Source of the DNA: Halichondria panicea
Taxonomy: Eukaryota > Porifera > Demospongiae > Suberitida > Halichondriidae
NCBI RefSeq assembly: GCF_963675165.1
Contig: NC_087382.1
Coordinates: forward strand, 4,379,963 to 4,443,962
Direction: 5' to 3'
DNA length: 64,000 bases
Shown here piece by piece: positions 1 to 64,000 of this stretch; positions within the stretch are counted from its first letter, which is position 1, and every line of letters begins with the position of its first letter. A program made the position numbers and the translations under genes. The notes beneath the pieces were generated by a model. That model made no database searches and was not told the DNA's origin. It saw only the letters and a program-made list of their open reading frames with translations.

Positions 1-11
1 TTTGAAGACAC

Positions 12-20
12 TATAAAAAG
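12..20 (+). promoter_or_regulatory. TATA-box-like motif upstream of the AIG1-like gene
   Basis: TATAAAAAG sits at the left edge, about 310 bases before the first ATG of the AIG1-like reading frame. A start about 25-30 bases downstream would give a 5' leader of roughly 280 bases. A second TATA-like stretch at 300-308 is too close to the ATG at 326 to serve it well. Only the motif is seen; promoter function is a guess. Confidence 0.25.
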
Positions 21-325
21 GCCGGGTGCTTGCCTTGAAAAGAGTGTTTCTTGACATTAGTAGTGCATGGTGGTGATGAGCCACACTGTCTGATCAACAC
101 TGTCTGATTGACTACAAAGGTCAATAATAAGCATATACATAGTTAAGGAGCAACATGACAGTAGTGTCAAACATATTCATAGTCTATGGCAATGCAAATT
201 GCATGCTCACAGTGCTTTAGAACAGAACCGGTTAAAACACTCAGAAATACATTGAGTTAAGTTTCTTACGGCGTTAAGTTTATCTTCACGATCTGCTACT
301 ATATAAATAGTTCTGAAACTGAACG

Positions 326-934
326 ATGGGAACCTCTAACTCCAAACGCTCCAAACAACTGAACGCCAGCCTAAAAGATCAAAGTTTTCGCCCCAAACTC
401 GATGGTGCAAGCGTCGCATTAGGAGAATCTAACTCCAAGCAACTGAACACCAGTGTGAAAGATCAAGAATGGCAAAGTCTGCATTCCAAGCTTGATAGTG
501 CTACATTGGGAACTTCTGACTCTAAGCATGTGGACACAAACGATACTTTGTTCAATCTTAAAAAGTATTTGCTTCGTGAGAGCAAGTCACTGGATATTCT
601 AGTTCTTGGTGACCTACGAGAAAGTAATATTGTTGATGGTCTTATTGGTTTGAGGCTGTCTGAGATGAGCAGAAGTACCATCACTACTGACGATGGTGCC
701 GAGGAAATTGTTTTGTACAGAGCGAAGAGAGAGGGAATAGACGTCACTGTCTGGAACGCACCTAGCTTGTCTTTTCATCAAGAAGGCTATGTTCAGGAAA
801 TCAAGAGGATACTCGAAACTGTGGACCTGAAGTTACTGTACAATATTGGTCGTTGTCCATCAGATGTTATTGAAATATTAACATATCACGAGTACGTTTG
901 GGATCAAGTCTTTGATTATTGTTTCGAGTTCTGA
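326..934 (+). CDS. AIG1-like pseudo-GTPase with N-terminal tandem repeats and a myristoylation motif
   Basis: A 202-residue frame. Residues 1-70 hold about two and a half copies of a roughly 36-residue module (G-x-SNSK, then KQLNxSxKDQ, then SKLD). The protein begins MGTSNSK, fitting an N-myristoylation signal (Gly2, Ser6, basic residue after), so it may sit on a membrane. Residues 88-175 resemble the start of an AIG1/IMAP-type G domain: strand LDILVLGDL, then VDGLIGL, a central Thr, then VTVWNAPSL and an acidic helix with EIKRILETVDLKLLY. The GKS of the P-loop is replaced (LGDLRESN), and the DxxG of motif G3 reads NAPS, so GTP binding is doubtful. The family call comes from motif spacing and from two homologous copies at 4614 and 48283. 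The frame stops at 934, and homologous C-terminal sequence follows near 1060-1248 in another frame, so this may be an intron-containing gene or a decaying one. Confidence 0.45.
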   Translation: MGTSNSKRSKQLNASLKDQSFRPKLDGASVALGESNSKQLNTSVKDQEWQSLHSKLDSATLGTSDSKHVDTNDTLFNLKKYLLRESKSLDILVLGDLRESNIVDGLIGLRLSEMSRSTITTDDGAEEIVLYRAKREGIDVTVWNAPSLSFHQEGYVQEIKRILETVDLKLLYNIGRCPSDVIEILTYHEYVWDQVFDYCFEF

Positions 935-1059
935 TCTTTCGAAATCATATGACTCGTATGACAGGGTAACAGTGAGAGAGATTGTTCGCCTACCTTCACA
1001 GATGCACTAAATACTCAGGGGAAGAGAATATCAATATATACTTTGATAACAACTACTAC

Positions 1060-1248
1060 GCAAGAATTATCATTCATCCTGACATACGTGCTTCTTATTC
1101 TCTCTGGCTATCTAATTTCTTTTTTGGCTGTATCAGTTATCCCTGTTCACAAAATGTCAAAGGAGCACTTTTGAAACTCAACCTGAAACGATTTAAGTAC
1201 ATTCCAGAGGATGAAACAGTACCAAGTGTAATAATTATGTCCAATTGA
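1060..1248 (+). CDS. C-terminal part of the AIG1-like gene (separate exon or frameshifted remainder)
   Basis: The frame ending at 1248 contains WLSNFFFGC followed by KGALLKLNLKRF. The same block occurs at 6040-6090 (NGKGALLKLKLKRV), downstream of the second AIG1-like copy. In AIG1-like invertebrate proteins as I know them, a WLS-x-F segment and a Leu/Lys-rich helix lie after the G domain. This piece therefore probably continues the gene at 326-934. No clean GT-AG pair joining the two was established, so a frameshift is also possible. The upstream ATG at 982 is probably not a real start. Confidence 0.35.
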   Translation, partial: ARIIIHPDIRASYSLWLSNFFFGCISYPCSQNVKGALLKLNLKRFKYIPEDETVPSVIIMSN

Positions 1249-1677
1249 AGAGCAGCCATTAAATTTTACATTCACAGTGTATGAAAAACGACGCCGAGCG
1301 CGCCTGTCTTTAGGTAGCTCATTATGCACGTGGCTGCAAATCATGTAGAGATAGCACCGTGAATCGTTTCACTTTGGCTAGCTTTGTCTCAGCTAGCTAG
1401 CTAGCTACCTCAAACAAAGAAGACCAAGACTTAAGTTCTAGTATCAATCCTGCATGCTCCAGTATTCTCAGACTCAGCTCTAAGCACAACTTTATTCGAT
1501 ATTCAGGAAGGACAAGTTTAGAACAATCTCAGCCACATGAAACCTCTCAGGTAAATATAATGGTGCTCAGCTAGACTAGCAATACACAATTGACACCTGC
1601 CTTTTAGAATGTCTATAGCTAGCTAGCTTCTCACAAACATGTAATTACAAACAATGAGCAGTAGGTGTAACCAGTAG
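1249..1677. other. Non-coding stretch, no feature recognised
   Basis: AT-rich sequence with short CTAG/GCTA runs. No reading frame, splice-supported exon or repeat boundary was identified. Confidence 0.5.
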
Positions 1678-1793
1678 GTGTGCCCCAATCAAGAGGGTGT
1701 GGCACCGGAAGTGGGCGTGGTTAAAATTTCCCGGCGCTACCGCGCCGCTGGTTTTTCAAAGGAAACCCCTGTGTCAAAAGTCTGGCTACGCCC

Positions 1794-1796
<3 letters not shown>
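1678..1796. mobile_element. Right-end fragment of the CTACGCCCCTG MITE family
   Basis: A GC-richer stretch that ends in GGCTACGCCCCTG, the same terminus as the element at 42036-42430. It also shares the adjoining 'gtgggcgtgg' and 'ccgcgccgc' type internal motifs. No matching left end was seen, so it is a truncated copy. A (CA)n run starts directly at its end. Confidence 0.5.

Positions 1797-1863
<67 letters not shown>
1797..1863. repeat. (CA)n microsatellite
   Basis: Uninterrupted CA dinucleotides directly abutting the end of a MITE fragment. Peptides of alternating Thr-His read through it are artefacts. Confidence 0.95.
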
Positions 1864-1865
<2 letters not shown>

Positions 1866-3128
1866 ATTCATTTTGACTAATGCCTAGTGCTAACTCTAAG
1901 AACATAAGGCTATCTACTCCCGATAGAAGACCAATATGTACACACACACTGACACCGGAATATTTAGCTAATATTATATGAACCAGCTACCACAGTCATG
2001 GTCATACAACCTGTAATTAACTAATGAGCCTTTCCCACCCATAGGTCGATTTAATACCTAACGAACAGCCTGACCCTACCCCAACACATTATGCATATAA
2101 TATATACACTAGAACCAAGCTATGGTACCTACTATAGGTCAAGTTATAGGAACCAAAAAAGCTGTTGTGATTTCACCCACCCACACACACAGACAACTAG
2201 AACTCTGTGGTAAAAAATAATGGTACATGTACATAACCCTCAGTAGTAACACCTTGAGGGAGCCTTAAATTAAAGCTCACATGATCCAAGCATGCCATGC
2301 ATATAGAAACAAATGGATAAAATGGAGTGTAACCAAAAAAAGTCATCTGAAGCCATCCAGTAAGTAAAGCAATATTTGGCCTTTATGATATTATTATGCT
2401 GCACTTGTATGAATACATAAAACTATATACAATATATAGCACATGTCAAAATCCTTAATTCTGTATGCCCAAGAAACCAATAGCAACTTAGCTCACATGA
2501 ATTATCGTAATGACAACGTATAGACCACCCCCACTAACAAGTTTACCCATAACTACTGCTAGAATAGGAAGTAATGTAGTAATGAATGTTACATGATAAT
2601 TATAATAATGCCATTTGTTGGCATTATAGCAAATCCGGACTCCATAGGGAGTGGTTCCGCCTATTCTGTAGTCGACCACGGGTCGGGAAATTAAAGGAAC
2701 CGAAACCCGTGGCCTGACGAGGATCAGATTAGGTTCTCCCCTGATGACCGGTGCATTCAATTAACCGAGAGCAGAAGGCATAAGCCTACTAACCTCGCAC
2801 TACAATAGATACTATAGCTCTTCCTGTGTTCACATAATAATTATGTACTATTGGGTAGTTTAGGGTCATTCGCAACACCCACGTGCATTGTATAAGCAGT
2901 CACCATGTGACTTAACCTTAGCACAGCAAGCTAAGCTACCTATTTTATACCTACACAACACTTTAAACTGCTATACCAGAACAATAATTATATAAATAGA
3001 CTATAAGATCGGATTACGCGGGACCTGTTACAAGTAGATGTTTTTCTCTTTTCTACTCTTAGGCTGAGTCAGTAATTATGTGTCGGAAAGCCCGATCCCA
3101 CCCCCTATACTTCTGTATATACCATTCT

Positions 3129-3131
<3 letters not shown>
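1864..3131. other. Non-coding spacer with a GC-richer island at 2630-2760
   Basis: Mostly AT-rich sequence without recognisable genes. A distinct GC-richer island (about 2630-2760) has an 8-base stem, CCACGGGT at 2676-2683 with ACCCGTGG at 2705-2712, and is open on the minus strand. I do not recognise its product. Confidence 0.4.

Positions 3132-3194
<63 letters not shown>
3132..3194. repeat. (CA)n microsatellite in the relic intron of the ROCO pseudogene
   Basis: A CA run ending 12 bases before an AG acceptor. Its position matches the microsatellite-bearing introns at 22406-22524 and 58099-58191 in the two intact ROCO genes. Confidence 0.9.
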
Positions 3195-3195
<1 letters not shown>

Positions 3196-3206
3196 TATTA
3201 TTGCAG

Positions 3207-3816
3207 ATTGGTTGTTTCCGATGGATACTTTCTTGGTTCACTCCGCTTTGCAAGGAGTAAATGGTGCTCAATGGAAACTGTTGGGAATAAATCTTTCGAT
3301 CCCCTGGAACAAATTAGATGCCATTGAAAACGAAACATCCTTCCCCAGTGACATTGCTAAGAAAGAGGAAGTAATTCGACTGTGGATGTCTCAAGAACCC
3401 ACCTGGAAAATGTTGGCAGAGGCTCTCAGTCAACCTACAATTGGATTGTCCCAGAAAGCAAGTCAAATCTCACAAGAGCATAGTAAGTACCTCACAATCA
3501 TTATTGCCATTTATTCATGCATACATTTTATATAGATGTGTCTCTACAAGAAAAAATTCTTGAAAGCAATTCATCCACCTGCCCCGGCGAGGACTTTCTC
3601 CAATCGTTTGCTGCCATCATTGATTCTCGATGGCAGTGTCTTGCTTCTCCCCTCTCCCTCACTTCTGAAGACATTGTGAGCATCAAACAAGAACCAAGAA
3701 GAGCAGAGCCGACCAGACAAGCACTCGTCATGCTGCAAAAGTGAGCAGCCAGGGAGACGGCAACTTATGGTCTGTTGAGAGAGAGACTCCGTACACTCTC
3801 AGTGTTTCATATCTGA
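3207..3816 (+). pseudogene. 3' fragment of an ankyrin-ROCO-Death gene: Death-domain exons only, with a premature stop
   Basis: This matches the last two exons of the genes at 13369-23144 and 53337-58810. The first exon is 3207-3482 (276 bases, the same length as in both paralogues), with donor GTAAGTACC. The second is 3536-3816, with an acceptor ending TATAG. The second exon has an in-frame TGA at 3742-3744 where both paralogues have TGG, a Trp in the core of the second Death domain, and a 9-base in-frame deletion near its end. Sequence upstream of the microsatellite shows no ankyrin, Roc or COR homology, so the 5' part is missing. It is most likely a non-functional duplicate, though the first Death domain remains intact and could be used as an exon by another gene. 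Confidence 0.75.
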
Positions 3817-4613
3817 GAAAAATTAGCATCATGTATCACAGCACAAATTTATATGTATATATGTAGCTACATTCAATTGCACCTACTAGCTCTTTAAAGA
3901 ACCGTGTTTGTGTCACTGAACTTTCAAAAGTCATGCCTTGCCACTTAGCATTTCGAGCACTTTTGCACTTAGTCTAGTTCTATATATTTAATTAATTGTG
4001 CAATGTCATGACCGTTATAGCGATTATGGAAATTCCTGTACATGTACATTTTATTTTTTATATACTTCTGCATAATGCAAGTCTGTGTACAACGAGTAGC
4101 ATAGTTAATTATAAGCTAATAGAATGTGTGCCCTATATAATAATTATACACAACTTACAATTTACTACAGCGTGTACAAATTAAGTATGTACAAATTAAT
4201 ATGTTTATAATTGTACGTCTGTACGTCTTTTGTCTGCTCTCGTGCTTTAAGTGAGGGTGTGTGTGTGTGCTTGTGTGTATTATGTGCTTGGAACAGCTGA
4301 TGGAACGTACGTAGATGGATGATGGTTGTATCACTGTCCTTTGATTCTTCTGCCTGCATGTGTTGCATGACCAGGCCATCACATCAGGGTGCATTGTGAG
4401 GTAGTGGTGACTATGTCTGGTATGTGGTGTATTCACCTAGCTGATGAATGGTAATTAGCTTGTAAGGGATTGTGACCGTATACCTGCTCAGTTGGTGTGG
4501 TTACCATGGTCAGAATCTTATACTATAATTCTACTTACTTAATTTGCTTAACCTTTACTGGACAGTCAAGAATTTCTAGATTCTAGATTCCAGATTCCTT
4601 CTGATATTGAACA
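3817..4613. repeat. Duplicated 3' flank of the ROCO genes
   Basis: The sequence after the pseudogene matches the 3' flanks of the two intact ROCO genes (about 23145-23650 and 58811-59310), for example the shared CCTGTACATGTACATTTT and AATAGAATGTGTGCCC. About 4050-4330 also recurs at 8716-9000. No gene was recognised. Confidence 0.7.
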
Positions 4614-6640
4614 ATGGCAGCTTCTAACTCCCAGCAAGTGGACACCAGTGTGGTAGATCAAGGGTGTCAAAAGCTTTATTCTAAGCATGCCACTGCGACT
4701 ATAAAAACACTCAACTCCGATTGTCAACGTGATCACCCCAAGCTTGGTGGTGCGACAGACCAAGAGAGTGGAACTGAGGACGTGTTGATTCAGAAGTTCA
4801 AACAGTATGGTTGGTAATTCCCGAACATTAAAGAAATGCTTCGTGGGAGCAAGTTACTGAATGTTCAAGAAAGTAACATCATTGATGGTGTTATCGGCCT
4901 GATCATGAGGCTGTCTGAGGCGAGCAGAAGTACCATGACTATAGTGCAATTCAGCATAAACTTCCGAAATTGTATTTGCACTCCAAAATTGAGTATTCTA
5001 CAACAGCTTCATTGAAGGCTCACTAGTGATTACTTACATTATTAGGAGTGTAGGAACTTATTTCTGAAAAAATTAATTAATGGAAGACGTTAAAAATGGC
5101 ACAAAAGGTTGGTCCAAACGAATGTTAGGCCACGCTCACTCCTAAACTACCTCAGAACTTGTTCCCTGTACCATCTGCGCAAAATTTGTGAGCGTAACTT
5201 TTTCTTCATCCACTTATAATGCTATATATGAAGTTTTGATGTCTGTATGTGTACAGTGATTGACTAGAATCCATTTATAGGAAAAACCCCTAAAAGTGAC
5301 TTGTGGTTCACTGCATTGACATTTTTAAAATTCCTGAGCGTAGAATGGTTTGCAATGGAATGTAAGGCATGCATAACAAATTTGGTGTTGTAAAATTGAG
5401 CAGGGGAGGAGTTGAATCCTTTTGAAGCAAAATCAATCAATCCATTGTTCAAATCAATTAGTGAAGCGTTAAGTGTATTCATGAAAATTGAATCCTACAA
5501 AATGTAGGCCCACCACCTCTTAGTTGACCTGCATAATTGAATAGTGGCCTTAGTGATTCATTACTGAGTTATTATGTCTAATTGTAAAACAACATTTTGG
5601 AAGTTTATGCTGAATCGCACTATACTGATCGATGATGGTGCCAAGGAAATTGTTGTGTACAGAGCAATGAGAGAAGGAATAGGCGTCACTGTCTCGAACG
5701 CACCTAGCATATTCTGTGATGTGACCAATCGAGGAGATTATGTTAGTGAAATTAAGAAAATACTAAGTCTGGCTGATTTTAAGTGGCTGTACATTGATTT
5801 TGAGCGAGGCAAAGAAAAGCTTACTTCAATGTTTACTGGATTCGGAGCAAATATTTGGGCTCTTGTGATATTTTCAGAATTGGACGAGTATTTTTGTGTT
5901 CACCATTGGTTCCTTTTAAATCGAAAATTAATAAGTAAGATTCAGTGGATTACATGTTCGTCACTTTTTTTGCTGTGAAGATTAACAAAGTTCATTGATG
6001 CAGAATCTCTCGGAGTTGTTTTTCGATTGTGTTGATGCTATTTCTTCATGGAATGGAAAAGGAGCTCTTTTGAAGCTCAAACTGAAGCGAGTTTGTGAAA
6101 GTGTACTATGTCCAATCCAGGAGCAATTACCATTGGACTTGGAAGCAAATTGTGCTCCTTACAATGATTCAGAAGGTAAAGATGACAGTGTACTTGTAAT
6201 CCCAAGAGAAGTATTTGCCTCTGAGCCACAACCGCCATCAGAAGAAGATGAGGATAAATTAGAGCCTGTTCAGGAGCTCACACATTTTTACACAGGCACC
6301 CACGATCTTCAGTTCGGTGCACACAGTGGGGGAGCCATAGCAGTTACCGTTCCCTCTGTGCATGCTACCATCAGGTATCCAGACACTTTCGCCTGTTTCA
6401 GGAGCTCTAAATCAGAGGCCGGATGTCATCAAAGTTTCTTTTTTGCCTATCCTTTATCATCTCCTTTCGTTTAGGCAGTGTGGGATTGGGAACACTGGCA
6501 ATGTCGTGCGAAGACATCTACCCATCAAAAAACTGGGGTTTTGTCTAAAAACGCTCTGATAGTTTTAACTGCTCTTTTAGCCACGCTTTGTTCGCTTGGA
6601 GGTAACGTGGACTGCTGGTTTTGTGAGAAAATTATACTCT
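4614..6640 (+). pseudogene. Second AIG1-like copy, broken by a stop, a deletion and a transposon
   Basis: The start at 4614 reads MAASNSQQVDTS, homologous to the gene at 326, but Gly2 is now Ala, so the myristoylation signal is lost. An in-frame TAA at 4815-4817 interrupts it. Beyond the stop the frame continues with ESNIIDGVIGL and RLSEASRSTM, and the strand that would carry the P-loop start is deleted. A 681-base transposon (4942-5622) then splits the gene. After it, 5627-5935 encodes DDGAKEIVVYRA, VTVSNAPS, EIKKILSLADFKWLYID, and FGANIWALVIF, matching the later half of an AIG1-type domain. A further block from about 6003 (NLSELFFDC, KGALLKLKLKRV) runs open to 6474, and a hydrophobic frame (ALIVLTALLATLCSLGG) lies at 6475-6640. 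Introns may link these blocks, but the early stop and insertion argue for a pseudogene. Confidence 0.6.
4942..5622. mobile_element. TA-flanked DNA transposon (mariner-like or other TA-targeting MITE), 681 bases
   Basis: Termini are near-perfect inverted repeats of about 24 bases beginning TAGTGCAATTCAGC on the left, with the complement ending TGAATCGCACTA on the right. The element is bracketed by TA dinucleotides (4940-4941 and 5623-5624). The paralogous locus at 48331-48345 reads straight through with a single TA and no insert, an empty site. It carries no transposase frame, so it is non-autonomous. TA duplication points to the Tc1/mariner superfamily or another TA-specific group. Confidence 0.85.
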
Positions 6641-8716
6641 TGTGAGAATGTGCCTTTGATGAGTACTGTGGTGTGTTACCTGACAACACGATTTCAGGGA
6701 TTCCAATATATAGGTGCATGTCAACAGATTGATGACCTCGGCATATGTGCATGGTAGTCGTGAGTTTTACTATCAAAATAGTAATCCATGACAAGTGAGT
6801 AATTGCTCTTTTACAGGCCAGTCCCTAGGCCAAGGACGTTCCGAAATTATTGAAGCCATCGATCAATGATTCTGCATGGTGGTCGTGTTTTCGCTTTGTG
6901 TGACATTTCTCCACCATGTTTTTAATCTGTTTGTAGATGCCTGGCCACTATGCACACTGAGTGTTTGGCTCTCTGCAGGCATTTATACCCCTTTGTGTCC
7001 TTAATGGATTTCTGTCATTGGTATGACCAGAAGCATATTAATTATATGGTCTTGATTAGCTGCAAACAAAGCACTGTCACTAGAATTTTTGCTTATACAT
7101 GCAAAGCCTATTGACCATAGTAGTTAACAGGCTATTTAGCTCCATCAAGATTACTGCAAGACAAGGGGGGTTAGATGTCTCTTGTATCTATAAGTGTATT
7201 CATGTAATTTGATGACTGTTGACCAGCCTTCCACAAGGATAAAGATTGTAGAACTACTCTCGAATTTAACCATTGATTTATCAAGCAACCAAGCAGACTG
7301 CACCAGTTGGCCCACAAAAGTGGTTTTCTAAGCTATAAGATAAAAACTTGCTTCAGCTTGCATCACAGAACTTAAGTGTGATTTACTGTTTAATAAATAG
7401 CTCTCTTTAACGTGTTGTTTGTACCACTCAGTGAAAAGTATATATCTGCATACTATATACTTGTGTGTCGGAGGATTCAGTGTCCCCCACGTCCTGCATG
7501 GATCCTAGGAACTATAATTATTATAGCAGGAGTTCATTAATACACCATCAATGTCAGTACCCACTACCCCCCCCCCATGCGGGATATGTCGGGGTTTAGT
7601 TACCATATACCTGTGTCGGAGGATTCAGTGTCCCCAAGGCCCTGGATCCTATAGGAACTAGGATTTAGTGATTATAAACATTGCAAAAATGCAATTAATT
7701 ATAGACTATATAGAGTTATTATGCCTCCAGGCGTAACCGCACGAGAGATACAGTAAAACTTCACGATATGTGTGTTGTGATACTGCTTTAAGCATTATCA
7801 CATATCACACAATACCACTACTTCAAAGTGTATATCTACATCGTGTGGTGTGCATGTGCATGCATGTGCATGTAGTATAATACATTGCATTGTGTCAGTT
7901 TGTGTGTATACTGGCATTGTAAGCAGTCACCTGACACACAACACACAATGAGCAGTATCACATGTGAACATCTGGCCACCTCTACACAGGCCTCGAGGGA
8001 ATAAAGGGGGCCTTGCGCAGTGCAGAAATGTATCGTAAAACTGAAAATTCATCAAATCAAACAAGAAGCTCATAATAGGATAGGAATCGGGAATGATTGC
8101 AAAGAACAAAGATTAGATCTATAAAAACTGTTGCCTTCGAATATTGCCTACAAGTTCTATAAGTAGCATCATTAGTGAAGTGGCACCTATAAATTTAGTA
8201 AATCGGGAGGAGACGGATAAGTGAAGTGGATTTTAAATATGCAGTTTTTACACAATCATAGTGTTTTTATAAGTATAGCACATATGCAATTAAGCAGTCG
8301 ATACCAGGCACTCAAACAATAACAAGGAGAGGAAATGGGCATATAGGGACGAGGCTAACACACATGCATCTAGCCTTCTACAGGCCTCTTGAAAAAATGT
8401 GCACAATATCGTAAATTTAACTGCATAATATCCTGAAATATACAGACAAAGAATACAGTGTACAGAATTATCTGCTACAATTCTATCACAGGGTATTTAG
8501 CGCACACATGAAGTGCAGAGGAGGCTGGAATAAGTTGAATATGTCCAAAATTCCTAGTCGTGGACTCAAGCTATTTCAGGCATTTGTACAAATGGAAAAC
8601 GTATGGGTCAATTTCAAGTTTGCTCAGAAGAAGAATGATACAACTTTTTGCTTTAGCTAGTGCAATGAGATGGGCGGAGTCAATTTATGAGCTGGTTAAA
8701 ATGTTATAAGACACAC
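6641..8716. repeat. Non-coding part of the segmental duplication (paralogous to 48765-51645)
   Basis: This matches 48765-51645 almost throughout: the same GAGAATGTGCCTTTGATGAG start, the same poly-C tract near 7566 (49718 in the other copy), the same GTGCATGCATGTGC block, and the same end at TTATAAGACACACA. No coding exon was recognised. The segment 7050-7720 is repeated again at about 9290-9990. Confidence 0.8.
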
Positions 8717-9000
8717 ATTTTTATGTACTTTTGCATAATGCAAGTCTGTGTACACGAGTAGCACAATTAATTATAAGCTAATAGAATGTGTGCCCCATAT
8801 AATAATTATACACAACTTACAAATTACTATAGCGTGTACAAATTAAGTATGTTTATAATTGTACAAATTCTACTGTGTACGTCTTTCGTCTGCTCTCGTG
8901 CTTTAAGTGAAGGTGTGTGTGCATGTGTGTATTATAATTATTATGCGCTTGGAACAGTTGATGGAACGTACGTAGATGGTCTTTGTGTATGATATTATAG
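8717..9000. repeat. Dispersed copy of the ROCO 3'-flank segment
   Basis: Homologous to 4050-4330, with the same order of CATAATGCAAGTCTGTGTAC, CTCGTGCTTTAAGTGA and GATGGAACGTACGTAGATGG. It begins exactly where homology to the 48-51 kb block stops, so it marks a recombination or insertion junction. Confidence 0.7.
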
Positions 9001-9289
9001 ATTTTTCTGTACATTCGGTTTTGTGATACAGTGTTATAGAGGGGGGTGAACTATAGTGTATAAGAAAAGTATATTGAAGATATGTTGTTGTTAGAGAGCA
9101 ACTCACTGCATGGATGTTCTAGTCCTAAGTGACCTATACATTTATTTGCTGAACTGTTGTTTCACTACATACACTGTACGTCATCAACTATGAATATTAT
9201 TTGTGACCACTGTTTACAGCCATGCACTTAGGGCAGTGCACAACTTTGTTTAGGAAGTTCTCCAGTCCAGACCCAATTTTTAATCGGGG

Positions 9290-9990
9290 CTGGTGTGAGA
9301 TTATAAACAAAGTACTGTCACTATAGAATTTTTTGCTGACACGAAAGAACCTATTGACCATTAGTTATAATGAACAGGCTATTTAGCTCTCCACCAAGAT
9401 TACTGCAAGACAAGGGGGTCAATGGTAAAATATTTAGGTATACCAATATTTAGATGTCTCATAATACCCTTGCAATTGTATACCCTATAAGTGTATTTAT
9501 GTGATTTGATGACTGCTGAGGAGCTCATGTGCTTCTGCTATTGATGACTTGTGTCCCAGCCTCCCACACTGTCTTCCATTCCTGTTTAATTTCTTACTTC
9601 CTGTTTGATAAGGATACATCTATTTGTAGAACTACTTGTAAATTGAAAAAGCCTTTATCAAGCAACCAAGCAGACTGCACTAGTTGGCCCATCACAGGAC
9701 TAGACAAAAGTGATTTTCTAAGGTAAAAACTCGCTTCAGCTTGCATCACAGAACTTAAGTGTGATTACTGTTTAATAAATAGCTCTCTTTTACGTGTTGT
9801 TTGTACCACTCAACTTATATTCTGATCAGTGAAAAGTATATATCTGCATACCATATACCCGTCTCGGAGGATTCAGTGTCCCTCAGGCCCTGCATGGATC
9901 CTAGGAACTATAATTATCCTTTAGCAGAAGTTCATAATGCACTATCAATGTCAGTATACCCATGCAGGGTATGTCGGGGTTTAGTGGGGA
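9290..9990. repeat. Second local copy of the 7050-7720 non-coding segment
   Basis: Shared landmarks with 7050-7720 include GCAAGACAAGGGGG, AGCAACCAAGCAGACTGCAC, TTCAGCTTGCATCACAGAAC and CGGAGGATTCAGTGTCCC, in the same order and orientation. A third copy lies at 49150-49840. The segment has no coding capacity that I can support. Confidence 0.75.
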
Positions 9991-10244
9991 TTTGATTTGC
10001 ATTACTATCAAATGCCTGACCCCTGGGGGCCTGATTGAAATCGAATCCCCACTTCTCCTCCCATACCGTACCCCCACTTAATAACCCCGGGATGATATGC
10101 ACTAAGGTGTGCACGTGCTATACTTTACTGCTGAAGGTTTTTATACTGAGGAAGTCAAATTCCCCACCCTATCCCGCAATTAAAACCCGACTATGTCCCC
10201 ACTATATGCTCCGCAGTAGGGGTAGTGGGAACTGACATTGATAG

Positions 10245-10384
10245 GTGCATAAACAGAGGAGGTCTGAGATGCGTGCACGAATCACTACAAGTTCAGTACA
10301 TTATGTCATTGCAGTCATCCAGGCCAAATGCACTGAACTTGTAGTGATTCGTGCACGCATGTCGGACCTCCTCTGGTGCATAAA
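10245..10384. mobile_element. Hairpin MITE (element 10254-10375) with a 9-base target-site duplication
   Basis: The 122-base element begins CAGAGGAGGTC and ends GACCTCCTCTG. Its arms of about 44 bases pair almost completely around a roughly 34-base loop. Both sides carry the direct repeat GTGCATAAA (10245-10253 and 10376-10384). Long inverted repeats with a 9-base duplication are typical of Mutator-like (MULE) elements, which is the likely class. A related hairpin is at 45987-46104. Confidence 0.85.
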
Positions 10385-11597
10385 GAGGTGTAACTCCCTC
10401 ACACATTCCATTGGACAAACACTTGTAGTTGTGTAAACTGTTAGCCATGCATGAATAAAATCAAACGTGTACAAACCATAACATAACTATCACCGGCATG
10501 CAAGTGTGTGTGTGCTGATATTATTTTTACAATTAACCACTCACTACACACACCTATATATACGCACCCACTTAAAAATCATTAGCACGGTAGTGCTAAT
10601 AGTAGGGTTGGGTCGAAAACAGCAAAAAGGCCCCCTCTGGATCTCACCCAAGAAGCAAGACAAAGTTATTTTGAGTTTATAATCTGTTGCCCATATCATT
10701 TGTGGCATTTGTGTGAAATATGAACTGAATTGAACATTGTATGAAAAAGTTATAAAAACAGCAAAACTAAAAAAACAACCACTTTTTGTTCATCTTCTCC
10801 TCACGTTCTTCCGCGAGATAATCTAGAGAACTGTAGCTCCACAGCACAAACTAGACACATATTAGTGTCCTCTGTCGCCTTGGGTACGTCCAGAACTAAT
10901 TGCTTTCCCTCGAAGTTAAATTTGCTAGGGTGTAAGCTATGGCTTCTTTATTAGGTGCAGAGGTCAGTTCGCCATTGTTTTCCTACTGAGCATGCTCAGA
11001 CAAAGCAGACAGCATGGCCACACCCCTCTTATCTTAGCAACCCTTGAGCAGTTGAGGTCTATAGCAACAGTAGTGTTTTGCACTGTCGATTCTTACCGCT
11101 CCAGTTAATGCTCGCAAAGTGAAGCTCTTCATTGCATTCTGAGCCCGTGCTCTGAGTTAGCTTGTGATAATAAATTATTGCATGCATAAGACCAAAAAAC
11201 TTCATGAAAATTATCATAACAGACACAAACTGCAACAGTGCAAGTAAAAATTCAGTACAGTTAGCTAGATCTAGATCTAGCTCTTTTTTATCATAGTAAA
11301 GCCGGGTGGATTGCCACCTACTGAAGATATTTAATCTAGCTAGCACCATAGATAAATGGTACCTGTGAAGAAAAAAGTGTAGATACAAACAAGTGTAAAA
11401 AAACATTCGTGAAAAAAATTATGGTGAGAAGTAGGGTAGCATGTTGGATGAGCTGCTCAAAAGGATGTGAACAAGATGAGTAACCCTAAAAGGAACGCCC
11501 ATTAGAATAGACACAAAACGTAATTGCTTAAAATATTGTATGTGGTTTCCCAGGACTATTTATAAAATAACGCATGCATGCAGTGAAAAAATTTTAC
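10385..11597. other. Non-coding spacer, no gene recognised
   Basis: AT-rich DNA with no convincing exon. A stretch near 11380-11450 (CATTCGTGAAAAAAATTATGG) resembles a diverged copy of the arm end of the foldback element that follows. Confidence 0.4.
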
Positions 11598-12140
11598 AAA
11601 CAAGTGCAAAAAACATTTTGTGAAAAAATGGGGAAGAGTAGGGTTGGAAGAGCATGTGCACTGAAGTAACAAAAAGTTTGAAAACAAGATTGTGGGTTGG
11701 TATAGTCTTGCATGCTCCAACTAGTTGAGGGTGGGGCACGATCTTTAACAGTTGGGTCCAGCACTACTTCGAGTTTTGGGTGGGCAGGGCTCATCTGTAC
11801 AGTCTCAAATTTAATATTAATTTTACACCTATAGTGTTTCGGTGCTGTAACAGAAAGAAACGTTAATTTGAAAAAGCCTCATTCAAAGCGTCATTATGTA
11901 GAAACACATACAAGTTGATGGTCAAATAGGTGATCGAGCGTCTCAAATAAAGAAAGAGGTGTAACGAGAAGTAGTGCTGGACCCAACTATTAAAGATCGT
12001 GCCCCACCCTCAACTAGTTGGAGCATGCAAGACTATACCAACCCACAATCTTGTTTTCAAACTTTTTGTTACTTCAGTGCACATGCTCTTCCAACCCTAC
12101 TCTTCCCCATTTTTTCACAAAATGTTTTTTGCACTTGTTA
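11598..12140. mobile_element. Foldback element with about 173-base inverted arms
   Basis: Bases 11598-11770 and 11968-12140 are near-identical reverse complements separated by about 197 bases. Shared landmarks are AGTAGGGTTGGAAGAGCATG on the left and its complement on the right, and AACTAGTTGAGGGTGGGGC against its complement. No transposase frame was found. Arm identity appears to be above 95 percent by eye, implying recent formation or active homogenisation. Confidence 0.85.
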
Positions 12141-12259
12141 AAATGTGGTTTGAGAGTGACGTAGTATGTGACATACTATTATACCCAAACGTGTATCCAA
12201 CTGACATAGTTGGATACTCCTCTTTATGAACTCGATCCTGCCTATAGTTATATATTTTT

Positions 12260-12300
12260 ATGGTCACTAAATCCTATAGAGTATAGGATTTAGTGACCAT
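12260..12300. repeat. Perfect short hairpin
   Basis: ATGGTCACTAAATCCTATA and its exact reverse complement are separated by three bases. A degenerate half of the same motif (GGATTTAGTGATTATA) occurs near 7664 and 49815. Confidence 0.8.
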
Positions 12301-12329
12301 ATAAAGATTGAAAAAATGAGTAGTAATGT

Positions 12330-12430
12330 CTCCAGGCGTAGCCGCACGAGAGATACAACAGTATGTGTGTGTCTGTTCCAACTGTAACTGCTCAACGGTT
12401 GCAATGCGACGAAAACTAAAAAGGATTTTT
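12330..12430 (+). repeat. Dispersed repeat (CTCCAGGCGTAGCCGCACGAG family)
   Basis: It starts with CTCCAGGCGTAGCCGCACG and ends with CTCAACGGTTGCAATGCGAC. The same two ends, inverted, occur at about 44950-45120, where the interior has become a CA/TG microsatellite. Its left part also occurs at 7723-7765 and 49870-49912. Confidence 0.65.
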
Positions 12431-12619
12431 ATCGGAACGTGGGCGTTATGTAGCCCACAACAATTGTGAAATAGGGTATTCTCTCACGCATGTATTAAGA
12501 CCTGCCAAGGTACCAATCAAGCTACTGCAAGTACATGCCAGCATGAAGCCAGCTCTGTGGCAGGGCTAGATGGCTAAGCTATTAATTTAGCAGAGCTGTA
12601 CGCAGTTTCACCTGGCACA

Positions 12620-13368
12620 CAACACATCAAGTTGTATCTCCGCTGATGAGAAAAGTTTGACTACAAAAAAAACTTCTGAGTCCTCTGCAAGAGAAGTTTG
12701 GAAGAAATCCAATTACTGACCTTAGCTTGACAATAAGGTGAAATGGATAGTTCCAACTATATAAGTGATTAAGCAGAACGGAACATTTAATGTATATAAG
12801 TTATGAATAGAGTGCATTCCAGAGTCGAAGTTCAAGAATAAAACTGGATGGCGCTTCCGTAAAATCCATAAATAAGTCAGTGTACATGTACACAGAGCTA
12901 TATATAGCTGTGGCACAGATAAATTAATTATTGTCTTTAATAGTCGTTTATAAATGTAGGTTTGTTGTAGCATTTTACTCTGCAGCTCTTTTCTCTGATC
13001 AATAGCACAGAACACAATGCCACTGCAACGTATATGTAACTACTGTAGGCCCTGATAAATATTATGCTCGGAATAATTTTAGCAGTGTCTAAAGAATAAT
13101 TGCATCAATGTCGAGTTTTGGTAAAGGTCATTTCTTTAAGTTTTGCATAATGCCGTCCTCATGACAAAAAATGTGAATATTCTAAGTCAGCAAGATAACA
13201 CTGAGAGTCATGATACATCTTGTGTCAGTTGTGTGCTGTGTTTTTTGTTTGCGTACTTATAATAAGTTAATTTTTGTTTTATGAGAATGATAATGGGGAA
13301 AATAATTAATCAGGGCCTATACTACACACAACACACATTGCAGATACACTTAATGCATGGTCACAGAA
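12620..13368. promoter_or_regulatory. 5' flank of the ROCO gene, conserved with the paralogue
   Basis: Homologous to about 52384-53336, for example CATCAAGTTGTATCTC, GCTCTTTTCTCTGATCAATA and TAATTAATCAGGGCCTA. Just before the ATG both copies have CACACATTGCAGATACAC, which could be an intron acceptor in the 5' leader (TTGCAG). No TATA box is placed with confidence. Conservation alone may simply reflect recent duplication. Confidence 0.4.
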
Positions 13369-23144
<9,776 letters not shown>

Positions 23145-25053
23145 GAAAGTTTAGTATCATGCATCACAGCACAAATTTATATCTATACAGCTACATTCAA
23201 TTGCACCTACTATAGCTCTTTAACGAACCGTGTTTGTGTCACTGAACTTCAGAAGTCATGCCTTGCCACTTAGCAACAATACTATAATTATACTACTCTA
23301 CTTTAAATTATCATTTCATGCACCACCTTTCATCCTTCAAGATTAGTACCTTTCTGTTAACCGTTATACGTACTGGTATTTTAACGTTGTCAATTGTTAT
23401 TGTTCGATGTAGAATTTCGATCAATTTGCACTTAGTCTAGTTCTATAATTATAGCTTTAGCTAATTATGTTGTCCAATGTCATGAATGTTATAGCGATTA
23501 TGGAAATTCCTGTACATGTACATTTTATTTTTTATATACTTCTGCATAATGCAAGTCTTTGTACACGAGTAGCATAGTTAATTATAAGCTAATAGAATGT
23601 GTGCCCTATATAATAATTATACACAACTTACAAATTACTACAGCGTGTACAAAATAATAAAGATGAGGCTAATGTAAGTATCATTTCGATGTGCTTTCCT
23701 GCAGCTCGAGTGGTATTTCATTCCATTTATGTATTGCATATTGTGGGAAAAAGGAGTTCGCAAATGCATTTGTCTTACAAATTGGATTCAAATTGTAATG
23801 TTATCTGTGCTCTTTAAATTGAGAGGGCATGCATACTCTTCTTTTCAAAGCAAAGTTTCCATTGAATGTTCATGACCTGATAAAAGGTATGAGAGTTTCA
23901 GGTGCTGAACGTGGAAAGGAACGGTATATATAGGCCCACAGTATCTATAAGAGAGTCGTATACAGTCCAGAGTATATTGTGCACACTTAAAGGCTGTAGT
24001 TTATGAATACGGTATAGCATGTATAACACATTTATATATTTCGAGGATATAAAATTTCGCGGAGCGACCGTTACAAAGGTACTTGGTATTCATTTTGGTC
24101 CACTTTAAGCAGAGTGCATTCACTTTGCACAATCATGTTGGGAAGTGGCATGTATTTATGCCCCGGTCCCTTTGATTGAAAAAAAGTACAGTCATTAATT
24201 TTGTTGAATCAGTCTGGGCGAAGGCTGTAGAGTATATAAACTTTCTTGGAAAATCTGGCCCTAATTAATTGAGCTAAACGCACCTGATATCTATATAGAC
24301 CTTCCCTAGAGCTACATTTTTTCTCTTTCACCTTCCAAACTCAAGTTATGGTTACATCTCAAGGAGCATGCATGTGATGTGTGTTTTCCTGTTTGAGCAT
24401 GAACACTAGATAGATGCCACTGCATGTGTTATATAGTTTATAAATGACTCAGAGTGCATTCATTTGATGGATTCTTAATTGATATTTGCTGTGGGTCTGT
24501 TAGGGATGAAAATTAGCATTCAAACCTGCATGTGTGTATGTTAGCTCATTGTCATTACATGCCTCGGTGTGCGAATGTGCAAGTGAGGTATCAATTACGG
24601 TAGCTAGTATGTTCGTTTGTTTGGACAATAATTTCTTTTTGCACCATTCCTTGCATGCAAGTAACACAGTTAGAAATTATGGTATCAGTAGCTTCCTGAC
24701 ATTAAACACTTATACGCCGAGGCATCAACCAGTTCCATGGTGCTCACACGCTTTGTTTTCATATTCCCTTTGAGTTGTAATGCAAGCTGCTATATATAAT
24801 TATTGTAGGTCGTATCTGGAATCAAATATTAAGTACAACGGACATAATAATAACACAACCATACATATGCATTTAATTTTAAAAGTGTGTCTCTTATCAA
24901 GACTGTTACAGAACTATAGAATACCTTGCCTACAGGTACCTCAGCTATTTATAACACGGTTCATACTTCATTGCTATTTATAAAACACTGTTCATACTTT
25001 ATTGCTATTTATATAAAACACGGTTCATACTTCATTGTTGTTTATAGGGCCGA
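23145..25053. repeat. Convergent intergenic region of unit 2 (paralogous to 58811-60585)
   Basis: The 3' flanks of the ROCO gene and the beta-helix gene meet here. It matches 58811-60585 along most of its length, for example AAAGGTATGAGAGTTTCAGG and TATATTTCGAGGATATAAAA. About 24953-25047 holds three copies of a 31-33 base repeat containing GTTCATACTTCATTGCTATT. No gene was recognised. Confidence 0.7.
24953..25047. repeat. Three-copy tandem repeat, 31-33 base period, in the 3' flank of the beta-helix gene
   Basis: Units contain CACGGTTCATACTTCATTG followed by TATTTATA. A related single unit (GTTCAGACTTTATTATTG) lies near 31870 in the relic of another copy. Confidence 0.7.
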
Positions 25054-28000
25054 CTATTGTGTGTGTAACAACGAGATAATGTTTGACTCTTGTTGGGGAG
25101 GGGCTGGTTTATTGTCTTCTGTGATGAGGGGGGCTAGTTCATCCACGTAGAATGGTCTCAACTGGTCGGGCCTCGCAGCTGATCTGATAATGGGAGGAGT
25201 AACGTAATGATCAGAGTCAGCTTCTTCTACAACTCCATTAGTGTAAGGTGGTGGGTCCACAATGTCTACTTGCTCAGTTTTATGTTCCTTATCATCATCG
25301 TCTTCAAATTCATTGGCTGCAAGCTGATGCATTACCATGGCGTTGTTAGGTTGTTCGTTCCTTTTGTCTGCAGTACTAGTTCTCAATTTCTTTGCGACTT
25401 CTTTTATCTTGAGCCATGTTTTGGTCTTCTTTAGTATGTAGTGGTGGAAATGGTAGCTGATTATTGTCACAAAAAGGAGGAAAGCTATAGACATTGAAAC
25501 AATGGTCAGTGTTTCTTGCTGTCGGTGTGTTTCAACAACATAAAAAGTGCCAATAGATAGAATACCGAGATTAAGCAGAAAAAATGTTTCATTAAGTTGC
25601 TTTTTATACACTCGGTTGTTCAATGCTATCAGTCCGAATGCAATACAGCCAGATGATAGCAGAGGGAGAGATGTGTCTGGAGCCATGGCAACTACTAGAT
25701 TATGAGCAATCAGAGCAAAGAGGAGCAGTCCCACCCAGTAGCGATGCTTGGGAGGGAATGCAGCATGGTATGCATCCTTAAAACCATTGTAGTATGTGTT
25801 CTTGGTCCATATCATAACCTTGGAACAGCGAGGAAACCATTGTCCAAAGAAGAGCAGTACAGTGAACAATACACCGGCAATGAGGATTATGATAGCAGCA
25901 ACAAACTGAGGGATGTGATCGTGAGTGAAATATTGCACATTGCCGTCGTACAGCCACACAGTCTCGGTGGATCCGTCAGAATATTTCAAAACTCTGTTTT
26001 GTAGTGCAGCAATGACAAACCGTAAGAGTTTGGAATAAGATAGCAGGATGAGTGTGCCTAGGGCAGCAACTGGGTTCCTGTTGGAGAGGAGCTTTGCAAA
26101 TGAGTCAAAGTACTTGCTCAAAACGATTATGAAGAATATTAGAAGAAGCAAGTAAGCGGGAAAGACAAGTTGAAGGAGCACGTTTACTTGAGAGTTCATT
26201 CCATCGTAAAAGCAAGTCTCGATTCCCAGGTCAAGATTCACCCATGATATAAAAATTGTTAAAAAGTTGTTAAAACTAGGAAAGAAAATTGCTCTATTAG
26301 CAACTACTATGTTGGCGTAAAGTATGAGGCCATGAATATTTCCAGTTGCTATAGTAATGTTGAGCATGAGAATTAAAGTAACTAGCAATATGCCTGCCAG
26401 TGCTATTGGTATTAGTAGAAGAAGATAAAGATTAGAGCATTCTTTACAGTTGGACGTACCCAAAGCAAGACTGAGTCCTGGTTCACATTCTCCACACAAG
26501 ACACCACTTCGATTGTAGGCACATTGTTTGTCAGGGTTGCTTAGATTGATGTTGACTGGTTTTTCTACACAATAGTCAAATACACAGTTACTAACAACAT
26601 ACCCTGTTTTGTTGGTGGTATTTATGACTTCTATCCATATGTTGTTATTACTTTCTAGCTGTATGGTCCCAATTTCCTCAGAACAGCTTGTTATCTGATA
26701 ATCTTGTTGCAAAACTGGATCACAGTCACACTTGCACACAATATCGGACAGAATTGGTTTGAGCCCAATAGGGCATGTGCAGGGTAGAAAAGAAATACTA
26801 ATAAGTTGTCTTGAAATTCCCAAATTGATGCATGGACCTTCAGCATAGAGTTCCACTTGAGCAGAGCTGTCTTGTGAGAATACATTGTACTTTAATTCTG
26901 TGCACTGATTGCCAACTACTTGTTCAGCCTGTCCTTCTTTGAGACGAACAACACCACTACTAGTGATAACAGAATTGTGAATTGTAGCATTCACTGGATT
27001 TCCAACTTGGTCAATAGCCATAACACTGATTTTAAATGTGTGTCCTTTTCTTGTAAAAACAATGTCGCTTTGTGAATAGTTACATAAAATTACTTGCACA
27101 GGCCTAGAAGAGATTGATAATTCGGTGGAGAATTTTATAGTGTTATTTATGTAGTCTAATCCATTTGAAGAAAAGTAGTATTCAGCACTTTGACTTGCTG
27201 TACACCTGTCCAACAGACCTCCATAGATGTCTGCTCCTGATTGAGTAGCTTTGTTGTTAGTCATGAACGTGTTGAAATAGTTTGCGAATCCGTAGCCATA
27301 GTTATACAATTTAATTGTTTGAAAAAAGCATTCAGCAAAAATGGTTTGAGTAGCACCAGTTTCTATAACTCCTCCTCTGCAGGCACCACTCTCTGTGTCA
27401 TCCGCCACAAATATTCCCCCTCCGTACTGAGCCAAGTTGTTGTTAAACATTAACGTGACAAATATATTCTGAGCCTCATATTCATTGTCTTTCTTATATA
27501 TGTACAGGCTCGAACTTTGCTGTAGAAACACTCCACCTCCTTTAGCAATTGCGATGTTTGAGTCGATGTTAACGTGTGAACGAGTTAGTTTTATAGTTGT
27601 AGCTACTGCATATATACCTCCACCATTCTCAGCAATGTTTTTGACAATTTCACTTTGTGTATTTGTACCTAAACGAATTGGTAACGCAGATTGAAACTCG
27701 ACTCTGCTTGAATGAGCATAAATGCCTCCACCATTCAGTGCTGTGTTGTGATAGATTTTTATTGGCTTCTTTACAAAGAGTGTACTCTCTCTCAAAAATA
27801 TTCCTCCTCCGTAGGTAGCCATGTTGTTTTTTAGTGTACTGTTGGAGATGAACACAGTACTGCCTAGGTTACCATGAATCGCTCCACCATTCCCTTCAGC
27901 ACTGTTGTTTGTCAGTGTGCTGTTAGAGAGAGACACACTGCTTGAGTGAACACCAATTGCTCCACCACTCCCGTCCGCTCTATTGTTTGTCAGTGTGCTG

Positions 28001-28959
28001 TCGAAGATGGACACACTGCCTGAGGTAACATCAATCGCTCCACCGTAGTCAGCTCTGTTGTTTGTCAGTATGCTGTCAGAGATGGACACATTGCCTGAGT
28101 AGACACCAATCGCTCCACCACTCCTGTCAGCACTGCTGTTTGTCAGTGTGCTGTCGGAGATAGACACACTGCCTGAGTCAACATAAATCGCTCCACCATA
28201 CTGAAAAGCTTCACTATTTGTGAAGTTACACCAGGTGATCACTACAGTACCAGATACCAATTCTACTGCTCCTCCAGTCACAGCACTGTTGTAGTTGAAC
28301 TCTGTGTTGCTAATCAGTGTGCTATTTGATTGAATGTAAACTGCACCTCCATCATTTCTAGTGAAGTTGCTATTTGTTATGTACACATCATCAGCCTCAA
28401 TGTGCAGTGCCCGACCAGTGTTGTTCACAAAGAAAGTGCTCTCAATTGTTACAGTTTGAGTATTTATGTGGTTTCCCAAGACAGTTTGATTGAGGAAGAC
28501 AAAAAAGTTCGTAAAGTAGCAGTCGTTGATATAGACATCGTGGGCACTGTCAATGGTCAAACCTTGATGTGATTTTCGTGTTCCAACATTCACTCCAATG
28601 AAACCCAAGTGTTTAATACTCAATTTGGTAATACTAACAAAACGTAACGTAGCATTGCTATCGAATCTGACTACAGTTATACTTTTGTTCCGGCTGGTAA
28701 AGTGCACGTGTGAAAAGTTGCGAATCAATAACTGCTCAGTTAACACATGATCTCCAGGTAGAAAGCTCAAGGTGAGATTGACTCCACCAGATAACAGGTC
28801 TGTTTGAACAAGCTGCTCGAGAGTGAAACAAGTTCCATTTCGATATCCATGACACAAGTCGGTTGAATCCACCGGCACAATGTGATAGTGCTCACTCCTG
28901 GTAACAGTAGCTAGGGTCAGTAGTAGTACTAACCAGGTGAGAAAATCTCTAGACAGCAT
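25054..28959 (-). CDS. Secreted beta-helix ectodomain with multi-pass membrane domain and PPxY tail (putative receptor)
   Basis: Single open frame. I place the start at 28959 because MLSRDFLTWLVLLLTLATV is a typical signal peptide; an ATG 15 codons upstream is less likely. Length is about 1301 residues. After the signal come about 550 residues of parallel beta-helix-type repeats with GGAI and LTNNxAD motifs on a roughly 24-residue period, as in polymorphic-membrane-protein-like repeats. A Cys-rich region follows (CTCPIGL, CKCDCD, CAYNRSGVLCGEC), then about 8-10 hydrophobic segments covering roughly 320 residues, and a cytosolic tail of about 130 residues with acidic EFEDDDDKEH and a PPPY motif near 25255, a possible ligand for WW-domain ubiquitin ligases. 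It lies convergent to the ROCO gene 1.9 kb away, as does its paralogue in unit 3. A surface sensor is inferred. The repeats alone could suggest a bacterial autotransporter-type protein, but the architecture is not bacterial. Confidence 0.8.
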   Translation of the reverse strand: MLSRDFLTWLVLLLTLATVTRSEHYHIVPVDSTDLCHGYRNGTCFTLEQLVQTDLLSGGVNLTLSFLPGDHVLTEQLLIRNFSHVHFTSRNKSITVVRFDSNATLRFVSITKLSIKHLGFIGVNVGTRKSHQGLTIDSAHDVYINDCYFTNFFVFLNQTVLGNHINTQTVTIESTFFVNNTGRALHIEADDVYITNSNFTRNDGGAVYIQSNSTLISNTEFNYNSAVTGGAVELVSGTVVITWCNFTNSEAFQYGGAIYVDSGSVSISDSTLTNSSADRSGGAIGVYSGNVSISDSILTNNRADYGGAIDVTSGSVSIFDSTLTNNRADGSGGAIGVHSSSVSLSNSTLTNNSAEGNGGAIHGNLGSTVFISNSTLKNNMATYGGGIFLRESTLFVKKPIKIYHNTALNGGGIYAHSSRVEFQSALPIRLGTNTQSEIVKNIAENGGGIYAVATTIKLTRSHVNIDSNIAIAKGGGVFLQQSSSLYIYKKDNEYEAQNIFVTLMFNNNLAQYGGGIFVADDTESGACRGGVIETGATQTIFAECFFQTIKLYNYGYGFANYFNTFMTNNKATQSGADIYGGLLDRCTASQSAEYYFSSNGLDYINNTIKFSTELSISSRPVQVILCNYSQSDIVFTRKGHTFKISVMAIDQVGNPVNATIHNSVITSSGVVRLKEGQAEQVVGNQCTELKYNVFSQDSSAQVELYAEGPCINLGISRQLISISFLPCTCPIGLKPILSDIVCKCDCDPVLQQDYQITSCSEEIGTIQLESNNNIWIEVINTTNKTGYVVSNCVFDYCVEKPVNINLSNPDKQCAYNRSGVLCGECEPGLSLALGTSNCKECSNLYLLLLIPIALAGILLVTLILMLNITIATGNIHGLILYANIVVANRAIFFPSFNNFLTIFISWVNLDLGIETCFYDGMNSQVNVLLQLVFPAYLLLLIFFIIVLSKYFDSFAKLLSNRNPVAALGTLILLSYSKLLRFVIAALQNRVLKYSDGSTETVWLYDGNVQYFTHDHIPQFVAAIIILIAGVLFTVLLFFGQWFPRCSKVMIWTKNTYYNGFKDAYHAAFPPKHRYWVGLLLFALIAHNLVVAMAPDTSLPLLSSGCIAFGLIALNNRVYKKQLNETFFLLNLGILSIGTFYVVETHRQQETLTIVSMSIAFLLFVTIISYHFHHYILKKTKTWLKIKEVAKKLRTSTADKRNEQPNNAMVMHQLAANEFEDDDDKEHKTEQVDIVDPPPYTNGVVEEADSDHYVTPPIIRSAARPDQLRPFYVDELAPLITEDNKPAPPQQESNIISLLHTQ

Positions 28960-29221
28960 CTCTCTGAAGTGAATGTGATGATGATTAATATAATTATGCA
29001 ACAAATTATAAATTTCAACTCACTGTTGTAATTGATGCTGCACTCTTTTCTGTTTAACTAATTTTGCTAGTCAACGAGCGCTTTAAATGTTGTGTCTTAG
29101 TGATTGCCATGCATGCATGCATATCCCCTCCATTAGGGGAAATTAATTGTTAATTGCATAAAAGGCATTAGTTCAACCACATAATGGCATGGCCATCCGC
29201 TGTTATTGTGTTGTCTGGCCT

Positions 29222-29580
29222 ATTGGGTATTTCCAAGAATTCATTAGGAAGAGTACGCAACTCCAATATAGACTGTACACAAAAAGCATTCCTCCAGTCT
29301 TACGTCACAGATACTGGCTGTTGTAACGCAACTAGCAGGAAAGGCAATTAGTAACTATGTTATTCATAGCCTCCTTCACAAAGCCTAAGGAATCGAGGCT
29401 ATATTATTCATTGCCTTTCCTGTAAATGAATAATAAATGAATAACATTAGTGATAATTATCAAACATCACTATGTTTATTCATTGCAAATTAGTTTATAC
29501 AACAGCATGTGGTTGTGACGCAGGTTGGTTTTAAATGGAGTTGCGTACTCTTCCTAATGAACTCTTGGTATTTCCCATGT
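29222..29580. mobile_element. Foldback/MITE-like inverted repeat
   Basis: GAATTCATTAGGAAGAGTAC with AACTCCA at 29238-29265 is mirrored by TGGAGTTGCGTACTCTTCCT and TTCTTGG at about 29535-29570. An inner pair (AGGAAAGGCAAT near 29337, ATTGCCTTTCCT near 29410) is nested inside. No frame or clear target duplication was seen. Confidence 0.55.
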
Positions 29581-31859
29581 GTTTGTACTTTCCCCAGGAT
29601 AAGGGTGCAGCCAAAAACATCCTGTTGGAAGCTAGCCCTAACATGTAAAGCATGAAGCCCTACATTGTGAGATGTGGTTGGTATACATTTCATCCAGAGT
29701 ACGTTTTGGTATTAACTTCAGTAAAGTAATGGCCTCCTAAACAGCTGGATGTTTTCGGCCCAAGAGAATCTAGTCCATGATACCTTATCAGTCGACTTTA
29801 TCTTAATTGTCCTTGATCGTGCTTTATCTGCTTTAACATTAAAATACGATGATGCATCTCATAAAACATAATTATGTGTTTTTGCTGTGAGGATTCCTGC
29901 ATCGATACCATGCTTCAGGTGTGTGTTGTGTTCCATGATGGCTTCATGTACCACATGGCCATTGCTGTAAATTAAATATACTCCCATCTGTTACTTTTGC
30001 AACAAAACCACAGCCGTTTAGTCGCCAAATACACACACACATCGCAGCACACTGCACGCTCTTTATGTGTATATGTGATTAAGAGATTAGGGGTAGGCCT
30101 TGCCTAATAATATTATACTCATTTGCCTATTAAGCTATTTTTTAATGCTCGCATTAGTCTTCATAATTATGTTGCGACATTTCAGAAGCTTCAATATAAT
30201 CTTCTAACAAACTATTATTGATGCATGTCATTGACCTGAGTTTGGGGATTGTATACCGGAGTAAATAATTAAGTATGAGAGAATTCTTCAGCACAGACTA
30301 AAAATGTGTTTATAATTATTCCGTCTATTATTATATTATGGTATTACTCATGCTATTCAGGTTAAGTGCTTCTATTATTCCAACATTTGCCTATTATAGG
30401 CTGGCCGATTATATATTAGTCTCATTATCATTTATTTGGGCAAGGCCTCTAGTTAGGGGTGAACTCAGTGCTGTGAATCTTGTGTGCATGTGTTGATCAA
30501 GGGTCACTCCAACAAAGAATTTATTTCCCGTCTTGAATTCTCAGAATGTTGTCTAGGGCAAGCTCTTTATTATACCGTTAACTGTGAAAGGAGGGAAATT
30601 TGTTCATAGCAGCCAATCTTGCATGGGGAGACCAGTGCTGCCTGTAATAATAAGGAAGTGGAGATATGTGTATACGTATGCTATAGGGAAATTTTGAAGC
30701 TTAATAATGTGGCTAGATTAACCTCAATTAATAGACAGTGCAATGAGTCACTGACCAAGCAAGCATTCATTTGTGGTGCATGTGTACATACTTGGCTCCT
30801 ACACAATTTGATGTGTGTTTACTTCCTTTACCCAAATTGATTGTGGTGACCACTTCTGTTAGCTAGACAAAGCAATTCAGTAGTTACTTTCTCTTGAGGG
30901 GAAAAATGCATGGGAGAATGATCCCCAAAATTATTTCCGTGAACATGTTACTCTTCACGGAGTGGGGGGTGTGTTCTACGTAAATACATTACTTTAACTC
31001 AATAGATAGCCTAGATGTTAATCGCCCTGTTCTATAGAAAACCTGTTTTTAGGTATAATTATATCGTATGCAACCAGTCGCTCGATCACACGTACTATTG
31101 ACGACTATAATTATTGTTAGTATACTCGATCCTTATATCACGGCCAACTGAAGAGCGCTGAGGACAAAGGTTAGGCAATCGTACTCTGATGTCTGTTCCA
31201 CTCAGAGGAGGCAGAAAAAGACAACACAAAGATTGACCATCAGGCATGAGAGGGAAGCGGCAACTCACAGGACATGCATGCAGCGTTGCAAACCTCACTG
31301 TTGGAACATAAAGAGAGTGGGAAATTGGTGTGTGTGCTTCGTATTTTACCTCTCTCCTATTCTATCATAATCATTACCCATTCTCTCATTCTATATACCC
31401 TCATCATAATTATAATGCGCCTCATCACTTATGACACTCCTCCCCACACCCACCACCACCCACTCCCTTCATTTTCTACCCCACAGCCTCTACAGTAAAG
31501 TTAGAGAATAGCCTGAGGCGGAAAGACAGCGTTCAGGCGGGGGAGAGTTCTTGAGATGGTCCTGCTACTGCTGCCACGCCCACTAAGCTGCACCCACAGT
31601 ATATCCCTGCAGTCCATACCACAATCTGACGGTATGAGTGATTATTGGGGGAAATCAGTCAGCGGGGGCTTATTGCTGTGTAAATACAGGCGCATGCACT
31701 TAATAACACACCAGTATACGGTATATATATACATGGGACACAATCACAGCACAACCATTCTATATCTCTACTATATAAGTATACATGTATTAATAACACA
31801 AAATACAACACAATCATACAAGAAGTTGTGCATGTATATAGCCATAGAATGCAGACCTT
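29581..31859. other. Non-coding spacer, no gene recognised
   Basis: AT-rich sequence. Short open frames have no motif, splice or paralogue support. Confidence 0.45.
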
Positions 31860-32095
31860 ATATAACTATACAGTTCAGACTTTATTATTGTATCACTATG
31901 CCATGGGGCCGATTTCTGTGTCGGTGTAATAACATGCACATGCAGCAACACATGCAGCAGGATGACGTTTGACTTTCGGAGGGGGAGGGATAGTCTCTGG
32001 TCCAGTCTGTAGTCTGTAGTGAGGGGGTGAGGGCATATAGGACAGTCTCAGCTGGTCCGGCCTCGTGGCTGGTCTGATGATGGGAGGAGTTTATA
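31860..32095 (-). pseudogene. Relic of the C-terminal tail and 3' flank of another beta-helix receptor gene
   Basis: On the minus strand, 32095-32050 reads TPPIIRPATRPDQLRL, matching TPPIIRSAARPDQLRPFY at the end of the protein at 28959-25054. Downstream, GTTCAGACTTTATTATTG and TGGGGCCGATTTCTGTGT match that gene's 3' flank (GTTCATACTTCATTG, AGGGCCGACTATTGTG). Upstream (higher coordinates) homology ends near 32095, a short distance before the minisatellite at 32181. Confidence 0.7.
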
Positions 32096-32180
32096 TGTCA
32101 GTTGGGTACACAAGATATGTGTATAGTCATCAGCATAATTAATTTTATCAACCTCGTTTTCATCACCTGCTGATAAATTT

Positions 32181-32463
32181 CACTGATTACAGTGATTACA
32201 TACATTACAGTGATTACACCCATTACGATGATTACACCCATTACGGTGATTACACACATTACGGTGATTACACGATCCATGACATCATTACAATGACATC
32301 ACTGCTTTCTCCTAGTACTTTCACTTTCTAGATACACTTTACTTTTTGTAATGTATGTAATCACCGTAATGTATGCAATGGGTGTAATCACCGTAATCAC
32401 CGTAATGTATGTAATCACCGTAATGGGTGTAATCACCGTAATGGGTGTAATCATCGTAATGAG
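32181..32463. repeat. 18-base minisatellite, left portion with an internal inversion
   Basis: Units at 32181-32280 read CATTACGGTGATTACACC (minus orientation), while those at 32341-32463 read GTAATCACCGTAATGGGT (plus orientation). The inversion centre is near 32310. The unit is two related 9-base halves. Val-Ile-Thr-rich peptides read from this region are repeat artefacts. Confidence 0.85.
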
Positions 32464-33582
32464 TATGGGGTGCCAAATGTTTCAAAATTAAAAAAATTGC
32501 CGTATTTATATATCTATGTGTGTATTTATAAATCCACGTCTGTATTTATAAATCCATGCCAAGATTTATATATATCTATGCTCAGATTTATAAATCCACG
32601 TCTGTATTTATAAATCCATGTCCATATATATATATCTATAATTATTTAGATTTATAAATCCATGTCTGTATTTATAAATCCATGCCAAAATTTATATATC
32701 TATGCTCAGATTTATAAATCCATTCTCCAGCTGATTTATAAATCCATTCTCCAGATTTATATATCCATGCTCTGATTTATATATCCATGTCCAGATTTAT
32801 AAATCCACACCCAGATTTATTTATCCATGTCTAGATTTATCCACACCCAGATTTATATATCCATGTCCAGATTTATAAATCCACACCCAGATTTATATAT
32901 CCATGTCCAGATTTATAAATCCACACCCAGATTTATTTATCCATGTCTAGATTTATAAATCCACGCCCAGATTTATATTATAATGCCAGTCATGTGATAC
33001 TCACGTGATTAATAGCTAGTGCAAAGGTAGCCTCGAATCCAGGCCGATTTTAATAAATCTAGACATGGATAAATAAATCTGGGTGTGGATATATAAATAT
33101 GGACATGGATTTATAAATCTGGACATGGATATATAAATCTGGACATGGATATATAAATCAGAGCATGGATATATAAATCTGAGCATTGATATATAAATCT
33201 GGAGAATGGATTTATAAATCTGAGCATAGATATATAAATCTTGGCATGGATTTATAAATACAGACATGGATTTATAAATCTGAGTATAGATATAATTTAT
33301 ATGGACATGGATTTATAAATACAGACGTGGATTTATAAATCTGAGCATAGATATATAAATCTTGGCATGGATTTATAAATCTGAGCATAGATAAAATATA
33401 TATAGGCATAGATATATAAATCTTGGCATGGATTTATAAATACAGACGTGGATTTATAAATCTGAGCATAGATATATAAATCTTGGCATGGATTTATAAA
33501 TACAGACGTGGATTTATAAATACACACACAGATATATAAATACGGGCAATTTTTTTAATTTTGACACATTTGGCACCCCATA
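32464..33582. mobile_element. Large TA-flanked foldback element made of GATTTATAAATC-type repeats
   Basis: The element (32466-33580) starts TGGGGTGCCAAATGT and ends ACACATTTGGCACCCCA, near-exact inverted termini flanked by TA on both sides. Each arm is a 20-26 base tandem array: GATTTATAAATCC with ATGTCCA variants in the left arm, and the complement (GGATTTATAAATCTGAGCAT) in the right arm. The unpaired centre is about 32990-33050. Minisatellite of the same orientation lies on both sides, so the element appears to have inserted into the minisatellite. Confidence 0.8.
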
Positions 33583-34160
33583 TAGTATGCATTTAATCAC
33601 CGTAATGTATGTAATCACCGTAATGTGTGTAATCACCGTAATGTGTGTAATCACCGTAATGAGTGTAATCACAGTAATGAGTGTAATCACCGTAATGGGT
33701 GTATTCACCGTAATGAGTGTAATCACTGTAATCACCGTAATCACCGTAATGAGTGTAATCACAGTAATGAGTGTAATCACCGTAATGGGTGTATTCACCG
33801 TAATGAGTGTAATCACTGTAATCACCATAATCACCGTAATGAGTGTAATCACAGTAATGAGTGTAATCACCGTAATCACCGTAATTACCGTAATGAGTGT
33901 AATCACAGTAATGTGTGTAATCACCGTAATGAGTGTAATCACAGTAATGAGTGTAATCACCGTAATGGGTGTATTCACCGTAATGAGTGTAATCACTGTA
34001 ATCACCGTAATGTACGTATGTAATGACCGTAATGGGTGCAATCACTGTAATCATCGTAATGGGTATAATCATCGTATGAGTATTACGAGTACTGTAATCA
34101 CTGTAATGCATGTAATCACCATAATCTATGTAATGACCGTAATCACCGTAATAGTAATAC
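33583..34160. repeat. 18-base minisatellite, right portion
   Basis: Over 25 variants of GTAATCACCGTAATGAGT in plus orientation, mixed with 9-base half units. Several larger blocks repeat, including GGGTGTATTCACCGTAATGA three times. Open frames on both strands here arise only because the 18-base unit contains no stops. Confidence 0.9.
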
Positions 34161-34319
34161 AGACTGTAGATCTATAGTACAGTACAGTAAACAACCAAAC
34201 ATTGATTAATATGGCAGCCTGTGCAAATTAAAGTTGACAAAATTATCTACATGATCTATGATGTCATGCCTGGAGAAATATCAGAGGGAATTATCATAGT
34301 TATCCCCTGGCCATATCCT

Positions 34320-34560
34320 AGCAACTGCATGAAAACAGGATATACATGTAATTTAAATTTTTCTGTGTCACTTACACGTTTGACATACTTACTACCAGTA
34401 TAATTATAAAGGGATTCACTACTTCAGTAGGATAACACCTTGATTCCGACCTTTATCTATGAGCTACAACTGACTCCAGGAAACCATAGAAAACAATGTG
34501 ACCTCCTGTAAAAAGAAACCATGCATGCATATTAAATACAATTTAACAATAAACATTACA
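34320..34560. repeat. 3' flank of the glycosyltransferase-like gene, duplicated at 41560-41760
   Basis: Shared landmarks are ACACGTTTGACATAC, ATTCCGACCTTTATC, GACTCCAGGAAACCATAG and AACATTACATCAC. It lies just downstream of the gene ending at 34603. Confidence 0.75.
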
Positions 34561-34602
34561 TCACCACTATAAAAGTCAGTACTGCTTGGTACATGTACAT
34601 AG

Positions 34603-35727
34603 TCAAGTTTTGGTATAGACCAAAGTTTTGTTTTTAGGCAGATTCTCGTAAGGTCTGTATGGATGCACAGACAAATCACGTTTGCATGTTTGTTGGCCCA
34701 GTAACCCCTTTGAGTCATCACTTGTTAACCATTGCTGTAAAATAGGTTCAACTGAAGCTCGATACTTTTCTGGTACTTCTGACCGAATTTCAGAGATGAT
34801 ATTAATCCAGTGTTCCGGAGTAAAAGCGCCCTGTGTGTAATTGCGGTGCAGTTTGTTTTCTACTACAAAGCGAGGGTCAATAACCACCTCTTTATTAAAT
34901 AAGATATTACACTTGATGTTAGTATACACTTGTGAGTAAAACCAGCTTACTGAATCTAATGTTGTTGTGTATGGAAGTATGTAGTCAATTGCTTGATAGT
35001 GAAAGGCGTTGAAGATAGCATCCATGAAATATATTTGTACGTATCGTGTGGGTTCACAATTCACTCGCTCAGGAAAAATTTCTTTGGAGTACTTCTTATT
35101 GTGATATTGGATGATAACTACAGCTGGTTGGAAGGTCTTGAGAGACTCTTCATACATCCTCCATGGATTCTGTTTGTCCGATGATATTAAATGTAGTTTA
35201 ACATCGTCGTCCATGAAAATGTAGTGGATGTACGTTTCTTTTCTTTCCTTGGCTGCTTCGTAAAGCAAGTTTCTTCCAACAGTCCAGGTTGTAGACTTAC
35301 TAGAGTTGAACAAGTATTGGACATGAGGCAATGACGTGTCATCGCACTTCTTTTTGTAACTGAGGATGATAACATCACACTGACATGCTTCAGAGTCACC
35401 AATCACTTCGGGAGACTTTAGATCAGCTGGAATACAGTTTTCTGTTTGTGTTAGATAGATAAAGCGAGTTGGTGTGACCGCCGTAGTGAGTCTTGTTTTT
35501 TCAGTCGTTATATCCTTTAAATTTGAGTGTTCAATAACATTGGCTTGCTCATTCATGATCCCCGGCTCCGTCAAGGGCTTGTAAGCTTTTGCCACCGTAA
35601 AGTGCAACTTTGGTAAATACCATAGCACTACAAGCAAAACAAGCAAAACAACTGATGGCAACACCTTCAAAGTGAGTTTATTCAGCACCATTATTACTGG
35701 CTCTGCTCTAATTATAGAACCACTCAA
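34603..35727 (-). CDS. Putative single-exon type II membrane glycosyltransferase-like protein
   Basis: A 374-residue open frame. One hydrophobic segment lies near the N terminus (VLPSVVLLVLLVVLWYL), preceded by Lys and Arg, fitting a type II Golgi membrane anchor. The start may be the first Met or Met13 (MVLNKLTLK). A stem region of about 70 residues leads to a globular domain with CDVIILSYKKKC, then TTWTVGRNLLYEAA and YIHYIFMDDDVKLHL. The acidic DDD after a hydrophobic strand is the kind of metal-binding motif seen in GT-A glycosyltransferases. Later segments include YVQIYFMDAIFNAFH and PRFVVENKLHRNY. I do not recognise the exact family, so enzyme class and substrate are open. There is a possible N-glycosylation site (NYTQ). 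No frameshift is seen. Its neighbours are repeats and a pseudogene, and the duplicated 3' flank at 41560 suggests that a second copy once existed. Confidence 0.6.
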   Translation of the reverse strand: MSGSIIRAEPVIMVLNKLTLKVLPSVVLLVLLVVLWYLPKLHFTVAKAYKPLTEPGIMNEQANVIEHSNLKDITTEKTRLTTAVTPTRFIYLTQTENCIPADLKSPEVIGDSEACQCDVIILSYKKKCDDTSLPHVQYLFNSSKSTTWTVGRNLLYEAAKERKETYIHYIFMDDDVKLHLISSDKQNPWRMYEESLKTFQPAVVIIQYHNKKYSKEIFPERVNCEPTRYVQIYFMDAIFNAFHYQAIDYILPYTTTLDSVSWFYSQVYTNIKCNILFNKEVVIDPRFVVENKLHRNYTQGAFTPEHWINIISEIRSEVPEKYRASVEPILQQWLTSDDSKGLLGQQTCKRDLSVHPYRPYENLPKNKTLVYTKT

Positions 35728-36235
35728 ATATAATTATATATAGAAGATACCAACTGCTAATTTTTGTTCTATTTATGAGCCATTTCCATTTCGTAATTAT
35801 TATTGTGGTGCTTAGTTACAAGACCATATTCAAAGTTATACTCCTTTTTCTAACTTTTTAACTTGCTGTCTGTTGTTGAAATGTTCTGTCTATCATAAAA
35901 GAACATGGATTTGAGGTATAAATGGTCAAATTCGTGTTGGCTAAGTGGCTGTGATCCCAAACAGCCCCAGATCAAAGTTAAACAAGAGGGCATTGTCTTA
36001 CTTTGACCCAACACTGAACGATAGCCATGATCTGGAACAACTCCAATTTTAGGTATGTTGTACATATAGTATTGTTTTGCTAGTGTGCAAAGTTGGAATA
36101 GGTGAATGTTGTCAGAAAAAAAGTTTACACTTGTACAAATAGGAATGTGTTATTAGCTTAGTGTATTAGCTTAGTGGTTTAATATACCTCTCATTACATG
36201 TAGCTCATAAAAATTTGAACTAGAAATAGAAAATC
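35728..36235. other. Spacer upstream of the glycosyltransferase-like gene
   Basis: AT-rich sequence including a TATATATAGAAG stretch near 35733-35744, which could serve the minus-strand gene. No other feature was identified. Confidence 0.3.
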
Positions 36236-38466
36236 TTAGTCCTCTGTGTCTGATAAATGTTCCACTTCTTCATTGAGACTAGGCCCAAATACCCAGTCCA
36301 TTTGTTCGTCCACCTCTTCCACTTCTTCGCCTTCCATTATATCTGATTGTATGCACTCTTCAAGACTCACTTCTAACATTACGTCATCTGTGACTGCATT
36401 TGCTGTGTTTGATTGCTCCATGTTTTGCAATTCACACACTCGCAGCCCTCCGAACATAGTGAGTCCTTCTTTTTACATCCACATCGTCCCGTTGCACAGC
36501 CTGTGGTGCACCGGCAGCCTTTTAGGAGGGCAATTACTCGTGTTTGGATTTTGCTGATGTTCTCCTCTGAGTCCCAAACAATCGTGAGTTCTTTGTCAAT
36601 AATTTTCCAGCCAAAATTGTTCATGTCAGTAAGGGTGATCGTATTTTTGTCTGTCTGATTCCACATATGCATAATCCAGCATGTTCTCTTCCAGTGAAAG
36701 TGTAGGGCATCAGTAGATGGTATCATTTGGTTTTCGAACTTGGTTCGACTCCATATGTTGTCCCTAATACTATCGATCCACTGCATGTGTATGTTGCTCT
36801 CGTATTGATTTTATAGGATTAATAAATCATTTTATAACCTCTAAAGACGGGTTAAGTTCAATGTACTGGACATTAGTTCCACTCCAACATCCTATTTGCT
36901 GACCTACGTTTACTCTGCTGAACCCGTGTCTAAAGTCAATATTGTCAACCGATAATGCCATGAAAGTGTCTTTGCATTTCATAGCTTTCAATACACCTGT
37001 ATGTATCTTGTGCTGAACAAAACGGGAAAGTGTATCTGCTGATGCACAAACACCCAAACGATTCAAAATCTTAATCAGCACTGCCGAGCCTCCTTGGCTT
37101 TCTACCACATTCATAAGTAGTTGGTGCAAAGGCCGGGAGCAACGTGCATCAGTGCAAAACAGAATACAACACAGGATGAAGTATCTGCGTACTTTTTTTG
37201 TGTGTGTTTGGGTCTCATCCATAGTGATACTCCTCCTTGATTCCCTTACAGACTGTGTGATAGAGCATATAGCTTTCCATAGTGTTTTGTCCGTCTGTGC
37301 AATTTGCTCATTAATTTTTATGTCGTTAAAATCGAAGGGAGCCACCCGTTCATCTTCTAATTTCTTTCCGATTTCTTGATGAATTATTTTATTCAAACTG
37401 TTAAGATCGTCAATTGTAGTGTTAACACTCTTTGGGGTCTCTATGGGATGTTCAAGTGGCTCTATGACAATAGGTTTACTTTGTTCCCATAGCAGTCTAC
37501 TTATAGCTAGAACAAAGTCAGTGTTAGGCCTATACACAAGAGTGCCATACTTCTTAACTTTGCAACTGTATGACATATGATGCCCAAGTGTGAACTAAGA
37601 TGGCCTAGAAGACACCTTGCAGTAGTTAGCTCCTTTGCTTGTGAAGCATGAACACTTAAGTCTATCTCTGTTGCATGCAGACAGAATATATTATGAACTG
37701 TAGAGAGTAGGGTCACCTCATTTCTTAATAATTTCTGACCAACAGAAATTACAGTTTTAATCACAGCGTTGTTCACTACACTATCATCTTCATTGGTGTT
37801 GATAGAGTCAATTAACGTCACAAGGTCTTTGTCTGTGCTTGTTACTTTTTGTTGTTCTAAGATTGACAAATGAAATTTGTAGCAACTCATGCAAACCTTG
37901 TCTGTATCCTTAATATTACCCTCAAATTCAGTTTTGTCACGAAGGTGGTGTTCAATTTCAGAAGGGTTAGGGCAGGATCTAGCATTTATGCGTTTAAGGG
38001 ACACATTACATGATACACAATTTGTTTGCATTGGTGAAGAGTAGTGATAGAGCATGAAGTAATGATGCTTGCAGAGTGGTATGGGATTGTTAATATTGTC
38101 AGTGGCATTGAGTCCAGTTGCGGCTAGTGCTGATCAAAATATTTCCATTGATATGGATTTGCTTGACGCAAATACTTCAGCTGTACATTCATGTATTACA
38201 CATTCTCCCCTTTTACCTTTCACTAACTCCCATCTAGGTGTGAAGTCGGGGTCAGATCCAACTCGTCCGATGTCTCGTCTACATGCCTGGCAAACGGGTG
38301 CATCTGGAGCTATCAGCAGAGATATGGCAATTGAGCATGCTGACTCATTTTTCCACTGCTGTGGTCTTGTGAATTTGGTATCGCTACCATTCCACAGCTC
38401 GCATTGTTCACGCGATTTCAAACTGCTGTCGGAGTTAGAGAACGACAATTTTCTTCTACTGCTCAT
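36236..38466 (-). pseudogene. Broken CXC-domain gene, transposon-associated family
   Basis: Read from 38466 (MSSRRKLSFS). The first block has CQACRRDIGRV and a Cys/His pattern, then an in-frame TGA at 38136-38134. Translation continues in the same frame through CKHHYF and NCVSCNV to CMSCYKF. Near 37590 the frame must shift by one base to enter YSCKVKKYGTLVYRP, which runs to a TAA at 36827. After a junction, a third block (36786-36236) reads DALHFHWKRTCW, WDSEENISKIQTRV, then a clear tesmin/TSO1-like CXC motif (CRCTTGCATGRCGC, CSEGCECVNC) and an acidic tail. This Cys-rich N terminus plus CXC C terminus is a high-copy family in cnidarian, sponge and fish genomes that I associate with mobile elements. 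A central region is probably deleted. The stop and the frameshift together favour a pseudogene, although an assembly error could explain one of them. Confidence 0.6.
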
Positions 38467-39029
38467 AATAAACTGATCTGAAATAATTGTATAAAATTGT
38501 ATGTTATACATGTTATTCCTTCTACCTACTGTTTTTACTAAGAGTATTGTGTGCAGTGATACGATGTTAAAAAGACTTACATTGTTTACATTCCACGTGG
38601 TGTGCAAAACTAACAGCAGTGGTTGTGATTGATTTGTGGGGGAGTTTTTGCACGCCTGTATCTCTCCAAATTTTTAATGGAACAGCACCAAATTTTTTTA
38701 TAACCTACCTTTATCATTGGGCTACTCGTCCAAATAAAAAACCTTTTTGTAGGACTGTCAGAAAAAATGTTTACGCAATTTTTGTTGCACTACTGTACAT
38801 ACACTACCACTAGCACTTCTATGTACTGAGACTTGTACTGAGCGCTTTTTCTCCCTTTGAGCTCACAAAACAATAGTTTGATACTTTGCTTAACATTAAA
38901 TCTACAACAAAGCATTGCATGACATACACAAGTGTAGAAAAAAGAGCATGAATATATAATGAGCAAAACCACAAACAATAAACTAAGGACAGGAAGTTAA
39001 TCTTCCATTGCAAATAAAATACATTGAGT
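38467..39029. other. Spacer upstream of the CXC-domain pseudogene
   Basis: AT-rich sequence without recognisable features. An in-frame extension of the CXC reading frame up to 38607 has no motif support. Confidence 0.35.
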
Positions 39030-39420
39030 TCATAGGCATCCGGTCACGCTGGCGGAATGACTGATTATAAAATACAGTTGGCACGGTTTCAAGGACAGAG
39101 TCTGCAAGCCAGGACAGTACTTGGAGCGCATTTACCAAGCAAACTGAGCAGTATGTGAAGCTACAGAACAGTACATGGTGTAAACCGTTAGCCAGTACAT
39201 CTACAAGATGAAGCAAGAAAAGTAGACTCGCAAGCCACTTCTTTTTCTCTGATTGGACGGGGGGGGGGAAAGAACTGGTGACTCTGGGCTACAGCTTGGT
39301 CTCTAATAGAATTTGGATAGAGATTCTTCATAGGTTCTTCCACTTAATTGCGTGAGGTAGTAGAATTGGGTAGCCTGCAACAAATGCTCGCGGGCTTCTT
39401 AGCTAGCTACAGATCAGGAA
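39030..39420. repeat. Duplicated non-coding segment, copy A (copy B at 41890-42665)
   Basis: Shared with copy B: GGTGTAAACCGTTAGCCAGT, TCTACAAGATGAAG, CTGATTGGACGGGGGG, GGGCTACAGCTTGGTCTCTA and CAACAAATGCTCGCGGGCTT. Copy A lacks the insertion at 42036-42430 and so serves as the empty site. Confidence 0.85.
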
Positions 39421-39422
39421 TT

Positions 39423-39495
39423 AGCCTCGATCCCAGGCCGCTCTTCCTCAAAGAGAGGGAGGGCCTGGTATTGACTGTTTGCGCATGCACCACAT
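39423..39495 (+). repeat. Short dispersed repeat, TCGATCCCAGGCCG family, with a GCGCATGC core
   Basis: Pattern: AGCCTCGATCCCAGGCCGC, a short hairpin, GGCCTGGTATTGACTG, then TTTGCGCATGCACC. Related copies are at 39603-39675, 40105-40165 (inverted) and 46868-46948. Confidence 0.6.
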
Positions 39496-39602
39496 AATCC
39501 CCAGAAACTGGGGACTCCGGATATCATCGTATAATGCTCAGTAAAACAATGACGTCACAACGAACGGAAGTGGATTGAAGAAAGTGGATAGCAGGGACGT
39601 AG

Positions 39603-39675
39603 GTAGGCTCGATCCCAGGCCGCACTTCCCACTAGGGAAGTGGGCCTGGTATCGACTGCTTGCGCATGCGCTAAT
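39603..39675 (+). repeat. Second copy of the TCGATCCCAGGCCG repeat
   Basis: GCTCGATCCCAGGCCGCACT, then GGGCCTGGTATCGACTG, then CTTGCGCATGCGCTA. About 180 bases downstream of the first copy and in the same orientation. The flanks are also similar (GCTCAGTAAAAC near 39536 and 39716), so a local tandem duplication is likely. Confidence 0.65.
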
Positions 39676-40104
39676 ATCCCCCCGGTATCTGGGGGCTTTG
39701 GATAACATCGTTTATGCTCAGTAAAACTATGACATCGCAACCAAAGGAAGTGGATTGAAGGAAGTAGATAGAAAGTTCGATTGAAGGTCCCATCGGATAG
39801 CATTCTCTGATAGCTACCCTTAGCCTGCTATGTTAACAAAAGACTCACAGCCTGCAACAGTGTGGATGACGATCGTCTGAAAGGAGTGACAGCTGATAAG
39901 AGACAGGCCACGCCCATTTAACACTAACTTTGGTGAAAGTCTACTAACTACTGCTACTGATTCTATCAGAAGAAATAGCAGTACAACAAACCTACACAGC
40001 TCTGTCTCTAGCTAGCTAGCTATATAGCTCTGTGTATGACTTTTAGGATATTTTCTCTGATGTATCCAGTATTATAGGAATATTTACGGGGAAAAAATCC
40101 AATA

Positions 40105-40163
40105 ATTTGGCGCATGCGCAAGCAGTCGATAGCAGGCCTTCTTTCAAAGGCCGGTGAAGGAGG
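40105..40163 (-). repeat. Inverted copy of the TCGATCCCAGGCCG repeat
   Basis: GGCGCATGCGCAAGCAGTCG then ATAGCAGGCC, the reverse complement of the family end. It lies directly against the left end of the next MITE-like element. Confidence 0.6.
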
Positions 40164-41020
40164 CTAGGGCGTAGGCAGGATTTTGAGGAAGGGGGGGGCT
40201 GAGCTGAGGGTGCGAAGCACCGAACATTTTTCGGCGACCGGAAACCACACCTCCTAATTAATGACTCATTTCCGGGAAAATTAATTTTGTTGTACTTGTT
40301 ACTTGTAGTTGTAATAATTATAATGATGTTACAATTTGTTGTACTTGTAATAACAATTAATATGCGAAACATTGCTAATATTTACAGTGCTAACTACATT
40401 TAGATCATGTTTGCAATAAATACTGCAATTTGATTGGCTAAAGGAAGTGTTCTATCCAACTTAGAAAATCATGTACTTATAGAAAATCATGTACTTACTT
40501 AGAAAATCATGTAGCAAAGATTAGATAAGAATATTCAAATCTGATTGGCTAAATACTCATGGTTGCTATGATCCAAACAGTGTCTAACTATTATGTACAA
40601 TGTATATGATAATATAGCTAATCAGTTACTTTGCTGGCTCTTCATCAATACTCAGGCTGGCAGTACTAGAGCTTGGCAAGTTGGCACTAGATCTTGGCCT
40701 TGAGAAATAGTGGTCCAGTTTCTGCGACATAGCTGCTGCTCTCAATCAACCTCTGTGGTAGATTATTAATCAGTTGCACAGTGGGTCAGTGCATTGCGCA
40801 TGTGCATGCATGCTAAATTAAAGAAGCTAGTTACACTGAAGAATCAAAGTTACTAGTATAGTATAGCTAGCTCTTGGACATGCTGTTTGTCTGCTACTAA
40901 TCTATACCAGTAATTCCCAGGCTGAAGACAGTCATCAGAGAAGGTTGGGCTCTTAGTGTGGTTTTTGCAGAGGAAGGGGGGGCTCCAGCCCCCAAAGCCC
41001 TGCCCCTCCCTACGCCCCTG
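40164..41020. mobile_element. CTACGCCCCTG-family element or composite, about 857 bases
   Basis: The left end, CTAGGGCGTAGGCAGGATTT, and the right end, CCTACGCCCCTG, are the family's inverted termini (compare 42036-42430). It is larger than the intact member and has no obvious target duplication, so it may be two fragments or contain an insertion. It has no coding capacity that I can support. Confidence 0.5.
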
Positions 41021-41559
41021 ACTGATTGGGCTTGTCCTCTCATTGAGAACCTTTAAAAAACAGTTGACCGTTTTTTTTAGTAGCCTCTTTTTAATTCCTG
41101 GATCTGCCCCTGCAACCAGGTCACTGTAATATTATGAATATTCCACCCTATTCTCAATTCTCAACTTTTTTCGTTCTAAACGTAGACCATTTTTCTAGAT
41201 TCGAATTAATTGTTTTGGTGCATATAATTATATATAACTAGAACAAAGACGGTAGCCAGTTTCGTTTTCTATTTTTCTTTTGAAATGTCCTATAGTATCC
41301 AGAGGGGTCCACAGAACCTACAATATCATCATTTCACACATGTCAGAAACTCTGTAACTGTCTTGTTTACCAAGAGTGACCTGCATTCCCAGACCGATTT
41401 GTCTCTAAAATAACACTATGTCGACAATAGGAAAGTTTGTGCAAACAGATGATGCTACAATTTACTTTCTGCGAATCCACACTTTAATATATACATATAC
41501 GTTACCATTCAAGGGGAAGCCCGTCTTAATTATAAAACTGGACAATCACGTGTATATTA
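41021..41559. other. Spacer with a decayed end of the GGATCCGCCACTG family
   Basis: CCTGGATCTGCCCCTGCA near 41096 resembles the terminus of the elements at 45520 and 51682. Nothing else was recognised. Confidence 0.3.
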
Positions 41560-41760
41560 TGTAATTTTTTATTTTCTGTTTCACTTATACGTTTGACATA
41601 CTACCGGTATATAAAATTATACACTAAGGGACTCACTACTTCAGTTTATAAAAATAGGTTAATTCCGACCTTTATCACTGACTCCAGGAAACCATAGGAT
41701 GACTTCCAGGAAGTATATTAAAGAGAAACCATGCAAATTAAACAGTAAACATTACATCAC
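41560..41760. repeat. Duplicate of the glycosyltransferase 3' flank without its gene
   Basis: Homologous to 34320-34560. The coding part that should follow on the right is absent, and the sequence changes to unrelated DNA near 41765, so only a 3'-flank relic survives. Confidence 0.7.
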
Positions 41761-41889
41761 ACCGACTATATATTATACTGTAGCCTCCTTCGCAGCCTCT
41801 CCTTTTTCTGTAATACTGGAGAAATTGGAGGAACAAAGAGGAAACGAAAAAGGAGAGCCTGCCCCGCTATATATATAAGTCTGGTGACT

Positions 41890-42665
41890 GCTACTGAGCG
41901 TGGGCGAGAGTAAACCGCATTATCTGTCCTCCCACCACACTGTGAAATGGTACTTGAAGCGCATTTACCAGGCAAACTGAGCAGTGTGTGAAGCTATACA
42001 GAATAGTATACATGGTGTAAACCGTTAGCCAGTACCACGGGGCGTAGGCAGGGGGGGGCTCATGGTGCTCAAGCACCCCCTTTCTATCTGAGATTGTACA
42101 CAAAGTGTACCTGATTGTCTAGCTGAGCACCCCCTTCTCTTCCAGATCTTGCTGCAGTTAGCTAGCTAGTAGGCAAGCAAAACGAATTGGTCTTTAAACT
42201 GTTAGCTATTCTGGCTTAGATCTATAGACTAGTTCTCTTTCGTAGCAAAATAGGCTTCTCTATGCAAATAGAAGATTGGGCCACGCCCAACTATTAATTA
42301 TTACGTCATTAATAAGAGGTGTGGCTTTCGGTCAACCAAATTTTGGTGCTGTGCGGCTAAAAATCGGGCACTTCGCGCCCTCTTTCGTCATAATAGCACC
42401 CCCTTCCTCAAAATCCTGGCTACGCCCCTGAGTACATCTACAAGATGAAGTATGAAAAGTAGACTCGCAAGCCACTCCTTTTCTCTGATTGGACGGGGGG
42501 GGAGAAAAAGAACTGGTGACTCCGGGCTACAGCTTGGTCTCTAACAGAATTTGGGTAGAGATTATTCATAGGGTCTTCCACTTGATCCAAACATTGCGTG
42601 AGGTAGTAGAATTGGGTAGCCTGCAACAAATGCTCGCGGGCTTCTTAGCTACAGATCGGGAATGT
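41890..42665. repeat. Duplicated non-coding segment, copy B, carrying a MITE
   Basis: Same landmarks as copy A (39030-39420), interrupted between GTTAGCCAGTAC and AGTACATCTACAAG by the 395-base element at 42036-42430. Confidence 0.85.
42036..42430. mobile_element. CTACGCCCCTG-family MITE with a 5-base target duplication AGTAC
   Basis: Inverted ends are CACGGGGCGTAGGCAGG on the left and CCTGGCTACGCCCCTG on the right. AGTAC flanks both sides (42031-42035 and 42431-42435). The paralogous segment at about 39195 has AGTAC once and no insert. The 395-base length and lack of a frame mark it as non-autonomous. I leave the superfamily open. Confidence 0.9.
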
Positions 42666-42919
42666 GCATGCTAGTGCTAGAAAAGAGAAAATTGATAAAT
42701 AACAACATCAGGCATTTAGCTAGGATATATAGTCATCTAAGAGACCGAATTATAGCCTATCTTTTGACTTGATGAATAATCTTCAGGATAGAACCAACTG
42801 CATGTTATTTAAATGGCCATAGCCAAACAGTGGGAGCAAACCTTTGTCAAAGGCATATAGTAATAGTAAGCCTGAGATAATTCAAACAGACAGCTAGTAG
42901 TATACATATCTAGTAGTAT

Positions 42920-44043
42920 ACAATAAGCAAAATTTTAGAGAAACACGTTAAGTCTCTTTGTCAGGAACACCTGTGCGACCAGGCACCTATATCTCCAAGG
43001 CAGTGGGGCTTCATGTCATCACGCTCATCTATCTCAGCCCTAATACAGGTGATAGAAGACTGGAGTAGAGCCCTGGATCAAGGTCAAGAAGTATGCATAG
43101 TTTTCTTTGATATCAAAAAGGCATTCGATACTGTCCCCCATGTCAATCTTCTGAAACATCTACAGTCACTTAATTTTAACAAATATTTACTAAACTGGGT
43201 GCATAGCTACTTACTGGAGAGGAAACAGTTTGTGGGTATTGATGGCAGTAACTCAGACAGCTTACATGTTCTCTCAGGTGTGCCCCAAGGTTCGGTTTTG
43301 GGTCCACTATTGTTCATTACGTACATAAACCAAGTCACAGACGTTATTTCTCAAGACAGTAAGCTAAATATGTTTGCTGATGACATGGCCTTATACAGAG
43401 TTATCACATCTACTAATGACTACGTGAATCTTCAAAGGACATTTCTAAAGTCTCAAATTTTTTGAACACTAAATTATTATAATTTAATCTTGGCAAGTGT
43501 AAGTTTATGTCCGTTTCTAAGAAAACATCGCGCTCATTGAAGGCTCCAACTCTACTTCTAAATGGTTATGTACTGCAGCAGGTTTCTAACTACAAGTATT
43601 TAGGAATTACCATATCGGCTGACTTGAGCTGGCACACTCACATCAATACGATTTGTAATAAAACAAGGAAGTTGATAGGTCTCCTACATCGCAGGTTCTC
43701 TGGGAATTTTTCTCCAACAACACTGTTAAAGTTGTATACATCGTTCGTGAGACCACATCTGGAATACGCACCCTCTGTATGGAACCCATTTCACAAGTGT
43801 GAAATAAACAATTTAGAAAAAGTCCAGAGATTTGCTATGAGAGTTCGTCTGAAGAAATGGAATTTGAAAAGTGAAGAATTGCTCACCTTGACCAGGCTTC
43901 CTTCTCTGCAGCTGAGGCGCCTTGCTGCGGTGCTATGCCACCTTTTCAAAATACTACACAATCTAACTGACTTCCCAAACAACCCACCAACCAAGAGAAA
44001 TATGACGTACAGTATACTGGGGGTGCTGGACAGATACAGATGA
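42920..44043 (+). pseudogene. Non-LTR retrotransposon reverse transcriptase fragment, frameshifted
   Basis: From about 42925 the frame reads SKILEKHVKSL and QWGFMSSRSSISAL, then reverse transcriptase motifs: VFFDIKKAFDTVPH, GVPQGSVLGPLLF and FADDMALYR. The YxDD-equivalent FADD is intact. Near 43460-43490 the frame shifts, and from 43480 it continues with LGKCKFMSVSKK and YLGITISADLSW through the thumb-like region (LYTSFVRPHLEY, LEKVQRFAMR) to a stop at 44041-44043. No endonuclease domain or 5' end is present. The motif set is that of LINE elements such as the Jockey/CR1 groups. It is a dead, truncated copy. Confidence 0.9.
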
Positions 44044-44939
44044 GCTAGACTATAGACAACACTGGTAACTACAAGTAGACCAAATAAGAACACTAATGAC
44101 CCAGGTTTTACTAAGATACAACAAAGTAAACATTGACAAAAATGAGTAAGTTTAGCTCTTGCCTACTTGCCACTTGAGTGTCCAGAGTTTCTTGAAACTG
44201 CATGCCTATATAGCTAATATAATGCTAGAAGTTAGTCTTTGCAAAGAAATAAACAGCATCCGCTTTGCCAGTATTTTTTTATAGCAGGTCTTGTGTTCTA
44301 ACATTGGCCAGTTGATTGGATATATCCTGTTTGGACTGACTTTGATTTCTGGGCAAATTAGTACTCCCCAGTTCTGGATCCTAATTTTCCTGTGGCCAGT
44401 TCATGAATACTATATCTACTAGTACTGTGACTCTGGAACCTGGCTTGCACTTCAGGACCTGGGTATTGATGCTGGAAAAACTGAAAAGTTGTTTCTTTAT
44501 CCAATTCTGATAGTAAACAATGACATAACAGAAGCCATAATTAAATTTACGGAGAATTACTGTAGTATTTACAAGCCACAAACAGGAAATTTACTCACTA
44601 TGATGCAAAACCACAATTACATCATTTGAAGCCAAATTTATAGTCTTAGTGTAGACTGTAAGTATAACTCGAGAACGAAACATTATTTTGCAAATCCAAG
44701 AAAATATGACTGTAGAAGCCTATAATTATATAGAAACTTATTTGCACTTCATTGATTATTGAGCAGCTGTAGCAGTCTACACACATGCAGACACATGCAC
44801 AACCACACACATGCAGATGATGTTACAAAAGATTTTGGAGAGACTGCAACAGCCTTCACTGTAAGTAAAATTGGAGAACAAAGCTTTAGTTTGCAAATCC
44901 ACGAATCAAAATCCAAGAGAACGTGGCTAGAAGCCTATA
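44044..44939. other. Non-coding spacer, nothing recognised
   Basis: No motif-bearing frame. TTTGCAAATCCA with AAGCCTATA occurs twice (about 44690-44735 and 44890-44940), suggesting an old local duplication. Confidence 0.35.
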
Positions 44940-45125
44940 TAGAAGCTGTTAGTTTTCGTCGCATTGCAACCGTTGAGCAGTTACAGCTAGAGCAACTAAC
45001 ACACACACACACACATACACACATGCACACACATGCACACACATGCACACACACACACACAGTCAGCTTTACCGTATCCCTCGTGCGGTGTGTAAGACAG
45101 AGGGCTTAGCCTGGAGGTATTACAA
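44940..45125 (-). repeat. Inverted copy of the CTCCAGGCGTAGCC repeat with an internal microsatellite
   Basis: Read on the minus strand it begins ACCTCCAGGCTAAGCC and ends CTCAACGGTTGCAATGCGAC, the two ends of the repeat at 12330-12430. The interior (about 45000-45060) is a CA/CATGCA microsatellite, so the microsatellite grew inside the mobile repeat. Confidence 0.65.
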
Positions 45126-45519
45126 TGTAAAGTCGGCGACCCTCTAATGTGACACTTGGATATTTCACCCATATAGCACCATATAAAACTCTTCTTTTGC
45201 AAAACGTAAAGTATCGCCTTAAATCGAGGTTTTACAGTAGTTAACTCACTTGTATCTTATAGGGAAATAGGCTTTAATTGGTCTCCGCTTCGTTAAAGCC
45301 CCAATGAACTGTTCACTTGCTTGTCCTTCAAAAGGAGAAAGGAGAAATTCGGTTCTGCATAAAATAATACAAAAAATTGATTTATACTGTGTAGCATGTT
45401 AAGGAACTTACCTCGTTACACAGTTTTGTCAAACAACTTTCAAAGCGTTCTCTAAAAGCTCAACTTGTCTGGTCATAGGTATATTCAACAAACAAGAGCG
45501 CGCAAGGAATATACTGAGG

Positions 45520-45986
45520 CAGTGGCGGATCCAGACAGGTTCCATAGATTCCATGGAACCCCCCTTTCACACAAGAACACATTGGAGATCAACTTACCAA
45601 GCTAGTAACTCAGCTTGAATGATCGTGATCTGTACTGTAGTTACTACAGCTGCATTTTATCTGTGGGCAGGGCTCTCCAATGCGCATGCTCATTGTGCTT
45701 AGGAAAAGTGACCTGGATCCTGGATCCCCACTACGCAAGTCTATTATTGAACTAACCAGCATAATTATTGCACTGTACATTGAACTAACCTGCCCTATAC
45801 ACTGAGTATGTGTGTATCATGCATTACCCCAAAAAGGGAGTAAAAGAAAAAATTATGGGACTTCCCCTGGTGAGTATGGGATTTTCCCTGGTCACGTTTG
45901 ACCGGAAGTGGGCGTAGTAACTAAAAAAATGTTGCGCTCTGCGCAACTTTCACCACCCCCTTTCATTTGTTCTGGATCTGCCACTG
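45520..45986. mobile_element. CAGTGGCGGATCCAG-family MITE, about 467 bases
   Basis: Left end CAGTGGCGGATCCAG, right end CTGGATCTGCCACTG. The right third matches 51910-52049 (ATGGGACTTCCCCTGG, GGGATTTTCCCT, GTGGGCGTA). The flanks TGAGG and GGAGG differ at one of five bases, so a 5-base target duplication is plausible. It lies directly against the hairpin at 45987. Confidence 0.75.
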
Positions 45987-46104
45987 GGAGGTACGACATC
46001 CGCGTGTCATCCGCGTGTCTTAAACACACATATTCTTGAACTTTGACCTAAGGAATGTGTGTCTAAAACATTACCTTTGACATGCGGATGTCGTACCTCC
46101 TCTG
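45987..46104. mobile_element. Hairpin MITE of the CAGAGGAGGT family
   Basis: GGAGGTACGACATCCGC at 45987-46003 pairs with GCGGATGTCGTACCTCC at 46084-46100. The right end continues TCTG, matching the CAGAGGAGGT terminus at 10254-10375 when reversed. The left terminal bases are missing where the neighbouring MITE abuts, which fits insertion of that MITE into the hairpin's end. Confidence 0.7.
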
Positions 46105-48130
46105 GATCTATTCAGTGCAGCAAACCAGTACATCAAAATCTACAGTGGTTTTCTGTACTCCAAAGCACTGCGCGCAACCACAATGTATGTGATCAGTATT
46201 GTGGTTGGATTCTGTTATGATTGCCTGTTATGATTGCCTGTCTGTTATGATTGACAAGCCAACAAAAAAGCAATCGTAAGAATTAACTTGGAATTGCCAT
46301 GGCCTGCAAAATTCAAACCCCTTATACAACTGTAACTGGACAATTTGATGGGTGTTTTAATTTGGCGATCTATTGCTAGAAGGAAGTATATTTACACAAT
46401 GGAAATATCGTGACGCCAGAGCGTAAGAGATGCACTGTGTCACTCGACCGTCCTCGTTCAGAGGGCCGGCCAACGCATCACACCAGTGCGGCCATGCGAA
46501 CCGCAGAGGGTTCAACAATTTTGCAAATCCTCATAAATGTGTTGTGATTTGCAGATATTGATCAGCTGTTGCTTGGAGAGGCTATAGCTATAATTATTAC
46601 AGAAGCCGATTTGCATCTATTTAAGCAACAGACCGACTTTTCTGCCCCCAAGCCCAAGTTGCTCTTATAGAGAGAAAGCAAAGACAATGAAAACACACCA
46701 TGGGTATAGAAGTGTCAAAGCTACAAAAGCTAACCTACCAGCTATTAGTACACACATTGACTATTTATAATTATGATGAGCATTTTTGTTTTGCACGGGA
46801 AACTCGGAGTGGGAAATGATCTACATGATTGTTGTTAAAAACGATTGATGCCAAAAGTCCAAGTCCATGAGCACCGGCAGGTGTAGCCTCGATTCCAGCC
46901 CGACCGCAAAGAGAAAGGCGGCCCAGGTATATTGCGCATGCGCATGAGCGAAATAATTGACAGCCATACAAATTGTGGACAAAAAGGGGTTGATGTCTCA
47001 TGTAAGATGGATCCATAAAGAGCAGAGCATCTTACATGAGACAACATCAACCCAAAAAGGAAGAATAAGTATGACCACAATGGAAGTGTAAAAATACAAG
47101 ACTGATGATAGAGAATTGGCTCTCTTGGATCAAGAGTTACCCTAAACGGGTATGCATGTATATAGCCATGCTTTTGGATGGTTTAGGAGATTCACTGCCA
47201 ACGCTTGCAGAATCAGAGATAGGACGAACGTTGCCGTGGTCACAACACAATCACACAACTATACAATACTGTCAAAATGAATTGCTCACTATATACACAG
47301 TACGTTGATCTGATGTATTCATGATGATAGAATTCCTAAATAAACTTGGTTACAAAAAGACACTTTTTTCTGGCCAGGAGAAAGAAGTTAAGTCTTACGT
47401 GCTTACAATCGATTATGCTCACTTTAAAGTTGAAATGCTGGCATGCAAGCATCACCTATACGAATCTTTGATGATCACAAGCAATACTATATGCATATAG
47501 TAGGACACTCCATCTCCTCATGTGCTACTTATATACATACTCAATATATATTTGGTGTCTTTAGTTATAGAATCTAGTCACCCTAAGAACATAAACATTA
47601 AAATTCAAATTAGCATGGATTAAGTTTATACAATGTCAACAATAACTATACATATAGCTTCCTGTTACATAAAACGTATTGAGAGAAGTTCAGAAAGAGT
47701 CATACTAGACTATGATCTACATACTAAAACTTGCTGAGAAAAGACTATAATTATTGATCTATAGCTGGACAAAATTGGTGGTGAGAAGATTTATACTATT
47801 ATAGAATCTTATATGCACTGTCATGTATGCATGCATCCCTTATATATAGCTGTATACACTTATCCATTAGTATAATTGAGGGATTAACTGAACTCTTTAG
47901 CTAAGATAATTGTGCCCTCATACATAATTATATGCAGACTATCACAATTGCAAGCCTTATATATGCCCACGTTCTACTTATCTTTATTTGCAGATCATGC
48001 AATACCTAGCTGTTTTCAACTAGATTTCAACTCCATAATAATAACAATACACTGCTGTACAAAAGTATAGATCCACTGACATATTAATTAATATAGACCT
48101 TGAAGCTACGTCAAAGAATCAAATTGAGCC
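46105..48130. other. Non-coding spacer with one GC-rich island and a short hairpin
   Basis: A GC-rich island lies at about 46410-46510 (GAGGGCCGGCCAACGCATCA), unidentified. A TCGATTCCAGCCCG repeat copy lies at 46868-46948 with TTGCGCATGCGCATG. A hairpin pairs TGTCTCATGTAAGATG (about 46994) with CATCTTACATGAGACA (about 47028). The rest is AT-rich with no gene. Confidence 0.4.
46868..46948 (+). repeat. Diverged copy of the TCGATCCCAGGCCG repeat
   Basis: AGCCTCGATTCCAGCCCGAC, AAGGCGGCCCAGGTAT, then TTGCGCATGCGCATG. Same order as the copies at 39423 and 39603. Confidence 0.55.
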
Positions 48131-48282
48131 TTGCATTGCATGCCCAAAGATATCGACTGGAAAATGGCGAAAATATTTGTCAGCAATCACCTTCGGCAGC
48201 ACATTTTCATGGTGGTAGCACTTATCATATACTTGAGTGGCAGCCAAGGTTGCAATGAGTTGTACACAATTGTGCCATCAAA
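48131..48282 (+). pseudogene. Isolated signal-peptide exon relic, beta-helix receptor type
   Basis: The frame reads MAKIFVSNHL, a hydrophobic run (FMVVALIIYLSG), then NELYTIVPSN. This resembles the start of the beta-helix receptor (SEHYHIVPVDS after its signal peptide). It is on the plus strand, opposite to the local receptor gene, and homology switches at 48283 to the AIG1-like relic. No beta-helix repeats follow. The resemblance is short, so confidence is limited. Confidence 0.4.
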
Positions 48283-48765
48283 CTTTATCGGCCTGATCAT
48301 GAGGCTGTCTGAGGCGAGCAGAAGTACCATGACTACTGCATGATGATGGTGCCAAGGAAATTGTTGTGTATAGATACAGAGCGATGAGAGAAGGAATAGG
48401 TGTCACTGTCTCGAACGCACCTAGCATATTGTGTGATGTGACCAATCGAGGAGATTATGAACTTAAGAAAATACTAAGTCTGGCTGATTTTAAGTTGCTG
48501 TGCATTGATTTTGAGCGAGGCAAAGAAAAGCTTACTTCAATGTTTACTGGATTCGGAGCAAATATTAAATTGGGCTCTTGTGATATTTTCAGAATTGGAC
48601 GATTATTTTTGTGTTCACCATTGGTTCCTTTTAAATCGAAAATTAATAAGTAAGATTCAGTTTGGATTACATGTTCATCACTTTTTTTGCTGTGAAGATC
48701 AACAAAATTCATTGATGCAGAATCTCTCAGAGTTGTTGTTGATTGTGTTGATGCTATTAAAATAC
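48283..48765 (+). pseudogene. Third AIG1-like copy, 5'-truncated and decayed
   Basis: It starts abruptly at GGCCTGATCATGAGGCTGTC, matching 4895 onward, and reads RLSEASRSTMTTA before a stop. A second frame then carries YRAMREGIGVTVSNAPS and KKILSLADFKLLCIDFERG, homologous to 5650-5830. It lacks the transposon of copy 2 (empty site at 48334-48335). A further block (NLSELLLIVLMLL) from about 48721 is cut short by a deletion relative to 6003-6640. Two frames and a missing 5' half make it a pseudogene. Confidence 0.6.
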
Positions 48766-51645
48766 TCTTGTGAGAATGTGCCTTTGATGAGTACTGTGGT
48801 CCGTTACCTGACAACACGATTTCAGGAATTCCAATATATAGGTGCATGTCAACAGTTTGATGACCTCGGCATATGTGCATGGTAGTCGGGAGTTTTACTA
48901 TCAAAATAGTAATCCATGACAAGTGAGTAATTGCTCTTTTACAGGCCAGTCCCTAGGCCAAAGACGTTCAAAATATTGAAGCCATTGATCAATTGTTCTG
49001 CATTGTGGTTGTGTTTTCGCTTTGTGTGACATTTCTCCACCATGTTTTTAATCTGTTTGTAGATGCCTGGCCACTATGCACACTGAGTGTTTGGCTCTCT
49101 GCAGGCATTTATATCCCTTTGTGTCCTTAAAATGGTTTTTTCATATATAGCTGCAAACAAAGCACTGTCACTAGAATTTTTGCTTAAATGCAAAGCCTAT
49201 TGACCATAGTAGTTAACAGGCTATTTAGCTCCATCAAGATCACTGCAAGACATGCAAGGGGGGTCAGATGTCTCGTGTATCTATAAGTATATTCGTGTAA
49301 TTTGATGACTGTTGACCAGCTCCCACACTTCCATTTCCTGTTTAATTCTTACTTCCTGTTTTACAAGGATAATCTACATGTAGAACTACTCTTGAATTTA
49401 ACCATTGATTTATCAAGCAACCAAGGAGACTGCACCAGTTGGCCCATAAGACTAGACAAAAGTGGTTTTCTAAGCTAGACTATAAGGTAAAAACTCGCTT
49501 CAGCTTGCATCACAGAACTTACGTGTGATTTACTGTTTAATAAATAGCTCTCTTTAACGTGTTGTTTGTACCACTCAGTGAAAAGTATATATCTGCATAC
49601 CATATACCTGTGTCGGAGGATTCAGTGTCCCCCACGTCCTGCATGGATCCTAGAAACTATAGCCTATAATTATAGCAGGAGTTCATAATGCACCATCAAT
49701 GTCAGTACCCACTACCCCCCCCCCCCCATGCGGGATATGTCGGGGTTTAGTTACCATATATATACCTGTGTCGGAGGATTCAGTGTCCCCCAGACCCTGG
49801 ATCCTAGGAACTAGGATTTAGTGATTATAAACATTGCAAAAATGCAATTAATTATAGACTAGAGTTATTATGCCTCCAGGCGTAGCCGCACGAGAGATAC
49901 AGTAAAACTGCATGTGTGTTGTGATACTGCTTTAAGCATTATCACAATACCACTACTTCAAAGTGTATATCTACATCGTGTGGTGTGCATGTGCATGCAT
50001 GTGCATGTAGTATAATACATTGCATTGTGTCAGTTTGTGTGTATAGTGGCATTGTAAGCAGTCACCTGACACACAACACACAATGAGCAGTGTCACATGT
50101 GAACATCTGGCCACCTCTACAGGCCTCGAGGGAATAAAGGGGGCTTTGCGCAGTGCAGAAACAGTGTATAGAAATGTATCGTAAAACTGAAATATCCATC
50201 AAATCAAACAAGATGCTCATAATAGGATAGGAATCGGGAATGATCGCAAAGAACAAAGATTAGATCGATAAAAACTGTTGCCTTCGAATATTGCCTACAA
50301 GTTCTATAAGTATAGCCTATTATTTTTCAACCAGCATGTCGTTAAAGAAGTCCATGAAAGTGTAGACTATATAGTTTGCTCAAACAGCTCATTTTTGTGT
50401 CCACACAACACCAATCACTCTACCCTTTTTGTTTGCTGTGTACGCACAGGGTAATAAGTCATTGTGCATATACACATGCAGAGCTATATAGCTAGCTAAC
50501 TATATAATTATAGAGACAGGAATTGACTGATTCAGAAGTCTCTAGTATGTTTGTTGCAGCCCTTCACTCCAAGATATTGTTCTTCCTGTGGCTTTGTCAC
50601 AATGCTAGTGTAAACTTTTGCCTGTTCAGATTACGGTCATCCCATTGTCGTTGTATATGTATGGCTTTATGCATGTAAGTCTTTTGTTAGCATAGCTAAG
50701 AGAAGCTATCAGTATAGGACCTGAGCTATTAGAATCGAACTGTGCGAATGTACTATAGCTAGATACGTGATTGAATGTGTTTTTAAATCTTTGTTTTACT
50801 GATATACGAATTCCTCAGATTCTGGGAATATAGGTATAATTATGGGTGCCATTTGCAAAAACATCATGTATGTGTAAATACACTCACTGTATCGGTCTCC
50901 CGATTTACTAATTAAAATCGTCCTCACACTCTTTAATATTGTTCTCTAAATGAATGTCCTCGCGCTGCGCAGCCTTAAACCTTTACTTGCTATTGATTGA
51001 CGCTTTAAAGTGTAACAAACGGTGCCCTCCACTGAGCGGCCAGCTATCATAAATGTCACAAACAGTGCACAAAGTTTACTAAATTCGGACAGACATTTAG
51101 TAAAGTAGTGTGAGATTAATTTAGTGAAATGGCATCTATAAATTTAGTAAATTGGGAGGAGACAGATAAGTGAAGTGGATTTTAAGTATGCAGTTTTTAC
51201 ACAATCATAGTGTTTTTTAAATAGGTAGCGCATATGCAATTAAGCAGTCGATACCAGGCACTCAAACAATAACAAGGAGAGGAAATGGGCGCATAGGAAT
51301 GAGGCTAACACACATGCATCTAGCCTTCTACAGGCCTCTTGAAAAAATGTGCACAATATCATAAATTTAACTGCATAATATCCTGAAATATACAGACAAA
51401 GAATACAATGTACAGAATTCTCTGCTACAATTCCATCACAGAGGAGGCTGGAATAAGTTGAATATGTCCAAAATTCCTAGTCGTGGACACAAGCTTATTA
51501 TTTCAGGCGTATGTACAAAGGGAAACCGTATGGGTCAATTCAAGTTTGCTCAGAAGCAGAATATGATACAACTTTTTGCTTTAGCTAGTGCAATGAGATG
51601 GGCGGAGTCAATTTATGAGCTGGTTAAAATGTTATAAGACACACA
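48766..51645. repeat. Non-coding part of the segmental duplication (copy of 6641-8716)
   Basis: Collinear with 6641-8716 and ending at TTATAAGACACACA. It contains an extra roughly 800-base interior (about 50310-51120) absent from the first copy. No gene was recognised. Confidence 0.8.
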
Positions 51646-51676
51646 ACGAAATGCTGATGCCTCAGTGGATGTGCTA

Positions 51677-52054
51677 CATAACAGTGGCGGATCCAGAGGA
51701 GGGTCCATGGGGTCCCTTGACCCCACCTTTTGAAGTTAACTTTAGAAGGCTTAATGACTCCAGCTAGCTATTTATCAGTTTTTGTAGCTATTGTAATTTG
51801 ATTCAATGATTGTACTGTTGTTTTGATGTATCAACTGCCAAAGGAGTGTTCAGGTTAGCCTAGGCTAGCTAGTTGACTGTTCGTAGCAGCTATAGCTAGC
51901 TCTACGTAAGTCTATTATGGGACTTCCCCTGGCTGAGTATGGGATTTTCCCTAGCCACGTGTGACCGAAAGTGGGCGTAACCTCAAAAAATTCGCGCTGC
52001 GCGCTCGTTAGTTTGGACCCCCCTTTCATTTTTCCTGGATCCGCCACTGCATAA
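51677..52054. mobile_element. CAGTGGCGGATCCAG-family MITE with a CATAA target duplication
   Basis: The 368-base element (51682-52049) has 15-base perfect inverted ends, CAGTGGCGGATCCAG and CTGGATCCGCCACTG. CATAA lies directly on both sides (51677-51681 and 52050-52054). No frame is present. It sits exactly at the point where homology with the 8.7-kb region stops. Confidence 0.9.
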
Positions 52055-53336
52055 CATAAAGCTATAATTATTGCTAATACAAAACGTGATATATAAACGT
52101 TTTTAACTTCCCATGCATGCAATGTGGTGTGTATACCCCACACATGCAGGCAGGGCTGGAGACAATGGCCTCCATGATTTGCTCCCCTAGGTGTTTATGA
52201 GGTAGACACAAACATGTGCATGGTGGGGTATAGGTGGTGTCCTATGGGACAAGTGTGAGTGTGTTGCTGGCTGCTGGAGACTGGTTATAGCCTGCATGAC
52301 CTTTCTCAGAAAATCAATTTAGTGGAACTGTCTTGTCCCATGATCTCAGCTTCATTAAATATCTACACGTTTTTGCATCTGAGCATCAAGTTGTATCTCT
52401 GCTGAGCAAACTCAGACAAAAACATGACTTCTGAGTCCACAGACATAAAAACACCAACTTATAGTCATCTGCAAGAGAAGTTTTGAAGAAATCCACTATT
52501 ATAAGGTGAGATGATTCCAGCCTCTACCGCACTTCATGTGCATGCTAAATATCACGTGATCCATGCTCAATAGAAAGTGATTGAGCAAAAGAAAATGTGA
52601 TGTACCGAAGTTATATTAACTATGCCATGAATGGAAAAAATAGAAAACTGATGGCGTAAATAAGTCAGTGTACACTTACACAGATCTATATACATGTATA
52701 GCTGTGGTACAGAGAAATTAATTCTGCATGTGGTCACTATAAAAGAATGTATAGGTTTGTTGTAGCATTTCACTCTGTAGCTCTTTTCTCTGATCAATAT
52801 AGCAACGTATACTACTAGGCCCTGATAAATTATGCTCGGAATAATTTTAGCATAAATATAAATGGGTGTATTGGCATCAATGTCGATTTTTGGTAAAGGT
52901 TATTTAATTAAGTTTTGCATAATGACGTCCTAAAAATGGCCAAAAAAGGTTGAATGTGAAATTCTAAATCAGCAAGATAACACTGAGAGTCATGTTGTGT
53001 GCTGTGTTTATGTCTGCGTTTAATTTTGTATTAATGAGGGGATAGAGCGTCTTACTATGCAAGTTTTACGGATTCACTATCGTTTTAAACATTCCCTTGT
53101 TTGTAATGTGCTAAGTGCTCTGTACATGTGTGGCTGATAATGATAATAATAATGAAATCATGAATAATAGCAGCACTTATATGGCATAATTTGTACACAA
53201 CTACAGAATTCGCGCAGTAAGGCTACATCCCCTCATCTGCTCCTTTAACTTTTATGACACATTTGAGGGGAAAGCATAATTAATCAGGGCCTACAACTGA
53301 ACACACATTGCAGATACACCTAATGCATAGTCACAA
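52055..53336. promoter_or_regulatory. 5' flank of the second ROCO gene
   Basis: From about 52384 it matches 12620-13368. CACACATTGCAGATACACC precedes the ATG, as in the first gene, possibly a leader intron acceptor. No promoter motif is assigned. Confidence 0.35.
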
Positions 53337-56300
53337 ATGGCTGATGACTGCCAGTCATGTGATACTGCCCTGCACACTGCTGCAAGCAGTGGGAACTTAG
53401 ATGAGGTCAGAGAGCTGTTGAAAACAAAGCAATATGAAGTGGACCTAAAAAACTCGCACAACCAAACATCTCTTCATCTTGCATGTGCTAATGGTCATAT
53501 TGATATGGTTTGGACACTAGCCAATGACTTTGGTGCTGATATAGGAGCTTTGGATAATGGCGGTAATACACCATTGTTCTTTGCTGCTAAGAACAAACAT
53601 GTACAAATAATTGTCATGCTGATCCTATTTTCAATGTGTGGTCGACTCTTCAATGGAATAGCACTACCATGTTCCTTTAGCCGTAGTAGAGTTGATGATC
53701 ATCATGTTAAAATGTTTGAGGATGTCCTCTTTGAGTACTACAATAATTTTGAAGCTGAGGAGAAAACTATGCATCTGATAAGCAAATTCTTTGTTGATTA
53801 TATTCAATTCAAAGATTATAAGGAAGAAGGCTTTTTTACACTGCTTGTAGCTGCATCACTTGGTTTTAAAGACTTGATTAATCGGTTAGTTACAGAGAAG
53901 AAAGCAGACCTTAATATGGAGGGTTTCTGTGGTTTGTCTGTTCTCCACTGTGCCTGTTTTGGAGGACACGTACTGCTCGTGGAGAGTCTTATTTCAGAAT
54001 ATAGTATGGACCTCTCTGTGAGAGATAAAGAAGGACGCTCAGTTTTGCATTATGCCGTATCAAAAGAGGTTCCCCATTCATCCAATGGTAGTCACATAGA
54101 ACTACTTGATAAACTGGTGATGCAATATGGCCTCAATTCCACAGACAGAGATAATAATGGAGACACACCTCTACATATTGCAGCCATGTTCGGACATGTT
54201 GAAGCAGTGAGAAACCTGATCAGTAAGCACCGTGCTGATATTGATTGCACTGATAATCAGAACACTACTCCATTGATGCTAGCTGTGCTGAATGGTCATA
54301 TGTCTGTTTTGGATGCGTTAGTTAAAGAATTCAACGGCAGTTGTCATGTACGAGGTTACAATAGCCTCACTCTCCTTCACTATGCCTGCTACGGTGGCCA
54401 TATAGAGCTGATAGACAAACTGGTGATGGAATATGGCCTCGATCTCGCAGATAGAGATGATCATGGAGACACACCTCTACATATTGCAGCTTTGTTCGGA
54501 CATGTTGAGGCAGTGAGACACTTAATCAGTAAGCACAGTGCTGATATTGATAGCACTAATGATCAGAATAATACTCCATTGATGGAAGCTGTGCTGAACG
54601 GTCGTGTGTCTGTTTTGGATGCGCTAGTCAAAGAATTCAAGAGCAGTTGTCATGTACGAGGTTACAATAGCCGCACTCTCCTTCACTATGCATGCGAGGG
54701 TGGCCATATAGAACTGATAGACAAACTGGTGATGGAATATGGCCTCGATCCCACAGATAGAGATAATGATGGAGACACACCTCTACATATTGCAGCCATG
54801 TTCGAACATGTTGAAGCAGTGAGACACTTGATCAGTAAGCACAGTGCTGATATTGATTGCACTAATAATCGGAACTCTACTCCATTGATGAAAGCTGTGC
54901 TGAAAGGTCATGTGTCTGTTTTGGATGGGTTAGTCATAGAATTCAACAGCAGTTGTCATGTACGAGGTTACAATAGCCGCACTTTCCTTCACTATGCATG
55001 CGAGGGTGGCCATATAGAACTAATAGACAAACTGGTGATGGAATATGGCCTCAATCCAACAGACAGAGATAATGATGGAGACACACCTCTACATATTGCA
55101 GCCGCTACAGGACATGTTGAAACAGTTAGACACTTGATCAGTAAGCACAGTGTTGATATTGATTGCACTAATAGATGGAACTCTACTCCATTGATGAAAG
55201 CTGTGATGAATGGTCATGAACCTGTTTTGGATGTGTTAGTCAAAGAATTCAAAAGCAGTTGTTTTGTCCGAGGATACAATAGCCGCACTCTCCTTCACTA
55301 TGCATACCAGGGTGGCCATGTAGAGCTGATAGACAAACTGGTGATGGAATATGGCCTCGATCCCACAGGTAGAGATAATGATGGAAACACACCTCTACAC
55401 ATTGCAGCCAAATTCGGACATGTTGAAGCAGTGAGACACTTGATCAGTAAGCACAGTGCTGATATTGATTGTACTAATAATCGGAACTCTACTCCATTGA
55501 TACTAGCTATGCTGAATGGTTGTGTGTCTGTGTTGGATGCATTAGTCAAAGAATTCAACAGCAGTTGTCATGTACGAGGTTACAATAGCCGCACTCTCCT
55601 TCACTATGCATGCCAGGGTGGCCATGTAGAGCTGATAGACAAACTGGTGATGGAATATGGCCTCGATTTTGGAGATAGAGATGATGATGGAAACACACCT
55701 CTACATATTGCAGCCATGAAAGGACATGTTGAAACTGTGAGACACTTGATTACTCAGCACAAAGTTGAAACCAATGTCATTAACAATGTTAACTCTACTC
55801 CACTGTGTTTAGCTGCTGAATGGGGTCATGAGATCGTGATACATGCCTTAATTAAATTGAATTGCAACCCACATGCCAGAGGCTACAACGGTCAAACTCT
55901 TCTTCATTATGCTTGCCAGAATGGTCATATAGAAACTTTAAACAATTTAATATCAGAATATAAGGTTGATCCAAAAATTAGAGACAACGATGGGAACACA
56001 CCTCTTCATATTTTGTGTCGTACTCCGCATACTGAAGAAGAGAAGCTAATAAAAATCCTTTGCGAGTACCAGTACTGGACAGTGTTTCAAGTTAATAATA
56101 ATGGCAACACCCCTCTTCACACAGCAACTCTCTTTGAACAAGCTCATTGTGCACGCTTACTATTGCAGAAATACAATGCTCCACTATTTGTGCGAAATAA
56201 AGATGGGAAGACCGCCCTCGATTTAGCTAAAGCTCAGAGGAGCCAAAAAATTATTACAATTTTTGAAACTCATAATTTTGAGATCCAGTCAATCTACCAG

Positions 56301-58810
56301 CAACTAGATAAACTTGCAAAACAAGAGTTTGGTGGTGAAAAGAACCTCACAAGATTATTTGTTGTTGGTAATCCAGGTGCAGGGAAATCCACGCTTGTTG
56401 AGACTATAAAAAAGGAAAGTTTGATCAGTTACTTCAGCACATCAACTGTTGCCCCTCACACTGCAGGCATTGTTCCAAGTACTTATGACAGTAGTGCTTA
56501 CGGAAGAATGATACTCTACGATTTTGCTGGTGATTCCGAGTACTATTCCTCACATGCTGCAATAATGGAGTCAATCAACACATCGAAAGGAAGTAATATC
56601 TATTTGATAGTTTGTGATTTGAGTAAAGGTGAAGAAGCTGCTGGCACTAAATACAGCTACTGGCTTTCATTTCTATCATACAATATTAAGCAATTCTCAA
56701 ACACAGTTATTTTACCAGTGGGAAGCCATGCTGATGTCGTTAAAAAAACATCAGTTGAACAATCATTATGTGTGCTGGACAGCATATCACAAAAGTTCTG
56801 TAGTAGCTCCAAGATTGATGATCTACACGTAGATCAAAGTGTTGCTCTTGATTGTCGTAGACGAGGAGCTGTAGTGAATGAAATAAAGGAGCTTACCAAG
56901 AGATTCTCCAAAGTAGTATCCCCCATCGGACTTTCCCCAGAGACAAGCACTGTCTTGGGATTGTTGAAGAAAGACTTTGAACATGTTCCAGCTTGCAAAG
57001 TGAGCCTCCTTATATCTCACATTGAAGAGACTGGAATTCCGTTACTACTAAATTCATCATCACTATACCCTCTCATAAGAGAGTTACATGATTTGGGTCT
57101 GCTAATGGTGATAGAGAGAGAAGGGGACTCCATTGAGAACCACATAATCATTCTCAAGATATCAACATTCACATCGGATGTACACAATAAACTGTTTTCG
57201 AAGTCTGCTAAAGCGGACCTTACCAAGCACATCGATCAACTCAAGCTCAGCGTAGGCATTATTCCAGAATCACTACTTGAGAAAGTACTGCCAGAGTACA
57301 TCACAAAAGAAAGTCTACTTAAGCTGCAGTACTGTCAAGAAATTGAGAATTTGAATGTGGAAGAGGACCACACTCTTTCTCAAGAAACTCCTGGAACAGT
57401 ACCAACAGATAGTGCCACTAAAGAGAAATCTCATCTATTTTTCCCTGCTCTGTGTGATCTCAAGCTCGAAGAAATTCAATGGCCACAATCTGAAGAGGAT
57501 AAAATTACTTTGGGATGGTATGCTGAATGTGATGGTAACAGATTTGATTTCTTCCCATCACGATTTCTTCACGTGCTTATCGTTCACCTCTCTCACAACT
57601 TTGCACTAAAACAAAGTCTGCCCACAAGTTACAGACTCTCCACTACAGCTTCCGATTTTTTGATTACGGAGGTAAATGCTGCTAATCCTCGCTGTCGTGT
57701 CTGGTCGACTGGTCTGCATTGGCTTATGAAGAATGGAGTGGAGGTATTTGTCGATATGCCTAAAGACGCTGATAGTAAAGAGCTGATCGTACTAGCAAGG
57801 AGTGACGTTAAAAATCAAGTCGAATGTTCCAACACTCTGCAACTAGTTATTCAGAAAGTAGTCAAAGCAAAGGTTGAATTCTGTGCTGGAATAGTGCCTA
57901 CTGTTTCTCTCCTTGACCCGAGCAACCTCAAAGATGAACCTTTTCCAAATGCTAGAAATGCAGTTAAATACCCTCTTAGAGATATTGAAGAAGCATTAGC
58001 AGAGGGCACTGAGCGAGTCATGGATAAAGAAGGAAGATGCTTTTCCACTCCAATCAAAGACTGGATTAGCCCAACAAGATGGTCCATATCTTACTGGAGT
58101 AAGTTTCACACATGCACACACACACACACGTACACACCCACCCACCCACCCACCCACACACACACACACACACATATTTATTATTGTACAGATTGGTTGT
58201 TTCCGATGGATACCTTCTTGGTTCACTCCGCTTTGCAAGGAGTAAATAGTGCTCAATGGAAACTGCTGGGAATAAATCTTTCGATCTCCTGGAACAAATT
58301 AGATGCCATTGAAAACGAAACATCCTTCCCTGGTGACATTGCTAAGAAAGAGGAAGTAATTCGACTGTGGATGTCTCAAGAACCCACCTGGAACATGTTG
58401 GTAGAAGCTCTCAGTCAACCTACAATTGGATTGTCCCAGAAAGCAAGTCAAATCTCACAAGAGCATAGTAAGTACCTCACAATCATTATAGCCATTTATT
58501 CATGCGCACATTTTATATAGATGTGTCTCTACAAGAAAAAATTCTTGAAAGCAATTCATCCGTCTGCCCCAGCGAGGACTTTCTCCAATCGTTTGCTGCC
58601 ATCATTGATTCTCGATGGCGGTGTCTTGCTTCTCCCCTCTCCCTTACTTCTGAAGACATTGTGAGCATTAAGGTAGAGACAAGAGGAGCAGAGCCAACCA
58701 GACAAGCACTCGTCATGCTGCAGAAGTGGGCAGCCAGGGAGACGGCAACTTATGGTCAGTTAAGAGAGAAGCTCCGTACTCTCCGTACACTCTCAGTGTT
58801 TCATATCTGA
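53337..58810 (+). CDS. Ankyrin-Roc-COR-(Death)2 protein, shorter ROCO paralogue
   Basis: Three exons: 53337-58098, 58192-58467 and 58521-58810, with GT-AG introns, phase 1, and exon lengths identical to the paralogue for exons 2 and 3. About 1775 residues. It starts at MADDCQSC, and the ATG equivalent to 13357 is ATA here. Ankyrin repeats span about residues 10-980 (roughly 27 repeats). The Roc GTPase has GNPGAGKST at 1011-1019, DFAGDSEY and GSHADVV. COR-like sequence runs to about 1588, then two Death-fold domains. All nucleotide-binding motifs are intact and no disabling change is seen, so both copies may be functional. Compared with the gene at 13369, the catalytic and C-terminal parts are nearly identical, while the ankyrin array is about 14 three-repeat units shorter. 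Partner specificity could therefore differ while signalling output is kept. Confidence 0.88.
58099..58191. repeat. Microsatellite-bearing intron of the second ROCO gene
   Basis: 93-base GT-AG intron filled by CA repeats with a CCCA variant run. Same position and phase as the intron at 22406-22524. Confidence 0.9.
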
Positions 58811-60585
58811 GTATCATGCATCATCACAGCACAAATTTATATCTATAGCTACATTCAATTGCACCTACTAGCTCTTTAATGAACCATGTTTGTGTCACTG
58901 AACTTTCAGAAGTCATGCCTTGCCACTTAGCAACAATACTATAATTATACTACTCTACTTTAAATTGTCATTTCATGCACCACCTTTCATCCTTCAAGAT
59001 TAGCACCTTTCTGTTAACCGTTATACGTACTGGTATTTTAACGTTGTCAATAGTTATTATTCGATGTACAACTTCGATCAATTTTACACTCAGTCTAGTT
59101 CTAGCTTTATATTTTTTTAGCTAATTATGTTGTGCAATGTCATGAATGTTATAGCAATTGTGGAAATTCCTGTACATGTACATTTTATTTTTTATATACT
59201 TCTGCATAATGCAAGTCTGTGTACACGAGTAGCGCAATTAATTATAAGCTAATAGAATGTGTGCCCTATATAATAATTATACAGAGCTTACAAATTACTA
59301 TAGCGTGTACAAAATAATAATTAAGATAAGGCTAATGTAAGTAACATTTCGATGTGCTTTCCTGCAGCTCGAGTGGTATTTCATTCCATTTATGTATTGC
59401 ATATTGTGAAAAAGGAGTTCGCAAATGCATTTGTCTTACAAATTGGATTCAAATTATAATGTTATCTGTGCTCTTTAAATTGAGAGGGTATGCATACTCT
59501 TCTTTTCAAAGCAAAGTTTCCATTGAATGTTCATGACCTGATAAAAGGTATGAGAGTTTCAGGTGCTGAACGTGGAAAGGAACGGTATATATATAGGCCC
59601 ACAGTATCTATAAGAGAGTCGTATACAGTCCAGAGTATATTGTGCACACTTAAAGGCTATAGTTTATGAATACGGTATAGCATGTATAACACATTTATAT
59701 ATTTCGAGGATATAAAATTTCGCAGAGCGACCGTTACAAAGGTACTTGGTATTCATTTTGGTCCACTTTAAGCAGAGGGCATTCACTTTGCACAATCATG
59801 TTGGGAAGAGGTGGGATAGAGACATGTATTTATGCCCCGGCCCCTATGATTGAAAAAAGTACAGTCATGAATCAGTCATTTTGGGCAAAGGCTGTAGAGT
59901 ATATAAACTTTCTTGGAAAATCTGGCCCTAATTAATTGAGCTAAACGCACCTGATATATAGACCTTCCCTAGAGTTACATAATACATCTTTCTCTTTCAC
60001 CTTCCAAACTCAAGTTATGGTTACATCTCAAGGATGCATGTGACGTGTATTTTCCTGTTTTAGCATAAACACTAGATAGATTCTTAATTGATATTTACCA
60101 TTAGCATTCAAACCTGCATGTGTGTATATATATGTTAGCTCATTGTCATTATATGCCTCGGTGTGTGCACATGCGCAAGTGAGGTATCAATTATACGGTA
60201 TCTAGTACGTTCGTTTGTTTGGACAATAATTTCTTTCTTGCACCATTCCTTGCATGCAAGAAACACAGAAAGAAAGTATTGTATTATCTTCCTGTCGTTA
60301 TTTAAACACTTCCACCGAGGCATCAGCACCTGTTCCATGGTGCTCACACGCTTTGTTTTCATACTCCTCTTGAGTTGTATAATGCAAGCTGCTATAATTA
60401 TTATATAGGTTATATCTTGAAGGCCCAACATGAATGACTTGGGAATCAAATATTCAGTACGAAGGACACATAATCATAACACAACCATTTATCTATAAAA
60501 AGTCTATCTCTTTACTTATCAAATCTAAATCTAAATCGCAATTAACAGCTCAGCTTTAAGTTCCTTATCATCATCGACTTCGAAT
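58811..60585. repeat. Convergent intergenic region of unit 3 (copy of 23145-25053)
   Basis: Collinear with the first copy. The three-copy tandem repeat near the receptor 3' end is missing here. No gene was recognised. Confidence 0.7.
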
Positions 60586-63500
60586 TCATTGGCTGCAAAT
60601 GACGTTGTTAGTTTGTTCGTTCCTTTTTTCTGCAGCACCAGTTTTTAATTTCTTTGCGACTTCTTTTATCTTGAGCCATATTTTGGTCTTCTTTAGTATG
60701 TAGTGGTGGAAATGGTAGCTGATTATTGTCACAAAGAGGATGAAAGCTATAGACATTGAAACATTGGTCAGCGTTTCTTGTTGTCGGTGTGTTTCAGCAA
60801 CATAAAAAGTGCCAATAGATAGAATGCCGAGATTAAGCAGAAAGAATGTTTCATTAAGTTGCTTTTTATACACTCGGTTGTTCAATGCTATCAGTCCGAA
60901 CGCAATACACCCAGATGATAGCAGAGGGAGAGATGTGTCTGGAGCCATGGCAACTACTAGATTATGAGCAATTAGAGCAAAGAGGAGCAGTCCCACCCAG
61001 TAGCGATGCTTGGGAGGGAATGCAGCATGGTATGTATCCTTAAAACTATTGTAGTATGTGTTCTTGGTCCATATCATAACCTTGGAACAGCGAGGAAACC
61101 ATTGTCCAAAGAAGAGCAGTACAGTAAACAATACACCAGCAATGAGGATTATGATAGCAGCAACAAACTGAAGGATGTGATCACAAGTGAAATATTGCAC
61201 ATTGCCGTTGTATAACAAAACAGTCTCAGTTGAACCGTCAGAATATTCCAAAACTCTGTTTTGTAGTGCAGCAACAATAAACCGTAAAAGTTTGGAATAA
61301 GAGAGTAGGATGAGTGTGCCTAGGGCAGCAACTGGGTTCCTGTTGGAGAGGAGCTTTGCAAATGAGTCAAAGTACTTGCTCAAAACGATTATAAAGAATA
61401 TTAGAAGAAGCAAGTAAGTGGGAAAGACGAGTTGAAGGAGCACGTTTGCTTGAGAGTTCATTCCATCGTAAAAGCAAGTCTCGATTCCCAGGTCAAGATT
61501 CACCCATGATATAAAAACTGTTAAAAAGTTGTTTAAACTAGGAAAGAAAATTGCTCTATTAGCAGCTACTATGTTGGTGTAAAGTATGAGGCCATGAATA
61601 TTTCCAGTTGCTATAGTGATGTTGAGCACGAGAATTAAAGTAACAAGCAATATGCCTGCCAGTGCTATTGGTATTAGTAGAAGAAGATAAAGATTAGAGC
61701 ATTCTTTACAGTTGGACGTACCCAAAACAAGACTGAGTCCTGGTTTACATTCTCCACACAAGACACCACTTCGATTGTAGGCACATTGTTCGTCAGGGTT
61801 GCTTAGATTGATGTTGACTGGTTTTTCTACACAATAGTCAAATACACAGTCACTAACAAAATACCCTGTTTTGTTGGTGGTATTTATAACTTCTATCCAT
61901 ATGTTGTTATTACTTTCTAGCTGTATGGTCTCATTTTTCTCAGAACAGCTTGTTATCTGATAATCTTGTTGCAAAACTGGATCACAGTCACACTTGCACT
62001 CAATATTGGATTGAATTAACTTGAGCCCAATAGGGCATGTGCAGGGTAGAAAATAAATATTTATAAATTGTCTTGAAATTCCCAAATTGATGCATGGACC
62101 CTCGGCATAGAGTTCCACTTGAGCAGAGCTGTCTTGTGTGAATACATTGTACTCTAATTCTGTGCACTGATTGCCAACTTCTTGTTTTGCCTGTCCTTCT
62201 TTGAGACGACCAACACCACTCTCACTGACAACAGAACTGCGAATTCTAGCATTCACTGGATTTCCAACTTGGTCAACAGCCATAACACTGATTTTAAACG
62301 TGTGTCCCTTTCTTGTAAAAACAATGTCGCTTTGTGAATATTTACAAAAAATTACTTGCACAGGCCTAGAAGAGATTGATAATTCGGTGGAGAATTCTAT
62401 GGTGTTATTTATGTAGTCTAACCCATTTAAAGAAAAGTAATATTCAGCATTTTGACTTACTGTACACCTGTCCAACAGACCTCCGTAGATGTCTGCTCCT
62501 GACTGGGTAGCCGTGTTGTTAGTCATGAACGTGTTGAAATGGTTTGCGAATCCGTAGCCATAATTATACAATTTAATTGTTTGAAAAAAGCATTCAGCAA
62601 AAATGGTTTGAGTAGCACCAGTTTCTATAACTCCTCCTCCACACGCACTCCTATCCGTGTCATCCGCCACAAATATTCCCCCTCCGTACTGAGCCAAGTT
62701 GTTGTTAAACATTAACGTGACAAATATATTCTGAGCCTCATATTCATTGTCTTTTTTATATAAGTACAAGCTCGAGCTTTGCCGTAGAAACACTCCACCT
62801 CCACTAACAGTTGCTGTATTTGAGTAGATGTTAACGTGTGAACGAGTTAGTTTAATGGTTGTAGCTACTGCATAAATGCCTCCACCATTCTCAGCAATGT
62901 TGCCAACAATCTCACTTTGTGTATTTGTATACCTAAACACATTGGTAACACAGATTGAAACTCGATTCTGCTTGAATAAACATAAACGCCTCCACCATTC
63001 AGTGCTGTGTTGTGATATATCTTTATTGGCTCATTTACAAAGAGTGTACTGTCTCTCAGAAATATCCCTCCTCCAAAGGTAGTAGCCGTGTTGTTTTTTA
63101 GCGTACTTTTGCAGATGGACATAGTACTGCCTAGATTACCATGAACCGCTCCACCATTCCTGTTAGCACTATTGTTTGTCAGTGTGCTGTCGGAGATAGA
63201 CACACTGCTTGAGTAAACACCAATCGCTCCACCACTCCCGTCAGCTCTATTATTTGTCAGCGTGCTTTCGAAAACGGACAAATTGCTTGAGGTAACATCA
63301 ATTGCTCCACCAAAGTCAGCTCTGTTGTTTGTTAGTGTGCTGTCGGAGATAGATACACTGCTTGAGTAAACAACAATCGCTCCACCACTCCTGTTAGCTC
63401 TGTTGTTTGTCGGCTCGCTGTCGGATATGGACAAACTGCTTGAGGTAACATCAATCGCTCCATCAAAGTCAGCTCTGTTGTTTGTCAGTGTGCTGTCGGA

Positions 63501-64000
63501 GATAGATACACTGCTTGAGTAAACAACAATCGCTCCACCACTCCAGTCAGCTCTGTTGTTTGTCAGTTCGCTGTCGAAAATGGACAAACTGCTTGAGGTA
63601 ACATCAATCGCTCCACCTAAGTCAGCTCTGTTGTTTGTCAGAATGCTGTCAGAGATGGACAAACTGCCTGAGGTAACATCAATCGCTCCACCATTCCAGT
63701 CAGCACTGTTGTTTGTCAGTTCGCTGTCGGAGATGGACAAACTACCTGAGGTAACATCAATTGCTCCACCATAGTCAGCTCTATTGTTTGTCAGTATGCT
63801 GCCGGAGATAGATACATTATTTGAGTAAACATAAATCGCTCCACCATACCGAAAAGCTTCGTTATTTGTGAAGCCACACCAAGTGATAACTACAGTACCC
63901 GATACCGCTTTTACCGCTCCTCCAGTCACAGCACTGTTATAGTTGAACTCTGTGTTGCTGATCAGTGTGCTATTTGATTCAATGTAAACTGCACCTCCAC
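60586..64000 (-). pseudogene. Beta-helix receptor paralogue with a frameshift and lost C-terminal tail (5' end beyond the window)
   Basis: Homologous to the receptor at 28959-25054. Reading in from the window edge, 63929-62935 encodes GGAID/LTNNRAD beta-helix repeats, about twice as many as in the intact copy. A 2-base TA insertion at about 62929-62931 (GTATACC against GTACC in the paralogue) shifts the frame. The second frame, up to 60586, carries the rest of the helix, the Cys-rich region and all membrane segments. A 14-base deletion near 60600 then causes a stop after NNVICSQ, removing the acidic stretch and the PPPY motif. Either change could be a sequencing error, but two together suggest decay or a tail-less variant. 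The start and signal peptide lie outside the window. Confidence 0.75.

Follow-up and report, generated by a model that had tools for sequence, protein, structure and literature searches.

A recurring AIG1-like, ROCO and receptor gene unit in Halichondria panicea is probably a local segmental duplication

The three-gene unit that recurs in a 64,000-nucleotide stretch of the Halichondria panicea genome (the window) is, with a probability of roughly 0.8, a local segmental duplication of genes that were neighbours by chance, and not a conserved module. Among the matches listed, the families lie apart in the genome; the AIG1-like copies and one receptor copy are broken, and homology between the units reaches non-coding DNA as well as a fourth gene; together these observations argue for local duplication. 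The ROCO family represented in the unit is a stronger finding than the unit itself.

We observed an AIG1-like gene, an ankyrin-Roc-Death (ROCO) gene and a convergent beta-helix membrane protein gene (the receptor) in the same order and orientation in unit A (4.6-29 kb) and unit B (48.3-64 kb, receptor B overrunning the window by ~0.6 kb). A remnant at 0.3-4.2 kb holds AIG1-like pieces and a ROCO end. This recurrence, first claimed in an earlier note on this DNA, was thus confirmed. The features are as follows.

326-1288, plus strand: AIG1-like copy 0, broken, in three frames (tblastn pieces 548-841, 882-965, 1066-1230 and 1241-1270)
3132-4184, plus strand: ROCO copy 0, a remnant with (CA)n tract, Death-domain exons and 3' flank
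4611-6474, plus strand: AIG1-like copy A, broken (tblastn pieces 4821-4940, 5574-5798 and 6010-6342, in differing frames)
13369-23141, plus strand: ROCO A, with ankyrin array, Roc + COR-like region, (CA)48 intron and two Death domains
14092-20199, plus strand: ankyrin array of ROCO A, 20 units of ~306 bp with 3 ankyrin repeats each
20587-22410, plus strand: Roc + COR-like region of ROCO A (PF08477, E 2e-5, 25.2 bits against a cut-off of 27)
25054-28959, minus strand: receptor A, unbroken (ORF 25054-29019; motif and hydropathy scan)
34603-35733, minus strand: fourth gene, 376 aa, with an N-terminal hydrophobic segment (82% nucleotide match to L033:4769-5685, inverted)
48285-51645, plus strand: AIG1-like copy B, broken, and downstream spacer, collinear with 4891-8717
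53337-58807, plus strand: ROCO B, with a shorter ankyrin array, Roc + COR-like region and two Death segments
54063-55892, plus strand: ankyrin array of ROCO B, 6 units of ~306 bp
60586-64000, minus strand: receptor B, with a frameshift near 62.9 kb (two ORFs that overlap in different frames), tail lost (alignment gap)

Homology between A and B extends beyond the three genes, with fragments of non-coding DNA recurring as far as ~32.2 kb. The fourth gene (34.6-35.7 kb) also belongs to the duplicated segment, inverted in B. No family was assigned to this gene by Pfam (E ≤ 0.01) or NCBIfam (E ≤ 0.1); by eye, it looks glycosyltransferase-like. Collinear homology that takes in non-coding DNA and a bystander gene is what marks a segmental duplication. 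The description of unit A as complete at 4.6-29 kb holds for order and orientation; it fails for the broken AIG1-like copy and for the extent of the block. The near-tandem position of A and B on one contig and the 93-95% nucleotide identity of their genes would also suit two haplotypes, or misassembly, of a single locus. This is very unlikely, given the different sizes of the ankyrin arrays (20 against 6 units), dS above 0.1, gene states that differ between the units, and the unrelated DNA that separates them and holds reverse-transcriptase remains.

The ROCO A ORF spans 13354-22578 (3074 aa), with a Death ORF to 23144. Pfam matched Ank_2 (E 0) and Death (3.2e-14, two stretches), with Roc below its cut-off (22.3 bits; cut-off 27). 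The ROCO B ORF (53331-58520, 1729 aa) reads open across the (CA)-type intron, and its Roc (2.8e-5) and Death (0.003) matches each fall below their own cut-offs. A fragment of its Roc region reached 27.2 bits for PF08477, marginally above the 27-bit cut-off, and its second Death segment is open at 58511-58807 in another frame. PF08477 was matched in 14/14 ROCO family sequences at E ≤ 0.1 (best 8.2e-7), and the ROCO A Roc region matches LRRK2 Roc chains (E 1.1e-7). As the earlier note had claimed, the G motifs read from the ORF translations are intact in both long ROCO ORFs, and a Roc GTPase domain with these motifs identifies Roco family members. A conserved stretch of ~350 aa directly follows Roc. 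COR is absent among the Pfam matches of this region, its PDB matches end where Roc ends, and its predicted structure, built from two aligned sequences, is unusable (mean pLDDT 29). ROCO copy 0 keeps the Death-domain end only, at 92% to 22444-23275 and to 58115-58932, and its second Death exon has a stop (PF00531, E 2.3e-4, 21.7 bits, slightly below the 22.6-bit cut-off). Its homology begins at the (CA)n tract, which is the filling of a ROCO intron.

In DAPK1, ankyrin repeats lie before Roc. ROCO A has the ankyrin repeats and C-terminal Death domain of the DAPK1 group, and the combination of Roc GTPase and C-terminal Death domain is shared with the metazoan members as summarised in PMC6337361. 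It differs in its two Death domains, its very long ankyrin array, its occurrence as tens of clustered copies, and the kinase. Pfam found no kinase family in the ROCO ORFs. No HRD..N or DFG motifs appeared in sense frames 0.8-8.7 kb upstream of five ROCO copies, a scan that would miss intron-split or farther-upstream motifs. Because no kinase domain was found, we describe the family as DAPK1-like and not as DAPK1.

The AIG1-like gene is broken in 3/3 window copies (tblastn, with the unbroken relative L031:7779-8846 as query); in copy 0, the nucleotide match covers 572-1288 at 71%. Likeness to GIMAP/AIG1 GTPases comes from matches to genes on contigs C6, C9 and C14, and two tested relatives (C14 and C9) score for Pfam AIG1 at 1.5e-10 and 9.2e-15. 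The most similar unbroken relative lies ~12 kb upstream of the window and encodes 356 aa. It differs from these GTPases: it has no Pfam match at E ≤ 1, and both the P-loop GxxxxGKS and DxxG are absent. We found 10 AIG1-like matches in the genome (16/16 candidates scored) and none on contig C12.

Receptor A has a signal peptide, a beta-helix with 12 GGAI-type motifs, a cysteine-rich part, several transmembrane segments and a PPPY tail, and the whole protein matches Chlam_PMP (6.2e-11). Its GGAI-type beta-helix repeats resemble those of Chlamydia polymorphic-membrane-protein repeat proteins, to which it adds the signal peptide, transmembrane segments and PPPY tail. NCBIfam gave no identity, solved structures gave no convincing match, and the predicted structure of the membrane part (two aligned sequences, mean pLDDT 39) was unusable. 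The N-terminal part of receptor B runs past the window into L033:2-592 (91% match). Among the 80 receptor matches listed (79/518 candidates scored; distant members uncounted), 62 are on C6, 18 are on C4, C5, C10, C11 and C14, and none is on C12.

We compared A and B for signs of selection. Pairwise dN/dS was 0.19 for the Roc region (bootstrap 0.13-0.28), part of a check that the earlier note had proposed for Roc-COR-Death, and 0.39 for the receptor; a pairwise value cannot show constraint on either copy singly. The statement that selection has kept the coding part agrees with the data for ROCO, partly for the receptor, with its higher ratio and broken copy B, and not for AIG1.

The low ROCO dN/dS, the unbroken receptor A and the twice-repeated order and orientation could be taken to favour a co-inherited module, in which the surface receptor signals to the neighbouring GTPase-Death protein and AIG1-like GTPase and the trio is kept by selection. 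We regard this as extremely unlikely. Among the matches listed, each of the three families gathers in a different place, and they occur together only here; the trio was not found adjacent anywhere in this genome outside the duplicated block. The receptor query had no match in any of 13 stretches of 4.4-10 kb taken from the downstream side of other ROCO copies (10 on C12, 1 on C11 and 2 on C2). The loss of all three AIG1-like frames and of receptor B also speaks against a module. Joint function is a tempting inference from adjacency, and at this locus very probably a wrong one. The other reading offered by the earlier note, a block copied wholesale, was supported, with the additions that the block includes a fourth gene and that its divergence is uneven.

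Synonymous divergence between A and B (dS 0.146 for ROCO and 0.114 for the receptor) is about 3 times the value in the two spacer stretches that align best (~0.04), where 105/2391 and 45/1156 sites differ (~4%). Other aligned spacer pieces have many gaps and K of 0.03-0.13, and large parts of the spacers at 8.7-12.6 kb and 30.9-34.5 kb are unalignable. Spacer decay, as the earlier note described it, needs correcting, since the best stretches differ less than synonymous sites (dS 0.11-0.15). One clean copying event is insufficient to explain this uneven profile.

A composite history, which would modify and not replace block copying, is possible but doubtful. Parts of the unit would have been duplicated or converted on separate occasions. 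ROCO and the receptor may have received tracts from the C12 ROCO array and other C6 receptors, or the flanks may have been copied or homogenised later. Besides the divergence profile, both variants of 29/75 A/B differences across 510 Roc-region codons can be found in a set of 10 C12 copies, and 8 of these sites form a single run (permutation P = 0.011). However, the overall runs test was not significant (P = 0.069), and the A/B shared fraction (0.39) was not above that of other close pairs (L021/L022, 0.33; L026/L030, 0.39) or the remaining family pairs (0.43-0.91). Private synonymous differences alone still amount to ~0.076, and homoplasy or different mutation rates in coding and non-coding DNA could contribute, with 10 of the 30 C12 copies compared. 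Gene conversion is not established.

Local segmental duplication, our preferred reading, suggests the following history. A ROCO gene that had most probably strayed from the C12 array would have come to adjoin a degenerate AIG1-like gene and a receptor of the C6 family. In the nucleotide tree, which included 10/30 C12 copies, A and B are sisters with the C12 copy L029 outside (UFBoot 92); the protein tree gave the nested A/B position a support of just 35. Origin of the C6 ROCO from spliced mRNA was rejected because the (CA)n intron is kept. The neighbourhood (~25-30 kb, including non-coding DNA and the fourth gene) would then have been copied nearby, presumably in a single founding duplication, and a third copy may have lost most of its middle, with the junction at the (CA)n tract of the ROCO intron. 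Since then the genes have gone different ways: all three AIG1-like copies are broken, the receptor is intact in A but disrupted in B, and ROCO is retained in both.

On C12, 30 Roc-region matches run without interruption over nearly the full length, at 83-90% identity (84/272 candidates scored; distant members uncounted). On C6, the matches listed comprise both window copies plus a single distant one (28%, C6:1310531). The 306-bp ankyrin units of the family vary most at ligand-facing positions. The ROCO protein may be an intracellular sensor-switch, in which the ankyrin array would bind ligand, the Roc GTPase would set the state, and the two Death domains would bring in an adaptor for cell death or inflammation, much as a kinase-free DAPK1 might.

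Fungal NLRs are STAND NTPases, a difference from the Roc GTPase here. In the accounts of PMC4986451 and PMC12222747, their repeat arrays have high internal conservation, and these receptor-type proteins are tied to regulated cell death; units are likewise alike within a gene in the ROCO ankyrin arrays, for which a recognition role would be an analogy. The brown-algal LRR-ROC-COR proteins, an expanded Roco family, are summarised as candidate immune receptors with shuffled and diversifying N-terminal repeats (PMC11378527). As described there, they carry LRRs with one motif per exon and are mostly dispersed, whereas here an ankyrin array lies in one huge open frame, most copies form one array, and Death domains are present. 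The same source credits the placozoan Trichoplax with at least 17 ROCO genes, some with death domains. The likeness is that Trichoplax, too, branches early among animals and has many ROCO genes, with Death-fold combinations; by description, the repeats named there are LRR and TPR. The titles and abstract openings listed, with few subscription papers, yielded no account of a kinase-less ankyrin-Roc-Death-Death family.

The ROCO proteins, with ankyrin unit numbers that change and variation greatest at ligand-facing positions, are candidate intracellular recognition proteins. We tentatively propose that the C12 array may give this animal a repertoire for recognition inside the cell, running parallel to the NLRs. 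It would comprise tens of genes with ankyrin arrays homogenised within genes, fast-shifting unit number and mainly ligand-facing variation. These arrays would be joined to a GTPase switch, with Death domains as the output, and would serve immunity or self/non-self recognition. Stop-free Roc-region matches covering at least 440 of 511 query residues number at least 58 in this one genome (down to 27% identity; raw matches, not gene models), above the 9-47 ROCO genes of brown algae, themselves described as exceeding other organisms to date (PMC11378527). If the ankyrin arrays are recognition surfaces, the family would be an innate receptor repertoire built on a DAPK1-like scaffold.

When the window (G000:C6:4379963-4443962; genome of 131 Mb in 39 contigs) was compared with itself, segment A (4.9-35 kb) proved collinear with segment B, which starts at 48.3 kb and runs past the window end; a remnant copy lies at 0.3-4.2 kb. 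In each full segment, AIG1-like pieces are followed by an ankyrin-Roc-Death (ROCO) gene on the + strand and, converging with it on the - strand, the gene of a beta-helix membrane protein, the receptor, so the recurring order and orientation proposed in the earlier note are borne out. Past the receptor, A/B homology persists as non-coding pieces to ~32.2 kb, and a fourth gene also lies within it, inverted. This extension into non-coding DNA and a fourth gene supports the proposal that one block was copied wholesale, with an uneven divergence profile. We consider it about 80% probable that the real repeat arose by local segmental duplication of a neighbourhood that had come together by chance. 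We also observed the following features:

Window 11599-11770 and 11968-12139: the two 172-bp arms of an inverted repeat (99% identity) within the spacer that precedes ROCO A; a fold-back element is possible
Window 32464-34152: ~1.1 kb of palindrome-like sequence (82% self-complementary), then an 18-bp minisatellite
Window 36379-38673, - strand: ORFs in which a cysteine motif resembling CXC can be made out by eye, without a Pfam match in the two ORFs scanned; possibly a decayed transposon
Window 42917-44043: reverse-transcriptase remains between units A and B; of two ORFs here, the first matches RVT_1 at E 8.8e-25
Genome stretch L032, 1673-2107, 3582-4013 and 7504-8076, - strand: three consecutive short precursors, each having a signal peptide, an acidic part and a cationic C-terminus that ends in GRR; by eye they appear to resemble antimicrobial-peptide precursors

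The trio had also been proposed as a co-inherited functional module. We observed that the three families differ in their distribution across the genome. The ROCO Roc region has at least 90 matches (84 of 272 candidates scored), including the two window copies. At least 30 uninterrupted near-full-length Roc regions, at 83-90% identity and a median spacing of 25.8 kb, lie at 1.04-2.08 Mb of contig C12; this array (stretches L021-L030, L040-L049 and L053-L058) also holds decayed copies, and the ORFs around the 30 measure 737-4555 aa. Among the matches listed, other relatives reached 62%, 53%, 52% and 42% on C11 and C2, along with fragments, and a class at 26-41% identity occurred foremost on C7, where a second, distant group at 5.8-7.3 Mb has 14 near-full-length members (28-29% identity). 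The receptor has at least 80 matches (79 of 518 candidates scored; C6 62, C11 8, C14 5, C4 3, C10 1, C5 1), none on C12 among those listed; the closest listed match outside the window starts ~0.2 Mb downstream, and a short receptor-tail-like piece lies in the downstream continuation (L033:3186-3290). Because AIG1 sits upstream of ROCO, not downstream, the AIG1-like gene was tested by own-genome search, which scored all 16 candidates and gave 10 matches, all outside C12; it was also absent from two C12 upstream stretches, of 8.7 kb (L040) and 3.4 kb (L043). Stretches of 4.4-10 kb that follow 13 other ROCO copies (C12 10, C11 1, C2 2) gave neither a receptor nor a fourth-gene match at E ≤ 0.01, and the 1.9 kb of a fourteenth stretch (L049), too short to be counted, were likewise empty. 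At this search depth the trio was found solely in this block, and it is not a conserved module within this genome.

We assessed the state of each gene copy. In ROCO A, an open frame of 3074 aa precedes a Death-domain ORF; the open frame of ROCO B is 1729 aa. Pfam detected ankyrin repeats in both, and Death in two stretches of ROCO A (3.2e-14) and weakly in ROCO B (0.003), whose second Death segment is open at 58511-58807 in a different frame. Receptor B has a frameshift near 62.9 kb and is missing its cytoplasmic tail. The AIG1-like copies are disrupted in all three places: the unbroken gene most closely related to them, at L031:7779-8846 and 12 kb upstream, aligns only piecewise, in several frames. 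That relative had no Pfam match at E ≤ 1 and is without the P-loop and DxxG motifs that six relatives, spread over C6, C9 and C14, possess; two of the six were scanned and gave AIG1 scores of 1.5e-10 and 9.2e-15. The remnant ROCO has a stop in its second Death exon, and a (CA)n tract forms the left edge of the remnant homology, with unrelated sequence to its left. In A and B a GTAAGT donor precedes this tract, which takes up almost the whole of a short intron in ROCO:

Window 22414-22509: (CA)n tract
Window 3132-3194: (CA)n tract; remnant breakpoint at the tract
Window 58107-58174: (CA)n tract

In trees that took in 10 of 30 C12 copies, A and B were sisters (support 100 for nucleotides, 99 for proteins; outgroup, C11 and C2 copies), and the C12 copy L029 branched outside them (92 and 35, respectively). 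In the C12 stretches compared, C6-C12 homology spans from about the ROCO start codon (13352) to ~23393, and dS between ROCO B and ten C12 copies was 0.24-0.29. The C6 ROCO likely originated as a stray from the C12 array, a direction that we infer.

Pairwise A/B comparison (NG86, bootstrap ranges) gave a dN/dS of 0.19 (0.13-0.28) in the Roc region (dS 0.146, dN 0.028; 608 codons), in line with the earlier view that its coding sequence is kept. Values were 0.28 (0.14-0.55) for the post-array ankyrins, 0.39 (0.27-0.58) for the receptor C-part (dS 0.114, dN 0.045; 770 codons), 0.53 (0.32-0.92) for the ROCO N-terminus, 0.55 (0.29-1.18) for the receptor N-part and 0.78 (0.12-2.72) for the first Death exon, which has few changes. 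The companion claim that spacers decay needs correction: the two best-aligned stretches differ at 105/2391 sites (5.6-8.7 kb) and 45/1156 sites (23.2-24.4 kb), ~1/3 of coding dS, in sums that exclude plainly misaligned windows and more diverged windows beside the second stretch (36/308 at 24.4-24.8 kb). K was 0.133 across the fourth gene, and in other aligned A/B pieces as follows:

12.9-13.2 kb: K 0.125
24.5-24.9 kb: K 0.086
29.6-29.8 kb: K 0.033
30.2-30.8 kb: K 0.090

So uneven a profile is not what a single clean duplication, diverging neutrally at one rate, would leave. The gap between coding dS and the two spacer stretches, and the spread of K elsewhere (0.033-0.133), would suit a composite history, in which segments of the unit were duplicated or converted at different times; we regard this modification of the block-copy reading as rather unlikely. 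Over 510 codons, A and B differ 75 times: at 29 of these differences both variants occur among 10 C12 copies, and the other 46 are private, 23 to A and 23 to B. The longest run of shared-variant sites was 8 (p = 0.011), but the runs test overall gave p = 0.069, other close ROCO pairs showed comparable sharing (4/12 and 11/28), and private synonymous differences by themselves still amount to ~0.076. Gene conversion is possible.

Three repeats make up each 306-bp unit of the ankyrin array; ROCO A has 20 units and ROCO B 6. A 98-104 aa filter retained 44 units (A 19/19 intervals, B 5/5, two C12 genes 9/21 and 11/22); the remaining intervals, longer or irregular, were discarded. By eye the units carry gene-specific signatures, as expected from within-gene homogenisation. 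Positions 2, 3, 5, 13, 14, 26 and 33 are those varied in designed ankyrin proteins, and are also variable in ordinary ones. Within-gene nonsynonymous variation at these positions averaged 0.197 vs 0.096 over all columns, a mean reached by 0 of 20000 random column sets, and the true register ranked first among 34 shifts. Synonymous variation was likewise raised there (pS 0.209 vs 0.125), and pN/pS was 0.93 pooled (A 0.86, B 1.06, C 1.48, D 0.77) vs 0.57 elsewhere. We take the change to be relaxed or mildly diversifying, which does not prove a recognition reading.

Roc scored just below the Pfam cut-off in both full ROCO ORFs and was supported in 14 of 14 family sequences at E ≤ 0.1. Pfam gave no COR family, solved structures gave no match past Roc, and the structure model was unusable. 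No kinase was found in the ROCO ORFs by Pfam, or upstream by motif. The protein thus resembles DAPK1 minus its kinase, with the DAPK1 group as defined in PMC6337361. It would most likely act as an intracellular sensor-switch with Death-domain output. The nearest published analogue that we found is the brown-algal expansion of LRR-ROC-COR genes, whose repeats are shuffled and diversifying (PMC11378527); the same paper reports at least 17 ROCO genes for the placozoan Trichoplax, some of which have death domains. For the sponge Amphimedon, PMC8195603 reports 357 TRADD-N proteins of the NCOA6 type, and most of their architectures include Death-like domains. GIMAP/IAN genes are reported among the symbiont responders of one sponge species (PMC11229196), which bears on AIG1 only in general. 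The ankyrin-Roc-Death family sampled by this block merits follow-up.
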